DNA from: Polaribacter sp. Hel1_85 | Lineage (GTDB): Bacteria > Bacteroidota > Bacteroidia > Flavobacteriales > Flavobacteriaceae | Reading direction: 5' to 3' | Assembly: GCF_000766795.1 (NCBI RefSeq) | Contig: NZ_JPDS01000003.1 | Location: 248,001-312,000 of the forward strand | DNA length: 64,000 nucleotides | In this document: piece by piece, positions 1-64,000 of the stretch | Numbering within the stretch: the first letter of the stretch is position 1 | Layout of the letters: the number at the start of each line of letters is the position of its first letter | Notes under the pieces: generated by a model | What the model saw: only the letters and a program-made list of their open reading frames with translations | The model's database searches: none | Told to the model about the DNA's origin: nothing | Program-made: the position numbers and the translations under genes

Positions 1-438
1 ACTACCTCTATTACTATTTAAAGCAACATCTGTTGCTCTTAAATGATGTACATCTGCTCCTGGACCAGAAGTACCTAAATTAGGGTTTCCTAAAGATTTT
101 GGATAAGTATGTTCTCTATTCCAGTCTCCAGAGTTACCTCCATTACTGTTTACACTTCTAGTTCTATCTGTTAAGGTATTCCCATCAGAATCGTTAGAAC
201 CATAAAGCAATAAAACTGTTGAATTGGTTACATCATCTGGATCTAAATCAGTTTGTTGAATAACTGGCCATCCATAAGAAAGTGTTGTTGTATGCGTATT
301 TATAACTTTTGTTGCAAGTTCATCTCTTAAGGCAGTACCTGTTAGGTTTAAATTTACATCGTTATAATATGCTGGAATTTGAGAATAAGTGGCAAAAGAA
401 ATTACCAAAACAACTATTAGGGATAGCTTTTTTAACAT
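1..438 (-). CDS. Secreted endonuclease I family nuclease (3' end outside window)
   Basis: The first 146 codons are visible, read leftward from an ATG at 438; the gene continues past the left edge. An N-terminal hydrophobic signal peptide (MLKKLSLIVVLVISFA) is followed by a region ending in NREHTYPKSLG and GADVHHLRATD. These are the hallmark motifs of the EndA/NucM endonuclease I family (PF04231), including the catalytic His of the beta-beta-alpha-Me fold. The family degrades extracellular DNA and RNA. In flavobacteria such proteins often carry a C-terminal type IX secretion tag, which cannot be checked here. The family call is firm; the secretion route is inferred. Confidence 0.88.
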   Translation of the reverse strand, partial: MLKKLSLIVVLVISFATYSQIPAYYNDVNLNLTGTALRDELATKVINTHTTTLSYGWPVIQQTDLDPDDVTNSTVLLLYGSNDSDGNTLTDRTRSVNSNGGNSGDWNREHTYPKSLGNPNLGTSGPGADVHHLRATDVALNSNRGS

Positions 439-517
439 TACATAGGGGGTTTAAGAATACAAATATACATTTTTTTTAAAAATGCATAAATTTTAATTTT
501 ATTTTCTTATTAACAAT

Positions 518-525
518 TACTTTTG
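518..525 (+). promoter_or_regulatory. -7 box (TACTTTTG) of the recX promoter
   Basis: TACTTTTG matches the Bacteroidota -7 consensus TAnnTTTG. It lies 11 bases ahead of the recX ATG, so the transcript would have a leader of only about 6 to 8 bases. Confidence 0.5.
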
Positions 526-536
526 CATAAAAAAAT

Positions 537-1010
537 ATGATTAAAAAAACTTCTTTTACTATTGATGAAATTAAACGCAAGATTGAGCAATATTGTGTTT
601 ATCAAGATAGATGTCATAAAGAAGTGGAGCAAAAAATGAAGGACTACAATTTAATACCTGAAGCTAAAGAAATGATACTTTTAAGTTTAATGCAAAACAA
701 TTTTTTAAACGAAGAGCGTTTTGCTAAAAGTTTTGCTCGTGGAAAATTTAGGATTAAAAGCTGGGGAAAACAACGAATTGTTAGAGAACTAAAATTTAAA
801 GATATTTCTGCTTACAATATTAAAACAGCTCTAAAAGAAATTGATGAAAATGAGTATATAAAAACTATTTATAGAATTACAGAAAAAAGAAATGAAGTGA
901 TAAAAGAACCTAACTTTTATAAAAGAAAGAAAAAACTCATCGATTTTTTAATGAGAAAAGGTTTTGAATCCGAATTGATTTACAAAACAGTAAATGAAGT
1001 AGTTTGTTAA
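537..1010 (+). CDS. recX: Regulatory protein RecX
   Basis: The 157-residue, highly charged protein matches RecX in length and pattern, with FLNEERFAKSFARGKF (about residues 56-71) followed by W-G-K-QRI-REL. RecX family proteins are built of tandem three-helix repeats that bind the RecA filament groove and modulate strand exchange. The gene stands alone rather than next to recA, which is usual in Bacteroidota. The ATG is set by the promoter box 11 bases upstream. Nothing is truncated. Confidence 0.87.
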   Translation: MIKKTSFTIDEIKRKIEQYCVYQDRCHKEVEQKMKDYNLIPEAKEMILLSLMQNNFLNEERFAKSFARGKFRIKSWGKQRIVRELKFKDISAYNIKTALKEIDENEYIKTIYRITEKRNEVIKEPNFYKRKKKLIDFLMRKGFESELIYKTVNEVVC

Positions 1011-1033
1011 AAACTAAAAGTTAGCAAACTAGT

Positions 1034-1186
1034 TTAGCCCTGATTGAACGGTTTGTTTGAGCTCGTTTTTATGCTAAACTCGATTGAACAAATTTTGATA
1101 AAATAAAATTATTTATTACTATTTGTAATTACTGAAATAAATTAAGCATAAAAACAGCGAGTAGTGAAAGCAGGAAATAGCTTCTA
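1034..1186 (+). ncRNA. Structured intergenic element, Flavo-1-like (copy 1)
   Basis: The segment opens with TTAGCCCTGATTGAACGG and TTTGTTTGAGCTC and closes with GCGAGTAGTGAAAGC and AGGAAATAGCTTCTA. CCTG pairs with CAGG across the element, and an internal arm GTTTTTATGCT (1065-1075) pairs perfectly with AGCATAAAAAC (1145-1155). Two further copies lie near 13.97 kb and 47.35 kb. I recall this block pattern from the Flavo-1 RNA motif of flavobacteria, but the family name is from memory. It sits between the convergent recX and a lipoprotein gene, so it is not an obvious leader. Confidence 0.55.
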
Positions 1187-1189
1187 ATA

Positions 1190-1711
1190 TTAATTTTTAA
1201 ACCTTGATAAAAAGATAGAATCGTTTTTTTTCTTTGCTGCGATTACTACTTGAACATCATCATTTGGAATTTCTACAGACAACACATAATGCTTAATAAA
1301 CCAAGTATTGTTCTTTTTCTCTAAAACTCCAGAACCTCTACAGGTTCCCATCCAAGTATCTAACAACTCATCAAACCAGACAAAATTTCTAGCATCATTT
1401 ACATAAACATTTCTTTCTAAAGCTTTAAAACTCCAAGCTTTTCCTTTATCAAAATATGGTTTACTAAAACTTTCGAATTGTTTTTTAGTCCAGTTTTCTG
1501 TAGCATCTGTTCCAATAAAAACAGAAATACTATCCATTTTACCAAAATAACCTTGGTAATTTGCGTCTGACGCTGCTTTATGCCAATCATCTAGCAAAGT
1601 ATTTACATTTGTTTTAATTAATGAGATTGTTTGTATTGGCGCAATTTCTTTTGCTGGTTTGCAACTTAAAAAAGAAACTGTTAATACTAGAGCTAAGAAA
1701 TGCTTTGTCAT
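1190..1711 (-). CDS. NTF2-like/SnoaL-type lipoprotein
   Basis: The 173-residue protein starts with a lipoprotein signal peptide (lipobox LSC, Cys17). The mature part has the cone-shaped NTF2/SnoaL pattern: an N-terminal helix with DDWHKAASDANYQGYFGKM, a 'VFIGTDATENWTKKQFESF' stretch, and alternating strands ending in WFIKHYVLSVEIPND. Such proteins usually bind a small ligand, and no catalytic role can be assigned. Its ATG overlaps the stop of the upstream lipoprotein gene by 4 bases, so the two are translationally coupled. Confidence 0.7.
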   Translation of the reverse strand: MTKHFLALVLTVSFLSCKPAKEIAPIQTISLIKTNVNTLLDDWHKAASDANYQGYFGKMDSISVFIGTDATENWTKKQFESFSKPYFDKGKAWSFKALERNVYVNDARNFVWFDELLDTWMGTCRGSGVLEKKNNTWFIKHYVLSVEIPNDDVQVVIAAKKKNDSIFLSRFKN

Positions 1712-2346
1712 ATTTTTTTCGGTTTAAAAAGCTTACTTTTAACAGGTAATCGCTTCTTTTTTAACAATTCTTCTTTCTTTATAAGATTGATAGATTTCTT
1801 GGAAACACTATCCATTTTTGTAGAATCTATACCAATATAATCTATTTCAATATCAATAGCGTCTTCAAAACGTTTTTTAGAAAGTATGGTATTTATTTTT
1901 GAATTTACAGAAGAAAATGCTGCTATTGTTTTATCTACTTGTAAGTTAACTTCTTCTGAAGTTATTGCTGGTATAAGTGTTAAATCTGCCAAACGTAATG
2001 TTTCATTTTGCAAAACATTTACTCTTGCTTCAAAAGAAGGAACATCAAAAATTGTTGGTTTTACACTGTCTTTTAAACTTTTTACCAAATCTCTTAATTC
2101 TAAAGCATTACTTAAAGCTTCATTAGGTGATACTTTATTAAATTTCTTTAAAAAAGTATTTACTGATTTTAACTCTTGCCAATTGGCTATTTCCTTCTCA
2201 AAATCTGAATTTACATTTATTAAACGCACATGTTGTTTTGCAACACTTCGTTGTGGTATTTCTTGAGTAGGTTTAGGAGTTTCTTTTTTATTATTTCCAC
2301 AAGAAAATAATATTACAGAAAGTAAAAAATATATTATTTGTTTCAC
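1708..2346 (-). CDS. Hypothetical lipoprotein
   Basis: The 212-residue protein carries a lipoprotein signal (LLSVILFSCGNN, Cys16), a polar linker rich in Lys, Pro and Thr, then a helical middle region, and a very basic Lys-rich tail. I do not recognise the family. It is the first gene of a two-gene operon with the NTF2-like lipoprotein, with an ATGA overlap. The pair probably acts at the same envelope location, but its function is unknown. Confidence 0.65.
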   Translation of the reverse strand: MKQIIYFLLSVILFSCGNNKKETPKPTQEIPQRSVAKQHVRLINVNSDFEKEIANWQELKSVNTFLKKFNKVSPNEALSNALELRDLVKSLKDSVKPTIFDVPSFEARVNVLQNETLRLADLTLIPAITSEEVNLQVDKTIAAFSSVNSKINTILSKKRFEDAIDIEIDYIGIDSTKMDSVSKKSINLIKKEELLKKKRLPVKSKLFKPKKI

Positions 2347-2491
2347 AACTTATTATTATAAATGGTAAAAATACACATTTTAAGAGCACATTTTCTCTAT
2401 TTAAGAAAATTGTAACAAACAACTGTTTTTATAAAAAAATATTATTGAATAATTATTTTAATGATTTTATTTTACGAATAACAAAATTAAG

Positions 2492-2499
2492 TACCTTTG
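2492..2499 (+). promoter_or_regulatory. -7 box (TACCTTTG) upstream of the threonine dehydrogenase gene
   Basis: TACCTTTG is an exact TAnnTTTG match 28 bases before the ATG at 2527. Confidence 0.5.
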
Positions 2500-2526
2500 T
2501 TATTGTTAAAATCATAATTTAAAAAT

Positions 2527-3474
2527 ATGAGTGAAATCATTCTAGTTTTAGGTGCAAGTGGTCAAATAGGCAATGAGCTTACACAAAAACTCCGCGTTTT
2601 ATATGGTAACAACAATGTTATTGCTTCCGACATTAGAGAAGGCAATAAAAATATGATGGTTTCTGGACCTTTTGAAATTATTGATGCTACAGATAAAGAA
2701 ACTATTCTAAAAATAATTAACAAATATAAAGTAACTCAAGTTTATTTACTTGCTGCCATGTTATCGGCAACTGCAGAACAACAGCCACAAAAAGCTTGGG
2801 ATTTAAATATAAATTCTCTTCTAGCTGTTTTAGATTTAGCTAAAGACAAACATATAAAACAAGTTTACTGGCCAAGTTCTATTGCTGTTTTTGGGCCTAA
2901 AACACCTAAGAAAAATACTCCTCAACACACAGTAATGCAACCTTCTACAGTTTATGGAATAAGTAAAGTTGCAGGCGAATTTTGGTGTAATTATTATCAT
3001 GAAAAATTTGGAGTAGATGTTAGAAGTCTTCGTTATCCTGGTATCATTTCTTGGAAATCTAAACCTGGTGGAGGCACAACAGATTATGCTGTAGACATTT
3101 ATTTTAACGCCCTTGAAAAAGGTTCTTACCAATGTTTTTTATCAGAAAATACCCGTTTACCAATGATGTATATGGATGATGCTGTAAATGCCACCATTCA
3201 ATTAATGCAAATTGATGCTAAAAAAGTTAAAAACAGAACGGGTTATAATTTAGCTGCAATGAATTTTACTCCAGAAGAAATTGCGTTAGAAATTAAAAAG
3301 CATTTCCCTGATTTTAGTATTTCTTACCAACCAGATTTTAGACAAGCAATTGCAGATAGTTGGCCAGAATCTATTGATGATTCTGAAGCTAGAGAAGATT
3401 GGAATTGGCAACACAAATTTGATTTATCTTCTATGACTTCAGATATTTTAAAAAATTTATCTTCCTTAAAATAA
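2527..3474 (+). CDS. SDR-type L-threonine 3-dehydrogenase (NAD-dependent epimerase family)
   Basis: The 315-residue protein has an N-terminal Rossmann motif GASGQIG (residues 9-15), the extended-SDR catalytic Tyr-x-x-x-Lys in STVYGISKVAGE, and the glycine-rich GGGTTDYAVDIYFNAL segment found in UDP-galactose-epimerase-like threonine dehydrogenases. These enzymes oxidise L-threonine to 2-amino-3-ketobutyrate. The form characterised from Flavobacterium frigidimaris belongs to this same non-zinc class. Substrate assignment is from family knowledge; a general epimerase is the alternative. It is a single-gene unit with its own promoter. Confidence 0.8.
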   Translation: MSEIILVLGASGQIGNELTQKLRVLYGNNNVIASDIREGNKNMMVSGPFEIIDATDKETILKIINKYKVTQVYLLAAMLSATAEQQPQKAWDLNINSLLAVLDLAKDKHIKQVYWPSSIAVFGPKTPKKNTPQHTVMQPSTVYGISKVAGEFWCNYYHEKFGVDVRSLRYPGIISWKSKPGGGTTDYAVDIYFNALEKGSYQCFLSENTRLPMMYMDDAVNATIQLMQIDAKKVKNRTGYNLAAMNFTPEEIALEIKKHFPDFSISYQPDFRQAIADSWPESIDDSEAREDWNWQHKFDLSSMTSDILKNLSSLK

Positions 3475-3571
3475 GTTTGTAAGTTCTTTTTAAACAATGC
3501 GTCTATATAATTGATTAAAAAAATAATGGCTATCTGTAACATAGGTTACTGTAAATTTTAATCAATAAAAA

Positions 3572-3579
3572 TACCTTTG
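3572..3579 (+). promoter_or_regulatory. -7 box (TACCTTTG) upstream of the thioredoxin-like gene
   Basis: TACCTTTG is an exact TAnnTTTG match. The following leader contains AGGAG directly before the ATG at 3596, an unusually clear Shine-Dalgarno sequence for Bacteroidota. Confidence 0.5.
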
Positions 3580-3595
3580 AACAAAATATTAGGAG

Positions 3596-4207
3596 ATGAA
3601 AAACATCATTGAAAAGAGTTTAGAAAACTCATATACATATCAAGAATTTAGAGATTTAGTAAGCAACTTATTAACTGAAAATAAATCTACTGGCCATATA
3701 CAATCTGAAGCTTTAACTGGTTTTAGCATGTTAAATGACAGAAGAATGAAACGTTTAGATAAGACCATTAAAATTTCTGACACAACATTTACAGAAATGA
3801 ATTCAATTGACGAACCACAAACTTGGTTGGTAATTGCAGAAGGTTGGTGTGGTGATGCAGCTCAAAACGTACCTATTATTCATAAAATTGCAGAAACTAG
3901 TAATCTTATCGATTTTAAAATAGTTTTAAGAGATGATAATGAGGAATTAATGGATTTGTTTTTAACTAATGGAGGTAAAGCAATTCCTAAATTAATTGCC
4001 TTAGATAAAGACAATAATGTAATAGATACTTGGGGACCAAGACCAACTGTTGCTACTAAAATGGTTGCAGACTACAAAGCAGAACATGGTGTTATAGACG
4101 CACAGTTTAAACAAGATCTACAGGTTTGGTACAATAAAGACAAAGGGCAAAGTTTACAAGAAGATTTTGTACAATTGGTTAAAAACATACAAACAAAAGA
4201 AGTTTAG
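3596..4207 (+). CDS. Thioredoxin-family protein with WCGDA site
   Basis: The 203-residue cytoplasmic protein has a thioredoxin-like fold in its second half. The strand-turn-helix LVIAEGWCGDAAQNVPIIHKIA (around residues 82-103) is followed by the cis-Pro strand GGKAIPKLIALD. The usual CxxC is reduced to one Cys (WCGDA), as in the Thioredoxin_9 group. Monothiol chemistry or a non-redox role is therefore likely rather than classical dithiol reduction. There is no signal peptide. A strong terminator follows at once, so it is monocistronic. Confidence 0.75.
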   Translation: MKNIIEKSLENSYTYQEFRDLVSNLLTENKSTGHIQSEALTGFSMLNDRRMKRLDKTIKISDTTFTEMNSIDEPQTWLVIAEGWCGDAAQNVPIIHKIAETSNLIDFKIVLRDDNEELMDLFLTNGGKAIPKLIALDKDNNVIDTWGPRPTVATKMVADYKAEHGVIDAQFKQDLQVWYNKDKGQSLQEDFVQLVKNIQTKEV

Positions 4208-4230
4208 TAATTAGGTTAATTCATATTTTT

Positions 4231-4266
4231 AAACCGCAAATTAATAATTTGATTTGCGGTTTTTCT
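4231..4266 (+). terminator. Intrinsic terminator of the thioredoxin-like gene
   Basis: An 11-bp perfect stem (AAACCGCAAAT at 4231-4241 with ATTTGCGGTTT at 4252-4262), a 10-base loop and a T-rich tail. Confidence 0.75.
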
Positions 4267-4272
4267 TTTCTG

Positions 4273-4280
4273 TATATTTG
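4273..4280 (+). promoter_or_regulatory. -7 box (TATATTTG) that decides the start at 4299
   Basis: TATATTTG exactly matches TAnnTTTG. The reading frame is open upstream of it, but a start there would lie upstream of transcription, so the ATG at 4299 is the real one. Confidence 0.55.
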
Positions 4281-4298
4281 CACCGAAAATTTCATAAA

Positions 4299-4781
4299 AT
4301 GTTAACAGATTATTCTTTAATTCCTGAAAATGCAAAAGTTTGGATTTATCCTTCTAGCAGAAAATTTTATCCAAATGAAATAGAAGGAGTTGAAAGCAAA
4401 GTAAAAGCCTTTTTAGAAAGTTGGAAGTCTGATAACGAAAACTTTAAAACATCGTACAAAATTCTATACAACAGATTTATCGTTCTTTTTGCTGATGATG
4501 AAAACTCACCCCTAACAAATAAAGATATTGATGCTTCTGTTTCTTTTATTTTAGCACTTCAACAAGAATATGAAGTAGAATTGTTAGATAAAATGAATGC
4601 TTGTTTTAAACAAGGTGAATATGTACAATATAAAGATTTAAAAGACTTTAAAAAGTTACTAAAAAACAAAGCTGTTACTGCAAAAAGTATCATTTTTGAT
4701 AATTTAATTACCACAAAAGTTGATTTTGACAACAATTGGGAAATTCCAATTGAAGACAGCTGGTATAATAGATACTTATAA
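4299..4781 (+). CDS. Conserved flavobacterial protein, often mislabelled 'ABC transporter ATPase'
   Basis: The 160-residue soluble protein begins MLTDYSLIPENAKVWIYPSS and contains ASVSFILALQQEY and QYKDLKDFKKLLKN. I recognise it as a conserved Bacteroidota family commonly annotated as an ABC transporter ATPase, but I see no Walker A, Walker B or signature motif. That label is not supported by this sequence. The start was placed after the -7 box. The function is unknown. Confidence 0.7.
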   Translation: MLTDYSLIPENAKVWIYPSSRKFYPNEIEGVESKVKAFLESWKSDNENFKTSYKILYNRFIVLFADDENSPLTNKDIDASVSFILALQQEYEVELLDKMNACFKQGEYVQYKDLKDFKKLLKNKAVTAKSIIFDNLITTKVDFDNNWEIPIEDSWYNRYL

Positions 4782-4785
4782 AGTT

Positions 4786-5172
4786 TTATTTGTCTAGAAT
4801 CTCAGCAATATTGGGTTTAAAATAGTTAGGCCCTTTTAAAACTTTTCCATCTTCTCTGTAAATAGGTTTACCATCTTCACCTAACTTACTCATATTACTA
4901 CGTTGAATTTCATTGAAAACCTCTTCAATTTTATCCTGCATTCCATGTTCTATAATTGTTCCACATAAAATATAGAGCATATCTCCTAACGCATCTGCAA
5001 CTTCAACCAAATCATTATTATTAGCTGCATCTAAATATTCTTCATTTTCTTCTCTCATTAATTTATAACGAAGCAAATTTCTATTTTCACCAATATGTGC
5101 AATTGGTTCTTGATTCATATTTAATTTAAAAGCTGTGTGAAATTCGGTAACTGCTGCTATTTTATTTTTCAT
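4786..5172 (-). CDS. MazG-like nucleoside triphosphate pyrophosphohydrolase
   Basis: The 128-residue protein has an all-alpha NTP-PPase core. The metal-binding EExxE motif appears as REENEEYLDA (about residues 40-49) and the second ExxD motif in EVADALGDMLYILCGT (about residues 57-72). This matches the dUTPase/MazG superfamily, specifically the single-domain phosphoribosyl-ATP-pyrophosphohydrolase-like group. Such enzymes hydrolyse non-canonical NTPs to NMP and pyrophosphate. The substrate is not predictable. It ends 4 bases from the convergent gene before it, with no obvious terminator between them. Confidence 0.78.
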   Translation of the reverse strand: MKNKIAAVTEFHTAFKLNMNQEPIAHIGENRNLLRYKLMREENEEYLDAANNNDLVEVADALGDMLYILCGTIIEHGMQDKIEEVFNEIQRSNMSKLGEDGKPIYREDGKVLKGPNYFKPNIAEILDK

Positions 5173-5212
5173 GTATATTTTATATTGTTTTATTATTTCT
5201 GATTTAATTTAT

Positions 5213-5941
5213 TTACAAAGCTTTTTTTAACAACCTAGCTGGAGAAACTTTTAACACCCAAGCTACTAGTTGCCAACGTTTAGAAACATAAGCTACTCTT
5301 TTTTTCTTTTTAATGGCACTATAAATTTGTTTCACTGCTTTTTCTAAAGGAACCAACCAAAACACTCCATCTTCTAAAGTGTCTGCCATAACAGTATCTA
5401 CAAATCCTGGTCTAATTTCTGTAATAAAAACCTTTTTAGATTTTATTGATTTTGTTTTTATATACAAACTTTCTAAATATGCTTTTTGATATGCTTTGGA
5501 TGCAAAATAAACTGGAGCAGAACGATTTCCTCGAATTGAAGCTATTGATGAAATACCAACTAAATGCCCAAATTGTTGTTTTCTAAATAAATTATAAGCT
5601 AAAGTATACAACCTTGTAACACCCAAAACATTCGTATTTATACTTTGTTCTTCTTTGTCCCACTCAAACTTAGGATTTACATGAACAACACCTGAAGACT
5701 GAACAATTAAATCTATTATTTCAAATTCTTCAAGAATTTCATTAAAAACTTTTTCAACTTCTTTTACATCTTGAATATCATTTTGTTTGATTAAAATTTG
5801 ATTCGGATATTTATTTTTAAGTTCTTCTAATAAGGCAATTCTTCTTCCTGTAATAGCAACTTTATATCCTTCATTTACTAAAATTTCAGTTAATGATTTT
5901 CCTATTCCAGAAGTTGCTCCAAAAACGATGGCATTCTTCAT
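5213..5941 (-). CDS. Short-chain dehydrogenase/reductase
   Basis: The 242-residue classical SDR has the cofactor-binding GATSGIG (residues 8-14), ITGRR near 32 (an Arg after the second strand favours NADP), the catalytic Ser in GISSIAS, and the YFASK catalytic Tyr/Lys pair. The C-terminal tail is basic and hydrophobic (WQLVAWVLKVSPARLLKKAL), which could make it membrane-associated like DltE/YqjQ-type SDRs. The substrate is unknown. It lies 40 bases upstream of the MazG-like gene on the same strand. Confidence 0.83.
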   Translation of the reverse strand: MKNAIVFGATSGIGKSLTEILVNEGYKVAITGRRIALLEELKNKYPNQILIKQNDIQDVKEVEKVFNEILEEFEIIDLIVQSSGVVHVNPKFEWDKEEQSINTNVLGVTRLYTLAYNLFRKQQFGHLVGISSIASIRGNRSAPVYFASKAYQKAYLESLYIKTKSIKSKKVFITEIRPGFVDTVMADTLEDGVFWLVPLEKAVKQIYSAIKKKKRVAYVSKRWQLVAWVLKVSPARLLKKAL

Positions 5942-6062
5942 TTAATTTGTAATTTTACAAAATCAAATTATATTGATTTTAGATAGACAATATATAGAAA
6001 TTTTCTGAAGAATAAATACTTCTATTTTGCTTTCAATTAACAACTTATAAAGAACACAAACT

Positions 6063-6269
6063 ATGTTTTTAGGCGCTTATTTTACAACTGGAAGAATCGT
6101 TTTTATGATTTTATTTGTCATCGCTTTTATAGCTTTAATGATTTACAGCTACAGAAAAGACATTAAAAATCATGAACGTTATTATAAAGGTGCTGGAAAA
6201 AAAGTGTTTATTTATGGAACTTTAATTATAATTATTTTTATTGCAATCCGTTTTTTATTTGGTAATTAA
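6063..6269 (+). CDS. Small two-helix membrane protein
   Basis: The 68-residue protein has two hydrophobic helices (about residues 10-29 and 48-66) separated by a strongly charged loop YRKDIKNHERYYKGAGKK. It is followed by a terminator-like hairpin. Short two-helix proteins of this pattern are common in flavobacterial genomes. I do not know its function and see no operon partner. Confidence 0.65.
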   Translation: MFLGAYFTTGRIVFMILFVIAFIALMIYSYRKDIKNHERYYKGAGKKVFIYGTLIIIIFIAIRFLFGN

Positions 6270-6300
6270 AAAACCAACTCATTTCTGAATTGGTTTTTAA
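6267..6300 (+). terminator. Terminator hairpin after the small membrane protein gene
   Basis: AAAACCAA pairs with TTGGTTTTT, extended by TCA/TGA across one mismatch, with a T-run on the plus strand. Confidence 0.55.
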
Positions 6301-6359
6301 CTAATTTTATAAAAAGATAATATCTCTTTTTATTTTATAATATTTCTCTCATCTATTCT

Positions 6360-8390
6360 TTAATTTTTTGTTCCTAAATAATTATAATTTTTAGAGTAGA
6401 ATAACATCTGCTCTTCAAAACTCTTAGGTTGTTTCACTTTAATGTCTGAAATAGTTCCGTTCTCACTTAAAGATGTTTCTAAAACAGGATTTACAAAACC
6501 ACTATAAGGCGCAGATTTAAATTGTTTATTTCTCTTAAGAACTTCTTTATGAATTTGCTGATCTACTTTTACTCCATAACCTTCTACTAATGCTCTTGCA
6601 GCGGCAAAATCTCCTTCAGATTTTATACGTTGTGTTTCTTTTAATAATCTTCCAAAAATTTCTCTTAATTTTTCATAATTAGTAATATTGAAATACGTTT
6701 TACCATCTTCTTTTAAAACTTTTTCAATCACATTTTCTTTCTCACCTTGCTCAAATGACCAAGCTGAAACCCACTGACGATTCACCATATGATCTTCCTC
6801 AATATCATCACCTAAATTAATTCTTATCAATTGGGTCATTAATCCATTTCTGATATAACTATCATAAGCTGCCATTCCTAGCTCTTTATAATTATCTGTT
6901 AAACTAAGTTCCTGTAATTTTGGATCCATCAAATAATACAAACCAACTAAATCTGCACGACCTTCTTCCATTGTAGAAGCATAATTTTGAAGTGTTTCTT
7001 TTGGTTGCCCAATACCTTCATTTATTTTACCTGATGCATGACCTACAACTTCATGTAAAGCTGTGTGTAATTTATCTGCAATTTGTCCGTACTTTTCTTC
7101 CAATCTAATTTCTTTTTCATCATTTGCAAATTCTTTTAAACGTCCTGTTCCTCCAGCATTATTATAAGCTCCAATAATGTTACCAAGAGAAACTGATTTA
7201 GAACCATGTTGTTGACGAATCCAATTATTATTAGGTAAATTTACTCCAATTGGTGTACTTGGTGATGCATCTCCAGCTTCACCAGCAACATTTACCGTTT
7301 TGTAAGAAACACCTACAACATTTTCTTTTTTATGAGTTGGATCTAAAGGTGCATTATCCTCAAACCATTGTGCATTATCAGATAAAACTTTCATTTTACG
7401 AGACATGTCAAAATCTTTAATTTGAACAATAGTTTCATAAGAACCTCTATATCCTTTAGGGTCATTATACACTTCAATAAAACCGTTAATCCAATCTATA
7501 TTTCCATCTGTAGATGTTGCCCAAGCAATACAATATTTATCCCAAGTATCTAAACTACCTGTTTTGTAATATTCGATTAATAAACCTAAAGCATTTCCTT
7601 GTTTTTCATTTTCAGCAACTTCTTTTGCTTTTTCTAACCAACCAATAACGTTGTCTATTGCAACCCCATACATTCCTCCAGATTTCCAAACTTTTTCTAC
7701 CAATTTACCATCTTCTCTAACTAATTTAGAGTTTAAACCTGCTTCAACTGGCATTCCTTTTGGTCCTTTGTAAGCCGTTTTATAAAACTCTACTACATCT
7801 TTATCTGTAATATCTGGTGCATAGAAATTAATTGCTGATGACAATACATTGTCAACTCCAGATTTCTTATTTACTTTTTTAGTATCAGTATCATTAAAAA
7901 TCACCTCAACAATTTCTGAAGCTAATTCGGTATTAGAATTTTTTAACAAATCGTTTGTAAAATATTCTTTTGTGAATTCAGGTTTAATTTTATCATTTGA
8001 ATAATGATGATGAATTCCGTTAGAAAACCAAATTCTTTTTAAATAGGTTTTAAAAAATTTAAAATCTTCGCTTTCTCTATCTCCTTTATAATTTTGGTTG
8101 ATATTTTCTAATGCTTTTCTAACACTTAAGTTGTGGCGATAATTTTGATCCCACATAATATCTCTACCAGACAAACCTGCTTGTGTTAAATAATAAACCA
8201 ATTTTTTCTCTTTTAAAGTAAGTTCTTCAAAACCTGGTATTTTGTAACGTAATACTTTAATATCTGCAAATTGCTCTACAAAATGATTAAATTCAGTTGT
8301 TACTTCTGCTTTTTCACTCTTCTTTTCTGAGGTACAAGAAGCTAATAAAATAGCAATTGAAAAGGCATAAATTATTTTTTTTATTTTCAT
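6360..8390 (-). CDS. Dipeptidyl-peptidase III family (M49) lipoprotein
   Basis: The 676-residue protein starts with a lipoprotein signal (IAILLASCTSEKK, Cys19). The zinc site HEVVGH (about residue 446) is the M49 HExxGH variant, and the third zinc ligand motif EEGRAD follows about 25 residues later. M49 enzymes release dipeptides from the N-termini of short peptides. Bacterial homologues from Bacteroides thetaiotaomicron are characterised. The lipobox implies an envelope location, unlike the cytosolic eukaryotic enzyme. It is monocistronic, with about 180 non-coding bases upstream. Confidence 0.88.
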   Translation of the reverse strand: MKIKKIIYAFSIAILLASCTSEKKSEKAEVTTEFNHFVEQFADIKVLRYKIPGFEELTLKEKKLVYYLTQAGLSGRDIMWDQNYRHNLSVRKALENINQNYKGDRESEDFKFFKTYLKRIWFSNGIHHHYSNDKIKPEFTKEYFTNDLLKNSNTELASEIVEVIFNDTDTKKVNKKSGVDNVLSSAINFYAPDITDKDVVEFYKTAYKGPKGMPVEAGLNSKLVREDGKLVEKVWKSGGMYGVAIDNVIGWLEKAKEVAENEKQGNALGLLIEYYKTGSLDTWDKYCIAWATSTDGNIDWINGFIEVYNDPKGYRGSYETIVQIKDFDMSRKMKVLSDNAQWFEDNAPLDPTHKKENVVGVSYKTVNVAGEAGDASPSTPIGVNLPNNNWIRQQHGSKSVSLGNIIGAYNNAGGTGRLKEFANDEKEIRLEEKYGQIADKLHTALHEVVGHASGKINEGIGQPKETLQNYASTMEEGRADLVGLYYLMDPKLQELSLTDNYKELGMAAYDSYIRNGLMTQLIRINLGDDIEEDHMVNRQWVSAWSFEQGEKENVIEKVLKEDGKTYFNITNYEKLREIFGRLLKETQRIKSEGDFAAARALVEGYGVKVDQQIHKEVLKRNKQFKSAPYSGFVNPVLETSLSENGTISDIKVKQPKSFEEQMLFYSKNYNYLGTKN

Positions 8391-8571
8391 TTTAATTCAT
8401 TTATAATTGATGGATAAATATACAAATTTTAAGTGTGAGTGTCATCAATATTCTTTAATCCTAAACAAAGAATACAAAAAGACAATTCATCAAAAAAAAG
8501 TATTTTAAAAATTAAAAATCAGAATCTTATAAACTCACATACTTACAATCTCTAAAATTTATCTAACCTTA

Positions 8572-9129
8572 TTAATGTGGATACTTAAAACAATCTGTAG
8601 TATGATCATTTACCATTCCAACTGCTTGCATATAAGCATATATTACAGTTGAACCTACAAACTTAAAACCTCGTTTTTTTAAATCTTTAGAAATCCTATC
8701 AGACAAATTTGTTGTTGCTGGTACATCTGCTCTTTTTTGAAATTTATTGACAATCGGTTGGTCATTTACATAAGACCAAATAAACTTAGAAAAAGAACCA
8801 TATTCCTGCTGTACTTCCATAAATAATTGAGCATTTGTAATTGCGCTCTTTATTTTTAATTTATTTCTAATGATTCCTGCATCTTGTAACAAAGAATCAT
8901 ATTTATTCTCAGAGTAAACTGCTATCTTTTTGTAATCGAAATCATCAAACGCTTTTCTAAAATTTTCTCTTTTATTTAGAATGGTTATCCAACTTAAACC
9001 TGCTTGAAAAGTTTCTAAAACTAAAAACTCAAATAAAGTTTTATCATCATAAACAGGTGTTCCCCATTCTTTATCATGATATTTTTTATACAACTCACTA
9101 TCTGTTACCCAAAAACATCTTTGTTTCAT
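8572..9129 (-). CDS. tag: DNA-3-methyladenine glycosylase I
   Basis: The 185-residue protein has the Tag family N-terminus RCFWVTDSELYKKYHDKEWG with the zinc ligand Cys near residue 5. It also has the conserved LFEFLVLETFQAGLSWITIL helices with the catalytic-pocket Glu, and the C-terminal GMVNDHTTDCF segment carrying the His and Cys zinc ligands. The enzyme excises 3-methyladenine from alkylated DNA in base-excision repair. All key residues are present and the length is normal. Confidence 0.92.
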   Translation of the reverse strand: MKQRCFWVTDSELYKKYHDKEWGTPVYDDKTLFEFLVLETFQAGLSWITILNKRENFRKAFDDFDYKKIAVYSENKYDSLLQDAGIIRNKLKIKSAITNAQLFMEVQQEYGSFSKFIWSYVNDQPIVNKFQKRADVPATTNLSDRISKDLKKRGFKFVGSTVIYAYMQAVGMVNDHTTDCFKYPH

Positions 9130-9226
9130 CCTTTTTTTTAAAACTGAAAAATAATGTTAAAAGTATTAAAAATCAACCATTTTTGGAATAATTTTTGCAA
9201 CTTTACTATTATTAAAACTATTGATT

Positions 9227-9661
9227 ATGAAACTATTAAAACAAATTCTTATCTTAATTTCTTTTGGATTATTTTTATATGCTTGTGGTTCATCTCCAAT
9301 AAAAAACAAAACTATTCAAAAAGAAGAACCAGTTATTATTGCTAATGATAGTTTAGAATACCAAATTATAATTATTGATATTGGTTTTAATACTTTTTTA
9401 AATTCTATTGCACAACCAGAAGGTTACTATTCTCAAAACTATTTAGAAGCAAGAAATAGAGTTTGGGTTTTAGAATGGAATAATAGAGTTAGAAATCCAA
9501 ATCAATTTAACACTAATATTTACGAAAACATCATAGATTATCAATCTACAATAGATTATGGATATGAAGTGAATTATAAATTGTTTAATTACTTTTTATT
9601 TGCTCAGCAAAAATATAAAATGAATTTAGGTGGTGGTTTTAGGTCTGGTAGAATTAGATAG
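9227..9661 (+). CDS. DUF6146 family lipoprotein
   Basis: The protein of about 144 residues has a lipoprotein signal (ISFGLFLYACGSS) and the conserved block SLEYQIIIIDIGFNTFLNSIAQPEGYYSQNYLEARN...EWNNRV, typical of the flavobacterial DUF6146 family. A TTG lies two codons earlier in frame, but the ATG at 9227 is the more natural start. The last 8 bases overlap the convergent folA gene. The function is unknown. Confidence 0.72.
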   Translation: MKLLKQILILISFGLFLYACGSSPIKNKTIQKEEPVIIANDSLEYQIIIIDIGFNTFLNSIAQPEGYYSQNYLEARNRVWVLEWNNRVRNPNQFNTNIYENIIDYQSTIDYGYEVNYKLFNYFLFAQQKYKMNLGGGFRSGRIR

Positions 9662-10148
9662 CTTTTTTTTGAAAGCTTACAAAACTGTAATCGAACTTAT
9701 TCTTTTCATCTGCTTTAAAATCTTCTCTACTTTTCTCTTCCCAAATATCTAAATCTATTTCTGGGAAAAAAGCATCGGCTTCAAACTCATGGTGCACTAT
9801 TGTAATATCTAATTGATTAACTAGATCTTTTTTAATAGTTTCCTTATAAACTTGTGCACCACCAATAATAAAAATATCGTCATCATTTTCTACTAATCCG
9901 ATTGCCTCTTCAATACTGTGAGCAATTAAACAACCATCTTTAAAATAATTTTTATTTCTAGTGATAATAATTGAAGTTCTATTTGGTAAAGGTTTTCCAA
10001 TAGATTCAAATGTGTTTCTACCCATTAAAATATGATGACCAGTAGTAATCTTTTTAAATCTTTTTAAATCTGCAGGTAAATGCCAAATTAAATCATTGTC
10101 TTTTCCTAAAGCATTGTTCTTTGCAATTGCAGCAATAATTGTAATCAT
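9654..10148 (-). CDS. folA: Dihydrofolate reductase
   Basis: The 164-residue protein is a standard DHFR. It begins ITIIAAIAKNNALGKDNDLIWHLPADLKRFK with the substrate-binding acidic residue region, then has HHILMGRNTFESIGKPLPNR for NADPH binding, and IFIIGGAQVY near residue 95. It reduces dihydrofolate to tetrahydrofolate with NADPH. The thymidylate synthase that produces dihydrofolate lies nearby on the same strand, separated by a divergent CBM48 gene. Confidence 0.95.
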   Translation of the reverse strand: MITIIAAIAKNNALGKDNDLIWHLPADLKRFKKITTGHHILMGRNTFESIGKPLPNRTSIIITRNKNYFKDGCLIAHSIEEAIGLVENDDDIFIIGGAQVYKETIKKDLVNQLDITIVHHEFEADAFFPEIDLDIWEEKSREDFKADEKNKFDYSFVSFQKKAI

Positions 10149-10450
10149 AAAATCTAAATATTTTGAACAAAATTAAAGTAATTCTCTGGAGATTTGACGT
10201 TTTTGACCTTTTTTAAGACAATTTTATAGGTTCACGAATACGTTTTCGAGCGAAAAACCCTGAAAATCAAGCTAAAAGAAATGGCGACTTTTTTAAATAA
10301 AACATAATTTAGAATCCCTTTTATTTGAGAATATCAATATTTTATATTAGCATTTTAGCAAACTCATAATTCTTCAAAATTCTTATAAAACTATGTTTGT
10401 CATAAACTTATTCTTATATACATTTACTTAAAATTTTGAATTAAATAATT
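10149..10450. other. Non-coding gap with a GC-richer island
   Basis: No coding frame is supported. The stretch 10210-10290 is less AT-rich than its surroundings and contains GGTTCACGAATACG and TTTTCGAGCGAAAAACCC. I suspect a dispersed intergenic repeat but found no second copy in this window. The rest is AT-rich DNA that presumably holds the divergent promoters of folA and the CBM48 gene. Confidence 0.4.
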
Positions 10451-10747
10451 ATGGCAATTAAAAAACAATTTTTGAAAAGTAAACCAGTTTGTAAAGTAAC
10501 TTTTACTGTACCTGCTGAGGAAGCTAAAAAAGTAGCAGTTGTAGGAAGCTTTAATGAGTGGAATGAAAAAGCTACACCTTTAAAGAAATTAAAAAACGGA
10601 TCTTTTAAAGGAACTGTAGATTTAGAATCTGGAAGTTCTTACGAATTTAGATACTTAGTTGATGGTACTTATGTAAATGAACAAGAAGCAGATAGTTTTG
10701 CTTGGAGTGATTATGCAGGTGCAGAAAACAGCGTATTAAATATATAA
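10451..10747 (+). CDS. Isoamylase early-set (CBM48/AMPK-type) domain protein
   Basis: The 98-residue protein is a single beta-sandwich glycogen-binding domain. It shows KVAVVGSFNEWNEKATPLKKLKNGSFKGTVDL followed by YEFRYLVDGTYVNE, the classic E-set pattern with the conserved aromatic residues that bind alpha-glucan. It lacks any catalytic domain. Stand-alone CBM48 proteins are common in Bacteroidota, and their role is not established. A strong bidirectional terminator separates it from the convergent thyA. Confidence 0.85.
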   Translation: MAIKKQFLKSKPVCKVTFTVPAEEAKKVAVVGSFNEWNEKATPLKKLKNGSFKGTVDLESGSSYEFRYLVDGTYVNEQEADSFAWSDYAGAENSVLNI

Positions 10748-10771
10748 CAGAAATGTTATGAAAAAGAAAAA

Positions 10772-10811
10772 AGAGCTTTCAAATAATTATTATTTGAAAG
10801 CTCTTTTTTTG
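10772..10811. terminator. Bidirectional terminator between the CBM48 gene and thyA
   Basis: A 14-bp perfect stem (10772-10785 with 10791-10804), a 5-base loop, and A/T runs on both sides serve both convergent genes. Confidence 0.85.
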
Positions 10812-10812
10812 T

Positions 10813-11637
10813 TTACACGGCTACTTTACCCTTTATATGTGGGTGAGGATTGTAATCTTGTAGCTCAAAATCATCAAAAGTAAAATCGAAAATACTTTTT
10901 ACTTCTGAATTGATTTTCATTTTTGGTAATGGTCTTATTTCTCTAGATAACTGTAGTTCTAATTGTTCTATATGGTTATTATAGATATGAGCATCTCCAA
11001 AAGTATGAATAAATTCTCCTGCTTCATAACCACAGACTTGTGCTATCATCATGGTAAATAAAGCATAAGAAGCAATATTAAAAGGAACTCCTAAAAAGAT
11101 ATCTGCACTTCTTTGATAAAGTTGACAAGACAACTTACCATCTGCAACATAAAACTGAAAAAATGCATGACAAGGAGGTAAAGCTGCTTTTCCGTTGGCA
11201 ACATTTTCTGAAAAAGAAACTGATGTATCTGGCAAAACTGAAGGATTCCAAGCAGAAACTAACATTCTTCTAGAATTAGAATTGTTTTTTAAAGAATGAA
11301 TAACTTCCTTTAATTGATCTACTTCATCACTGTTCCAATTACGCCATTGATGACCATAAACAGGTCCTAAATCTCCATTTTCATCTGCCCAAGAATTCCA
11401 AATTTTAACTCCGTTTTCTTGTAAATATTTAATATTTGTATCCCCTTTTATAAACCAAAGTAATTCATATATAATAGATTTTAAATGTAGTTTTTTTGTG
11501 GTAACCATTGGAAAACCTTCACTTAAATCAAAACGCATTTGATGTCCAAAAACACTTTTTGTTCCCGTTCCTGTTCTATCTCCTTTTTCGTTTCCGTTTT
11601 CTAAAACATGCTTTACTAAGTCATGATACTGCTTCAT
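10813..11637 (-). CDS. thyA: Thymidylate synthase
   Basis: The 274-residue protein is a complete ThyA. It has the N-terminal [12 protein letters not shown] phosphate-binding segment, the active-site Cys in [13 protein letters not shown] (about residue 155), the [20 protein letters not shown] dUMP-binding stretch, and the C-terminal valine. It methylates dUMP to dTMP using methylene-tetrahydrofolate, giving dihydrofolate for the nearby folA product. The terminator of the upstream transporter gene lies only 34 bases before its start. Confidence 0.96.
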
Positions 11638-11670
11638 ATTCTTTCTAATTTTAGTGGTAACTAAAATAAA

Positions 11671-11700
11671 AAAAGCTTCAACCTAAATAGATTGAAGCTT
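11671..11700 (-). terminator. Terminator of the nucleoside transporter gene
   Basis: AAGCTTCAA (11673-11681) pairs with TTGAAGCTT (11692-11700), followed on the minus strand by a long T-run. Confidence 0.75.
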
Positions 11701-11751
11701 AAATTTATATTATAAAGTTATCAACTTTTTTTGATAACCAATTTTGTGTAT

Positions 11752-13155
11752 TTATCCTATAATCATACCAGCAATTGTAGCAGACATTAAAGAAGCAATT
11801 GTACCTCCTATTAAAGCTTTCATTCCAAATTCTGATAAAACTTTACGTTGCCCTGGCGCTAAAGAACCTATTCCTCCAATTTGGATACCAATAGATGCAA
11901 AATTTGCAAACCCACATAACATATAAGTTGCCATAATTATAGATTTATTAAACGTTAAATGCGTTGCACTCGCTACATTTTTTAATTCGGCTAATTGTAT
12001 ATAACCTACAAATTCACTTGCTGCTAATTTAATTCCTAGCAACTGTCCCATCATAGAAATATCTGCAGTTGGCACACCAATTAACCACATTAATGGAGCA
12101 AAAATTGAACCTAAAATAAATTCTAATGACAATGCAGTATATCCTGTATTTTCTGCAATAATACTATTTAGAGTTGTTACATCACCAACCCAACCCAAAA
12201 TACCATTTAACATTGCAATAATTGCCACAAAAACTAATAACATTGCACCAACATTAACTGCTAACCTTAAACCTTCTGTTGTTCCGTTTGCAATAGCATC
12301 TAAAATATTAGATCCTATTTTTTCTTGAGAAACAGTAACATCAGAATTTACTTCTTCAGTTTGAGGGTATAAAATTTTAGAAATTACAATTGCTCCTGGA
12401 GCAGCCATAACAGATGCTGCTAATAAATGTTTTGCAAAAACCAATTCTAAAGCTTTATCTCCACCACCTAAAAAGCCAATGTAAGCTGCTAATACTGCAC
12501 CTGCAACTGTAGCCATTCCACCAATCATAACCAATAACATTTCTGACTTATTCATTTTTTCTAAATAAGCTTTTATTAAAAGTGGCGCTTCAGTTTGTCC
12601 TAAAAATATATTACCTGCTACAGAAAGGCTTTCCATACCAGAAATTCCTAAAAACTTAGAGAGTACTATTGCTAAAACTTTTACTACTTTTTGAATAATT
12701 CCTAAATAGAATAATAGTGAAGTTAATGCCGAAAAGAAAATAATAGTTGGTAAAACTTGGAAAGCAAATATGTATCCAAATTTATTCATATCTCCAACAA
12801 TACCTGCAAATAAAAATTCACTACCTGCTTTTGTATACCCTAATATTTCTATAAATATTCCACCAACAAATTCGAAAATAGTTTGAATAAACTCAACTTT
12901 TAATACTCCTATAGCTATTAAAAGTTGTAATAAAATACCTATACCAACTTTTTTCCAATTAATCCCTTTTTTGTTTGCGCTAAACAAAAAAGCGATTACA
13001 ATTAGCGAAAACATTCCTAAAGCTCCTCTCCATAAACTACCCAATGAAAAACCTTCACTTGGTAAGATTTCTGTAACTGTAGAAACCGTTTCTGGGTTTT
13101 GGGAAAAAATTGAAATTGAGAATAAACAAAAAACTGTAATAAGTATTTTTTTCAT
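11752..13155 (-). CDS. Concentrative nucleoside transporter (NupC/CNT family)
   Basis: The 467-residue protein has an extra N-terminal signal-like helix, then about nine further hydrophobic segments. Family motifs include GNIFLGQTEAPLLIKAYLEKMNKSE and the C-terminal CGFANFASIGIQIGGIGSLAPGQR, which form the Na+/H+ and nucleoside site of CNT transporters. It imports nucleosides with an ion gradient. The order nupC then thyA links nucleoside salvage to thymidylate supply by position only, since a terminator separates them. The bifunctional nuclease gene lies 17 bases upstream and may be cotranscribed. Confidence 0.9.
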   Translation of the reverse strand: MKKILITVFCLFSISIFSQNPETVSTVTEILPSEGFSLGSLWRGALGMFSLIVIAFLFSANKKGINWKKVGIGILLQLLIAIGVLKVEFIQTIFEFVGGIFIEILGYTKAGSEFLFAGIVGDMNKFGYIFAFQVLPTIIFFSALTSLLFYLGIIQKVVKVLAIVLSKFLGISGMESLSVAGNIFLGQTEAPLLIKAYLEKMNKSEMLLVMIGGMATVAGAVLAAYIGFLGGGDKALELVFAKHLLAASVMAAPGAIVISKILYPQTEEVNSDVTVSQEKIGSNILDAIANGTTEGLRLAVNVGAMLLVFVAIIAMLNGILGWVGDVTTLNSIIAENTGYTALSLEFILGSIFAPLMWLIGVPTADISMMGQLLGIKLAASEFVGYIQLAELKNVASATHLTFNKSIIMATYMLCGFANFASIGIQIGGIGSLAPGQRKVLSEFGMKALIGGTIASLMSATIAGMIIG

Positions 13156-13172
13156 AATCTAATAGTATAATA

Positions 13173-13784
13173 TTAAGAGCGTTTGCTTATTTCGTCTCTA
13201 ATTTTAGCAGCCAACTCATAATTTTCATCATTAACTGCTTCATTTAATTGATTGTGAAGTTCTTTTAAAGATATATCTGAAAAAGGGGTTTCCTTTTTAA
13301 CAGCTAATTCTTCTAAGTCTAAAGAGTCTTCTTCTAATTCTTTTGGTTCTTTAATTCCTAACTCTTCCTCTATTTTAAGAAAAACACCAGCTTTTTCTAA
13401 AATATTTTCATAAGTATAAATTGGCGCTTGAAAACGAACTGCAATTGCAATTGCATCTGAAGTTCTTGTATCTATTACCTCTTCTACTCCTTCTCTTTCA
13501 CAAACTAAACTAGAAAAGAAAACACCATCTACTAATTTATGGATAATTACTTCTTTTACTGTGATTAGAAAACGGTCTGAAAATGTTTTAAATAAATCGT
13601 GTGTGAGTGGTCTTGGAGGTCTAATTTCTGTTTCTAGCGCAATTGCAATAGATTGTGCTTCGAAAGCTCCAATAATAATAGGCAAAGTTCTTGTTCCTTC
13701 CATTTCACTCAATACCAATGCATAAGCACCACTTTGAGTTTGGCTGTAAGAAATACCTTTTATAGTTAATTGTATTAAACTCAT
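13173..13784 (-). CDS. Bifunctional nuclease family protein with UVR motif
   Basis: The 203-residue protein has an N-terminal DUF151 domain (SQTQSGAYALVLSEMEG, IGAFEAQSIAIALE, RTSDAIAIAVRF) and a C-terminal UvrB/UvrC-type motif (LHNQLNEAVNDENYELAAKIRDEI). This two-domain layout is standard in Bacteroidota. Plant and bacterial DUF151 proteins were reported to cleave RNA and DNA, and the name rests on that. It precedes the nucleoside transporter by 17 bases. Confidence 0.85.
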   Translation of the reverse strand: MSLIQLTIKGISYSQTQSGAYALVLSEMEGTRTLPIIIGAFEAQSIAIALETEIRPPRPLTHDLFKTFSDRFLITVKEVIIHKLVDGVFFSSLVCEREGVEEVIDTRTSDAIAIAVRFQAPIYTYENILEKAGVFLKIEEELGIKEPKELEEDSLDLEELAVKKETPFSDISLKELHNQLNEAVNDENYELAAKIRDEISKRS

Positions 13785-13929
13785 AAATCTATATACATAA
13801 AATTAAAAAATTTGTATTAGCTTTTGAAGTTGCTTTTATATAAACTTTTTAGAGGGCACAATTTAATAAAAATAATAGCTTAAAAACTTATATTTCTATA
13901 AAAATGCTGAATATTATTTGATTTGCTTG

Positions 13930-14015
13930 CGTGAAGGATTGAAGCATTTGTTTGAGCTCTTTTCTTTTATGATTGAAATGAAAGAAAAGAAAAAGCGAGT
14001 GCTGAAAGCCTGACG
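13930..14015 (+). ncRNA. Structured intergenic element, Flavo-1-like (copy 2)
   Basis: The element contains AGGATTGAAGCA, TTTGTTTGAGCTC, then GCGAGTGCTGAAAGCCT. The basal pairs here are AGG with CCT and CGT with ACG, and GCA pairs with TGC, replacing the different bases seen in copies 1 and 3. The central arm TTTTCTTT pairs with AAAGAAAA. It lies in the 341-base gap between the nuclease gene and etfA. Confidence 0.55.
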
Positions 14016-14044
14016 AAATTATTTGACTTTAAATAATGTGTATT

Positions 14045-14080
14045 AAAAAACCTATCAAAAAAATTAATTTCTGATAGGCT
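14045..14080 (-). terminator. Terminator of etfBA
   Basis: CCTATCA (14051-14057) pairs with TGATAGG (14072-14078), and the minus strand continues into TTTTTT. Confidence 0.7.
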
Positions 14081-14125
14081 CTTATTTATGTGTACTTCAA
14101 ATAATTTGGGCACGCCCAAAAAATA

Positions 14126-15082
14126 TTACGAAGCTTTAAAAGCTTTTAACTTTTCTATTAATTTTGGTACAACTTCGAAAGCATCACCAACAATACCATA
14201 ATCTGCAGCTTTAAAGAAAGGTGCTTCTGGATCTGTATTAATAACAACTTTTACCTTAGAAGCGTTAATACCTGCTAAATGCTGAATTGCTCCAGAAATT
14301 CCGATAGCAATATATAAGTTTGAAGCTACTGGCTTACCTGTTTGACCAACGTGCTCTGAATGTGGACGCCAACCTAAATCTGATACTGGTTTAGAACATG
14401 CAGTTGCAGCTCCTAAAACATCTGCTAATTCTTCTACCATTCCCCAGTTTTCTGGTCCTTTTAAACCTCTACCAGCAGAAACAACAATATCTGCATCTGC
14501 TATAGTAACTACTCCTGTTGCTCTTTCTACTTTTTCTGATTTTACACCTGAATCTACAATTGCAGCATCAAAATTTTCTGTAGTTCCTGAAACCGCATTT
14601 TCATGAATTCCGTAAGAATTTTTAGCCAATCCAATAACTTTAATATCAGTTGAAATTACAGTATTTGAAAATGCTTTGTTAGAAAATGCTTTTCTTTTTA
14701 ATGTAAATGGGCTGGTACTAGAAGGTACATCAACTACATTAGATGCACAACCAGCTTCTAAACTCACTGCTACTATTGGGGCTAAATACAAACCATCTAT
14801 GCTAGAGTCTACAACTACAACCGTTGCGCTTTCTGCTTTTGCTACTTCTGTAACAACTGCTGCATACTGTTTTGCATTAAAAGTGGTTAAAGAATCGTTA
14901 GAAACTGAAACTACTTTTTCTGCACCATAAGTATATAATTCTGATGAATCACTTACGTTTATTGTTAGTGCAACAACATTAGTACCCAATTGTTCTGCAA
15001 CTTTTTTTCCATATGAAACTACTTCAAAAGCAGATTTCTTAAATTTTCCTTCCGATGAATCGGCAAAAACTAAAACAGACAT
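14126..15082 (-). CDS. etfA: Electron transfer flavoprotein subunit alpha
   Basis: The 318-residue protein has the N-terminal ETF alpha/beta fold and a C-terminal FAD-binding domain with GRGLKGPENWGMVEELA, the VGQTGKPVASNLYIAIGISG segment and VVINTDPEAPFFKAADYGIVGD. The subunit holds FAD and passes electrons from acyl-CoA dehydrogenases to the quinone pool. It follows etfB in a two-gene operon with a 97-base gap that contains two hairpin repeats. Confidence 0.95.
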   Translation of the reverse strand: MSVLVFADSSEGKFKKSAFEVVSYGKKVAEQLGTNVVALTINVSDSSELYTYGAEKVVSVSNDSLTTFNAKQYAAVVTEVAKAESATVVVVDSSIDGLYLAPIVAVSLEAGCASNVVDVPSSTSPFTLKRKAFSNKAFSNTVISTDIKVIGLAKNSYGIHENAVSGTTENFDAAIVDSGVKSEKVERATGVVTIADADIVVSAGRGLKGPENWGMVEELADVLGAATACSKPVSDLGWRPHSEHVGQTGKPVASNLYIAIGISGAIQHLAGINASKVKVVINTDPEAPFFKAADYGIVGDAFEVVPKLIEKLKAFKAS

Positions 15083-15096
15083 ATTTTTTATTTTTT

Positions 15097-15157
15097 ATCC
15101 TGAACTTGTTTCAGGATCTTAATTAATATTTGATAAGATTCCGAATCAAGTTCGGAA
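15097..15157. repeat. Pair of CAAGTTC hairpin repeats inside etfBA
   Basis: ATCCTGAA/TTCAGGAT (15097-15117) and TTCCGAA/TTCGGAA (15139-15157) are two perfect short hairpins with ACAAG and TCAAG loops in opposite orientations. Similar hairpins are familiar dispersed intergenic repeats in flavobacteria. Here they lie within the etfB-etfA message and could affect its processing. Confidence 0.65.
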
Positions 15158-15179
15158 AGATTTAATTTTCTTGTAAGAA

Positions 15180-15926
15180 TTAAATCACTTTTGCTTCGTT
15201 ATGTAATAAGCTAATAAGCTCATCTACATTGTCTGCATCTACTAATTTTACTGCTCCTTTTGGCGCTGGTTTTTCAAAAGATTGAATACTTGTTGATGTA
15301 CCACCTCCTGAAGCTTCTACTACTTGTAAAGGTTTTTTACGAGCCATCATAATACCACGCATATTAGGTATACGTAAATCTTTTTCTTCTACTACTCCTT
15401 TTTGACCTCCTATAACTAAAGGTAAACTTGAAGATAAAGTTTCATTCCCACCATCAATTTCTCTTGTTGCAGAAACACTTGTTCCTTCAACTTCAAGACC
15501 TACACAACCATTTATAAAGTTGAAATCTGTTAAAGAGGCTAACATTCCAGGAACCATTTGACCATTATAGTCTGCAGACTCTTTACCTGCTAAGACTAAA
15601 TCAAAACCTCCATCTTTAACAACTGCTGCTAATTCTTTTGCAACTTGAAAACCATCTGTAGGATTTACATTTACACGAATTGCATTATCTGCTCCGATTG
15701 CTAAAGCTTTTCTTAAAGTAGGCTCTGTTTCTGCACCACCAACATTTACAACTGTTACAGAAGCTCCTTGTTTTTCTTTAAACCACATTGCTCGAGTTAA
15801 ACAAAATTCATCAAAAGGATTAATTACAAACTGAACTCCATTCGTGTCAAATTTCGTGTCATTTTCTGTAAAATTAATCTTTGATGTGGTATCAGGAACG
15901 TGACTAATACAAACCAATATTTTCAT
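15180..15926 (-). CDS. etfB: Electron transfer flavoprotein subunit beta
   Basis: The 248-residue protein begins MKILVCISHVPDTTSKINF and has the AMP-binding and signature region (AGKESADYNGQMVPGMLASL and the C-terminal LRIPNMRGIMMARKKPLQV) of ETF beta. With EtfA it forms the soluble acceptor for beta-oxidation dehydrogenases. The first gene of etfBA, its promoter carries a perfect palindrome that probably binds a regulator. Confidence 0.95.
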   Translation of the reverse strand: MKILVCISHVPDTTSKINFTENDTKFDTNGVQFVINPFDEFCLTRAMWFKEKQGASVTVVNVGGAETEPTLRKALAIGADNAIRVNVNPTDGFQVAKELAAVVKDGGFDLVLAGKESADYNGQMVPGMLASLTDFNFINGCVGLEVEGTSVSATREIDGGNETLSSSLPLVIGGQKGVVEEKDLRIPNMRGIMMARKKPLQVVEASGGGTSTSIQSFEKPAPKGAVKLVDADNVDELISLLHNEAKVI

Positions 15927-15957
15927 AAAATTCTATTTTATACTTTTTTATCGGCAA

Positions 15958-15965
15958 CGAAATTA
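15958..15965 (-). promoter_or_regulatory. Probable -7 box of etfBA (TAATTTCG)
   Basis: TAATTTCG on the minus strand differs from TAnnTTTG by one base, 32 bases ahead of the etfB ATG. Confidence 0.4.
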
Positions 15966-15980
15966 CGGTTTTTTTTTAAA

Positions 15981-16002
15981 AATACTATGCATGCATAGTA
16001 TT
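15981..16002. promoter_or_regulatory. 22-bp perfect palindrome, likely operator of etfBA
   Basis: Half-site AATACTATGCA is followed by its exact inverse (centre ATGCAT). It lies 15 bases upstream of the etfB -7 box, covering the expected -33 region. A dimeric repressor of the TetR or MarR type controlling beta-oxidation genes is the natural reading. The regulator is not in this window. The remaining sequence to 16271 is AT-rich with only the pdhB promoter. Confidence 0.55.
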
Positions 16003-16232
16003 TTTTTATTTATTTAACAGTTTATGAAGAATTTAAAGTAGTAATACTATTAGTATAAAAGAAATTTAAAATGGTCTAAACCAGCATATAAATATATAAT
16101 TTAAAAGTAGATTATCTATCAATATTTCAAATAACAAAAAAGAAACTTTTATATCAAAAACTAAGAATCTGTTCAAATTTTAAACTTCTTGTTTTTTGAG
16201 ATAAAAGTATATTTATTTTACTCATAAATGCT

Positions 16233-16240
16233 TACTTTTG
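16233..16240 (+). promoter_or_regulatory. -7 box (TACTTTTG) of pdhB
   Basis: TACTTTTG is an exact TAnnTTTG match, 32 bases ahead of the ATG at 16272. Confidence 0.5.
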
Positions 16241-16271
16241 CCTGTAAAATTACTAATAACAATTATACTAG

Positions 16272-17249
16272 ATGAAAACAGTTCAATTCAGAGAAGCAAT
16301 TTGCGAAGCAATGAGTGAAGAAATGCGCAGAGATGAAAGCATTTATTTAATGGGTGAAGAAGTTGCGGAATACAATGGTGCATATAAAGCATCTAAAGGT
16401 ATGTTAGATGAGTTTGGTGAAAAACGTGTTATTGATACACCTATTGCTGAACTTGGTTTTGCAGGAGTTGCAGTTGGTTCTGCAATGAATGGTAATAGAC
16501 CTATTGTAGAGTACATGACCTTTAACTTTTCTTTAGTAGGTATTGATCAGATAATAAATAATGCTGCAAAAATTAGACAAATGTCTGGTGGTCAATTTAA
16601 TTGTCCTATTGTATTTAGAGGCCCAACAGCTTCTGCAGGACAATTAGGAGCAACACATTCTCAAGCATTTGAAAACTGGTTTGCAAATACTCCTGGATTA
16701 AAAGTTATTGTACCTTCTAATCCTTATGATGCAAAAGGTTTATTAAAAGCTGCCATTAGAGATGATGATCCAGTAATTTTTATGGAATCTGAGCAAATGT
16801 ATGGTGACAAAATGGAAATTCCAGAAGGAGAATATATTATTCCTATTGGAGTTGCAGACATTAAAAGAGTTGGAACAGATGTAACAATTGTTTCTTTTGG
16901 AAAAATTATAAAAGAAGCCTATAAAGCTGCTGATGAATTAGCAAAGGAAGATATTTCTGTTGAAATTATTGATTTAAGAACAGTTCGTCCAATGGATCAT
17001 GCTGCAATTATTGAATCAGTTAAAAAAACAAATAGGTTAGTTATTTTAGAAGAAGCATGGCCATTTGCAAGTGTATCTTCAGAAATAACATATAGAATTC
17101 AAGATGAAGCATTTGATTATTTAGATGCTCCAATTAAGAGAATTACAACTGCAGATACACCTGCACCTTATTCTCCAGTTCTTTTTGAAAAATGGATTCC
17201 AAATAAAAATGATGTGATAAAAGCTGTAAAAGAAGTTTTATACGTTTAA
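16272..17249 (+). CDS. pdhB: Pyruvate dehydrogenase E1 component subunit beta
   Basis: The 325-residue protein begins MKTVQFREAICEAMSEEMRRDESIYLMGEEV with the TPP-activating Glu, then has FAGVAVGSAMNGNRPIVEY, HSQAFENWFANTPGLKVIVPS and the C-terminal transketolase domain (VSFGKIIKEAYKAADEL, VILEEAWPFASVSSEITY). It forms the E1 heterotetramer with an alpha subunit that is not encoded here; separation of pdhB from pdhA is usual in this family. A 2-oxoisovalerate E1 beta is less likely given the context. A terminator follows. Confidence 0.9.
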   Translation: MKTVQFREAICEAMSEEMRRDESIYLMGEEVAEYNGAYKASKGMLDEFGEKRVIDTPIAELGFAGVAVGSAMNGNRPIVEYMTFNFSLVGIDQIINNAAKIRQMSGGQFNCPIVFRGPTASAGQLGATHSQAFENWFANTPGLKVIVPSNPYDAKGLLKAAIRDDDPVIFMESEQMYGDKMEIPEGEYIIPIGVADIKRVGTDVTIVSFGKIIKEAYKAADELAKEDISVEIIDLRTVRPMDHAAIIESVKKTNRLVILEEAWPFASVSSEITYRIQDEAFDYLDAPIKRITTADTPAPYSPVLFEKWIPNKNDVIKAVKEVLYV

Positions 17250-17275
17250 TAACCATCTAATAATAAAATATTACC

Positions 17276-17306
17276 AAGCCTTTTTCTAAGAAAAAGGCTT
17301 TTTTAT
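17276..17306 (+). terminator. Terminator of pdhB
   Basis: AAGCCTTTTTC and GAAAAAGGCTT form an 11-bp stem followed by TTTTT. Confidence 0.8.
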
Positions 17307-17421
17307 GCTTATAATTTAAAGCAAGTATCCGAAAACCATTGCGTAAATTATACTTTAAAAACAGTTGATAAACCTTATATATTCATTATTTTTACACCCT
17401 ATTCAATATAAAAAGAAGACA

Positions 17422-17955
17422 ATGAGTAAAGAACAAAAAAAACAAGTAACATTTGATGTACTTATAGAAATACCAAAAGGAAGTAGAAATAAATATGAAT
17501 ACGATTTTGCTCTTCATAAAATTAGATTCGATAGAATGCTTTTCTCTTCAATGATGTATCCTGGTGATTACGGGTTTATTCCTGAAACATTAGCATTAGA
17601 TCAAGATCCTTTAGATGTTTTAGTTTTAGGACATCAACCTACGTATCCAATGGTTGTTATGGAAGTTAGACCAATTGGTGTTTTTTATATGACAGATGAA
17701 AAGGGACCAGATGAAAAAGTAATATGCGTACCAGTATCTGACCCTATATGGAGCAATAAAGAAGATATTGCCGATTTAAACCCTCATAGACTTAAAGAAA
17801 TTGAACACTTCTTTCAAGTTTACAAAGACCTAGAAAAGAAAAAAGTTGATACTGGTGGTTGGGGTAACGCTGCTGCTGCTGTTAAAATTTATAATGAGTG
17901 TGTAAAACGTTATGATGAAAGTGAACATAAGAAAAAAAGAACGTTTACTATATAA
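17422..17955 (+). CDS. ppa: Soluble inorganic pyrophosphatase (family I)
   Basis: The 177-residue protein has the family I signature (IEIPKGSRNKYEYD, the YPGDYGFIPETLALDQDPLDVLVLG metal site with three Asp residues, and HFFQVYKDLEKK). It hydrolyses pyrophosphate released by biosynthesis. The frame is open 19 codons upstream, but the family begins at MSKEQKKQ and AAAAGAAG precedes that ATG. The next gene encodes a membrane pyrophosphatase, so two enzymes that share the substrate sit side by side. Confidence 0.93.
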   Translation: MSKEQKKQVTFDVLIEIPKGSRNKYEYDFALHKIRFDRMLFSSMMYPGDYGFIPETLALDQDPLDVLVLGHQPTYPMVVMEVRPIGVFYMTDEKGPDEKVICVPVSDPIWSNKEDIADLNPHRLKEIEHFFQVYKDLEKKKVDTGGWGNAAAAVKIYNECVKRYDESEHKKKRTFTI

Positions 17956-17975
17956 TTAAACACTCAAAAAGTAAA

Positions 17976-18006
17976 AAAGCATCTTAATTTAAGATGTTTT
18001 TTTTGT
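17976..18006 (+). terminator. Terminator of ppa
   Basis: CATCTTAA pairs with TTAAGATG and flanking A/T runs extend the stem with a one-base bulge, ending in TTTTTTTT. Confidence 0.65.
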
Positions 18007-18235
18007 TTATAATACTCCTTTTATTTTTTTAATATAAACTATAGCTATCAATAATTTATTTTCAATATCAAAACTCAATTGTATATACAAACAAACCTGA
18101 TATAAGTCATAGTATGAATAATATAATTAATAACACCCTAAAATGTGTTATCTTTAATTTACATAGGCTTTTTTTGTCACATATATTTTATTACTTTAGC
18201 TTGTCAAAAAATTTAAATTAAATAACTAAACAAGT

Positions 18236-20629
18236 ATGGAATTAATAGTAAAATTTTTACCCCTTTTTGGTGTATTAGCTTTGATTTTCGTTTTTCTAAA
18301 AAGCGGATGGGTTTCTAAGCAAGAAGTTGGTGATGAAAAAATGTCGCGTATTGCAAAAAACATTGCTGAAGGAGCAATGTCATTTTTAAAAGCAGAATAC
18401 AAAGTTTTAGCAATTTTTGTGGTAGCAGTAGCAATCTTACTTTTCTTTAAAGGTTCTTCAGAAGCAGGATCTAGTGGTATGGTAGCTTTATCTTTTGTTA
18501 TTGGTGCAATCTGTTCTGCTTTAGCAGGGTTCATCGGTATGAAAGTTGCAACAAAAGCTAACGTTAGAACAACACAAGCAGCAAAAACATCATTAGGAAG
18601 AGCTTTAGAAGTAGCTTTTGCAGGAGGTGCAGTAATGGGATTAGGTGTTGTTGGACTAGGTATTTTAGGGCTTAGCACCTTATTTATAGCTTATCAAACT
18701 ATGTGGCCAGGAGCAGAAAACTTAACTTTAGTATTAAATGTACTTTCTGGTTTTTCTTTAGGTGCTTCATCAATTGCATTATTTGCAAGAGTTGGTGGTG
18801 GTATTTATACAAAAGCAGCAGATGTAGGTGCAGATTTAGTAGGTAAAGTAGAAGCTGGAATTCCAGAAGATCACCCTTTAAACCCTGCAACTATTGCAGA
18901 TAATGTTGGTGACAATGTTGGTGATGTTGCTGGTATGGGAGCTGATTTATTTGAATCTTATGTTGGTTCAATTATAGGTACAATGGTTTTAGGAGCTTTT
19001 ATTATAACACCAGAATTTGATGGTTTAGGAGCTGTATATTTACCTCTAGTACTTGGAGCTATAGGGATTTTAATGTCTATTTTAGGTACATTTTTCGTTA
19101 AAGTAAAGGATGGTGGAAACCCACAAACGGCATTGAATATTGGAGAATTTGGTTCTGCTGGTTTAATGGTAGTTGCATCATACTTTATTATTAATGCAAT
19201 GCTGCCAGAAACATTTACATTTAGTGGAATAGAATATACATCAACAGGTGCATTTTTAGCTGTTATTGCTGGTTTAATCGCTGGTTTAGCTGTTGGTAAA
19301 ATAACTGAATATTATACTGCTACAGGAAAAAAACCTGTAATGTCTATTGTAGAACAATCTAAAACTGGAGCTGCTACAAATATTATTGCTGGTTTAGGTG
19401 TTGGTATGATGTCTACTGCAATTCCAATTATTTTAATTGCAGCAGCAATTATTGTATCTCATCATTTTGCAGGTTTATATGGTATTGCAATTGCAGCTGT
19501 TGGTATGTTAGCAAATACAGGAATCCAATTAGCAGTTGATGCTTATGGACCAATTTGTGATAATGCTGGTGGTATTGCTGAAATGGCAGAATTACCAAGT
19601 GAAGTTAGAGAACGTACAGATAAATTAGATGCTGTTGGTAATACAACTGCAGCTGTTGGTAAAGGATTTGCTATTGCTTCTGCAGCATTAACTGCATTGG
19701 CTTTATTTGCTGCATTTATGAAAACTGCTGGTGTTACTGCTATTGATGTATCTCAACCGAAAATTATGGCTGGTTTATTAATTGGTGGTATGTTACCATT
19801 TGTATTTTCTGCATTATCTATGAATGCTGTTGGTAGAGCTGCAATGGCTATGATTGAAGAAGTTCGTAGACAGTTTAGAGATATTCCAAAATTAAAAGCT
19901 GCATTAGAAGTAATGAGAGCTGTAGATTCTGATATGTCTAAAGCAACGAAAGAACAAAGAGCAATTTTTGATGCTGCAGATGGTGTTGCAGAATATGATA
20001 AGTGTGTTGATATCTCTACAAAAGCATCAATTAAAGAAATGGTATTTCCGGGTTTATTAGCTATTGCTGTACCTGTTGCTGTTGGTTTTATTGGTGGAGC
20101 AGAAATGTTAGGTGGTGTTTTAGCAGGTGTTACAACTTGTGGTGTTTTAATGGCAATCTTTCAATCTAACGCTGGTGGAGCTTGGGATAATGCTAAGAAA
20201 ACTATTGAAGAACAAGGTAGAAAAGGAACTGAAGAACATAAAGCTGCTGTTGTAGGTGATACTGTTGGAGATCCTTTTAAAGATACTTCTGGACCTTCTT
20301 TAAATATTCTTTTAAAATTAATGTCTGTTGTTGCGTTAGTAATTGCTCCAAGTATTGCTGTAAATAGTAATGTTATGACTGATTATAACAATAAAAAAGA
20401 AGTAAAAGTTGAAATCACTCAAACTTCTGGTGAGCTAGCAATGGCTACAATTACGACTACCAAAACAATTGATGGAGTTGTAACTGAAGATGTTCAAAAA
20501 ATAGAAGGAACTGTTGCAGAAATTGAGCAAAAAGCTAAAGAATCTGGAAAGATAGTTTCTGTAAATGTTACAAAAGACAAAAAAGAAATTACAGAGAAAG
20601 TTGAAGTATTTGTTCAAAAGAAAGAATAA
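18236..20629 (+). CDS. hppA: K+-dependent ion-pumping membrane pyrophosphatase
   Basis: The 797-residue protein has about 15-16 transmembrane helices and the substrate loops [40 protein letters not shown] and [19 protein letters not shown] near residue 466 has Ala where K+-independent enzymes have Lys, so it should be K+-dependent. The Glu in DLFESY (about residue 238) is at the position typical of Na+-PPases, but flavobacterial members of this branch can pump protons, so the ion is undecided. The last 65 or so residues form a hydrophilic Lys/Glu/Thr-rich tail beyond the last helix, longer than usual. Confidence 0.92.
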
Positions 20630-20651
20630 AAGTTCAATTCATATAAGTTAA

Positions 20652-20680
20652 AAAAGCATCCAAATTTGGATGCTTTTCTT
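20652..20680. terminator. Terminator between hppA and pckA
   Basis: A 26-base perfect palindrome (AAAAGCATCCAAA and its inverse) with T-rich flanks can terminate hppA and the convergent pckA. Confidence 0.75.
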
Positions 20681-20721
20681 ATACTTTTAAATCTAAAAAA
20701 TAAATAAAAAACAAAAAACTA

Positions 20722-22332
20722 CTAAAATGCATAACGTTGTGGTCCGCCCCTACGGATTTCTTCGTTTGCAAATTCTTCAAATTGCTTAAAATTATGTCTA
20801 AATGCATTCGATAATTTGAATGCTGTTTTATAATATGCTTCATCATCATTCCAAGTAGACCTAGGACTTAACAATTCTGTAGGTACACCTGGACAACTTC
20901 TAGGTTGTGCAACTCCAAATACAGAATGAATATGATAATCTTCGTATGTATAATCGCCTAATTTACCATTTAAAACTGCAGTAATCATTGCTCTAGTATA
21001 TTTCAATGGCATTCTTCTACCAACTCCATATTTTCCACCTGACCAACCTGTATTTACCAACCAAACATTAACCCCAGCTTCTTTCATCTTTTCACTTAAC
21101 ATTTCTGCATATTTTGTTGGATGCAAAGGCATAAAAGGTGCTCCAAAACAAGCTGAAAAACTTGGTGTTGGCTCTTTAACTCCTGCTTCTGTACCTGCTA
21201 CTTTTGCAGTATAGCCAGAAATAAAGTGATAAGCAGCTTGACTCGGCGTTAACTTAGAAATTGGAGGTAAAACCCCAAATGCATCTGCAGTTAAAAAGAA
21301 TATATTTTTTGGATTTTTCCCTATAGAAGGTACTTGTATATTATCTATATGATTTATAGGGTAACTTACTCTTGTATTTTGAGTGATAGAAGTATCTGCA
21401 AAATCGACAACTCCATTTTTATCCATAATGACGTTCTCTAGAATCGCTCCTTTTTTTATGGCTGCATAAATTTCTGGCTCTTGTTCTTGTGATAAATTAA
21501 TAACTTTTGCATAACATCCACCTTCAAAATTAAAAACAGTATTTTCTGCTGTCCAACCATGCTCATCATCACCTATTAAACTTCTATTAGGATCTGTTGA
21601 TAAAGTCGTTTTCCCTGTTCCAGATAATCCAAAGAAAATAGCTGTATCACCTTCTTTACCAACGTTTGCAGAACAATGCATTGGCAATGTATTTTTATAA
21701 ACTGGTAGAATAAAATTTAATGCAGAGAAAATTCCTTTTTTAATTTCTCCTGTATAACCTGTACCACCAATTAAAGCAATCTTTTTTGAGAAATTTAAAA
21801 TTGCAAAATTATGTTGGCGTGTTCCATCAACTTTAGGATTTGCCATAAAACCTGGAGCATTAATTACAGTCCATTCTGGAGAAAAATTTTCTAATTCTTT
21901 TGCAGTTGGACGTAAGAACATATTGTAAGCAAACATATTACTCCAAGGATATTCATTTACAACTCTAATATTTAATTTGTAATTTTCATCAGCACAAGCA
22001 TAACTATCTCTAACAAAAATTTCTTTTTCAGATAAATAATTAACAACCTTTGTATATAAAGAATCAAACGTATCTGACTCAAAGGGAATGTTAATATCAC
22101 TCCACCAAATTTCATCTTTGGTAACATTATCTTTTACAATAAAACGATCTTTTGGAGAGCGTCCTGTAAACTCTCCTGTATTCACAGCAATTGCTCCTAA
22201 AGAAGACACAACACCTTGCCCTTTTTTAACAGTTTCATCATGTAACTCATCTGAAGTTAATTGATAGCGAACTGTTGCATTTTTGATTCCTAGACTATTT
22301 AACGAAATCGATTTCGTATTTGTATCTACCAT
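20722..22332 (-). CDS. pckA: Phosphoenolpyruvate carboxykinase (ATP)
   Basis: The protein of about 536 residues is a complete ATP-dependent PEPCK. It has NTGEFTGRSPKDRFIV near the N-terminus, the kinase-1a P-loop GLSGTGKTTLS, the metal site LIGDDEHGW, and the C-terminal RSTWNDDEAYYKTA. It converts oxaloacetate to PEP for gluconeogenesis. The frame is open to a TTG 13 codons further up, but that codon lies within the promoter -7 box, so the ATG at 22332 is the start. Confidence 0.95.
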   Translation of the reverse strand: MVDTNTKSISLNSLGIKNATVRYQLTSDELHDETVKKGQGVVSSLGAIAVNTGEFTGRSPKDRFIVKDNVTKDEIWWSDINIPFESDTFDSLYTKVVNYLSEKEIFVRDSYACADENYKLNIRVVNEYPWSNMFAYNMFLRPTAKELENFSPEWTVINAPGFMANPKVDGTRQHNFAILNFSKKIALIGGTGYTGEIKKGIFSALNFILPVYKNTLPMHCSANVGKEGDTAIFFGLSGTGKTTLSTDPNRSLIGDDEHGWTAENTVFNFEGGCYAKVINLSQEQEPEIYAAIKKGAILENVIMDKNGVVDFADTSITQNTRVSYPINHIDNIQVPSIGKNPKNIFFLTADAFGVLPPISKLTPSQAAYHFISGYTAKVAGTEAGVKEPTPSFSACFGAPFMPLHPTKYAEMLSEKMKEAGVNVWLVNTGWSGGKYGVGRRMPLKYTRAMITAVLNGKLGDYTYEDYHIHSVFGVAQPRSCPGVPTELLSPRSTWNDDEAYYKTAFKLSNAFRHNFKQFEEFANEEIRRGGPQRYAF

Positions 22333-22368
22333 ATCAATATTTTTAGTTATGTATATATTAGTTGCATG

Positions 22369-22376
22369 CAAAATTA
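22369..22376 (-). promoter_or_regulatory. -7 box (TAATTTTG) of pckA
   Basis: TAATTTTG on the minus strand exactly matches TAnnTTTG, 36 bases before the chosen ATG, and rules out the upstream TTG start. Confidence 0.55.
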
Positions 22377-22422
22377 CACATTATTTTCATATAGCATTAA
22401 TAATTACATTAAAATTAGTAAA

Positions 22423-22806
22423 TTATTTGCTTTTAAGTAATTTCTTTAAGAATATGATAATCATCAAAAACCAACCAATTATCAAAGTTAGTCCTCCTAA
22501 TGGGGTAACAAACCAAATAGATTTTGCAGAAACAGATGTTAAATGAATCACATAAATAGAACCAGAAAAGAGAAGAATTCCTAAAAAGAAAACATAAGTA
22601 ATATAGTTCTTTTGTTTTGACGTAAATCCATCATAAATATTTACAAATAATAACACAATTGCATGATACATTTGATATCTAACTCCAGCCTCAAAACTAG
22701 ATAATTCTGTGGTAGATAAAACATCTTTTAAAGCATGCGCTCCAAAAGCTCCTAAAACAATGGCAATCAATCCTAAAAAACAAGCAATAATTATATTTTT
22801 AAACAT
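22423..22806 (-). CDS. DUF423 family membrane protein
   Basis: The 127-residue protein has four hydrophobic helices and the signature LGAFGAHALKD...FEAGVRYQMYHAIVLL, with GSIYVIHLT and TPLGGLTLIIGW later. These identify the DUF423 (YgdD-like) family of small inner-membrane proteins with unknown function. It has its own -7 box, overlapping the control region of the divergent saccharopine dehydrogenase-like gene. Confidence 0.87.
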   Translation of the reverse strand: MFKNIIIACFLGLIAIVLGAFGAHALKDVLSTTELSSFEAGVRYQMYHAIVLLFVNIYDGFTSKQKNYITYVFFLGILLFSGSIYVIHLTSVSAKSIWFVTPLGGLTLIIGWFLMIIIFLKKLLKSK

Positions 22807-22833
22807 TTTTAGTGGTTTTTGTTAAATTTTAAA

Positions 22834-22841
22834 CAAAAATA
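22834..22841 (-). promoter_or_regulatory. -7 box (TATTTTTG) of the DUF423 gene
   Basis: Exact TAnnTTTG match on the minus strand. It abuts a near-match (TATCTTCG, 22843-22850) for the divergent gene, so the two promoters are back to back. Confidence 0.5.
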
Positions 22842-22877
22842 GTATCTTCGTATTACTACAAAAATAGGTTATTATTG

Positions 22878-24248
22878 ATGAAAAACATTCTAATTATTGG
22901 AGCAGGAAAATCAAGTTCATATCTAATCAAATATTTACTTGAAAAATCAAATGAAGAAAAACTACACCTAATAATAGGCGATATTTCTACAAAAAATGCT
23001 GACAAACTTATTAATAATCATAAAAATGCAGAAAGTTTAATTTTTGATGTTTTCAATTCTGAACAACGTCAAAAATTAATTAAGAAAGCAGATATTGTAA
23101 TTTCTATGCTACCTGCTAGATTCCATATAGAAGTTGCCAAAGATTGTATCACTTATAACAAAAATATGGTTACAGCTTCTTACATTTCTAAAGAAATGAA
23201 AGAGTTAGATAAGGCTGCAAAAGCTAAAGGTTTGATATTAATGAATGAGATTGGTGTAGACCCAGGAATTGACCATATGAGTGCAATGCAAGTGATTGAT
23301 AGAATTAGAGAAAATGATGCCAAAATGTTATTATTTGAATCTTTTACTGGTGGATTAGTTGCTCCTGAAAGTGATAACAATTTGTGGAATTATAAATTTA
23401 CTTGGAATCCAAGAAATGTAGTTTTGGCAGGAAAAGGAGGAGCTGCAATGTTTATTCAAGAAGGCACATATAAATACATTCCTTATCATAAATTATTTAG
23501 AAGAACAGAATTTTTAAATATTAATGGAAGTGGAAAATTTGAAGCTTATGCAAATAGAGATTCACTTAAATATAGAGGTGTTTATGGTTTAGAAAACATT
23601 CCTACAATGTACAGAGGAACTATTAGAAAAATTGGTTTTTCAAGAGCTTGGAACATTTTTGTTCAATTAGGAATGACAGATGACTCATACACAATAGAAG
23701 ATTCTGAAAATATGAGTTACAGAGATTTTGTAAACTTATTTTTAGCCTATTCTCCTTCTGATTCTGTTGAATTAAAATTACGTTCCTATTTAAAAATAGA
23801 CCAAGATGATATAATGTGGGAAAAGTTAATTGAACTTGATATTTTTAATCCGAAGAAAAAAATTGGATTGATAAATGCAACTCCTGCACAAATCCTACAA
23901 AAAATATTAGAAGACTCTTGGACTTTACAAGAAGATGATAAAGATATGATTGTGATGCAACATCTTTTTGGGTACGAAATTAAGGGAGAAAAACGTCAAA
24001 TAGAAAGTAGTTTGGTAGTGATTGGTGAAAACCAAACTTATACAGCAATGGCAAAAACAGTAGGTTTACCTGTTGGAATTGCAGCTTTAAAAATTTTAAA
24101 AGGAGAAATTAAAACTCCAGGAGTAAAGAGGCCAATTACCAAAGAAGTCTATGAACCTATTTTAAAGGAATTGTCTGCATATGGAATAAAATTCTCAGAA
24201 AAAAAAGTGCCTTATTTAGGATACAATCCAAATCATATAACTGGATAA
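22878..24248 (+). CDS. Saccharopine dehydrogenase-like (Lys9-type) protein
   Basis: The 456-residue protein begins MKNILIIGAGKSSSYLIKYLL with a Rossmann GAGxSS motif, and has ADIVISMLPARFHIEVAKDC and NEIGVDPGIDHMSAM, conserved in saccharopine reductase and spermidine synthase-coupled families. It carries the C-terminal domain with GFSRAWNIFVQLGMTD. In Bacteroidota this gene is usually annotated saccharopine dehydrogenase, probably in lysine degradation. A TTG lies one codon upstream, but the ATG is preferred. Its stop codon touches the stop of an orphan trmN6 fragment. Confidence 0.85.
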   Translation: MKNILIIGAGKSSSYLIKYLLEKSNEEKLHLIIGDISTKNADKLINNHKNAESLIFDVFNSEQRQKLIKKADIVISMLPARFHIEVAKDCITYNKNMVTASYISKEMKELDKAAKAKGLILMNEIGVDPGIDHMSAMQVIDRIRENDAKMLLFESFTGGLVAPESDNNLWNYKFTWNPRNVVLAGKGGAAMFIQEGTYKYIPYHKLFRRTEFLNINGSGKFEAYANRDSLKYRGVYGLENIPTMYRGTIRKIGFSRAWNIFVQLGMTDDSYTIEDSENMSYRDFVNLFLAYSPSDSVELKLRSYLKIDQDDIMWEKLIELDIFNPKKKIGLINATPAQILQKILEDSWTLQEDDKDMIVMQHLFGYEIKGEKRQIESSLVVIGENQTYTAMAKTVGLPVGIAALKILKGEIKTPGVKRPITKEVYEPILKELSAYGIKFSEKKVPYLGYNPNHITG

Positions 24249-24361
24249 TTACATTTTTAAATAAAAATCTTTTGTCAAATCAATGTATTCTTTTGTGTAT
24301 TGATGACGTTCAATTTCTATAATTAAACTTTCTTCTTTTATTTCTGTTTGATCAAAAGAAA
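24249..24361 (-). pseudogene. Orphan 3' fragment of trmN6 (left direct repeat)
   Basis: The 113 bases match 44614-44726 except at one position (24258), and that difference is synonymous in the last codons (Leu TTA for TTG). The fragment encodes the last 37 or so residues and stop of the methyltransferase, without the rest of the gene. Similarity stops sharply at 24362. Confidence 0.9.
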
Positions 24362-24483
24362 GCACCGTTCCCTAGTATCTAGCAACAAAAAAAGCAGAGA
24401 GATAATGTTTCTATTTTAAAATTAAAACACTATAAAATCATAATACTCAAGGGACAGATATAACCTTTGAATAGGAAATAAAT

Positions 24484-24760
24484 AATGAGAAAACCATTGT
24501 TTTTACAAAAAAAATTACCTTTTATATTAATATTTCAGGTTGTGTTGAATTACATATAGGTAAAAAATCCAGCGAAGCAACAACTAAAGAAGCCCTAAAA
24601 CGGGTACATATAGCAATTAGTAATGCATAACGAAATTTCACAGATAATTATCATAAAATTAAGAAGAAATATTTGATAGGCTTTAATTGCTAATATTAAA
24701 GAATTATGAATATACGGTCTATTATCTTTGAAACATCTGTCTATCTGAATATTTCTAAAA
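24484..24760 (+). pseudogene. Decayed ISXO2/IS1595-like transposase remnant
   Basis: One frame (24496-24675) reads TIVFTKKITFYINISG, then VELHIGKKSSEATTKEALK, RVHIAISNA, a stop, and RNFTDNYHKIKKKYL. This resembles the C-terminal half of flavobacterial IS1595-family transposases (pattern FTDKSTSY...VHIAISNAKRN...YHKI..KYLQ). The catalytic Asp is replaced by Lys, an in-frame TAA replaces a Lys codon, and the continuation is frame-shifted. No terminal repeats are visible. The family call is from memory of the motif. Confidence 0.6.
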
Positions 24761-24818
24761 AAAAACTAAAAATCAATTAAAAAAATATTGATACGCTAGT
24801 TATTGAATAAAAAACCAA

Positions 24819-26357
24819 TTACTCTAAAAACCAATTATTTACGATATCAATTTCAACTGGTTTTATTGTTTTGTGAATAAATTCATTTTTTAATACATCG
24901 TATTCATATTCTTTTCCCCATTCAGTAACATTTTTAACAGTTTGTTTGATGCTTTCACATACAAAAAGTACCTCTGCATTAGTTATTGTTGGGTGAATAG
25001 ACATTCTAATCCATCCTGGACGTTCAACCATACAGCCTTCTGATATTTGCTTTTCAATACTTTTTGAGACTTGTTGATTTACATTCAATAAAAAGTGGCC
25101 ATACGTACCTGCACATGAGCAACCTCCTCGTGTTTGAATACCAAAACGATCGTTTAATAATTTTACGATTAAGTTGAAATGAACATTTTCAATATAAAAT
25201 GAAAATATACCTAATCGGTCTCTATGTTGTGCTGCTAATATTTTAAGGCTTGGAATTTTCGATAATTTATCAAAAACTATTTCATTAATCTCATGCTCTC
25301 TTTTTAGCATCTTTTCAACACCCATTTTTTCTTTAAGCTGAATAGCGAGTGCTATTTTAATGGTCTGTAAAAATCCTGGCGTACCTCCATCCTCTCTGCT
25401 TTCAATATCATCAATATAATCATGATCTCCCCATGGATTTGTATAACTAACCGTTCCTCCTCCTGGGTTATCAGGCACAATATTTTTATACAATTTTTTA
25501 TTAAAAACTAACACTCCTGAAGTACCTGGACCTCCCAAAAATTTATGTGGTGAAAAGAAAATAGCATCTAAATATGAATTTTCTTCACTTGAATGCATAT
25601 CTATTTCTACATATGGGGCAGAACAAGCAAAATCTACAAAACAAAGCCCATTATGTTGATGAATAATATTTGCAATCTTATGATACTCTGTTCTTATTCC
25701 TGTTACATTTGAACAGGCGGTTATAGAAGCAATTTTAATCGGTCTATCTTTGTACTTTTCTAATATTTTTTCAAAACTGTCAAAACAAATTAAACCTGTT
25801 TCTTCACACGGAATTATTTCAACATCTGCAATCGTTTCTAACCAAGATGTTTGATTAGAATGATGCTCCATATGTGTAATAAAAACAATCGGTTTTAACT
25901 CATCAGGAACATTTGTATGCTCTTTAAGATTTTCAGAAACTTTTAATCCTAAAATACGCTGAAACTTATTAATAACACCTGTCATCCCTGTACCATCGGT
26001 AATTAGAATATTATCTTCATTTGCATTTACATGCTTTTTGATGATATTTCTAGACTTATGATACGCCAATGTCATTGCTGAACCAGTAATAGAAGTTTCT
26101 GTATGTGTATTGGCAACAAAAGGACCAAATTGATTTAGCATTTTCTCTTCAATAGGTCTGTATAATCGTCCACTTGCAGTCCAATCTGTATAAATAATTT
26201 CTTTTTCACCAGAAGGAGAAAGAAACATTTGATGATTACCTACAATATGTTTTTTAAATTGTTGAAAATAAATCTCTAACTCAGAAGGTGTACTTTTAGA
26301 AAGTGCTATATCCTGAACAGGTTTTTCTTTTGAAAAAATATTAGATAAAAAACTCAT
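24819..26357 (-). CDS. Class V aminotransferase / cysteine desulfurase-like PLP enzyme
   Basis: The 512-residue cytoplasmic protein has the PLP-lysine motif FFSPHKFLGGPGTSGVL, the cofactor His and Asp (ITHMEHHSNQTSW, CFVDFACSAPYV), and a possible reactive-Cys loop TRGGCSCAGTYGH, as in CsdA/SufS-like enzymes. An N-terminal extension of about 60 residues precedes the core. It may release sulfur or selenium from cysteine-like substrates, but other class V reactions are possible. It is the last gene of the leftward island cluster, next to DsbD and thioredoxins, which fits a sulfur theme. Confidence 0.78.
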   Translation of the reverse strand: MSFLSNIFSKEKPVQDIALSKSTPSELEIYFQQFKKHIVGNHQMFLSPSGEKEIIYTDWTASGRLYRPIEEKMLNQFGPFVANTHTETSITGSAMTLAYHKSRNIIKKHVNANEDNILITDGTGMTGVINKFQRILGLKVSENLKEHTNVPDELKPIVFITHMEHHSNQTSWLETIADVEIIPCEETGLICFDSFEKILEKYKDRPIKIASITACSNVTGIRTEYHKIANIIHQHNGLCFVDFACSAPYVEIDMHSSEENSYLDAIFFSPHKFLGGPGTSGVLVFNKKLYKNIVPDNPGGGTVSYTNPWGDHDYIDDIESREDGGTPGFLQTIKIALAIQLKEKMGVEKMLKREHEINEIVFDKLSKIPSLKILAAQHRDRLGIFSFYIENVHFNLIVKLLNDRFGIQTRGGCSCAGTYGHFLLNVNQQVSKSIEKQISEGCMVERPGWIRMSIHPTITNAEVLFVCESIKQTVKNVTEWGKEYEYDVLKNEFIHKTIKPVEIDIVNNWFLE

Positions 26358-26407
26358 TTAAATTAATTGTATTTATTTTTTAATGTAAGCTATAGAGAAT
26401 AAAAAAA

Positions 26408-26522
26408 TTATATTTTTAAACCTTCAAATAACACTTTTAACTCTTTTGAAGAAGGCCTTGGGGCATTCACTGAAATAATGTTCCCTTTTAAAGTCTAGTA
26501 AAATAAAACGAGGAATTCCTAA
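26408..26522 (-). pseudogene. C-terminal remnant of a TlpA-like paralogue
   Basis: Read on the minus strand, GIPRFILLD is followed by a one-base frameshift and then GNIISVNAPRPSSKELK...FEGLKI and a stop. This is the same C-terminus as the three intact TlpA-like genes at 31.5-35.9 kb. The fragment directly follows the dsbD stop codon. It shows that the paralogue family once extended here. Confidence 0.8.
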
Positions 26523-26524
26523 TC

Positions 26525-28516
26525 TTATAAGTTTTTTTTGAAATTTAAAACCCCATCTACTAACCATTTATTATATTCTTCAACATCTGGTGTGTAAGCA
26601 GTTGGATCTATTAAGTTCTCTTCTTTATGATCCATTAAAACATAAAAAGGTTGTGCATTGGCTCGGTATTTAATCGTTTGAAATTCACTCCATTTCTGAC
26701 CAATATATTTTAACTTTTTCCCTGGCCTTAATTTTGATGCTATTTCTTCTCCTTCTGGCAAAGGTCTCTTATCATCTACATATAAAGAAATCAGTACCAC
26801 TTCATTTTTTAAAATTGAAAGTATTTTATCTTTTGGCCAAACATTTTGTTCCATTTTACGGCAATTTACACACGCATATCCTGTGAAATCTAACAGTACT
26901 GGTTTTCCTATTTTTTTTGCATACGTCAATCCTTTATCATAATCATTAAAAGCCATAATATCATGCGGAGCCATTAAATGTGCGCCATCGGGTATTCCTG
27001 AATGATGCTCATTACCTTGTGTCCCTCCTGTTCTAGAAAATCCAACTCCATAAGGTGATTCACTATAACTTTGTGATGGTGGAAATGCGCTAATCAAATT
27101 CAATGGTGCACCCCATAATCCAGGGATTATGTAGATGGTAAATGTTAAGGAAAGAATCCCTAAACTAAGTCTTCCTACAGAAATATGTGATAAAGGAGAA
27201 TCGTGTGATAATTGTATTTTTCCAAATAAATAGAAAGCTAATACTCCAAAAATAGCAATCCAAATCGCTAAAAACACTTCACGTTCTAACCAATGCAATT
27301 GCAATACTAAATCTGCATTTGATAAAAATTTAAATGCCAATGCCAATTCTAAGAATCCTAAAACAACTTTAACGGTATTTAACCAACCACCAGATTTTGG
27401 CAACGAATTTAACCAACCAGGAAAAGCTGCAAACAATGCAAACGGAATTGCTAAGGCTAATGAAAAACCTAACATTCCTACAATAGGTCCTACTTGACTA
27501 CCTCCTGCAGCTGCTTCCACTAATAAAGTACCTACAATTGGCCCTGTACAAGAAAAAGAAACAATGGCTAAGGCAAGTGCCATAAAAAAGATCCCTATTA
27601 CTCCTCCTCGATCAGCTTGTGCATCTACTTTTGTTCCCCAACTACTTGGCAATACTATCTCGAAAGCGCCTAAAAAGGATACTGCAAAAACGATTAATAA
27701 TATGAAGAAAATAATATTAAACCACACATTTGTGGATAAGGCATTTAAGGCATCTGCACCAAAAACAGCACTGACAAGAATCCCTAGTAGCACATATATA
27801 ATAACGATAGATGCTCCATAAATTACCGCATTTTTAATACCTGCAGCTTTACTTTTACTTTGCTTGGTAAAAAAACTTACCGTCATAGGAATCATTGGAA
27901 ACACACATGGTGTTAACAATGCTGCAAAACCAGAGAAAAAAGCAATGATAAAAATAGTTAACAAACTTTTATCTGATGATTTTGATGTTTCATTTTTCGT
28001 TACTTTAGTTTTCTTCTCAGTTACTTTAATATTATTTTTAGCTATTGTTGAACTTGCTCCGTTTAATTTTCCTTTAATTGAAAACTCTAAATCAACAATG
28101 GTTGGTGGCAAACAGTTAGCATCATTACAAACCATAAATTCTACTTTACCTTCAATGTTCATTAAATTTTTGTTGCGTACTTTTATCCGTTGTTTAAACG
28201 TTGCTTTATTTGCGAAATATTTAATTTTCATTCCAAAAGTTGGATCATCAACAATATGCCCCTCTTCTTCTAAAGTATTTCCTACTAACTCAAAATCAGA
28301 TGATTTCGTAAAAGAAAAAGTAGTTGCTATTGGACCTCCTTCTGGTACTTTCTGAGAGTATAAATGCCAATTCTCTTCAATTGAAGAAGTAATTACCAAA
28401 TTGTAGTCCGTCTTTGAAATCTTTTCAACAGAGGTAGACCAAGATACTGGATCATGAATTTGTGAATACCCTAGAGAATAGATAAATAAGGCAAGTAATA
28501 AAATTATTTTTTTCAT
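26525..28516 (-). CDS. dsbD: Thiol:disulfide interchange protein DsbD
   Basis: The protein of about 663 residues has a signal peptide, an N-terminal periplasmic DsbD-alpha-like domain (to about residue 180), an eight-helix CcdA-like core ([24 protein letters not shown] and [12 protein letters not shown], each with the essential Cys), and a C-terminal thioredoxin domain with [17 protein letters not shown] (CVNC, about residue 548). It carries electrons from cytoplasmic thioredoxin to the periplasm. It starts 17 bases after the M16 peptidase gene. The frame is open 25 codons further up, inside that gene, but the signal peptide fixes the start. Confidence 0.9.
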
Positions 28517-28532
28517 TGTTTTTGTTAATTTA

Positions 28533-31337
28533 TTATTTTGGTTTAAATACAACTTCGTAAGATTTCCCTCCTTTAAGCACATGTTTCGCAATTCTCTGGA
28601 TATCCTCTTTTGTCATTTTTTTTACAATGTCTTCAAAGTTTTTAGGATCGTTCATATTTTCATTGTATCGAAAATATGCCTTAAGTACTTGCATGTCATA
28701 CCTGTTTTTATCTTTTGCTTGTATTCGTTCTTTTATAAAGTTTGTTCTTGTTTTATTTATATCTTCTTCTTTAATATCTCCATTGGCTATTTTTTGTAGT
28801 TCTGCATTCACAACATCAACTAGTTTATCCGCCATATCTGGGTTGCAATCAAATCTAAAAGACACCGTAACTTTTGATTTTGGTTCTCTAGTAAAACGAG
28901 CATTTGCCCTTGGACTATAAGCTCCACCTTCAGCTTCTCTTACCGTTTCGGTTACTCTTAATTGAAGAATATCACCTAAAGTATTCGTATAAATAACATT
29001 CCCTTTTGTATATAACATCTCTTTGCTGTAGGCAATATTAATAGTTGCCTTGGGATCCTCCATCTCTAAATAGATTTCCTTATTTATTTTATTTGAAACG
29101 CGTTCTGATGTATTATCTATAAATGTTTCATTCGTATTTTTAGTAGTTAAACTAGCTACATAAGTTTCTAAAAGAGGTTTTAATTGATTTTCTTTAACAT
29201 CTCCTACAATAAAAAACTCAAAGTCTGATGCATCTGTAAAACGGTCTTTGTAAATGGTTTTAATTTTTTCAAACGAAATATCACTTGCAAAATCTTGATT
29301 AAAGATGCGCTCTTTAGGATTGTTTTTACCATAAAGAGTTACCGTTAAACTATCCCTCATTTTTTCTCCAATATTGTTAGTTCTTCTAATAATATAATTA
29401 TCAATATTATTTTCAAGAACTTTAAAAGCTTGTTCGTCGAAACGTGGTTTTACAAAATACATATGAACCATTTGTAACATCGTTTCTACATCTTTTGTAT
29501 TTGACGATCCAGAAAGCCCTTCAGTAATACTCCCTAAACTAATATTTACATTAGCTGTTTTTCCAGCTAAAACCTTCTTTAAATCAATAGCATTAAAATC
29601 TCCTAATCCAGACGTTCTAATTAAGTTTCCAACCAAACTAGCAGAAGGTAAGTCCTCATCACTTAGTAATGATGTTCCTCCATAGCTCATGGCACTTAAA
29701 GATATTTTATCTTTTTCTTTATCTACAAACTTATAGTGTACTTTAATACCATTATTTAAGAGGTAGGTAGTAGCTCCTGTTTCTTTATTTAAAGTTGTTG
29801 TTTCAATACTTCCTGCTTCAATATTTAAACCCGATATTAATGTTTCTCCTCCTATTGATTCGCTATAAGGTTGAATTTCAGAATTGTTCTCTACCGATGT
29901 AATAATTTGTTTTGCATCGTCCTCTGTTAAATTTTCTTGTGATGCAACACCTGTAATGCTTAAAGTTCTGTTGTTTTTAGAATACAATCGTTTCATAGTT
30001 TCATGGAGTTCTTCTTTAGTTAGACCATTAAATATTTGTTTTACAGCTTCATATTTTTTTTCTAAATCCGATATACTCTTATTTTCTAAAAAATTATTTT
30101 GAATGTCTCTAATAATTGTTCTATGCCCTATAGCAGCTTTTTTAGCAATTCTATTTTCATATGAGCTTTTTAACTGGACAATTTTTCTATCCATTTCAGA
30201 TTGAGTAAAACCAAACTTTACAGCTCTTACAACCTCTGTTAGTCCTTCTGTAAATGCCTCCTTTTGTAGGTTTGGTTTAGGGCTTATTCTTAAACCTAAA
30301 CTATTTGTAGTTCTTGTCATACCACGATAACTTACTCTAGCACTTAAAAAAGCGGTTTGTGGTTTTTGCTGTTGTTCAGAAATTCTGGAATTTACCATAC
30401 TAGTTGCCATAGACTCTAATAAAGACCGTTTTAAATAACCTACTGTATTTATACCTTCTGTTTGTTTTTTATGACGAATACCAAAGCTAATACTTGCTGT
30501 AGAAATTTCTGGATCCATACTTAAACTGTACAGCATCTCATCATTCCCCGGAATATCAACAATAAAACGTTCTCTAGGATTTTTAACTGCTGGAATTTTT
30601 GAGAATTTTTTAATGATTTTTTGTTCAGTATCTTGTACATTTATATCTCCTATAATAGCGATAGCCTGTAAATCAGTTCTATACCAATCATGATAAAAAT
30701 CACGAAGTGCCTTATAATCAAAATTTTCTACAACAGACATTAAACCAATAGGCAATCTATTCACGTATTTTGAATGATTATATACAGTAGGCATTGAGGT
30801 TTTGAATAACCGCATACTCCCACTTTGTCGAGTTCGCCATTCTTCTTTTATAACTCCACGCTCAGCATCAATTTCTTCTTCTGTTAATAATAAATAATTA
30901 GACCAATCATTTAATATTGTTAAACAGGTATCTACCAAACCATCTTTAGTAGGAATATTACTTAAATTATAAACTGTTTCATCGAATGAAGTATAAGCAT
31001 TTATGTCTTTTCCGAAAACAGCTCCATGCTCTTGCAAAGTATTTAAAAGGCTTTTTCCTGGGAAATTTTTAGTACCATTAAATGCCATGTGCTCTAAAAA
31101 ATGAGCCAAACCTTGCTGGTTATCATCTTCTAAAATAGACCCTACGTTTTGAATAATATAATAACTTGCAGCACCTTTTACTACATCAGTATTTTTTATA
31201 TAATAGGTCATTCCATTAGGTAATATGCCTTTTTTAATGCTAACATCTTCAGTTAAAGGCATATTTAAGTTTAAAGATTGACAACTAGCAGAAAAACTAG
31301 ACGACAACACAAGTAATAATAAAATAAAATGTTTCAT
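28533..31337 (-). CDS. M16 family (insulinase-like) zinc peptidase, secreted
   Basis: The 934-residue protein has an N-terminal signal ending in a lipobox-like SASC (Cys19), then the inverted zinc motif HFLEH (residues 79-83) with the distal Glu in ERGVIKEEW, about 75 residues later. It has both M16 halves. M16 enzymes enclose and degrade short or unfolded peptides. It lies between three thioredoxin-like lipoproteins and dsbD on the same strand, suggesting that it acts on reduced peptides in the periplasm. Confidence 0.9.
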
Positions 31338-31411
31338 ATATTTATATATAGTTTAAAAAATTATTGTAAAAATGTTAGGAAAACACCTTAACATCCATTA
31401 GAAATAGTATT

Positions 31412-31443
31412 AAAAAGGGCTACTTATATAAATAACCCTTTTT
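31412..31443 (-). terminator. Terminator-like hairpin after the first TlpA-like gene
   Basis: AAAAAGGG (31412-31419) pairs with CCCTTTTT (from 31436), and the minus strand reads into TTTTTAAT. Confidence 0.5.
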
Positions 31444-31545
31444 GGGCTCCATTCAGAATTTTATTTTTAACTAATTCAAATAAGTTGTATTAAAAAACAA
31501 AGAAAGAGGCACAAGTAATATTGTTTATTCCTACTATAAAGAATA

Positions 31546-32928
31546 TTAAATCTGAAGTTCATCAAACAAAGTGATTAATTCACTTTTAGAAGGCCATGGA
31601 GCATTCCATGATACAATATCCCCATTTGGATCTAATAAGATAAAACGTGGTATACTGTTAATTTTATAAGCTGTAATAAAGTCCGAACTCCAATCCTTAT
31701 CTACAAGTAATTGAACGCCACCTAATTCTTTATCTGTTATCATTTTACTCCAAGCCTCTCGTTTATCTTGTGTATCTATAGAAATACTTATAAATTCTAT
31801 ATTCTTATCATGATATTTCTTTTCAACTTTTTCAAGGAAAGGTACCTGTCCTAAACATGGTCCGCACCAAGTTGCCCACACATCAATATATACATATTTT
31901 CCTCTAAAATCGCTTAAAGAACTTGTACTTCCTGCATTATTAATATAATCTGTAAAAACGGGAGAAGGTTGACCTTTTGATAGTGTCTTTAATATTTTAT
32001 ACTTTTCGGTAAAAACTTTGTTGTTTTTTTCTGAAGTAGAAACAGCAATAAAGGTCTTATAATACGTATCAATATTATCTGTATAAGCGATGTCATATTT
32101 TGCTGATGAACTTAATAAATCATTTTTAATATGTTCATTAGGGATGTCTCCAAATACTTTCAATTTCACTAAGTATTCATCAAGACCATCTTTGTCTGCT
32201 AATTGACGTGCTTTCAATTCAAAATATTGTTCAACCAAATCTTTATAATAACCCCTATGTTTATAAGCTTCTTCATTAACGTAATCCAATCCTTCTATTG
32301 GTTTAAAAAAATCTGGTGAAACTCTAAAATAGGGTTGCTCAATAAAATGTCCGTGTGTAGATTGGTATTTAATTATAGATAAAAGATAATAATTAATCAA
32401 TTCCTGACGCTCAAACTGAGCAAAATCTTTGGGAAGATCTGGAAAACTATCCAAATACTTTAAAAGATTTTCTTTAATCATTAAAGCTTTAGCACTAAAA
32501 TCTGACTCATTTAACAAACTATATGATTTATAATCTCCTCTTAAACTGTCTCTTCGAATATTGGTAGTAAGTAAATATTTAGTAGCATTAGAATCTGGCC
32601 CGGTTAATACAGAGGTCTTTCTCATATCTTTACCATTGGCTGTGAGGGTATATTCTCCTCCATTGGTCAAGTAAATATTAATTCTATTCATTCCTTTACC
32701 ACTAAACCTGTAAGTACCTGTTCCAGAAAATATGGTATCGCAAATAAACGAACCATCTTCTGCCGTTTCAACAGTATACCTACCTCTAGCATCTTGATGA
32801 GATAGTTTAAATTTTTTCGATGGGGCATCTGAAATGGTTCCAGATAACAAAATATAATCTTTGGGAGCTTCCTCTTTACAAGAGATTATTGTTATCACAA
32901 AACTTAATACATAAATTATTTTTTTCAT
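31546..32928 (-). CDS. DUF4369-TlpA thioredoxin lipoprotein (paralogue A)
   Basis: The 460-residue lipoprotein (ITIISCKEE, Cys17) has an N-terminal DUF4369-like beta domain (LLSGTISDAPSKKFKLSHQD), a long helical middle, and a C-terminal TlpA/ResA domain with YVYIDVWATWCGPCLGQVP (WCGPC near residue 356) and the cis-Pro SIPRFILLDPNG. It should reduce or isomerise disulfides at the envelope, recharged by DsbD. It is one of three intact tandem copies. Confidence 0.88.
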   Translation of the reverse strand: MKKIIYVLSFVITIISCKEEAPKDYILLSGTISDAPSKKFKLSHQDARGRYTVETAEDGSFICDTIFSGTGTYRFSGKGMNRINIYLTNGGEYTLTANGKDMRKTSVLTGPDSNATKYLLTTNIRRDSLRGDYKSYSLLNESDFSAKALMIKENLLKYLDSFPDLPKDFAQFERQELINYYLLSIIKYQSTHGHFIEQPYFRVSPDFFKPIEGLDYVNEEAYKHRGYYKDLVEQYFELKARQLADKDGLDEYLVKLKVFGDIPNEHIKNDLLSSSAKYDIAYTDNIDTYYKTFIAVSTSEKNNKVFTEKYKILKTLSKGQPSPVFTDYINNAGSTSSLSDFRGKYVYIDVWATWCGPCLGQVPFLEKVEKKYHDKNIEFISISIDTQDKREAWSKMITDKELGGVQLLVDKDWSSDFITAYKINSIPRFILLDPNGDIVSWNAPWPSKSELITLFDELQI

Positions 32929-32976
32929 TTTTATTTTTTCAAAATTAAAAACTCTACTAAAAACATTCTTTTTTGT

Positions 32977-34350
32977 TTAAATACCTAGTTCATTAAATAA
33001 CGTTATTAATTTACTATCAGAAGGTCGCGGAGCATTTGCGTTTACAATGTTACCTTTTGGATCTAATAAAATAAATTTAGGTATACCATTAATAACGTAA
33101 TCCTTCATAAACTTAGATTTAAAATCGTTGTCTGCGAACAATTGTACGCCTCCAAGTTCTTTATCTTTAACCATCTTTTTCCATTTTTCATAACTACTTT
33201 GTCTATCTACAGAAATACTTACAAATTCTATATTTTTACCATGATATTTTTTTTCTATTTCTTTTAAAGCAGGTATTTCACCTATACAAGGACGACACCA
33301 AGTTGCCCAAACATCTATATATACATATTTACCTTTTAAATCATCTAAAGAAGTAGTTCCTCCTGCATAATTTACGTAGTTTTCAAATTTAGGAGATGGA
33401 TTTCCTGCTTGAACCTTTTTTAAGTTTCTGTAAGACTCTGCTATAGTCTCTTTTTGTTTTTTATCAGTAGAAGCAGCCATAAAAAGGTTGTAATATTCAT
33501 CAAGATGTTCCGTTCTAGTTATACTAGCTATAGTTGAACTTAATAAATCATTTTTAATGGTTTGGGTTTTAGCAGTTGAAAAAGCTTTTAAAGCTGCAAT
33601 GTCTTCAGAAATATTTTCAGAGGTTTTAATTTCAGCAGCTTTATTCTTATAATAATTACTAACTAAAGATTTATAGGCTCTGGAATTTATATAATCTTCT
33701 TCGTTATCATAATCAATATTCTCTAAATCATTTAAGAAATCTGAAGGAACTTTAAAATCTTTATTCTTTGTATAATAAGCATGGTTAGATTCAAAGTTGG
33801 CCATCCTATTGAGATAGGTGTATTTTATATCTTTTTGCTGCGCTATTCTAAAACTTTCTGAAATACCTTTTGTATTACCTAATAGTTCAGTAAGAGAAGA
33901 AATGCTTGTATTCATTTTATCTTTAAATACGTCTTGCTTCAAAGTATAAATTTTTTCAGCACCATCTATTTCTTTCGCTTTTTTAGTTCTAGCTCTTAAG
34001 AAATTATTTTCTTCTGCTCCATTTCCACTAATAGCGACAGTACTATCTAATGCTTTTGAATCTGCATTAAGCGTTAAATCATAACCTTTTTCTAGATGAA
34101 TATTGGTTCGCATCTTATTATATATCATTTGATACAATCCTTTTTTACCTCTAATAGTATCTTTAAAAGATCCATCACTAGATACTTGTATTGTATCTTT
34201 AAATGATCTATCATTAAAACTTAACAAAATTATTTTTTTATCTTTATTGTTTAAGAACTTACCAGAGATCAGCGCATAATCTACAGGATTTTCTTTCTTG
34301 CAAGAAACGGTAAGTATAGCTATTCCTATTATAAATAATATTTTTTTCAT
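32977..34350 (-). CDS. DUF4369-TlpA thioredoxin lipoprotein (paralogue B)
   Basis: The 457-residue lipoprotein (IAILTVSCKKE, Cys17) has the same layout as its neighbours but a changed active site, WCRPC (about residue 352), with Arg instead of Gly. It also has the most diverged N-terminal and middle regions, rich in Lys and Asp. The Arg would shift the redox potential and substrate choice. It lies 48 bases upstream of paralogue A on the same strand. Confidence 0.87.
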   Translation of the reverse strand: MKKILFIIGIAILTVSCKKENPVDYALISGKFLNNKDKKIILLSFNDRSFKDTIQVSSDGSFKDTIRGKKGLYQMIYNKMRTNIHLEKGYDLTLNADSKALDSTVAISGNGAEENNFLRARTKKAKEIDGAEKIYTLKQDVFKDKMNTSISSLTELLGNTKGISESFRIAQQKDIKYTYLNRMANFESNHAYYTKNKDFKVPSDFLNDLENIDYDNEEDYINSRAYKSLVSNYYKNKAAEIKTSENISEDIAALKAFSTAKTQTIKNDLLSSTIASITRTEHLDEYYNLFMAASTDKKQKETIAESYRNLKKVQAGNPSPKFENYVNYAGGTTSLDDLKGKYVYIDVWATWCRPCIGEIPALKEIEKKYHGKNIEFVSISVDRQSSYEKWKKMVKDKELGGVQLFADNDFKSKFMKDYVINGIPKFILLDPKGNIVNANAPRPSDSKLITLFNELGI

Positions 34351-34514
34351 GAGTTTAATTTTCCTAATTTAGGTGTTAAATGAATGATTGTTATTTGTTT
34401 TTTAAACGAGTATTAAGGATTCCTGTTTCAGTTATTTTGTTTTGCTTAATTAATATCTTTTAGATAAAAAATATATCAATGTTTTCTAAAATAAAATTTT
34501 AAGCACTTTAGTAA

Positions 34515-35894
34515 TTAAATTTTTAATTCATTAAAGAGTTTAATTAATTTTGAGTCTGAAGGTCTAGGAGCATTTGCACTGATTATATTACCTTTTGGAT
34601 CTATTAAAATAAAACGTGGTATACCACTAATTTCATAAGCTCCAATAAAATCACTTCCCCAAGCTTTATCTGCAAGTAACTGAACACCTCCTAAGTTTTT
34701 ATCCGTTACCATTTTTCTCCAAGCATCGAACTTAGATTCTGTATCAATAGAAATACTTACAAATTCTATGTTTTTACCATGATACTTTTTTTCAACCTTT
34801 TTAAGTGATGGTACTTCTGCTAAACAAGGTCCACACCAAGTTGCCCATACATCAATGTATACATATTTCCCTTTAAAATCAATTAAAGAAGAGGTTCCCC
34901 TTGAATGATTTACATAATCAGTAAAAATTGGTGAAGGTTGCCCTTTTACAAGTTTCTTTATGGAATTATATTTTTTTGTGATAATTTCATTATTCGTTTC
35001 TGAAGTAGAAACGGATAGAAAAGTATTATAATATTCTTCTGAACGATCTGTATATACTATATCCTTATGTACAGCCGCTAATAAGCTGTTTTTTATAAAA
35101 TCATTAGGGATTTCTCCAAATACTTTCAGTTTTGCCAAGTATTTATCAATATTATTATTGTTTGAAAATTCTTTAGCTTGCGCTTTAAAGTGTGCAGCAA
35201 CCAGCTTAGTATAAGAACCTCTACGTTTATAGACATCTTCTTTTACATAATCTATTCCTTCTAATTTCTTTAGAAAATCATCTGAAACTTTAAAATCAGG
35301 TTGTTTAGTGTACCTTCTATGTAAACTCTCATAATTAAGTAAAGTTAACATGTTGTAATAATGTAGTTCTTCACGTTCTAGCTCTTCAAATTCTTTAGGA
35401 ATATTTGAAAAACTATCTAAATAACTAACAAAATTCTTATTAAGTGTTTTTTGTTTCTCTACAAATTCTGATTCGTTTAACGAGTTAAATTCAGCATAAC
35501 CTCCTCTAGCTCTAATAATGTTACCTATTTTAGACATTAAATAGTTGGAAGCATCAGGATCAGTACCTGTTAATTTTGCAGTGTTTCTAAATTTTTCTGA
35601 AACAGCTGTCAAATCATACTCTCCTCCATCAGTAAAATAGAGCTCCGCACTATTTCTACTATCGGTAAAAAGATAACGTCCGGTTCCACTGATTATGGTA
35701 TCAGAAATAAAAGAACCATCATCTGCTATTTTAAGATTAATTCTATTTCCGCCTCCACCTCTTTTAACAAGTCTAAATTCTTTTTTTGTCGCATCTAAAA
35801 TCGTTCCAGAAAACAAAATATAATCTTTGGTTGCCTCCTTTTTACAGGATAATATTGTTAATACAATACTTAATACATAAAATATTTTTTTCAT
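34515..35894 (-). CDS. DUF4369-TlpA thioredoxin lipoprotein (paralogue C)
   Basis: The 459-residue lipoprotein (VLTILSCKKE, Cys17) is closest to paralogue A. It shows DYILFSGTILDATKKEFRLV, the shared middle motif GLDY/GIDYV, then WCGPCLAEVPSLKKVEKKYH and GIPRFILIDPKGN. It lies about 165 bases upstream of paralogue B, so it may have its own promoter. The high likeness of A and C indicates recent tandem duplication. Confidence 0.88.
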   Translation of the reverse strand: MKKIFYVLSIVLTILSCKKEATKDYILFSGTILDATKKEFRLVKRGGGGNRINLKIADDGSFISDTIISGTGRYLFTDSRNSAELYFTDGGEYDLTAVSEKFRNTAKLTGTDPDASNYLMSKIGNIIRARGGYAEFNSLNESEFVEKQKTLNKNFVSYLDSFSNIPKEFEELEREELHYYNMLTLLNYESLHRRYTKQPDFKVSDDFLKKLEGIDYVKEDVYKRRGSYTKLVAAHFKAQAKEFSNNNNIDKYLAKLKVFGEIPNDFIKNSLLAAVHKDIVYTDRSEEYYNTFLSVSTSETNNEIITKKYNSIKKLVKGQPSPIFTDYVNHSRGTSSLIDFKGKYVYIDVWATWCGPCLAEVPSLKKVEKKYHGKNIEFVSISIDTESKFDAWRKMVTDKNLGGVQLLADKAWGSDFIGAYEISGIPRFILIDPKGNIISANAPRPSDSKLIKLFNELKI

Positions 35895-36003
35895 CTTTAT
35901 TGTTTCTAAATTACAAATTCTACCTAAAAACCAATGGTGAGATTTTTCAACACTTGATAATGTGTAAACTTATAATTAAATTTATGCTATTCTTAATTGA
36001 TAG

Positions 36004-36260
36004 GTTTTTGATTAATCACTAACTAGAAGGTCTTAGTGTATTATATGATACAATGTTTGCTTTTGGATTTAATAACCAATAATAAAGCCACTTCTCCAAT
36101 CCAAATCTGTAATTTTAATATGATTCTATTTCCGTCACCATTTCTTTTATCTAGTCTAATTTCTTTTTTGTGGTATCTTAAATAATTTCAGAAAATAACA
36201 TATAATCTTTGATACTCTTATTACCAAGACACAAAAAAATAGATAGAAAAATCAATTAAT
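36004..36260 (-). pseudogene. Internally deleted TlpA-like paralogue remnant
   Basis: Bases 36024-36110 match the C-terminal coding part of the TlpA-like genes (GAAGGTC.., TATGATACAAT, TTTTGGAT.TAATAA, TAATAAAG..CT.CTCCAATCC), most closely paralogue A. Bases 36117-36235 match the N-terminal coding part of paralogue C (GATTCTATTTCCG, AATTTCTTTTTTGT, ATATAATCTTTG). About 1 kb between them is lost and no frame is open. The rest of the 514-base gap up to 36408 is AT-rich, with the terminator of the next gene. Confidence 0.75.
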
Positions 36261-36355
36261 TTTTAGATATAAAAAATTTTAATTAAAAATGATTCCTTAA
36301 TTACAAAAAAACTTTTTTAAATAAAAGCTTAGCCAAATAACTAGCTCGCTATTTA

Positions 36356-36381
36356 AAACAGGGAAAATTAATTCCCTGTTT
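36356..36381 (-). terminator. Terminator of the sus-like operon
   Basis: AAACAGGGAA (36356-36365) pairs with TTCCCTGTTT (36372-36381) just after the DUF4465 gene. The minus-strand T-run is short. Confidence 0.55.
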
Positions 36382-36408
36382 ATTTAATTTATAAATAATA
36401 TAGAATTA

Positions 36409-37566
36409 TTATTCAAGTCTAATACCATCCAAACAAAACATAGGAGCATATACCATGCTTCCATCAGCGTGAACATAATCTGAAGACACATTAAATAATA
36501 CCTTATCTACACTTCCTAAAGAGGTTAAATCTACTTTTTGCCAATCACTTAAAATATACTCATACTCAGGATTTAAAGCATCAACCTCTTCGTTTACAGC
36601 TAAATACCACTCTACCGTTCCTGTAGAACTTCCGCTTAAAAATCCTTCTATTGTCAATTTTACATAACCTTTATGTACGCTATCAAAAGCAGCATCATAG
36701 GCATCATCATAAGCAGCATAATAAACATCATCATAAGCATCGTCATAAGCTTCCTGCACCTCTTCTGGCGTCAAGGCTGGTATTTCAGCAAGAGCCGCAG
36801 TTCTTGCAACTTCTCCTGCTGCTTCTGCTGCAGGTACTACCGCTAATCCTGCCGCTTCTCCTGCTGGTTCTGCTACTTTACGTCTTTCTAAAGTTTCATA
36901 ACCTCTTAACCATACGGCTTCATAACCACCTGGTGCAGGTAGCCAAAACCTACCATAAAGATCAGTATCTGGATTTTCTATATTAGTGTTTTTTGTCTTT
37001 CCTCCATCAATTAAATAAGATTGCGTATCAGACTCATAATCATCAGAAAACACAGATCCATAATCGGCTAAAAGATACGTGTAAGACGTATTTGCAATAA
37101 GTACATGTGCTACCGTACCAGGTGTTTCTAAAGTAAAAAACGCATTATCTCCAGTGGTATTCCCAACCAGATAATTTTCTGTTTTATTTGGTTCATCGGT
37201 ATAAACACTAAAAGCTGTTGTATTTATTTCTTCTTGTTCTTCAGCAGCTGTTAGCCCACCAACTGGAGCAAAATCTGGGCTCAAATTCCAAGGAAAAGAT
37301 CGAAAATTTTTATTTGAGAGTGCAAACCCACTATAACTATCACCAGAACCTGTTACGTTTACAGTAATAATTCCAGATTCATTATCACCAGCAGTAAACG
37401 GAGCTGTTGGAATCTGATAGGTAAACCTATCTAAGGTTAGTTCATTAAACGTAATATCATTTGGGTAAGGTACTCTAAGTACAGAATTTTCCTCACAAGA
37501 GTTCAGCAATACTAAACCAATTACGGCAGCTGTAATTCTTAAATATTTTTGTATAAATTTCATCAT
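36409..37566 (-). CDS. DUF4465 lipoprotein with an Ala/Glu and Asp/Tyr repeat insert
   Basis: The 385-residue lipoprotein (GLVLLNSCEEN) matches DUF4465: SYSGFALSNKN early and TGTVEWYLAVNE...WQKVDLTSLGSVDKVLFNVSS...YAPMFCLDGI at the end. This beta-sandwich domain is thought to bind ligands at the cell surface. Residues of about 228-295 are a foreign-looking insert, first Ala/Glu/Pro-rich (EPAGEAAGLAVVPAAEAAGE), then tyrosine-acidic repeats (AYDDAYDDVYYAAYDDAYDA), just before the strand YVKLTIEGF. It lies 12 bases after susD, so it probably acts with SusCD. Confidence 0.8.
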   Translation of the reverse strand: MMKFIQKYLRITAAVIGLVLLNSCEENSVLRVPYPNDITFNELTLDRFTYQIPTAPFTAGDNESGIITVNVTGSGDSYSGFALSNKNFRSFPWNLSPDFAPVGGLTAAEEQEEINTTAFSVYTDEPNKTENYLVGNTTGDNAFFTLETPGTVAHVLIANTSYTYLLADYGSVFSDDYESDTQSYLIDGGKTKNTNIENPDTDLYGRFWLPAPGGYEAVWLRGYETLERRKVAEPAGEAAGLAVVPAAEAAGEVARTAALAEIPALTPEEVQEAYDDAYDDVYYAAYDDAYDAAFDSVHKGYVKLTIEGFLSGSSTGTVEWYLAVNEEVDALNPEYEYILSDWQKVDLTSLGSVDKVLFNVSSDYVHADGSMVYAPMFCLDGIRLE

Positions 37567-37578
37567 AGTATAAATTAA

Positions 37579-39018
37579 TTATTCGTATTGATCGTTTTGG
37601 TGCATTAAAGAATTCGCATTAATTTCATTAATTGGAATAGGGTAACATAAACGGAATAATTCTAATTGTCCATCATCTCTTAAGTTCTCTATCCAACGTG
37701 CACCAGAAGCATCTCTAAAGCGTGTAGAACCAAAGTATGCACTCTCATTTTCTATAAACGTTTCTATAAAATATTCTTTAAAGATAGACTCCATCAATTC
37801 TTGTTGCGTTGTAGGATTTAAACTAGGTATTATAGGATTTGTTCTAATACCTCGCATGGTATTTATCGGTGCTATTGCCGCTGTAATAGTAGCTCCAGTT
37901 CTTGCTAGTAATTCTGATTTCATAATATATAACTGAGGATACCTGAAGTAGTAAGTGTTGTATTTATGAGGTGTTGAGGAAGTATTATTATCTTCACCAT
38001 AATCTCCTAATCTTGCTACCTTTGTAAAGGTAAAAGTCTCTCTAGTTCTTTTACCCCATGCAGTACCTGTAACAACATCCCAACGTGGATCGACAGAAAA
38101 CCAATCATACCCTCTTCGTAAACCTGCATCAAGAGTTTCAGTAGTTGTATGAGGATTTCTATTTCCCTCATAAAATGGCAAACTAAACTTATAAAAATAA
38201 GAAGCCCAATTCCCTGCTCTATTATTTTCTTCTAGATAACCAGAAAATAAGTTTTCTTGAGAGTCCCATGAATCTTCATACACTTGTGCTAAATCTCCTT
38301 GCATAGCAAAACCAGGTATACTAGTGTTTAATACTTCGTTTACCAAGGTAAGCGCTTCATCTAGCCCTGTTGTTTCGTCATTAAAACCAGCTCTATACAG
38401 TAGTGTTTTTGCTTTTACAACTTTGGCATATTCTTTACACATATATCTACTACTAGTAAAGCTTGGCGCATTAGCAATAGCATAATCAAGATCTTCATAT
38501 ATTTTTAAATAACTATCACCAACATTTAATCTAGCCTTTGTAATATTCGCTAAAGTAACTACTTCATCACGAAACAAAAGACCATCAGGGTCACTATCAT
38601 CATTAGTCCACCAATGTCCAAAACTGTGAAAAATTTGAAGATGAGCCCACGCTCTTAGCAACCTAGCTTCACCAAGTAATTCTTTTTTAAGTTCTGCATC
38701 TATTTGATCATCATTTAGTCTTTCAATCCCACTTATAGCAAAATTAGATGCATTCACAGTTTCATAAGGAAATTGCCATGGAGCATAACTAACAGAGCTT
38801 GCCGTAAATTGGTTTGTTAATTCTGAACTAGTCCAATCTGTAAATCCAGCTCTAGCCGTTAATTTTGAAAAGTAACTACCCCCAAAGCTAGAACTAATTA
38901 TAGTACTATAAATTCCACTAACAGCTGATCGTGCATTTATCTCATTAGTAATTCCATTGATGTCATTTAGTTTATAACTTGGTTCTACATCCAAATTATC
39001 CGAACAAGCACTTATCAA
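37579..39018 (-). CDS. SusD/RagB-like surface lipoprotein (start region disturbed)
   Basis: The open frame of 479 residues from a TTG at 39018 has SusD features: SGIERLNDD, LLGEARLLRAWAHLQIFHSFG, the TPR-like helices, and the C-terminal EYFIETFIENESAYFGSTRF. The lipobox (IIFLISACSDN) straddles this TTG, so the true N-terminus must be further up, but no in-frame ATG exists. An ATG at 39068 would give a perfect signal if a run of seven A's had eight. SusD proteins cap SusC and capture nutrients. It lies downstream of susC. Confidence 0.85.
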   Translation of the reverse strand: MISACSDNLDVEPSYKLNDINGITNEINARSAVSGIYSTIISSSFGGSYFSKLTARAGFTDWTSSELTNQFTASSVSYAPWQFPYETVNASNFAISGIERLNDDQIDAELKKELLGEARLLRAWAHLQIFHSFGHWWTNDDSDPDGLLFRDEVVTLANITKARLNVGDSYLKIYEDLDYAIANAPSFTSSRYMCKEYAKVVKAKTLLYRAGFNDETTGLDEALTLVNEVLNTSIPGFAMQGDLAQVYEDSWDSQENLFSGYLEENNRAGNWASYFYKFSLPFYEGNRNPHTTTETLDAGLRRGYDWFSVDPRWDVVTGTAWGKRTRETFTFTKVARLGDYGEDNNTSSTPHKYNTYYFRYPQLYIMKSELLARTGATITAAIAPINTMRGIRTNPIIPSLNPTTQQELMESIFKEYFIETFIENESAYFGSTRFRDASGARWIENLRDDGQLELFRLCYPIPINEINANSLMHQNDQYE

Positions 39019-39081
39019 GAAGATAATCGCAATTAGCGGTATATAAATTATTTTTTTATTTTTAACATGTCTATATTTTTT

Positions 39082-42000
39082 TTAAAGTTTAACTTTTACA
39101 CCAACACTATATACTTGTGCAGAAGGGTAGGTACCATAATCAATTCCATCTGAAGCAAGAACTTGATTCGTTCCATTTGTAGTAGTTGCGGTATATCCAC
39201 CAGTAGGGCTAAACCCTGGATATTTAGTAATTGTAAACAAATTAGTACCTTGAAAAGTTAACTCTACACCATTTATTGTTGAGTTATTGAAAATTTCATT
39301 AGGAAGTTTATACGCTATATTTAAAGAATTTAAACGTATATAAGATGCATTGTATAAATACAAATCAGATATCTCATCATTATTAGAGATTCCAAAATCA
39401 CCTAATCTTGGATAGTCTGCATCATAAGGACTTAATAGTGTAGCACTTTGTCCTGCTACTAAATTACTTTGATTATAATTTCCAACACCACCTATATCTG
39501 CCCTTGGTAAATTCCATAATCTCTTGTGCCCATAGGCATAAGAAAATGTTGTATTAACTCGAAAACCTTTGTATGTGTAAGTAAGACCAAAGCCACCATA
39601 CCCTTTAGGCACAGAAGTTCCAAGATCTACTTTATCATCATCAAAATCAATAACGCCATCTGGACCTCCAACTCCATCTTCTCCAGCTTGATCAATATAG
39701 ATAATGTCTCCTGTAGATTCTGTATAGCTTCCATAATGAGTTTGTTGACCAGAAGAAGTAGTGTTATCTGTAAATGAATACGCATCCTCAGCATTTACAA
39801 AAAAACGTCCTGCAGTTTGTAATCCTAACCATCTACCTACAATATCACCAGCTTTTAATATTTGAGCTCCTCCTATTAATAATTCTTGATCTGCAGCATT
39901 AATGGATAGTATTTCTGTTTCATTTTTAGCCCAATTAAGGTTAAAGGTTAATCGATGATTTACATTACGAATAATATCATAATTAAGATTAAATTCAATT
40001 CCAGAATTTAGTGTTGAGGCTACATTTCCACTAACTGTTCTATATCCAGAACTACCAGGTAAAACTTCTCTATATATTAGATTCGTACTTTCTTTTTCGT
40101 AATATCCTACCGAACCAAATAAGCGATCATCTAATAAGCCAAAATCTAAACCTACATCAAACAATGCACTCTCTTCCCAACCTAAATTTGGATTTCCAAG
40201 ACCATCAGGTAAAATTGCAGGTGATTCATTATAGGTTGTAGCATCTACTAAAGTTATCCAATCAAAATTACCATTAGCTGGAGTACCTGTTATTCCATAT
40301 GATGCTCTTAACTTTAAAAAAGAAATATATTTTTTAACCTTCTCAGATTGCATAAAATTTTCTCCAGTAACTAACCATGCTGCAGATGCAGAGGGAAAAG
40401 TACCATAACGATTGTTTGGGCCAAAACGAGATGAACCATCTCTTCTAATTGTTCCGGCCAGGATATAACGTTCATCAAATTTATATTGTACACGTGCAAA
40501 TTGTGAGACTAATCCGCTTTCTGTTTTATCTTCATCTATATTAAGTATCTCTGCTTCAGATCCAAAATTATTAAGAATTTCATCATCTGGAAAATTACTA
40601 GCTTCCATAAGATAACTACGCCTAATACGACTCTCTGCACTATATCCTAATAAAGCTTGAATATCATGTTTATCACCAAATACTTTAGAATACGCTAAGG
40701 TATTATCCCAAACGTTTGCTGAACTTTTTGAATTAAAAAACCTTCTTTCTCCAAGACTTTGATCATCAGAACGAATAGATCCTTGTTGATAATAACGTAA
40801 ACTTTCTGAGTCTGAATAGCTATTAGAAAAAGCGGTCTTTAATTTTAAACCATCTACTATTTGATATTCTAAAGATCCAGTTACACTAAGAGTAAGTGAC
40901 TTTGAGTGATTGGTGTTACTTAAAGTAATATACGGGTTTTCTGTGTATTGATCTTCTGTATAAAAACTACCATCTTCATTAAAAGCCTTAATATCTGGGC
41001 GTATTTTTCTAAATGACTCTAACAGCTGATCTTTATTATCAGCATCTCTTACACCTCCACTTACTCTCAATTCAAATTTTAGATCCTCATTAATTCTTGT
41101 ATCAAAATTAAAACGACCACTATAGTTTTCCGTTTTACCTCCTTTAATGACACCTATTTGATCTATATATTTAAACGATGCAAAATAGGTACTTTGCTCA
41201 GACCCACCACGTACAGAGAAGTTATGATCTACACTTATAGGTGACTGTGAAAATTCTTTTAACCAATTATTCTCGCCATCATAATATGCATCAGGGTTTT
41301 GAACCAAATCAGACATATCCCATTCACTAGTATTTAAATCAAAAAAAGCCTGTTCGTCTAACCATTCTTCAGCACGAGTATCAAAAGACCCTCTAGCCCA
41401 AGTATCTTGTTTATGCATTGCTTGCGTAAAGTTTATATAATCATCTTTTTCAAAAAACTCATAGCCATTAAAATCAGGATCACTAACTGATGCACGCGTA
41501 GAGATTTCAAACGTAGGTTTTTGATTAAGCTTACCTCTTTTAGTTGTTACTAATATCACCCCACCGGCAGCTCTTGAACCATAAACAGCAGATGCTGAGG
41601 CATCTTTTAAGATGTCAATACTTTGAACATCATCAATATTTAAATTAAAAAGAGTATTAGCGACATCACCACTAGTAACCTCAAGGGCTTGTGGCACACC
41701 ATCAATAACCCATAAAGGTTGATTATTTCCTGTTAGAGAAGATGCTCCTCTAATAATTATATTTACATTTGAAGTTGGCGATGCTGAATTAATTTGAACA
41801 TTTACACTTGCAGCTCTACCTTCTAGTAAACTAGAAACACTTGCCCCCATTGGTGCAGTTTCAATCTCTTTAGCTGTTAGTCTAGAAATTACACCTGTTG
41901 CGTCTTTAACTTTAGTAGTACCATAACCTATTACTACCACTTCATCTAATTTAGCTTGACTAGGAATCATTTTCACATTAATAGTAGTTTTAGAGCCAAC

Positions 42001-42600
42001 TACTATTTCTTTTTCTTCAAAACCAAGATAACTAAATATTAATACAGTTTTTTCATTAGCATTACTTAATTGAATTTTGTAGTTACCATCAAAGTCGGTA
42101 AAAGTTCCACGTTTAGTGCCTTTCACAGATACACTTACTTCAGGAAGTGGCTCTCCCGTCTCATCTAACACCACCCCTTTTACAACTTGTTGTTGCATTT
42201 TTACGTCTTTAGCAGCCTCAATAATTAATGACGGTTTATTTTTAATCGAGATTGTTTTGTCTGCTGACAACTCAGAGATAAAATTACCATGAGACAAAAC
42301 TTTTTTTAAGAGTTTTTCTGCTCTAATATACCCTTTCTTTAATGAAATTTCACTATAATTTTCAAACAAATCTGCCTTATAAATAAAAGTGTAATTTGTT
42401 TGATGTTTAATCATTTTAAACACTTCATCTACTGTAACTATTTGATCAGTTTCAATTTTAATCTTTTCATTTTGTGAAAAGACTTCTTTAGGTGTAAAGC
42501 TAAAAAGAGTAGTGCAAAAAAGTAATAAGCATGTTTTCATAATTGCGGTTAATACCTTTTTTCGAAATAAAAAAAGAATGTTTGTAAAGTTTTTTTTCAT
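39082..42600 (-). CDS. SusC/RagA TonB-dependent transporter with STN signalling domain
   Basis: The 1172-residue protein has a long N-terminus and signal, then an STN domain (about residues 45-125, IETDQIVTVDEVFKMIKHQT), a carboxypeptidase-like domain (VVKGVVLDETGEPLPEVSVSVKG), the plug with DEVVVIGYGTTK and GRAASVNVQI, and a 22-strand barrel ending in VGVKVKL. STN domains contact FecR anti-sigma proteins, and fecR lies immediately upstream. It imports a ligand through the outer membrane and reports its presence. Confidence 0.94.
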   Translation of the reverse strand: MKKNFTNILFLFRKKVLTAIMKTCLLLFCTTLFSFTPKEVFSQNEKIKIETDQIVTVDEVFKMIKHQTNYTFIYKADLFENYSEISLKKGYIRAEKLLKKVLSHGNFISELSADKTISIKNKPSLIIEAAKDVKMQQQVVKGVVLDETGEPLPEVSVSVKGTKRGTFTDFDGNYKIQLSNANEKTVLIFSYLGFEEKEIVVGSKTTINVKMIPSQAKLDEVVVIGYGTTKVKDATGVISRLTAKEIETAPMGASVSSLLEGRAASVNVQINSASPTSNVNIIIRGASSLTGNNQPLWVIDGVPQALEVTSGDVANTLFNLNIDDVQSIDILKDASASAVYGSRAAGGVILVTTKRGKLNQKPTFEISTRASVSDPDFNGYEFFEKDDYINFTQAMHKQDTWARGSFDTRAEEWLDEQAFFDLNTSEWDMSDLVQNPDAYYDGENNWLKEFSQSPISVDHNFSVRGGSEQSTYFASFKYIDQIGVIKGGKTENYSGRFNFDTRINEDLKFELRVSGGVRDADNKDQLLESFRKIRPDIKAFNEDGSFYTEDQYTENPYITLSNTNHSKSLTLSVTGSLEYQIVDGLKLKTAFSNSYSDSESLRYYQQGSIRSDDQSLGERRFFNSKSSANVWDNTLAYSKVFGDKHDIQALLGYSAESRIRRSYLMEASNFPDDEILNNFGSEAEILNIDEDKTESGLVSQFARVQYKFDERYILAGTIRRDGSSRFGPNNRYGTFPSASAAWLVTGENFMQSEKVKKYISFLKLRASYGITGTPANGNFDWITLVDATTYNESPAILPDGLGNPNLGWEESALFDVGLDFGLLDDRLFGSVGYYEKESTNLIYREVLPGSSGYRTVSGNVASTLNSGIEFNLNYDIIRNVNHRLTFNLNWAKNETEILSINAADQELLIGGAQILKAGDIVGRWLGLQTAGRFFVNAEDAYSFTDNTTSSGQQTHYGSYTESTGDIIYIDQAGEDGVGGPDGVIDFDDDKVDLGTSVPKGYGGFGLTYTYKGFRVNTTFSYAYGHKRLWNLPRADIGGVGNYNQSNLVAGQSATLLSPYDADYPRLGDFGISNNDEISDLYLYNASYIRLNSLNIAYKLPNEIFNNSTINGVELTFQGTNLFTITKYPGFSPTGGYTATTTNGTNQVLASDGIDYGTYPSAQVYSVGVKVKL

Positions 42601-42640
42601 AAATTTGAATTTGGGTTAATTAATTAATTAATCTGACTAT

Positions 42641-42683
42641 AGGGAATAAAACGAACTGTGAGAGGTTGTGTTTTTTATTCCCT
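42641..42683 (-). other. Long-stem hairpin spanning the fecR stop codon
   Basis: GGGAATAAAA and TTTTATTCCC flank a loop of about 20 bases, with the fecR stop inside one arm. No T-run follows on the coding strand, so it is not a normal terminator. It may reduce readthrough into susC or protect the message. Confidence 0.4.
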
Positions 42684-43808
42684 TTTTTTTATTATTAAAT
42701 TTTTATTATTAAAACTATATTCCATGTCAATTGCACTTTTAATTTCTTGTAAGACTATTGATATAGGTTTTTTCTTACTTAACATTCCTGTAAATCTTAC
42801 ATTTTCAATTTCGACATCAGTGATAAAAATCTCTAAATCATACCAGCGTGATAAAACAACCATAATTTCTTTTAATGGTTTATTTGTAAAACTAAACATC
42901 CCATTTCTCCAACCAATTTCATCCTCTACATCTACTTTATAAACTTCAAACCTATTGTTTGTCTGAAAAATTTTGGATTGTTCACCTGGTTTAATAACTT
43001 TCTTATAAACACTATTAGATAAAGCAACACTACCTTCAATTAAGGTCGTTAAAACTACTGTTTCATCATGATATGCTTTAATATTAAATTCCGTACCCAA
43101 AACTTCTACATTTTGCATTTTCGATTGAACTACAAATGAGTCACCATTATGCTTAGAACTAGAAGAAACATCAAAATAAGCTTCACCATAAATAAGTTCT
43201 ACCTTACGTCTTTCCCCATCACTAAAATTTACTGGATACTTTAGTTTTGATTCTGAATTTAACCAAACCTTAGTTCCATCTTCCAATTCTATAAAAAATT
43301 GCCCTCCTCTAGGAATCGTTAAATAATTATAAACTATTTTTTTTTCAGTCTCATTAGACCCTGATTCGTAAATAATTTTTTTTCCATCAGAACTTATTTT
43401 TTTACTCTTATACTTTTTTCCTTTTTCTAAAGCAATTCTAGAACCATCTCCTAAAGTTAAAATAGCTTTATCTGTTCCAACAGTAATACTTTCATTAGTT
43501 ACAGTTTTAAAAGTTGTTTTAGTTAAAAAATATCCCGTTGCAATTAATACAATAATAGAAGCTGCATATTTAAAGAAGTTGTATTTAGATTTTGATTGTA
43601 TTTTCCCAATCATCCCTTTTAAAGGCTTTTTATAATCGAACTTAATTTTTGAGTTAAGCAAATAATGGAGTTCAACATACTCTTCAAAATAGATTCTATT
43701 TTCTTTTATCTCTAAACGATTCCTTAATTCAACTTGTTCTTCTAAAGTTGCTTTACTTTCAACAAATTTTATTATTAATTCATCAATGTTTTTAGTATTC
43801 ATTTTCAT
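42675..43808 (-). CDS. FecR family anti-sigma factor
   Basis: The 377-residue protein has an N-terminal cytoplasmic anti-sigma region, one transmembrane helix (about residues 78-96, FKYAASIIVLIATGYFLTK), the FecR periplasmic domain (LTIPRGGQFFIELEDGTKVWLNSESKLKYPVNF, GEAYFDV, VLGTEFNIKAY), and a C-terminal DUF4974 domain (FTNKPLKEIMVVLSRWYDLEI). It relays the SusC STN signal to the sigma factor. It is divergent from the sigma gene and upstream of susC. Confidence 0.94.
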   Translation of the reverse strand: MKMNTKNIDELIIKFVESKATLEEQVELRNRLEIKENRIYFEEYVELHYLLNSKIKFDYKKPLKGMIGKIQSKSKYNFFKYAASIIVLIATGYFLTKTTFKTVTNESITVGTDKAILTLGDGSRIALEKGKKYKSKKISSDGKKIIYESGSNETEKKIVYNYLTIPRGGQFFIELEDGTKVWLNSESKLKYPVNFSDGERRKVELIYGEAYFDVSSSSKHNGDSFVVQSKMQNVEVLGTEFNIKAYHDETVVLTTLIEGSVALSNSVYKKVIKPGEQSKIFQTNNRFEVYKVDVEDEIGWRNGMFSFTNKPLKEIMVVLSRWYDLEIFITDVEIENVRFTGMLSKKKPISIVLQEIKSAIDMEYSFNNKNLIIKKRE

Positions 43809-43856
43809 ATTATATAAGTATATGTAGTAATAATAATTAAAAACCCTCTATAATAA

Positions 43857-44456
43857 TTGTTTTTTTTATTAATATTGCAATTCAATAATAATTCTACAGC
43901 AATTTTCAAACAAGACGTAAATAGTGACCAAAAAAAGCTAAAAGAAGGGAACCCTCTTTACTTCAAACAGTTATACACTTTATATTATAAAAAACTGTGC
44001 GTCTATTCTTTAAACTACACAGACGACAAAGATCTTGCTCAAGATATTGTTCAAGATACATTTATGTACATTTGGGACAACAGAAAGAAAATTATTATAA
44101 CGACTTCTATAAATAGTTTTTTATATAAAATTGTTTATAACAAAATTATGGATCACTACAGAGGTAAGAAAAAAATAGACAAATCTCTTTTAGCATATTA
44201 TAATGACGCAATTGAAAAAGTGATTGATTCTAATAGTGATTACCAAGATTTAAGATTAAAAAAACTTGAAGAATGTATTCAGTTACTCCCTAAAAGGTGT
44301 AAACTCGTATTTTTAGAGAAAAAAGTTTCTAGGTTAAAAAATAAGGAAATTGCTAGTAATTTAAACATCTCTTTAAAAACAGTTGAAGGTCATATTGCTA
44401 GAGGCTATAAGTTTTTAAAAGAATGCATAAGTTTACGAACTTCTTCTTTAAGTTAA
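43857..44456 (+). CDS. ECF sigma factor (Bacteroidetes FecI-like)
   Basis: The protein of about 199 residues has sigma region 2 (YTDDKDLAQDIVQDTFMYIWDNRKKI) and region 4 (LPKRCKLVFLEKKVSRLKNKEIASNLNISLKTVEGHIARGYKFLKE), typical of the Bacteroidetes ECF family. No ATG precedes region 2; TTG at 43857 or TTG at 43875 (then QFNNNST) are the options. It should be held by FecR and, once freed, drive transcription of the sus-like operon. Its gene is transcribed away from fecR. Confidence 0.9.
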   Translation: MFFLLILQFNNNSTAIFKQDVNSDQKKLKEGNPLYFKQLYTLYYKKLCVYSLNYTDDKDLAQDIVQDTFMYIWDNRKKIIITTSINSFLYKIVYNKIMDHYRGKKKIDKSLLAYYNDAIEKVIDSNSDYQDLRLKKLEECIQLLPKRCKLVFLEKKVSRLKNKEIASNLNISLKTVEGHIARGYKFLKECISLRTSSLS

Positions 44457-44613
44457 TTTACAACTTATCAAGTATGTTCTTTTATAATTTATAATAAAAT
44501 GTTTCTGAAAACAAGCTATTTAAAATTAAATTTACTCTTTACAGTAATAGGCTTAACTATTATGATCGTTTTAACAATTCTAAAGACAATCTTTTCGAGT
44601 TTTCTAGTTAAAC

Positions 44614-45336
44614 TTACATTTTCAAATAAAAATCTTTTGTCAAATCAATGTATTCTTTTGTGTATTGATGACGTTCAATTTCTATAATTAAACTTTCTTC
44701 TTTTATTTCTGTTTGATCAAAAGAAAACGCTAATAAGCTCCTTTTAATTTCTGATGACGGATTTCCCTGAACTCTACAAACCTTATTTAAAAATAAATTA
44801 TTTTCTATTGCTAAAGCAATAAAATTAGCTTCTTCTTTAAAAGGAATAACAATAGCAAAAATTCCGTTTTCAGACAAAATTTTTGAAACCCCAACAATCA
44901 ATTCTTTAAAAGAAAGCGAAGTTGTAAAACGAGCTTTATTTCTAGCTTCATTTTCCGTTTCAAATTCATCAGTATAAAAAGGCGGATTAGAAACAATTAA
45001 ATCATAAACCTCCTCTTCCTCTGCTATTTCATCAGCAAATTCCTGAAAAGTAGCATTATAACAATACAAACGATCTCCCCAATCTGACTCTTCAAAATTG
45101 GCAACAGTTTGTTCATACGCATTTTCATCAACCTCAACAGCATCAATTGTCATCGCATCAGACCGCTGTGCAATCATTAATGAAATAACTCCAGTACCTG
45201 CACCAACATCTAAAATAGTATCAGGATAATTATCAACAGAACACCAAGCTCCTAATAAAACGCCATCTGTTCCAACTTTCATGGCAGTTTTATCTTGATG
45301 AATCGTAAACTCTTTAAATCGAAATGGTTTGCTCAT
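44614..45336 (-). CDS. trmN6: tRNA1(Val) (adenine-37-N6)-methyltransferase
   Basis: The 240-residue protein has an AdoMet-binding Rossmann fold (ILDVGAGTGVISLMIAQR), the catalytic motif SNPPFY of N6-adenine methylases (about residues 115-120), and the N-terminal KPFRFKEFTIHQDKTAMKVGTDGVLLGAW typical of YfiC/TrmN6. It methylates A37 of tRNA-Val. Its last 113 bases are repeated 20 kb to the left, marking the island boundary. It starts 1 base after the upstream membrane protein gene. Confidence 0.92.
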   Translation of the reverse strand: MSKPFRFKEFTIHQDKTAMKVGTDGVLLGAWCSVDNYPDTILDVGAGTGVISLMIAQRSDAMTIDAVEVDENAYEQTVANFEESDWGDRLYCYNATFQEFADEIAEEEEVYDLIVSNPPFYTDEFETENEARNKARFTTSLSFKELIVGVSKILSENGIFAIVIPFKEEANFIALAIENNLFLNKVCRVQGNPSSEIKRSLLAFSFDQTEIKEESLIIEIERHQYTKEYIDLTKDFYLKM

Positions 45337-45337
45337 T

Positions 45338-45859
45338 TTATTTTTTAATCACTTTTAAGGAAGTCTGAATTCTGAAAAAAACATTTAACAAAACAGTTAT
45401 TGTAAAGAAAATTAAAACACAAATAATCCAATGCTGGAACTCTAAGTTTTCAAAAAATAAAAAATAAATCAATAAAAACAAAAGCCCAACAAAAATATTT
45501 ATGGATAAAAAAAGATTACTAATTACACTATTTGCATAATCTGTAATTTTATTTTTATTTGCTAATTTAAATCGTTTATGAAATAATAAATGATAATTAG
45601 ATAATGGCATTTTCTTTTTCCTAGTAATAAAGAATAATACAAACTCAATTACCAAACCTACACTTTGTTGCAATAAAGCAATAGCAATAATTATACACCA
45701 AGTTAAAACATTTAACTCGTCTATTTGTGTTAAATACGCTGTCTGAATTATAGAACTAGGGTTTAAAATTAATAATAAACGCCAAATTCCATATGTAAAC
45801 ATTCCTGGAAGCATTATAGTCACTAATACCCATAAATTTTTAGCTAAATATTCAAACAT
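45338..45859 (-). CDS. Hypothetical four-helix membrane protein
   Basis: The 173-residue protein has four hydrophobic segments (about residues 10-32, 50-77, 113-133 and 138-160) with a basic loop FITRKKKMPLSNYHLLFHKRFKLANKNK. I do not recognise the family. It is directly followed, after one base, by trmN6 and is probably cotranscribed, but nothing links the two functions. Confidence 0.6.
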   Translation of the reverse strand: MFEYLAKNLWVLVTIMLPGMFTYGIWRLLLILNPSSIIQTAYLTQIDELNVLTWCIIIAIALLQQSVGLVIEFVLFFITRKKKMPLSNYHLLFHKRFKLANKNKITDYANSVISNLFLSINIFVGLLFLLIYFLFFENLEFQHWIICVLIFFTITVLLNVFFRIQTSLKVIKK

Positions 45860-45957
45860 AATTCAAAATCTAAAAACTGATATTCAAAGTTAACTAACTA
45901 AAAATCGAAAAACAAGTGAAACTTAAAGTTAAAAAAAAAGACGCATTACAAACTAAA

Positions 45958-45986
45958 AAAACCTTCAATATAATTTTGAAGGTTTA
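45958..45986 (-). terminator. Terminator of the rpsP-rimM-tRNA unit
   Basis: AACCTTCAA (45960-45968) pairs with TTGAAGGTT (45976-45984), and the minus strand ends in TTTTTTT, just beyond the tRNA 3' end. Confidence 0.75.
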
Positions 45987-46009
45987 TGTTTTAAAAATAT
46001 TTTTTCTTG

Positions 46010-46096
46010 CAGAAAGGAAGGGATTCGAACCCTCGGTACCGTTGCCAGCACACTACCTTTCCAGGGTAGCTCTTTCGACCACTCAGACACCTTTCT
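46010..46096 (-). tRNA. tRNA-Ser (anticodon GGA)
   Basis: The minus strand folds as a class II tRNA of 87 bases: acceptor AGAAAGG with CCTTTCT, anticodon stem CTACC with GGTAG around loop CTGGAAA (anticodon GGA), a long variable arm, and T-loop GGTTCGAATCC. The discriminator base is G, as required for serine. CCA is not encoded. The first two bases belong to the rimM stop codon. Confidence 0.95.
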
Positions 46097-46619
46097 AAAT
46101 ATACAAAGCTATCAAACCTTCTGGAGTCTCAACTTGTATTATTTTGTTTTCTCTATCAACTTTTTTAATGAAATCATCAACCATAGGAATAAAAATTTCT
46201 GTTCCATCTCTATCAATTTCAAAAAGTGGTTGCGCAGCTTTGTCATTTATATGTACAATTGTACCCACTTCACCAAAATTTGCATCAACAACAGTAAAAC
46301 CAATAACTTCGTGATAATAAAACTTATCACCAGTTAATTTTGGCAACATTGTATTTGGTAAATATATTCCACATTTTAAAATAGCATCTGCTTCTTCTTC
46401 AGAATACACGTCTTCAAACTGAACACGTAACTGATTTCCTTTATGAAGTGAACTTTTATCAATAAAAAATGGAACCAAATTTGCGCCAATTTCGACGTAA
46501 ACTGATTCCATTTCTTTGTACAACTCAGGTTCGTCTGTATCTAATTTGATAACAACTTCACCTTTAAAACTATATTTTGTAACGATTTTGCCTAAATAAA
46601 AACAATCTTCTTTACGCAT
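46095..46619 (-). CDS. rimM: Ribosome maturation factor RimM
   Basis: The 174-residue protein has the RimM N-terminal domain (YLGKIVTKYSFKGEVVIKLDTD) and a C-terminal PRC-barrel (YYHEVIGFTVVDANFGEVGTIV, FIPMVDDFIKKVD). It assists maturation of the 30S head region around S19. It lies 18 bases after rpsP on the same strand, and its TAG stop overlaps the 5' end of the tRNA-Ser gene, so all three are one transcription unit. Confidence 0.94.
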   Translation of the reverse strand: MRKEDCFYLGKIVTKYSFKGEVVIKLDTDEPELYKEMESVYVEIGANLVPFFIDKSSLHKGNQLRVQFEDVYSEEEADAILKCGIYLPNTMLPKLTGDKFYYHEVIGFTVVDANFGEVGTIVHINDKAAQPLFEIDRDGTEIFIPMVDDFIKKVDRENKIIQVETPEGLIALYI

Positions 46620-46637
46620 CTTCGAAAAATTTATAAT

Positions 46638-47183
46638 TTATTCTGTTGCTTTTGCTTGTGCATCATCAATTGTTTCTGGAGCTGCTTCTACTGCTTCTTC
46701 AGCATCTGCAGCTACTTCTGCAACCTCTTCAACAACTGGTTTAGCTGCTTCAATTCTTGCTTCGTTTACAGCTTTTTCTGCTGCTAATGCTGCTGCTTTA
46801 GCTTCAGATTGTGCTTTAGATAATCCAGCTTCTTTATCAGAAATCTTAGTTGCTTTTTCTTCTAACCAAGCTGCAAATTTAGCATCTGCTTGCTCTTGAG
46901 TTAAAGCACCTTTTCTTACACCACCAGCTAAATGATTCTTTAACATTGCACCTTTATAAGATAAAATGTTTTTTGCAGTATCAGTTGGTTGTGCACCATT
47001 TTGTAACCATTCCACAGCTTTATCAACGTTTAAATCAATAATTGCAGGGTTAACGTTTGGATTGTAAGTACCTATTTTTTCTAAGTATTTACCATCTCTT
47101 TTTGCACGAGCATCAGCGGCAACGATCCAATAGAATGGTTTACCTTTTTTACCGTGTCTTTGTAATCTAATCTTTACAGACAT
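46638..47183 (-). CDS. rpsP: 30S ribosomal protein S16
   Basis: The 181-residue protein begins MSVKIRLQRHGKKGKPFYWIVAADARAKRDGKYLEKIGTYNP, standard S16, within the first 80 or so residues. About 90 more residues form an Ala/Glu/Lys-rich tail (KAAALAAEKAVNEARIE, then an acidic end), an extension common in Bacteroidota and absent from most other S16. It heads the rpsP-rimM-tRNA unit. Its promoter box is at 47253. Confidence 0.95.
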   Translation of the reverse strand: MSVKIRLQRHGKKGKPFYWIVAADARAKRDGKYLEKIGTYNPNVNPAIIDLNVDKAVEWLQNGAQPTDTAKNILSYKGAMLKNHLAGGVRKGALTQEQADAKFAAWLEEKATKISDKEAGLSKAQSEAKAAALAAEKAVNEARIEAAKPVVEEVAEVAADAEEAVEAAPETIDDAQAKATE

Positions 47184-47252
47184 AATTTGTTAATTTTTTT
47201 AGGTTCTCGACCTCGATTATTAATAGTCTTACCATCTCGTAGTAAGTGGGCG

Positions 47253-47260
47253 CAAAAATA
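47253..47260 (-). promoter_or_regulatory. -7 box (TATTTTTG) of rpsP
   Basis: Exact TAnnTTTG match on the minus strand, giving a leader of about 65 bases. Confidence 0.5.
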
Positions 47261-47306
47261 CAAAACCTTTTTAAACTAAAACCCTAATTATCAATATTTT
47301 TTATAG

Positions 47307-47388
47307 CGTTCGAGCGGGCTTTCACTACTCGCTTTTTTTCGTACCTCAAAAAGAGCTCAAACAAGTCGTTCAATCCCTAACGCACTCA
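47307..47388 (-). ncRNA. Structured intergenic element, Flavo-1-like (copy 3)
   Basis: On the minus strand it reads GCGTTAGGGATTGAACGACT, TTGTTTGAGCTC, then GCGAGTAGTGAAAGCCC and ending in GAACGC. Here GGG pairs with CCC, GCGTT with AACGC, and ACT with AGT. It lies between divergent rpsP and dnaE in a 317-base gap whose remainder holds only promoters. Confidence 0.55.
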
Positions 47389-47500
47389 CTCTTAACCCAT
47401 CAACAACCGTTAATAACTTATACTCATAAATTCCATCAAAAAAATGTAAATTTACAGTCCGTTTTAAACGAATAAACTCATCAACAAATAAACATTTTCC

Positions 47501-50500
47501 ATGTACTTAATTTTTGATACTGAAACTACAGGTTTACCTAAAAGTTGGAATGCTCCAATTACAGACACAGACAACTGGCCTAGGTGTATTCAAATTGCAT
47601 GGCAACTACATGATGAAATGGGTAATGTATTAGAACACAACAATTTTCTAATAAAACCAGACAATTTTAATATCCCTTATGATGCAGAAAGAATTCATGG
47701 TATTTCTACTGAATTAGCAGCAGAACAAGGTATTTCTTTAAATGAATGTTTAACTTTATTTAATGAAGTTTTAGGTAAAACCAAATTTATAGTTGGTCAA
47801 AATTTAAATTTCGACCTTAATATTATGGGGTGTGAATTCCATAGATTAGGTGTAGAAAACAAAATGCTTTCCTTACCAGTTTTAGACACTTGTACAGAAA
47901 AAACGGCATTAATGTGTCAAATCCCTGGAGGTCGAGGAGGAAAATTTAAACTACCAACTTTAACAGAATTACACAATCATTTATTTGGTGTTGGTTTTGG
48001 TGAAGCTCACAATGCAACTGCCGATGTTGAGGCTACAACTCGTTGTTTTTTAGAATTAATTCGTTTAAGAGAATTTACCAAAGAACAATTAGATGTTGAT
48101 GCAGATTATTTTAAAAATTTCTCTGAAGCCAACCCAAAACCAATTCAAGTAATTGGTTTAAAACATATTAATCTTAAGAAAGAAAGCGATAAAATTCGCC
48201 AACGTCTAGAGAAACTAAAAAACACAGAGACTACAAAATCTACTTCTGTTGGTTTAGAAGAATTAAAAGATGTACAATTTTCCCACTTACACAATCATAC
48301 TCAATATTCTGTTTTACAATCTACCATGCAACTTGGTAATATTGTAAAAGCCGCAGCAAAATATAACATGCCTGCAGTTGCTATGACAGATACTGCAAAT
48401 ATGATGGGTTCTTTTCACTTTGTAAATGCAGTTTTAAATCATAATAAAAACGCAGAAACTCCAATAAAACCAATTATTGGTTGTGAGTTTAATATTTGTG
48501 AAGATCATAAAAATAAATCGCAAAAAGATAATGGTTATCAAGTTGTTTTACTTGCAAAAAATAAAAAAGGATATCACAATTTAGCAAAAATGTCTTCTGC
48601 TGCTTTTGTCGATGGATTTTATTATGTTCCAAGAATTGACAGAGAACTTGTAGAAAGATATAAAGAAGATATTATTGTTTTAACAGGTAATTTATATGGT
48701 GAAGTACCTAGTAAAATTCTTAATCTTGGAGAAAAACAAGCCGAAGACGCTTTAATCTGGTGGAAGGAACAATTTAAAGATGATTTATATATTGAGTTGA
48801 TGCGTCATGATCAGCAAGATGAAAAAATTGTAAATGAAACTCTTCTAAAGTTTTCTAAAAAGCATGATGTAAAAGTCATTGCAACAAATAACACTTTTTA
48901 TTTAGATAAAAAAGATGCAAATGCACATGATATTTTATTATGTGTAAAAGATGGTGAAAAACAAGCGACTCCAATTGGAAAAGGTCGTGGTTATAGATAT
49001 GGTTTGCCAAACCAAGAGTATTATTTCAAATCTTCGGATGAAATGAAAACACTCTTTTTAGACATCCCAGAAGCAATTATCAACATTCAAGAAATTGTAG
49101 ATAAAATTGAAATTTTTACTTTAGCTCGAGACGTTTTATTACCTGCTTTTAATATTCCTGATGAATTTAAAGATGTAAAAGACAATGAAGATGGAGGAAA
49201 ACGTGGAGAAAATAATTTTTTAAAACACTTAACTTTTGAAGGTGCTAAAAAACGTTATGGAGAAATTACAGAATCTATAAAAGAACGTTTAGATTTTGAG
49301 CTAGAAGTAATTGAAAAAACAGGATATCCAGGTTATTTTTTAATTGTAGAAGATTTTATTCGGGAAGCAAGAAAAATGGATGTTGCTGTGGGTCCTGGTC
49401 GTGGTTCTGCAGCTGGTTCTGTTGTTGCCTACTGTCTTTGGATTACCAATATAGATCCTATAAAATACGATTTACTTTTTGAGCGTTTCTTAAATCCAGA
49501 ACGTGTTTCCATGCCCGATATTGATATTGATTTTGATGATGAAGGTCGTGGTAGAGTTATGGATTATGTAATTGATAAATATGGTGCAAATCAAGTTGCG
49601 CAAATTATTACATATGGAACAATGGCTGCTAAGTCTTCTATTAGAGATACTGCCAGAGTTTTAGATTTACCTCTTTTTGAAGCCGATAGAATTGCGAAGT
49701 TAATCCCTGGAATTAAACTTAAAAACATCTTTGGTGAAGATGCAAAAAGTAAAGGTAAAGTTGATGGTTTACGCGCAGAAGAAAAGCAATTAGTTGAAGA
49801 GCTAAAGAATATGTCTTATGGTACAGATTTAGTTTCCGAGACCATAAATAAAGCAACAATTTTAGAAGGTTCTGTTAGAAATACAGGTATTCATGCCTGT
49901 GGTGTAATTATTACACCTGGAGATATCACCAATTATGTTCCCGTTTCTTTAGCAAAAGATTCTGACATGTACGTTACTCAATTTGATAACTCTGTTGTAG
50001 AAGATGCAGGTTTATTAAAAATGGATTTCTTGGGATTAAAAACGCTGACTTTAATTAAAGACACTGTTAAAATTGTAAAAGCCAGACATAATGTTGTTTT
50101 AGATCCAGAAACTTTTCCTTTAGATGACGTAAAAACATATGAGCTCTTCCAAAGAGGAGAAACTGTGGGTATTTTTCAATATGAATCTCCAGGAATGCAG
50201 AAGCACATGCGATCTTTAAAACCAACTGTTTTTGCAGATTTAATTGCAATGAATGCCTTATACAGACCTGGTCCGATGGAGTATATTCCGAGTTTTATCA
50301 ACAGAAAACACGGAACAGAAGATATTGAGTACGATTTACCTGCCATGGAAGAATACTTGGCAGAAACTTACGGAATTACAGTTTACCAAGAGCAAGTGAT
50401 GCTTTTATCACAAAAATTGGCAGATTTCACCAAAGGTGAAGCCGATGTTTTACGTAAAGCCATGGGAAAAAAACAAATTGCGGTTTTAGATAAAATGAAA

Positions 50501-51838
50501 CCAAAATTTGTAGAACAAGCTGCTGCAAATGGCCATGATGCAGAAAAATTAGAAAAAATATGGAAAGATTGGGAAGCCTTTGCTAGTTATGCCTTTAACA
50601 AATCTCACTCTACCTGTTATGCGTGGATCGCTTATCAAACAGCCTATTTAAAAGCTCATTATCCTGCAGAATATATGGCTTCTGTACTTTCTAATAATAT
50701 GAAAGATATAAAAGCTGTTTCCTTCTTTATGGAAGAATGTAAACGAATGGGCTTACAAGTTTTTGGTCCAGATTTAAATGAATCTTATTTAAAATTTTCT
50801 GTAAATGACGAAGGTGCTGTTCGTTTTGGAATGGCAGCTGTAAAAGGTGTTGGAGCTGGTGCAGTAAGAGCAATTATTAAAGAACGAAAAGAAAACGGAA
50901 ACTATACTTCTATTTTTGACTTAGCAAAACGAGTAGATTTAAGAGCAGCAAATAAAAAATCTTTTGATAGCCTGATAAAAGCTGGTGCTTTCGATTCTTT
51001 TTCTGACACACATAGAGCACAATATTTTGCTACCGATGAAAAAGGCTTGACCTTTTTAGAACGTGCTATGAAATTTGGAAGTAAGTTTCAAGAAAATGAA
51101 AATTCTGCACAAGTTTCTATGTTTGGAGAAGCTTCTACAGTTCAATTTCCAGAACCAGATATTCCAGAATGTGAAACTTGGGGAACCATGGAACTTTTAT
51201 CACAAGAAAAAGAAGTTATTGGAATTTACATTTCTGCTCATCCTTTAGATGACTTTAAAAATGAAATGATTTTTTGTAACTCTACTTTAAGACATTTTAA
51301 AGAAGACATTAGTAAATATGTTGGTGTAAACTTAACTTTTGCAGCAATTATTACAGATGTTCAACATCGAGTTTCTAAAGCTGGTAAAGGTTGGGCAATG
51401 TTTACTATGGAAGATTATGGAGACAGTAACGAGTTTAGAATTTTTGGTGAAGATTATTTAAGAATGAAACACTTTTTAACACCAAATTCTTTCTTATTTG
51501 TTCGATGTACTATTCAACCAGGTTGGACAAACAAAGATGGTGCTACAGGCGAACCTCGTTTAAAATTTACCGATTTTAAATTGTTACATGATATTATGGA
51601 TGAGTTGTGTAAAAAAGTAACTATAAAAATTCCGTTGCAAGAAATTAAAGAAGACACTATTTTAAATCTTGAAACCATTTTAAAAAACACACCTGGAAAG
51701 CAAAATTTACATTTTACTATTTGGGATGCCAAAGAAAAAATAGAAGTGAGTTTGCCTAGTAGAAATACCAAAGTTCACATTTCTAATGAATTACTAGCAA
51801 CATTAAAGAGTCAGAATATTGATTTTAAGTTAAATTAG
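47501..51838 (+). CDS. dnaE: DNA polymerase III alpha subunit fused to a proofreading exonuclease
   Basis: The 1445-residue protein has an N-terminal DnaQ-like exonuclease (FDTETTGLP, NLNFDLNIM, HNATADVEAT: motifs I, II and III all present, about residues 1-190). It continues with a PHP domain (FSHLHNHTQYSVL, about 264), the C-family polymerase core with the catalytic PDIDIDFDDEGRGRV (about residue 672), and the helix-hairpin-helix and OB-fold C-terminus. The combined layout is typical of Bacteroidota. It is the replicative polymerase. No other gene shares its transcript. Confidence 0.95.
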   Translation: MYLIFDTETTGLPKSWNAPITDTDNWPRCIQIAWQLHDEMGNVLEHNNFLIKPDNFNIPYDAERIHGISTELAAEQGISLNECLTLFNEVLGKTKFIVGQNLNFDLNIMGCEFHRLGVENKMLSLPVLDTCTEKTALMCQIPGGRGGKFKLPTLTELHNHLFGVGFGEAHNATADVEATTRCFLELIRLREFTKEQLDVDADYFKNFSEANPKPIQVIGLKHINLKKESDKIRQRLEKLKNTETTKSTSVGLEELKDVQFSHLHNHTQYSVLQSTMQLGNIVKAAAKYNMPAVAMTDTANMMGSFHFVNAVLNHNKNAETPIKPIIGCEFNICEDHKNKSQKDNGYQVVLLAKNKKGYHNLAKMSSAAFVDGFYYVPRIDRELVERYKEDIIVLTGNLYGEVPSKILNLGEKQAEDALIWWKEQFKDDLYIELMRHDQQDEKIVNETLLKFSKKHDVKVIATNNTFYLDKKDANAHDILLCVKDGEKQATPIGKGRGYRYGLPNQEYYFKSSDEMKTLFLDIPEAIINIQEIVDKIEIFTLARDVLLPAFNIPDEFKDVKDNEDGGKRGENNFLKHLTFEGAKKRYGEITESIKERLDFELEVIEKTGYPGYFLIVEDFIREARKMDVAVGPGRGSAAGSVVAYCLWITNIDPIKYDLLFERFLNPERVSMPDIDIDFDDEGRGRVMDYVIDKYGANQVAQIITYGTMAAKSSIRDTARVLDLPLFEADRIAKLIPGIKLKNIFGEDAKSKGKVDGLRAEEKQLVEELKNMSYGTDLVSETINKATILEGSVRNTGIHACGVIITPGDITNYVPVSLAKDSDMYVTQFDNSVVEDAGLLKMDFLGLKTLTLIKDTVKIVKARHNVVLDPETFPLDDVKTYELFQRGETVGIFQYESPGMQKHMRSLKPTVFADLIAMNALYRPGPMEYIPSFINRKHGTEDIEYDLPAMEEYLAETYGITVYQEQVMLLSQKLADFTKGEADVLRKAMGKKQIAVLDKMKPKFVEQAAANGHDAEKLEKIWKDWEAFASYAFNKSHSTCYAWIAYQTAYLKAHYPAEYMASVLSNNMKDIKAVSFFMEECKRMGLQVFGPDLNESYLKFSVNDEGAVRFGMAAVKGVGAGAVRAIIKERKENGNYTSIFDLAKRVDLRAANKKSFDSLIKAGAFDSFSDTHRAQYFATDEKGLTFLERAMKFGSKFQENENSAQVSMFGEASTVQFPEPDIPECETWGTMELLSQEKEVIGIYISAHPLDDFKNEMIFCNSTLRHFKEDISKYVGVNLTFAAIITDVQHRVSKAGKGWAMFTMEDYGDSNEFRIFGEDYLRMKHFLTPNSFLFVRCTIQPGWTNKDGATGEPRLKFTDFKLLHDIMDELCKKVTIKIPLQEIKEDTILNLETILKNTPGKQNLHFTIWDAKEKIEVSLPSRNTKVHISNELLATLKSQNIDFKLN

Positions 51839-51880
51839 TATATAATACCAAAACAAGTACTCTAAAAAAAGAGGATTGCT

Positions 51881-51888
51881 TATTTTTG
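51881..51888 (+). promoter_or_regulatory. -7 box (TATTTTTG) of the lactone oxidase gene
   Basis: Exact TAnnTTTG match 21 bases before the ATG at 51909. Confidence 0.5.
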
Positions 51889-51908
51889 CGATCTCTTTTA
51901 TACAATAA

Positions 51909-53222
51909 ATGAATCAAGGTAAAAACGGTGTTTGGGCAAGTTGGAACGAAAATCTTATACACAAATACAAATCTCTTTATAAAGTTACTTCTGAAGAAGA
52001 ATTACAAGAGGTTATTGGAAATTCAGAAAAAATTCGTGTTTTCGGAAGCAAACAATCATCTGCAGATATTGCATCTGGTGTCGAGACTTTAATTGATATT
52101 AAATCTTATAATAAAATATTAGCTTATAATGATTTAGAACACACAATTACAGTTCAATCAGGAATTATTTTAGGTGATTTAATAGAAGCTATTGAAGCAA
52201 AAGGGTGGTGTATTCCCTGTTTACCAGACATTAACACAGTTACAATCGGTGGAGCTTTGGCAACAGGAACTCATGGCACAAGTGGAAAATTGTTATCAGA
52301 ATATATGATTAAATGTAATCTTATTTTAGCTGATGGTTCTGTTAAAAAAATTACTGCAATAGACGAATTAATTGATGCTGTTAGAGTTTCTTTAGGAGTT
52401 TTAGGAGTTTTATCTGAAATTACTTTTCAATGCGAACCAATTTATACATTACACGTAAAAGAAGGTCCAGAAAATGATACTATTTGGTTACCTAAAATTG
52501 AAGATCGTTTAAAAAAACATGATTTTCTAAGAATTCTATGGTTACCTCATACTGATAAAGGCTATGTTATAACTGGAGATAAAATTGATCCGAATACAGA
52601 GATTAAAGAAGATTTAGGTCCTGATTTTTTAAAACATAGAAGAACAGCTTCTAAAGTATTATATAAATACACTCATATTTTTCCTTGGTTTACAGCAATT
52701 GCCAATAAACTTTTATATAGAGGATTTTTTAACTCAACAAAAGAACACAAAGGATCTTTATACCAAGCAACAGTAACAAAATCTAGAGGATCTACTTTAG
52801 AATTAGCAGAATGGACAATTGGTTTAGATATGTTTCCAAAAGTTTTTGAAGAATTAAAAACTGAAATCAACAAATGGTCTAATAAATCTTTTATTCACAT
52901 TCCGATGGATATTCGTTTTGTATATAAAGACACATCTTGGTTAAGTTATGCTTACAAAAAAGACATTGTTACTATGGGATGTGTTTCTAGAAATGCAGCT
53001 ACTGCAGATACATATGAAGCTTTTAAAAGTATAGAGAAAATATTTTTAAAACACGGAGGAAAACCTCATTGGGCAAAACGTTTTACAGCTAAAGATACTG
53101 AGCTATCTAAAGTATATGATAAATGGGAAGATTTTAAAATATTAAGAAAAAAACTAGATCCAACTAATAAATTTTTAAACCCTTATTTAACTGAATTATT
53201 CAACGAAAAAACAAACAACTAA
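51909..53222 (+). CDS. FAD-linked D-arabinono-1,4-lactone oxidase-like protein
   Basis: The 437-residue protein has a PCMH-type FAD domain (IRVFGSKQSSADIASG, LPDINTVTIGGALATGTHGTSGK) and the ALO C-terminal domain ending in WAKRFTAKDTELSKVYDKWEDFKILRKKLDPTNKFLN. Such enzymes oxidise sugar lactones or alditols. The substrate is unknown. Its stop overlaps the start of a HAD hydrolase by one base (TAATG), so the two probably handle the same sugar or sugar phosphate. Confidence 0.85.
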   Translation: MNQGKNGVWASWNENLIHKYKSLYKVTSEEELQEVIGNSEKIRVFGSKQSSADIASGVETLIDIKSYNKILAYNDLEHTITVQSGIILGDLIEAIEAKGWCIPCLPDINTVTIGGALATGTHGTSGKLLSEYMIKCNLILADGSVKKITAIDELIDAVRVSLGVLGVLSEITFQCEPIYTLHVKEGPENDTIWLPKIEDRLKKHDFLRILWLPHTDKGYVITGDKIDPNTEIKEDLGPDFLKHRRTASKVLYKYTHIFPWFTAIANKLLYRGFFNSTKEHKGSLYQATVTKSRGSTLELAEWTIGLDMFPKVFEELKTEINKWSNKSFIHIPMDIRFVYKDTSWLSYAYKKDIVTMGCVSRNAATADTYEAFKSIEKIFLKHGGKPHWAKRFTAKDTELSKVYDKWEDFKILRKKLDPTNKFLNPYLTELFNEKTNN

Positions 53223-53872
53223 TGGCATTACCTAAGGGATTTTTATTTGATTTTGATGGAGTTATTGTAGATAGTTTTGAAAGCCATTATGCTGCTTGGA
53301 CTTCTGCTTTTAAAGAATTATTTGATAAAGAAATAGCACCTTTTCCAAAAAGTTTTTCAGGAAAATCTCCAATGATAATTTCTGAATACTTCTGTAGTGT
53401 TATTGGTAAAGAAAAACATAAAGAAGATTTATATCATTTAAAAGATCAGCATTTAGATACTCATTTTAAAGTTCCTACATTATTACCTGGAATTCATGAA
53501 ATTACTAGCTTTTTATCCGAAGAAAAAATTCCTTACGGAATTGCAAGTAACGCTACAAAACAGTTTTTAAAAAATAGCATTCATCATTTAGATTTAAACT
53601 TTTCTGTTGTTTATGGATTACAAGATTATGTAAAACCAAAACCTGCACCTGAAGCTTATATTTCTTTAGCAAAAGCTTTAAAGTTTAAAGAAGAAAGTTT
53701 TAAAGATATTTGGGTTTTTGAAGACAGTTTAACAGGTACAAATGCTGCAAGATTAGCAGGTATGACCCCTATTGGAATTACAACGAATTACTCTCAAAAA
53801 GAACTAAAAGAAGTAGGAAGCATTCTTACATTCCCAACTATTTTAGAAGCTTATCAATATTTAATAAAATAA
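53222..53872 (+). CDS. HAD-superfamily phosphatase (beta-phosphoglucomutase-like)
   Basis: The 216-residue protein has the nucleophile motif FDFDGVIVDS (motif I, both Asp residues), IASNATKQFL (motif II), and VFEDSLTGTNAARLAGM (motifs III and IV) with a helical cap. It hydrolyses or rearranges phosphosugars. Translational coupling with the FAD oxidase upstream suggests a shared sugar pathway. It ends 4 bases from convergent gldA. Confidence 0.86.
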   Translation: MALPKGFLFDFDGVIVDSFESHYAAWTSAFKELFDKEIAPFPKSFSGKSPMIISEYFCSVIGKEKHKEDLYHLKDQHLDTHFKVPTLLPGIHEITSFLSEEKIPYGIASNATKQFLKNSIHHLDLNFSVVYGLQDYVKPKPAPEAYISLAKALKFKEESFKDIWVFEDSLTGTNAARLAGMTPIGITTNYSQKELKEVGSILTFPTILEAYQYLIK

Positions 53873-53875
53873 AAA

Positions 53876-54772
53876 TCAGGAAGTTGTAACTTCTCTAAAT
53901 AAGGTTTCTAAATTCTTGTTATGTGTATTCAAACCAAGAATTTTTAAACCGTTTTCTTGGGAAAAATCAAATACTGTTGATCGCATATCTTCATCACTTT
54001 CAAAAGTAATATACCAAGTATTGTCGTAATTGTTTTTATATGAAACTACGTTTGGCAGCCTATTTATAAACTGCTCCTCAATTTTATAATCAAAAGTAAC
54101 TTCTATTATTTGTTGATTATTCTCTTTAAGTTCTGTTAGTTTCTTATCAACTAAAACTTCCCCTTTTTTTATGATGATAACACGATCACAAACAGCTTCT
54201 ACCTCTTGCATAATATGTGTAGAAAAAAGTACTGTTTTATCTTTCCCTAATTCTTTTATTAATTCTCTAATTTCTACTAATTGATTAGGATCTAAACCTG
54301 TTGTAGGTTCATCTAAAATTAACACTGATGGATTGTGTAAAATTGCAGCTGCTAAACCAACTCTTTGTTGATATCCTTTAGATAATTGATTGATTTTTTT
54401 GTGAGCTTCAATTGTTAAGCCTACTTTTTCAATGCAATTTTCAATTTGACTTTTATCAACTTTAAAAATGGATCCTTGAAATTGTAAATACTCACGCACA
54501 TACATATCTTTGTACAAAGGATTATGTTCCGGTAAATATCCTATCGTTTGTTGTGCTTCTAAAGGGTTTTGTATCACATCAATTTCGTCAACAAAAACTG
54601 CACCAGAACTTGGCTTTATAAATCCTGTTAAGATTTTCATCATTGTTGATTTCCCTGCTCCATTTGGACCTAAAAAACCAATAATTTCTCCTTTATCCGC
54701 AGAAAAAGAAACCTCATTTAATGCTTTTTGCTGATTATATAATTTAGAAACAGAGGTTACTTTTATCGACAT
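53876..54772 (-). CDS. gldA: Gliding-motility ABC transporter ATP-binding protein GldA
   Basis: The 298-residue protein has Walker A GPNGAGKST, signature LSKGYQQR, and Walker B VLILDEPTTGLD. GldA-type sequence continues (SIKVTSVSKLYNQQKALNEVSF at the start, LETLFREVTTS at the end). GldA with GldFG is needed for gliding in Flavobacterium johnsoniae. GldF and GldG are not next to it here. Confidence 0.9.
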   Translation of the reverse strand: MSIKVTSVSKLYNQQKALNEVSFSADKGEIIGFLGPNGAGKSTMMKILTGFIKPSSGAVFVDEIDVIQNPLEAQQTIGYLPEHNPLYKDMYVREYLQFQGSIFKVDKSQIENCIEKVGLTIEAHKKINQLSKGYQQRVGLAAAILHNPSVLILDEPTTGLDPNQLVEIRELIKELGKDKTVLFSTHIMQEVEAVCDRVIIIKKGEVLVDKKLTELKENNQQIIEVTFDYKIEEQFINRLPNVVSYKNNYDNTWYITFESDEDMRSTVFDFSQENGLKILGLNTHNKNLETLFREVTTS

Positions 54773-54864
54773 TTTATCAACTTTAGTTTTAAAATAGTTC
54801 TCAATAGATTTTTATATAAAAAATTATTCGAACAGACTTTTTATAAAACGAAATTACTACTTTA

Positions 54865-55635
54865 TTATTTTACAGAAGTGTTAGTTTGTAAACGAATTTT
54901 TCTAACATTTTTCATTCTTTTCCATGCTATTTTATGTCGTTTTTTATAAAACCATAAACATCCTAAATCTAATCCAAAATAAAAAAAACTAATTCCACTT
55001 GGTGGGTTTGCACTTGGTAAAAAAGGTATTTTATTCCATGCAGTTTTTGGCCACCACCAACAATCATAACTTGTACCAATAATTTCTAAATATGCAACAG
55101 CTAAAAACATTGTTAAATAAAACATTCTCTCTCTTGGCTTTTTTCTTAAAATTAATAAGGTTAACAAGGCTAAAACAAAACCAAAAACATCATTTTTAAA
55201 GATTAAAAAGTAAGTTGAATAAAGGATAATTATGGTAGTAAAAATAGTTACTAAAAGTTTTGTATTACTTTTTGCATAAGCCGTTTTTGTAAAGTATAAA
55301 ACACCTGCATATACCAAAGCATGTCCCATAGGTATGTAATGTGGAATATTTTCTAACCTATAGGTATACATTCCCATTCCTAAAGAAAAAGCATATTCTC
55401 CTGCAATTGCAATAATTACAGCATACATCATTTGTTCTCTTATTCTTTTATTTACTTTATAAAGAGTTATACTAAAAATTATTACCATGATTATGTTTGC
55501 TAACCACTGTAAATCTTTATAATTCTCTACTACATAAACACTATCTAGAAAAAGACCTAAGAATATGTATAAAAACAATATTCCTAAGGTTTTTAAGAAT
55601 GCTGGCAAAAAAGTTTTTGTAGTTGATAAACTCAT
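54865..55635 (-). CDS. Hypothetical polytopic membrane protein
   Basis: The 256-residue protein has about seven hydrophobic helices. Notable motifs are YTYRLENIPHYIPMGHALVYAG and SYDCWWWPKTAWNKIPFLPSANPPSG, with clustered aromatic residues that could form a ligand pocket or metal site. The C-terminal tail is basic. I recognise it only as a conserved membrane family without assigned function. It is downstream of the outer-membrane barrel gene but separated by a terminator. Confidence 0.65.
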   Translation of the reverse strand: MSLSTTKTFLPAFLKTLGILFLYIFLGLFLDSVYVVENYKDLQWLANIIMVIIFSITLYKVNKRIREQMMYAVIIAIAGEYAFSLGMGMYTYRLENIPHYIPMGHALVYAGVLYFTKTAYAKSNTKLLVTIFTTIIILYSTYFLIFKNDVFGFVLALLTLLILRKKPRERMFYLTMFLAVAYLEIIGTSYDCWWWPKTAWNKIPFLPSANPPSGISFFYFGLDLGCLWFYKKRHKIAWKRMKNVRKIRLQTNTSVK

Positions 55636-55658
55636 TTTGTAAAAATAAACAAAATAAA

Positions 55659-55690
55659 AAATGGCTCAATAAATTGAGCCATTTTTTTTA
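55659..55690 (-). terminator. Terminator of the outer-membrane barrel gene
   Basis: AATGGCTCAAT pairs with ATTGAGCCATT across two bases, with A/T runs on both sides. Confidence 0.75.
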
Positions 55691-55708
55691 AATTTTTAAA
55701 AACTGATA

Positions 55709-58459
55709 TTATAGTTGATATCTTACTCTTAAACTTACAAATCTTGGTAAAATAAAAGTTTCATTTATAGAGAATAGAACATTACTCGTATTCACTGAAG
55801 CTCTAGAACCTGTGGCTAAAAGATTACTACCCACTAACTCATATTCCCATTTTGCATCTTTATCTTTTCTGTAAGATAAAGTGGCATCCCAAATTTTAAA
55901 AGAATTTGCAACTACTCCGTCTTGTTTTACTTCATTATAAGAAAAATCTGAACGAACTGTTAACGAATTCCATACATAAGCGTCAAAACTTATAGATGGT
56001 GCCTGTGTAACTCCTTTAATATCTGAAGCTCTTGCACTGTTGCTTTGATCTGTTAAACCTAACCTATATTTTAAAGTAACATTGGGTGCTTTTGTAAAGT
56101 TAGTACCTAAACTCGCTGAATAATTTTGTGAATTAAGTGTATTTGTATTTTCTATTGTATTTAAAAATTGATAGGTTTTGCTATAATTATAACTAGCACC
56201 TAAAGAAGCTTTAAACTTCTTAATTGTTTTACCAAGTCTTGCATTTGCACTAAAACTCTCATTATCAAAAGGTGAATTTAATGACGTACTACTAGATACT
56301 ACAGAACCAGGTTCAAAATTTACATTTTTGTTAATTTGATCTATCGTTTTTCTATAATTTACTCTTGCAAATACATTTGTGTAATTAAACATGTTAAAAC
56401 TAAAGTAATTTAAATTCAAATTATGAATATGCGCATTCATTAACTCACTATTTCCATAGTAAAATGAATCGTAACTATTAGCAACTATTCCTCTTGCAAG
56501 TTGATTAACATCTGTAAAATTTACCTCTTGTTTATATGAAAAACGCAAGCTTTCACTCTTTTTAAACTGAGCTATCACAGCAAGTTCTGGAAAGAATTTT
56601 TCAAATTTATCTTCAAATAATTCAGTTTCATATTGCGTATTTTTAACAGCATAAGAATGCAGGGTAAAACCAGGTGTAAAAGTAAAAATACCCGATTTTA
56701 AACGATATCTTAATCCTGTATAAATATCTGAAAATGTATATTCTGTATCATTCGTTGTTTGTGGGTCTGTATTTCCAGGAATTGTAGGTGTAGGATTTAA
56801 AGTATTTTCGTTATCTAAAATCTGAAAAAACTTAGAATCAAAATTCTGCTTACTTTGTATCGTTCCCAAAACCAGATTTAAATTACTCTTATCATTTAAA
56901 ATATTATAGTAATCTAACTTAACATCTAATTGATTTGATTTTACACGTCTATCTTGTTCTAAGTTATAATATTCTAAACTTCTATCTAGACCTAATGTTT
57001 TTGCTGCATTATCAAAACCATCATTATCTGTATCATCATTATTAGTTGGATCATTTTCTAGTGAAGCTACATAAAAAGGATCTTCATCTTGCAACAAATG
57101 TTTCGCTTCTAAAGCAAAAATATTCTTTTCATTTGCTGTATAAAAATAACTTAATTTTTGATTGATTTTATATGGTGTTGCTCTTTCACTCTCACTAATA
57201 TCACTTAAAACTCGTGAGTTTACATCATCTGTTCTATATTCATTTGAGAAACGGCCAATAATATCATAATCTAATTGATTGTTTGCGTCCTTTTTATAGT
57301 TAGTGGTAAACTTAAATAAACCTGTATTACTGGTTTGATCTGTGATACTTTGTGTAAAATCATCAGGAATTGTAGGATCTACATAATCGCTAGTTACATT
57401 GTTTTGTTGTCCATTACTATTACTAGAAAAAATTAAAAAACCACTTAAATCTAATTTAGGATTTGGAGAATAACTAAAATTTAAAGCTGTTAATTTTGTT
57501 TCAATTCTATTTGCATTTCTTGCATTTGCATTTAAAAAACCAATACCAGCACTTCCTAAACTAATATTTGTTCCGTTAGAAGGGCTTTGACTTCTAAAAC
57601 CTCCACTAAAATTTCTAATATCACTTCTATTTAAAACAACTTCACCCATATTATTAATATCTCCAATAACGTTAATTGTGTATTTTGGAGAATAATAAAA
57701 TAATTTTGGTTGTAAAAGATACAAACTTTCGTCTGGGGAATTACCAGAACCAGCAGTGATATCACCAAACCAAAAATTCTTTTTTCCTTCTTTAAGTTTT
57801 ATATTTATAGCAACTCTATCTTCATTATTTTGCACACTTTTAAGTTGACTTACATCTCCGAAATTTTTTAAAATTTCAATTTTATCTACTGCATTAGATG
57901 GTATGTTTTTGGTTGCTAATTTAGTATCTCCGTCAAAGAAGTCTTTACCATCAACCATTATCTTTTCTACAGTTTTACCTTCAACTTCAATTTCTCCTGC
58001 ATCATTAATTTCTACACCAGGTAATTTTTCTAATACATCTTCTAACTTTCTTTCAGAACCATTTTTAAAAGAATCTGCATTGTAAACAATGGTATCTCCC
58101 TTTATGGTAACTGGCATTTTAGAAACAATGTTTATTTCATCTAAGGCATTATCATTAGCTAAAACAACATTTTTAATTATATCTTCTGATTTTGTTTCTA
58201 CAATAAAATCTGCAGATTTCATACCAACATAACTAATTTTAATATTAAAAACAGCGTTTTTATCTAAGTCTAATTTATACCTTCCTTTTGCATCTGTAAA
58301 ACCATAAGAAGCCATTTTTTTTGTTGTTTTATTAATTGCTAAAACATTAGCCATTTCTAAAACTTCTCCTATACTATCTTTAACTGCACCAGTAAGTTTC
58401 ACTTGGGCATTAGAAATCATTGTAACCATAAAAATGGTTAAGAGTAGTATTTTTTTCAT
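55709..58459 (-). CDS. Outer-membrane beta-barrel protein with carboxypeptidase-like domain
   Basis: The 916-residue protein has a signal peptide, a CarboxypepD_reg-like domain (KLTGAVKDSIGEVLEMANVLA, residues 20-105), a plug-like region (GDTIVYNADSFKNGSERKLEDVLEKLPGVEI), and a long barrel ending in FVSLRVRYQL. It belongs to the flavobacterial outer-membrane barrel family related to TonB-dependent receptors. It is the last gene after two GLPGLI genes, a linkage that recurs in flavobacteria. No SusD partner is present. Confidence 0.9.
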   Translation of the reverse strand: MKKILLLTIFMVTMISNAQVKLTGAVKDSIGEVLEMANVLAINKTTKKMASYGFTDAKGRYKLDLDKNAVFNIKISYVGMKSADFIVETKSEDIIKNVVLANDNALDEINIVSKMPVTIKGDTIVYNADSFKNGSERKLEDVLEKLPGVEINDAGEIEVEGKTVEKIMVDGKDFFDGDTKLATKNIPSNAVDKIEILKNFGDVSQLKSVQNNEDRVAINIKLKEGKKNFWFGDITAGSGNSPDESLYLLQPKLFYYSPKYTINVIGDINNMGEVVLNRSDIRNFSGGFRSQSPSNGTNISLGSAGIGFLNANARNANRIETKLTALNFSYSPNPKLDLSGFLIFSSNSNGQQNNVTSDYVDPTIPDDFTQSITDQTSNTGLFKFTTNYKKDANNQLDYDIIGRFSNEYRTDDVNSRVLSDISESERATPYKINQKLSYFYTANEKNIFALEAKHLLQDEDPFYVASLENDPTNNDDTDNDGFDNAAKTLGLDRSLEYYNLEQDRRVKSNQLDVKLDYYNILNDKSNLNLVLGTIQSKQNFDSKFFQILDNENTLNPTPTIPGNTDPQTTNDTEYTFSDIYTGLRYRLKSGIFTFTPGFTLHSYAVKNTQYETELFEDKFEKFFPELAVIAQFKKSESLRFSYKQEVNFTDVNQLARGIVANSYDSFYYGNSELMNAHIHNLNLNYFSFNMFNYTNVFARVNYRKTIDQINKNVNFEPGSVVSSSTSLNSPFDNESFSANARLGKTIKKFKASLGASYNYSKTYQFLNTIENTNTLNSQNYSASLGTNFTKAPNVTLKYRLGLTDQSNSARASDIKGVTQAPSISFDAYVWNSLTVRSDFSYNEVKQDGVVANSFKIWDATLSYRKDKDAKWEYELVGSNLLATGSRASVNTSNVLFSINETFILPRFVSLRVRYQL

Positions 58460-58484
58460 AAGTGTAAATATTTTTTTTTAGGGA

Positions 58485-59363
58485 TTAATGACGTCCTCCT
58501 CCATTACCTCTACCTCTTCTGTTTCTAAACATCTCTCTCATTTCTTCCATCTTCTTTTTAACAGTAATTGTATATTCTTCTCTATTAATTTTCTTTCCTT
58601 TTGTTGGCGCTTTTATTGCTTCTTTTTCTGAAGGATTAATAACAATCTCTGTACATAAAATTGTAGTTCTACCAGAATTGATTTCTAAAATTAACCCAGG
58701 TAATCCCCAATATTCTCCTGGCCCATTACTAACTGGTATTTGTGGTGTATACCAAGCAGTAACAACTATTTGTTTTGGCATTTCAATTTCTTCAGAAACT
58801 TTAATTACTTTAGAAGAATCTTTTTTAACTCCATCTTTTTTATCATCATCTCTTCTTCTTCTCATATTAGCAAAATCTAAAGGATCTACTTCTTTAACCA
58901 GAGTAGCTTTAAAACAAGTATAGTTACCAATTTGTTTGGTTTCACTACCTAGTTCCCATTCTGGGGTTTTCATTTCATCAGAAACTAAAAATTTTTTTCC
59001 AAAAAACTCAGTAGATTCAAGAGCAACTTTATCTTTTGTGTTTTTATATTTAATACCACTTCCTCCCATCATTCCCATAAACCTAGAACCTCCTCCTGCA
59101 GTTGGTGCTGCTAATTTGGCATCTTCCTTATAAATAGATGATATTTTATCGAATGTTAAAATGAATGTTTTTTCTAACATCGATTTCATTCTTTCTGCAA
59201 TTTGTTTTTTTCTTGCTTCGGTCATTTGGGGACCTCCAGGTCTACCAAAGTTATTCATGTCCATTGTTGTTTTAGACATGTAAGTTGCTTTTCCTTGAAA
59301 ATCTTTTTGCGAAAAAACAGTAATAGTTACTAATATTAAAATGAAAGTAAATAGTGGTTTCAT
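58485..59363 (-). CDS. GLPGLI family protein (first copy)
   Basis: The 292-residue secreted protein has a signal peptide, then EFFGKKFLVSDEMKTPEWEL and the signature AWYTPQIPVSNGPGEYWGLPGLILEI, which names the GLPGLI family. It ends in a glycine/arginine-rich tail (MFRNRRGRGNGGG). The family's function is unknown. It lies 25 bases before the barrel gene on the same strand and downstream of a second GLPGLI gene. Confidence 0.92.
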   Translation of the reverse strand: MKPLFTFILILVTITVFSQKDFQGKATYMSKTTMDMNNFGRPGGPQMTEARKKQIAERMKSMLEKTFILTFDKISSIYKEDAKLAAPTAGGGSRFMGMMGGSGIKYKNTKDKVALESTEFFGKKFLVSDEMKTPEWELGSETKQIGNYTCFKATLVKEVDPLDFANMRRRRDDDKKDGVKKDSSKVIKVSEEIEMPKQIVVTAWYTPQIPVSNGPGEYWGLPGLILEINSGRTTILCTEIVINPSEKEAIKAPTKGKKINREEYTITVKKKMEEMREMFRNRRGRGNGGGRH

Positions 59364-59468
59364 ATGTTTTAAGTTTAATTTTTTGAGTAAAAATAAATCT
59401 AATTATATTAGATAAGACTTAAAAAAAACCTAAAAGTTTAATCAACTTTATAAAAAAAAGTATAATAA

Positions 59469-60311
59469 TTAACCACCCATCTTAATGTTTATACCATTGC
59501 CTAAATCAACTCCTTTTCTACTTTTAAACTTCTCCAACATTTCTTCAGTTTTTTCTTTTTGAATTTTAGTAAACTTTTTTTGCGAAACAACTTTTCCTTT
59601 TTTAGGTTCTTGAATAATAATTTTTTCTGAAGGATTTAAAATGATTTCAGTACAAACAATAATTTTTTTTCCATCATTAATTTCTAATATTAATCCTGGC
59701 AAACCTTGATATTTTTTTGGTCCATTACTTATTGGAACTTGGGTGGTGTACCATGCAGTTGTTGTAATAATTTCTTTCTTTTTTTCTTCAACACTTTTTC
59801 CATTCTTTATAGCATGTTGAATACTTTCTACTTCTTTAGAAAACGTAGCTTTGTAACAAGTATAATTTCCAATATTTTTAGTTTCTGATGATAACTCCCA
59901 TTTATGTTCTAGTAATTTATCTTTTACTAAAAAACGTTTTCCTTGAATTTCTGTTTGATTTGCAAACCTATTTTCTTTAATATTTTTATAATAAATATCT
60001 CCGTCTCCAGAACCTCCAAAAGACATTACCATAACTCTACCGCCACCAAGTTGAGGTTTTGGAGCATCTAATTTTACATCTTCCTTGTAAATTGATGTAT
60101 ACTTATCAAACTCAAGAATAAAAGTTTTCTGATTCATTTTTTGAAGTCGTTTCTGCAATTCTTCTTGCATTTTATCAGTCATCCCTTTATCATTATCTCC
60201 AAATTTAAGAGTTGATTTACTACTCGTTTTATAAATTGCTTTTCCTGTAAAATTTTGCACATTTGTTGAAAAAACAAATAAAAATACTAGTGTTGAAATA
60301 ATTGTTTTCAT
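59469..60311 (-). CDS. GLPGLI family protein (second copy)
   Basis: The protein of about 280 residues has a signal peptide starting at MKTIISTLVFLFVFS and the signature AWYTTQVPISNGPKKYQGLPGLILEI. It is paralogous to the next gene downstream, at clear but lower similarity. The frame extends 11 codons further upstream, but the signal peptide sets the ATG at 60311. It is the first gene of the leftward operon facing the histidine kinase promoter. Confidence 0.9.
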   Translation of the reverse strand: MKTIISTLVFLFVFSTNVQNFTGKAIYKTSSKSTLKFGDNDKGMTDKMQEELQKRLQKMNQKTFILEFDKYTSIYKEDVKLDAPKPQLGGGRVMVMSFGGSGDGDIYYKNIKENRFANQTEIQGKRFLVKDKLLEHKWELSSETKNIGNYTCYKATFSKEVESIQHAIKNGKSVEEKKKEIITTTAWYTTQVPISNGPKKYQGLPGLILEINDGKKIIVCTEIILNPSEKIIIQEPKKGKVVSQKKFTKIQKEKTEEMLEKFKSRKGVDLGNGINIKMGG

Positions 60312-60371
60312 AATTTTCTGTGTTTGTTTTTTTAGATAAGACAAATATGCAACCTATATTTACTTTACAAC

Positions 60372-60397
60372 GTTAACTAACGTTAACGAGTGTTAAC
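60372..60397. promoter_or_regulatory. Three 10-bp-spaced GTTAAC repeats, likely response-regulator site
   Basis: GTTAAC occurs at 60372, 60382 and 60392, each within aaCGTTAAC or agTGTTAAC, giving exact 10-bp direct repeats. They lie between divergent operons, about 25-50 bases upstream of the -7 boxes on both sides. OmpR-family dimers bind in tandem at one-helical-turn spacing, and such a regulator is encoded next door. Confidence 0.6.
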
Positions 60398-60423
60398 AAG
60401 GTATTTAAAATAAAAAAAGAAAC

Positions 60424-60431
60424 TACCTTTG
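60424..60431 (+). promoter_or_regulatory. -7 box (TACCTTTG) of the histidine kinase, implying a leaderless message
   Basis: TACCTTTG is an exact TAnnTTTG match ending only 4 bases before the ATG at 60436, so the transcript likely starts at or near the first codon. Confidence 0.5.
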
Positions 60432-60435
60432 GTAT

Positions 60436-62037
60436 ATGAATACACAAAAATACAGATGGATTCTCTATTTAATTGTAACTACAATTATTACTACAATTAC
60501 AGTACAAGCCTATTGGAATTATAAAAATTATAAAGAAAATAAACAAAGAGTTACTAATGAAATTCAATTGAGTTTAGATAATGCTGTAGAAGAGTATTAT
60601 TCTTCTTTAGCTAAAAGTGATTTTCTTACCATCGTAGAAACTAGTGGTAATAATCATAATAAATCATTTGAAAATAGTGAAATAAGTAATATTCTAAACA
60701 AAATAAAAAAGAACGAATCTAGAAATGAAAAACCTAGAATTACTATTAACAATTTAAAATTTACAACCGACGAAAATTTATCTAAAGAAAAAACAGATTC
60801 TATGATGAATTCAGCAAAAAAAATTGTCACAGAAATTAATTCAGGTTTTGATTCACAAAAAAGTAAAAGTACAGATACTATAAAAGTGTTCACACAATTT
60901 ACAGATAAAAAAAATGGTTACACTTTACACAAAAAAGGAAGAAAAACTGCCGTAAAATATTTTAAAGGTAAAAAAGCAGCAGATAGTTTAAAATTTATAA
61001 CAAGTCTAAAACCTATTTTTATTTCTTTTTTAGACCAATCTGTAGAGTATAAAAAAATTGATTCGCTTATAGAAAATCAATTAATTCAAAAAGGAATACA
61101 TATAAAAACAAACTTTCAACATTTAAAAAACGACACTTTATTTCATCAATCAAAAGATTCTTTTTTAGGTAGTAAAACATACTCTTTAAGTTCTAAATCT
61201 ACTTTCTTAAAAGAAAACGAAACCTTTCAATTACTTTACGGCAATACTAATTCTGAAGCTTTAAAAAGAAGTTTTTTTGGTATTTCCCTATCGTTGTTAC
61301 TTTCTTTGGCAGTAATATCTAGTCTGTTTTATTTATTAAAAACAATCAATCAACAAAAAGATTTAGCTGCTATAAAAAACGATCTTATTAGCAATATAAC
61401 TCACGAATTTAAAACACCAATTGCCACAATATCTACAGCTATAGAAGCTATAGAAAACTTTAATGTTTTAGAAGATAAAGAAAAAACTAATAAATATCTT
61501 TCTATGTCTTCTATTCAATTAAAAAAACTGAATCAAATGGTAGAGAAACTATTAGAAACTGCCACTTTAGATAGTGAGCAGTTACTATTAAAAAAAGAAA
61601 CTACAAATATTGTTGAAATTATAGAAAGACTGGTTAACAAACACAAATTATTAGCTAATAATAAAGAGCTATTATTTTCTACAAATACAAAACCAATTTA
61701 TGCTAAATTAGATGTTTTTCATTTCGAAAATGTGATTTCTAACTTAATTGATAACGCTATTAAATATGGTGGAAATAATATAGAAATTAATATTAATTCT
61801 ATTTTAAAATCGATTGAAATTACAATTGCTGATGATGGAAATGGAATTGAGAAACAACAACAAGAAAAAGTTTTTGATAAATTTTACAGAGTTCCAAAAG
61901 GTAATACTCATGATGTAAAAGGTTTTGGAATTGGCTTATATTATTCTAAAAAAATTATTGAAAAACATAAAGGATCTGTAGCTCTTTCATCAGAAAAAAA
62001 CAAAACCATTTTTAAAATAACCATCCCTAATGACTAA
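60436..62037 (+). CDS. Sensor histidine kinase
   Basis: The 533-residue protein has an N-terminal transmembrane helix (about 9-28), a periplasmic region of about 250 residues without a recognised fold, a second helix (about 277-302), and a HisKA-HATPase_c core: NITHEFKTPIATIST (phospho-His about 322), NLIDNAIKYGG (N box), DDGNGI, and GFGIGLYYSKKI. It overlaps the response regulator by 8 bases. It may sense an envelope signal linked to the divergent GLPGLI/barrel genes. Confidence 0.93.
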   Translation: MNTQKYRWILYLIVTTIITTITVQAYWNYKNYKENKQRVTNEIQLSLDNAVEEYYSSLAKSDFLTIVETSGNNHNKSFENSEISNILNKIKKNESRNEKPRITINNLKFTTDENLSKEKTDSMMNSAKKIVTEINSGFDSQKSKSTDTIKVFTQFTDKKNGYTLHKKGRKTAVKYFKGKKAADSLKFITSLKPIFISFLDQSVEYKKIDSLIENQLIQKGIHIKTNFQHLKNDTLFHQSKDSFLGSKTYSLSSKSTFLKENETFQLLYGNTNSEALKRSFFGISLSLLLSLAVISSLFYLLKTINQQKDLAAIKNDLISNITHEFKTPIATISTAIEAIENFNVLEDKEKTNKYLSMSSIQLKKLNQMVEKLLETATLDSEQLLLKKETTNIVEIIERLVNKHKLLANNKELLFSTNTKPIYAKLDVFHFENVISNLIDNAIKYGGNNIEININSILKSIEITIADDGNGIEKQQQEKVFDKFYRVPKGNTHDVKGFGIGLYYSKKIIEKHKGSVALSSEKNKTIFKITIPND

Positions 62038-62707
62038 GGTAAAAATTTTACTTGCAGAAGACGAAGCTAGTTTAGGGATGATCGTTAAAGAGAGTTTAGA
62101 AACAAGAGGTTTTATTGTTTTTCATGCCATAAATGGTGAAGAAGCACTTGATCTATACCAAAAAGTAAATCCTGTTATTTTAGTTTTAGATGTAATGATG
62201 CCTTTAAAAGATGGATTTACTTTGGCAAAAGAAATAAGATTAGAAAATAAAAATATTCCTATTATTTTTCTAACAGCAAAGTCGCAAACAAGTGATGTTT
62301 TAGAAGGTTTTAATCATGGAGGAAATGATTATCTTAAAAAACCTTTTTCTATGGAAGAATTAATTGTTAGAATCAATTCTTTATTAAATAGAATTGAATT
62401 AGCAAGTAATTTAGAAGAAATAATAATTGGCGATTACTTATTTAACTACACTAAACAAACACTTATCTACTTAAAAGAAACAGTACAATTAACGCACAGA
62501 GAAGCTCAACTTTTATTTCATTTACAACAAAAGAAAAACGAAGTTTTAGACAGAACTTTTATTCTAAATAAGCTTTGGGGAAATGATGATTTTTTTAACG
62601 CAAGAAGTATGGATGTTTTTATAAGTAAACTTAGAAAAAAATTAAAAAGCGATTCAAATATTCAAATTATAAATGTGAGAGGATTTGGATATAAATTAAT
62701 CTGTTAA
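62030..62707 (+). CDS. OmpR/PhoB-family response regulator
   Basis: The 225-residue protein has a receiver domain (ILLAEDEASLG, phospho-acceptor Asp54 in LVLDVMMPLKDG, IIFLTAKS, YLKKPFSMEEL) and a winged-helix DNA-binding domain (LTHREAQLLFHLQ, SMDVFISKLRKKL, INVRGFGYKL). It is cognate to the overlapping kinase and probably binds the GTTAAC repeats upstream of the kinase gene. Confidence 0.93.
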   Translation: MTKVKILLAEDEASLGMIVKESLETRGFIVFHAINGEEALDLYQKVNPVILVLDVMMPLKDGFTLAKEIRLENKNIPIIFLTAKSQTSDVLEGFNHGGNDYLKKPFSMEELIVRINSLLNRIELASNLEEIIIGDYLFNYTKQTLIYLKETVQLTHREAQLLFHLQQKKNEVLDRTFILNKLWGNDDFFNARSMDVFISKLRKKLKSDSNIQIINVRGFGYKLIC

Positions 62708-62771
62708 GCCTTTTCTATTTATTATTTTTACTATTTTAGCATCCCTTATAATCTTTTTACAATTAAAAAAT

Positions 62772-63386
62772 ATGCACGTTGCAATTGCAGGAAATATTGG
62801 TGCTGGTAAAACCACACTAACCAAACTATTAGCCAAACATTATAAATGGAAACCTCATTTTGAATCTGTTGATGAAAATCCATATTTAGACGATTTTTAT
62901 ACAGAAATGGAACGTTGGTCATTTAACCTTCAAGTTTATTTTTTAAATAGTAGATTTCGTCAGATACTTGAATTAAGAGAATCTGGTAAAAATATTATTC
63001 AAGACAGAACCATATATGAAGATGCTCATATTTTTGCACCAAACTTACATGCAATGGGTTTAATGACAAATAGAGATTATGGAAATTATAGCTCTTTATT
63101 TGAATTAATGGAGAATTTAGTGACTCCTCCAGATTTATTAATTTACTTACGTGCAGATATTTCTACATTAGTGGGGCAAATTCATAAACGTGGTAGAGAT
63201 TATGAAAACTCTATAAGCATCGATTATTTAAGTAGATTAAATGAACGTTATGAAGCTTGGATAACTACATATACAAAAGGAAAACTGCTAATAATTGATG
63301 TTGACAATTTAGATTTTGTAGACAACCAAGAAGATTTAGGATATATTATAGACAGAATAGACGCTCAAATAAATGGGTTGTTTTAA
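62772..63386 (+). CDS. Deoxynucleoside kinase
   Basis: The 204-residue protein has the P-loop GNIGAGKTTLTK, the substrate-binding DRTIYEDAHIFA (DRS-like motif) and a lid RGRDYENSI. It phosphorylates deoxyadenosine or deoxyguanosine, or other deoxynucleosides, for salvage. Residue specificity cannot be read. It lies 64 bases after the response regulator with its own terminator, and complements the nucleoside transporter elsewhere in the window. Confidence 0.9.
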   Translation: MHVAIAGNIGAGKTTLTKLLAKHYKWKPHFESVDENPYLDDFYTEMERWSFNLQVYFLNSRFRQILELRESGKNIIQDRTIYEDAHIFAPNLHAMGLMTNRDYGNYSSLFELMENLVTPPDLLIYLRADISTLVGQIHKRGRDYENSISIDYLSRLNERYEAWITTYTKGKLLIIDVDNLDFVDNQEDLGYIIDRIDAQINGLF

Positions 63387-63407
63387 AATACAAAAAAAAT
63401 AAAAAGC

Positions 63408-63440
63408 AAAAGAGACTGTTTTCACAGTCTCTTTTTTTTG
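63408..63440 (+). terminator. Terminator of the deoxynucleoside kinase
   Basis: AGAGACTGT (63411-63419) pairs with ACAGTCTCT (63424-63432) around a 4-base loop, followed by TTTTTTT. Confidence 0.85.
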
Positions 63441-63496
63441 TGATATATCACAATGATAGATTGTCCCCCAACACTCTATCAAATCTTAAATACTAT

Positions 63497-63679
63497 TTAT
63501 CTTTTTTTTGAAATTTCTTCACTGATATAAAAATCAGAAAGCGTACCAGGATATTGTATTAGAAATAAATCTGCAATATCAAAAGTACGTCTTATCATAT
63601 TAATGTCATCAAGAATTTTATTCTTAAGAACTTTGGGCACCTCATGATTAGTGAGGATTTTTTTAAAAGAGTTTTTCAT
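63497..63679 (-). CDS. Small hypothetical protein downstream of a sigma factor
   Basis: The 60-residue soluble, charged protein (MKNSFKKILTNHEVPKVLKN) has no clear domain. It starts 5 bases after the stop of the sigma-factor gene, so the two are probably cotranscribed. Small proteins at this position often modulate the adjacent sigma factor, but nothing in the sequence shows it. Confidence 0.55.
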   Translation of the reverse strand: MKNSFKKILTNHEVPKVLKNKILDDINMIRRTFDIADLFLIQYPGTLSDFYISEEISKKR

Positions 63680-63684
63680 AATTA

Positions 63685-64000
63685 TTACAGCTCATCATAA
63701 ATTTTTACAACTTTTGCTTTTGCTCTTTTAACTCTCATTTTAACGGCACTTTCACCAACTTGTAATGCTTCCATAATTTCCTTAATACTCATATCATCTT
63801 GATATTTCATTAATAAAATCATTTTTTCTGCTGGTTCAATTAAAGTTAAAACCTTTGCTAATTTATCCGATTTTAATTCAAATAAAGTAACATCGTCAAT
63901 TTCATCAAAAACATTCTCATCTTTTATTTGATCTGTAACAACAGTAATTTTTTCTTTTTTCTTGTAGGCGTTTCTTTGAACATAGTTTACACAAAAATTA
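63685..64000 (-). CDS. Sigma-70 family RNA polymerase factor (5' end outside window)
   Basis: About 105 codons of the C-terminal part are visible. They hold region 4, with LIEPAEKMILLMKYQDDMSIKEIMEALQVGESAVKMRVKRAKAKV, a helix-turn-helix typical of ECF sigma factors, ending at YDEL. The preceding linker is acidic. The gene continues past the right edge. The type is firm; its regulon is unknown. Confidence 0.88.
   Translation of the reverse strand, partial: NFCVNYVQRNAYKKKEKITVVTDQIKDENVFDEIDDVTLFELKSDKLAKVLTLIEPAEKMILLMKYQDDMSIKEIMEALQVGESAVKMRVKRAKAKVVKIYDEL

Follow-up and report, generated by a model that had tools for sequence, protein, structure and literature searches.

A 20,252-bp block of Polaribacter sp. 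Hel1_85 DNA (positions 24362–44613 of the window, the whole 64,000-nucleotide stretch that was analyzed) is, by comparison with relatives, an insertion at the 3′ end of a trmN6-like methyltransferase gene, which was kept whole. The best explanation, with a probability of roughly 45%, is that a single host crossover brought in DNA with a trmN6 tail on it. The block holds an ECF/FecR/SusCD/TlpA/DsbD cluster. The features of the region are as follows (position, strand, description):

22875–24248, +, saccharopine-dehydrogenase-like (LYS9-like) gene, left neighbor (PF16653, PF03435)
24249–24361, −, orphan tail, repeating the final 113 bp of trmN6 (112/113 identity to 44614–44726), LYS9-like junction kept
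24362–24818, no strand, left insert end without a listed gene (no ORF of at least 80 aa; six-frame translation)
24510–24675, +, decayed fragment resembling the C-terminus of an IS1595-type transposase (80% DNA identity to G000:C2:712532-712697)
24819–26357, −, class-V aminotransferase/cysteine-desulfurase-like (PF00266; SufS model below its cut-off)
26525–28591, −, DsbD-like thiol-disulfide interchange protein (PF02683, PF11412)
28533–31337, −, M16 peptidase (PF00675, PF05193)
31546–32928, −, TlpA/ResA-like thioredoxin 1 (PF08534, PF13905)
32977–34350, −, TlpA/ResA-like thioredoxin 2 (PF13905)
34515–35894, −, TlpA/ResA-like thioredoxin 3 (PF13905)
36409–37566, −, DUF4465 protein (PF14717)
37579–39018, −, SusD-like lipoprotein (PF14322, PF07980)
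39082–42600, −, SusC/RagA TonB-linked outer-membrane protein (TIGR04056 above cut-off)
42675–43808, −, FecR-like anti-sigma factor (PF04773, PF16344)
43857–44456, +, ECF sigma factor (TIGR02985 above cut-off)
44614–44726, −, right repeat copy, 3′ end of intact trmN6 (112/113 identity)
44614–45336, −, intact trmN6-like methyltransferase gene, the target (PF05175 MTS; 240-aa ORF; trmN6 is a putative name)

The repeat copies were compared pairwise, and 112 of the 113 bases were identical; the sole difference, T at 24258 against C in the other copy, lies in a Leu codon (TTA/TTG), the third before the stop. An earlier note on this DNA had reported this match and had assigned the right copy to the 3′ end of intact trmN6 and the left one to an orphan, and both statements were confirmed, the gene being a 240-aa ORF with PF05175. 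The 3′ end of the gene thus stands at both borders of the block. The stop of the LYS9-like gene directly abuts the orphan tail (gap 0), and homology past the trmN6 stop is 0 bp. The same genome was scanned for pairs of a gene tail and an orphan (the whole of contig C3, 752,210 bp, and 440,000 bp of C2). Besides the trmN6 pair, the scan gave only one weak pair of 53 bp at 85% identity, and therefore the 113-bp repeat is not a product of chance. The best DNA matches of the trmN6-like gene in other genomes (59 searched) were at 84%. The dyad ATCAAT...ATTGAT, present in the window tail, was rejected as a recombinase core, as its 7/9 matched arm bases are the commonest best score (1001/2000 random 113-mers). 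The orphan was rejected as a terminator (no terminator-like site; fold z-score −1.25).

The LYS9-like gene is convergent with trmN6 in many relatives, stop-to-stop in some, and G029 aligns contiguously across the LYS9/trmN6 junction (182/212). The empty site expected for a genomic island at a gene 3′ end is therefore present in relatives, and on these grounds 24362–44613 is taken to be an insertion. The preserved convergent junction, and the island-free neighborhood in relatives by which the earlier note proposed to check it, were both borne out.

With its SusC/SusD pair and ECF/FecR regulator, the island qualifies as a SusCD nutrient-uptake locus; no glycan-degrading enzyme was found among the scanned island genes, and it does not qualify as a polysaccharide utilization locus. 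Between the stops of the ECF sigma factor gene and trmN6 there are 157 bp. Foreign composition was rejected (GC 0.305 vs 0.296; 30/139 background windows were more deviant). In the genomes searched, no donor was found that has the cluster immediately behind trmN6. The G000 ORF matched by the transposase-like fragment has a PF12762 match, and the fragment itself is without a Pfam match.

Recombinases were searched for by tblastn. The window gave no recombinase-like match, only the IS1595-like fragment, in line with the earlier statement that no integrase is present inside the island; no remnant of one was found either. Matches were also lacking in 106/107 loci and in 20 further loci, the one match (L171) being that genome's own distant recombinase. 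No integron integrase was found beside an array in the loci searched. A 389-aa recombinase is encoded ~345 kb away in the window's own genome; it was considered as part of a sister element and no link was found. The trmN6 tail was not found in phage records or in either of two scans of IMG/VR, and the plasmid collection gave two weak matches, one a whole annotated gene and the other unannotated. The geometry of an integrase-type element, as originally proposed, holds in that the block entered at the trmN6 3′ end and left the gene whole, but no insert locus has a recombinase match.

Other Flavobacteriaceae repeatedly show an intact trmN6 with an orphan tail behind it, and the site is thus shared by other insertions, as is expected of islands at gene 3′ ends. 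The earlier note had suggested a search for integrase-bearing elements at other trmN6 3′ ends: insertions with orphan tails were there, but none was seen to have an integrase. In Tenacibaculum, inserts are stacked at trmN6, with two nested pairs of empty and filled sites (L109/L084 and L107/L098). In both pairs the newer insert adjoins trmN6 and the older tails lie farther out, the order expected of arrays built by homology-facilitated illegitimate recombination; the nearer and farther tails of L084 are at 89% and 74%. The Tenacibaculum tail contains a 20-bp near-palindrome, which is kept in the copies. Across 2.2 Mb, mostly trmN6-centered loci, it was found at trmN6 tails, at the copies downstream of them, and at three further positions. 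The duplicated tails are ~62–77, 69, 113, 116, 261, and ~730 bp long. Copies of a gene's own tail were found for 4/79 trmN6 tails and 0/833 other tails (80 loci; weak matches L092, L113, and L098 excluded), and the effect looks specific for trmN6. The tail match of L329 (1.8e-10) is absent from the stricter own-tail scan, and its copies abut no gene stop.

Several other candidates were set aside. Five repeated weak trmN6-tail matches in G013 are one common sequence and were taken as chance; the sequence lies inside an ORF in L144, which presumably encodes a transposase, and the same ORF is broken in L147. A RAYT identity, suggested for an ORF in L101 and L135, was dropped (no Pfam match). Second rows in G070, G071, G018, and G393 are split alignments of one gene and not extra copies.

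The window trmN6 tail is 83–89% identical to the tails of 14 relatives, and copies that are 99% alike would therefore not come from different species. Differing at 1 position in 113, they come, on sequence similarity, from one strain or from two nearly identical ones, and the proposal that the mismatch reflects two lineages is not supported. The window gene groups with G029 in the LYS9 tree, and the position of trmN6 in its own tree was unresolved. A foreign origin of the window trmN6 was rejected as a candidate, since placing it with G029 is compatible with the AU test (p-AU 0.395). In G373, where homology runs 5 bp past the trmN6 stop, differences between the copies fall on codon positions 1, 2, and 3 as 4:4:6, one nonsense included; this pattern fits plain decay of the orphan, and the copies were probably near-identical at insertion. 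The two tail copies of G768 fall in different supported clades: G919 is the closest genome for the intact copy and for most stretches of the flanks, and the remnant stands apart.

For entry by one crossover, the incoming DNA would have carried a trmN6 tail beside the cargo and would probably have been ligated into a circle. One RecA-type crossover by the host, falling inside the tail, would then insert the circle, leaving intact trmN6, the cargo, and a partial tail copy, with no need for an integrase. A later crossover between the 113-bp copies could excise the block and restore the empty site. The lack of recombinase matches described above, the variable tail lengths, and homology that ends at the trmN6 stop all favor this explanation, and copies near-identical at insertion, as in the window and apparently G373, fit the need of a crossover in short homology. 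In E. coli, a duplication-diagnostic PCR product is reported in 56/60 clones and duplications of 109–950 bp in 14 sequenced clones, which the authors attribute to a circular molecule entering by one crossover (PMC3240628). Against it, the specificity for trmN6 fits a dedicated site, and host recombination by itself would not predict it; moreover, no donor joining trmN6 to the cargo was found. G768 would not be explained by a crossover between near-identical tails, because its copies belong to different lineages.

That same specificity favors the main rival, which is a serious possibility though a less probable one: the tail is an attachment site at which a site-specific (probably tyrosine) recombinase, lost or acting in trans, stacks DNA. 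The classic geometry, the stacking of inserts one after another with its nested pairs of empty and filled sites, and the near-palindrome kept in Tenacibaculum copies also agree with it. The inserts, however, are without a recombinase-like match, the tail was not found in the phage collections and gave two weak matches among plasmids, the window dyad is no better than chance, and a difference of ~11–17% from the host's tail would be expected had it come from another species, against 1 in 113 observed. A further reading, rather doubtful as a whole, is that the tail is a dedicated Flavobacteriaceae stacking site, where a trans-acting recombination system would add gene blocks serially, each leaving the previous neighbor a spare tail; in Tenacibaculum this tail may then have been retained and shaped into a hairpin, perhaps serving as the neighbor's transcription terminator.

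Homology-facilitated illegitimate recombination with DNA of another species, in which one end crosses in or upstream of trmN6 and the other joins randomly, seems improbable. Orphaned 3′-region arrays of T6SS and Rhs loci have been explained in this way (PMC5361080), and the clades of the G768 copies agree with it, but the window copies are too similar for such a donor and the trmN6 trees give no foreign origin. It was judged less likely because the odd copy in G768 is the remnant and not the intact gene. The E. coli authors, too, expected this process to give deletions and put the duplications down to another one (PMC3240628). Little weight is likewise given to a local process in which a staggered break or template switching copied the host's own 113 bp during capture of foreign DNA: near-identity of the copies fits, but end points should be random, whereas the trmN6 stop bounds the duplicate in each of the two clean cases. 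The repeat itself, in an assembly of 4 contigs, is all that speaks for an assembly artefact; with the left copy reproducing the G029 junction, each copy joined to its own flank, and comparable arrangements in other genomes, an artefact appears very unlikely.

A double crossover in both flanks would presumably leave no orphan tail. It is the model proposed for transfer hotspots without mobile elements, which otherwise resemble the trmN6 case in their variable cargo between fixed core genes and lack of integrases (PMC5635113). SGI1 is an integrative island at the trmE 3′ end (PMC8409611), and islands of this type share with the present case a tRNA-modification gene as the target, entered at its 3′ end and kept whole, and the recurrent site; at trmN6, in contrast, none of the cases yielded an integrase, the tail length is variable, and no free form was found. 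T6SS effector-immunity and Rhs orphan arrays (PMC5361080) similarly have an intact anchor with new genes behind it and older remnants outward, whereas the trmN6 anchor is a housekeeping methyltransferase, its cargo looks metabolic or unknown, and the window tail copies are near-identical. The insertion of recircularized linear DNA in E. coli (PMC3240628) shares the partial duplication of a gene end, but was a laboratory plasmid experiment at lacZ. In the literature covered, nothing was found on the trmN6/yfiC 3′ end as an integration site.

Many bacterial transfer hotspots are without integrases, and the entry route of their cargo is described as an open question (PMC5635113). Entries at the trmN6 hotspot leave a readable scar, from which order, relative age, and crossover position are legible in the sequence, and inferences drawn from it are testable in culturable marine strains. 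The case ties the ends of housekeeping genes to the spread of nutrient-uptake clusters.

Bases 24249–24361 and 44614–44726 were identical at 112 of 113 positions by direct comparison, and the sole difference (24258, T versus C) lay in a Leu codon three codons before the stop. As the earlier note had described, the repeat is the 3' end of trmN6: the right copy ended an intact 240-aa methyltransferase open reading frame (ORF), and the left, orphan copy had no gene start and abutted the stop of the saccharopine-dehydrogenase-like (LYS9-like) gene. Only one other gene tail with an orphan copy was present in 1,192,210 bp scanned of the same genome (53 bp, 85%). Contig C3 of this genome (752,210 bp) had 277 direct-repeat pairs (40–1500 bp, within 60 kb) versus 4 in 400 kb of contig C2. 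Upstream of the methyltransferase, the window contained:

45338–45859 (−), 173-aa ORF between tRNA-Ser and the methyltransferase, without family match
46009–46096 (−), tRNA-Ser (GGA) between rimM and the methyltransferase

The tRNA was also found in relatives (43 matching rows) and had no second copy in the window. The ORF matched nothing in the 118 relative loci searched, so the methyltransferase is flanked by lineage-specific DNA on both sides.

The uninterrupted site was found in relatives. Similarity to the methyltransferase served to select 80 named loci; in 57 of these, the LYS9-like gene was downstream and convergent (gap ≤10 bp in 16, 11–300 bp in 16, and >300 bp in 25), and in the other 23 it was not found within the locus. 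The expectation that relatives without the island would have the two genes stop-to-stop was borne out: the gap was 0 in several (e.g., L002, L003, L004, and L006), and in G029, a genome near that of the window by LYS9 and dnaE, the LYS9 and trmN6 genes aligned contiguously to the window LYS9 end plus orphan (182/212). Among the matches listed by the island search, those in G029 were thioredoxin-type pieces only.

Second methyltransferase tails were searched for in overlapping genome sets, with figures referring to the matches listed; the searches were insensitive to short or decayed copies, and the genus search missed one in G017 that was found later (L093). In the genus set, which apparently takes in both Polaribacter and Tenacibaculum (166 genomes, 140 matched), a real second copy was listed in the own genome only. 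The family set (397, 338 matched) listed second copies in the own genome and G373, the order set (395, 227 matched) two rows each in the own genome, G768, G697, and G393 (a split gene), and the phylum set (395, 87 matched) nothing further. G373 had a 261-bp tail copy (95%), and the 2.2-kb insert between its copies encoded a PF03601/YeiH-like protein and DUF5395. In G768, the second copy was nearly whole but decayed, and the genes between the copies resemble, we assume, a TonB receptor and GLPGLI proteins. The two copies fell in different supported clades, and the intact one and most flanking stretches were nearest to genome G919, making the remnant the odd one. In G697, a divergent whole gene adjoined a decayed one with one 286-aa ORF between them (L218), possibly a gene replacement in progress. 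A record titled Bifidobacterium breve MAG (L132, CALPUN020000104.1) had a methyltransferase 58% identical to that of the window beside rimM, rpsP, and dnaE homologs, and is probably mislabelled or a mixed bin.

In the Tenacibaculum loci examined, every tail copy, several of them short, ended within about 16 bp of a convergent gene's stop (positions extrapolated). Two nested pairs displayed insertion steps. Past the methyltransferase stop, L107 sequence beginning at 14 bp aligned to L098 sequence beginning at 3332 bp (89.5%, 3.2 kb), so L098 holds a 3.3-kb insert at the stop; the own tail of L109 (−124) and downstream sequence aligned contiguously to the L084 orphan and its downstream sequence, so L084 holds a further 1.5-kb insert. 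The nearer L084 tail copy was 89% alike and the farther 74%. Four of eight insert proteins from L082, L084, L093, and L098 had a Pfam match (hydrolase, DinB, DJ-1/PfpI, and cNMP-binding). Together, we infer at least six separate insertions (window, G373, L084, L098, L082, and G768). Two ORFs in the methyltransferase–LYS9 gap, without Pfam match, are presumably akin to REP-associated tyrosine transposases:

L101:14747–15283 (−), Tenacibaculum finnmarkense
L135:16241–16840 (−), T. piscium

The Tenacibaculum tails contained a near-palindrome, GGCACCAGTATACTGATGCC, which in 2.2 Mb (119 loci, ≤4 mismatches) occurred at these tails and the copies downstream of them, and elsewhere only three times (L074, L085, and L345). 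Ten copies and one tail, related rows with 7/11 pairs invariant, were compared with shuffles by five measures. Three were above shuffles (cells paired, 1/500; both-side changes, 6 versus 2.5, 1/500; covariation score, 0/500) and two were not (140/500 and 459/500). The pattern suggests that Tenacibaculum orphans were retained as hairpins, possibly terminators. The window orphan had no terminator or significant fold, so this reading does not extend to it.

The duplications appeared specific to the methyltransferase. An open scan of 1083 ORFs in the 80 named loci, which recovered 2/3 known cases, found three tail copies, all at this gene (L082, L084, and L093), and none in 14 further genus loci. 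In a stricter per-gene scan, including 20 loci picked for long gaps or larger distance, 118 methyltransferase tails gave orphan copies in 7 loci, three of them (window, G373, and G768) in the set because already known; 1297 other tails gave five rows labelled paralog and one labelled orphan (E 9e-9), the latter inside the thioredoxin-domain paralogs of the window itself. The 80 named loci alone, not so picked, gave 4/79 versus 0/833 (p about 5e-5), or 3/79 (p = 6e-4) with L109 and L084 counted as their one shared event; the loci are centred on the methyltransferase, and other genes had on average less downstream sequence. At a laxer limit (1e-4), 14 rows lay downstream, versus 5 for the opposite-strand control and 1 for the upstream control, the best control row (6e-7, L109) being ascribed to the palindrome.

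We tentatively favour capture by a single host crossover (probability roughly 0.45), in which an incoming tail from this strain or one very close to it would have been joined through short homology. The earlier note had read the mismatch as a sign of two lineages; the window tails differ at 1 in 113 positions versus about 11–17% from 14 relatives (one genome per species sampled), which points instead to a single strain or two nearly identical ones and fits such a crossover better than import of a tail from a different species. One E. coli study (PMC3240628) describes duplications that match in kind and size. Insertion at the tail by a site-specific recombinase is a less likely but serious possibility: the gene specificity favours a dedicated site and counts against host capture, although selection may explain it, as only tail-duplicating insertions at touching convergent genes would leave both genes, ends included, functional. 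In agreement with the earlier note, which saw no integrase in the island, protein similarity to four own-genome recombinases and one additional ORF taken from these loci gave no recombinase-like match in the window, in 106/107 loci, or in 20 later loci. These queries recovered the own genome's distant recombinase and would miss unrelated families. Other insertions at trmN6 3' ends, which the earlier note had suggested looking for, do occur (G373, G768, and Tenacibaculum loci), but none with a recombinase-like match. A tyrosine recombinase of 389 aa encoded in the own genome (L171:11900–13069, +) carries a Phage_int_SAM_4 domain and is a candidate for acting in trans.

The island contained an ECF sigma factor, FecR, SusC, SusD, DUF4465, three TlpA-like thioredoxins, an M16 peptidase, DsbD, and a class-V aminotransferase, with a decayed IS1595-like fragment at its left end. 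Related genes in the own genome were:

C3:607978–621275 (L170), parallel ECF/FecR/SusCD/DUF4465/TlpA/DsbD/aminotransferase cluster, nearly same gene order, 32–69% protein identity
C3:363381–367314, aminotransferase/DsbD pair

The parallel cluster had no M16 match, and its ECF gene was on the other strand. Genomes G099 and G034 had related clusters at other sites, in pieces (67–78% DNA identity), and no close donor was among the matches listed from 36 and from 166 genomes. None of the 80 named loci had the cluster beside trmN6; they gave only distant single-gene matches, including SusC (35%) 8.3 kb downstream of the methyltransferase in L066 and ECF (37%) upstream of it in L024. Judged from its gene content, the cargo may serve nutrient uptake, followed by thiol and sulfur chemistry.
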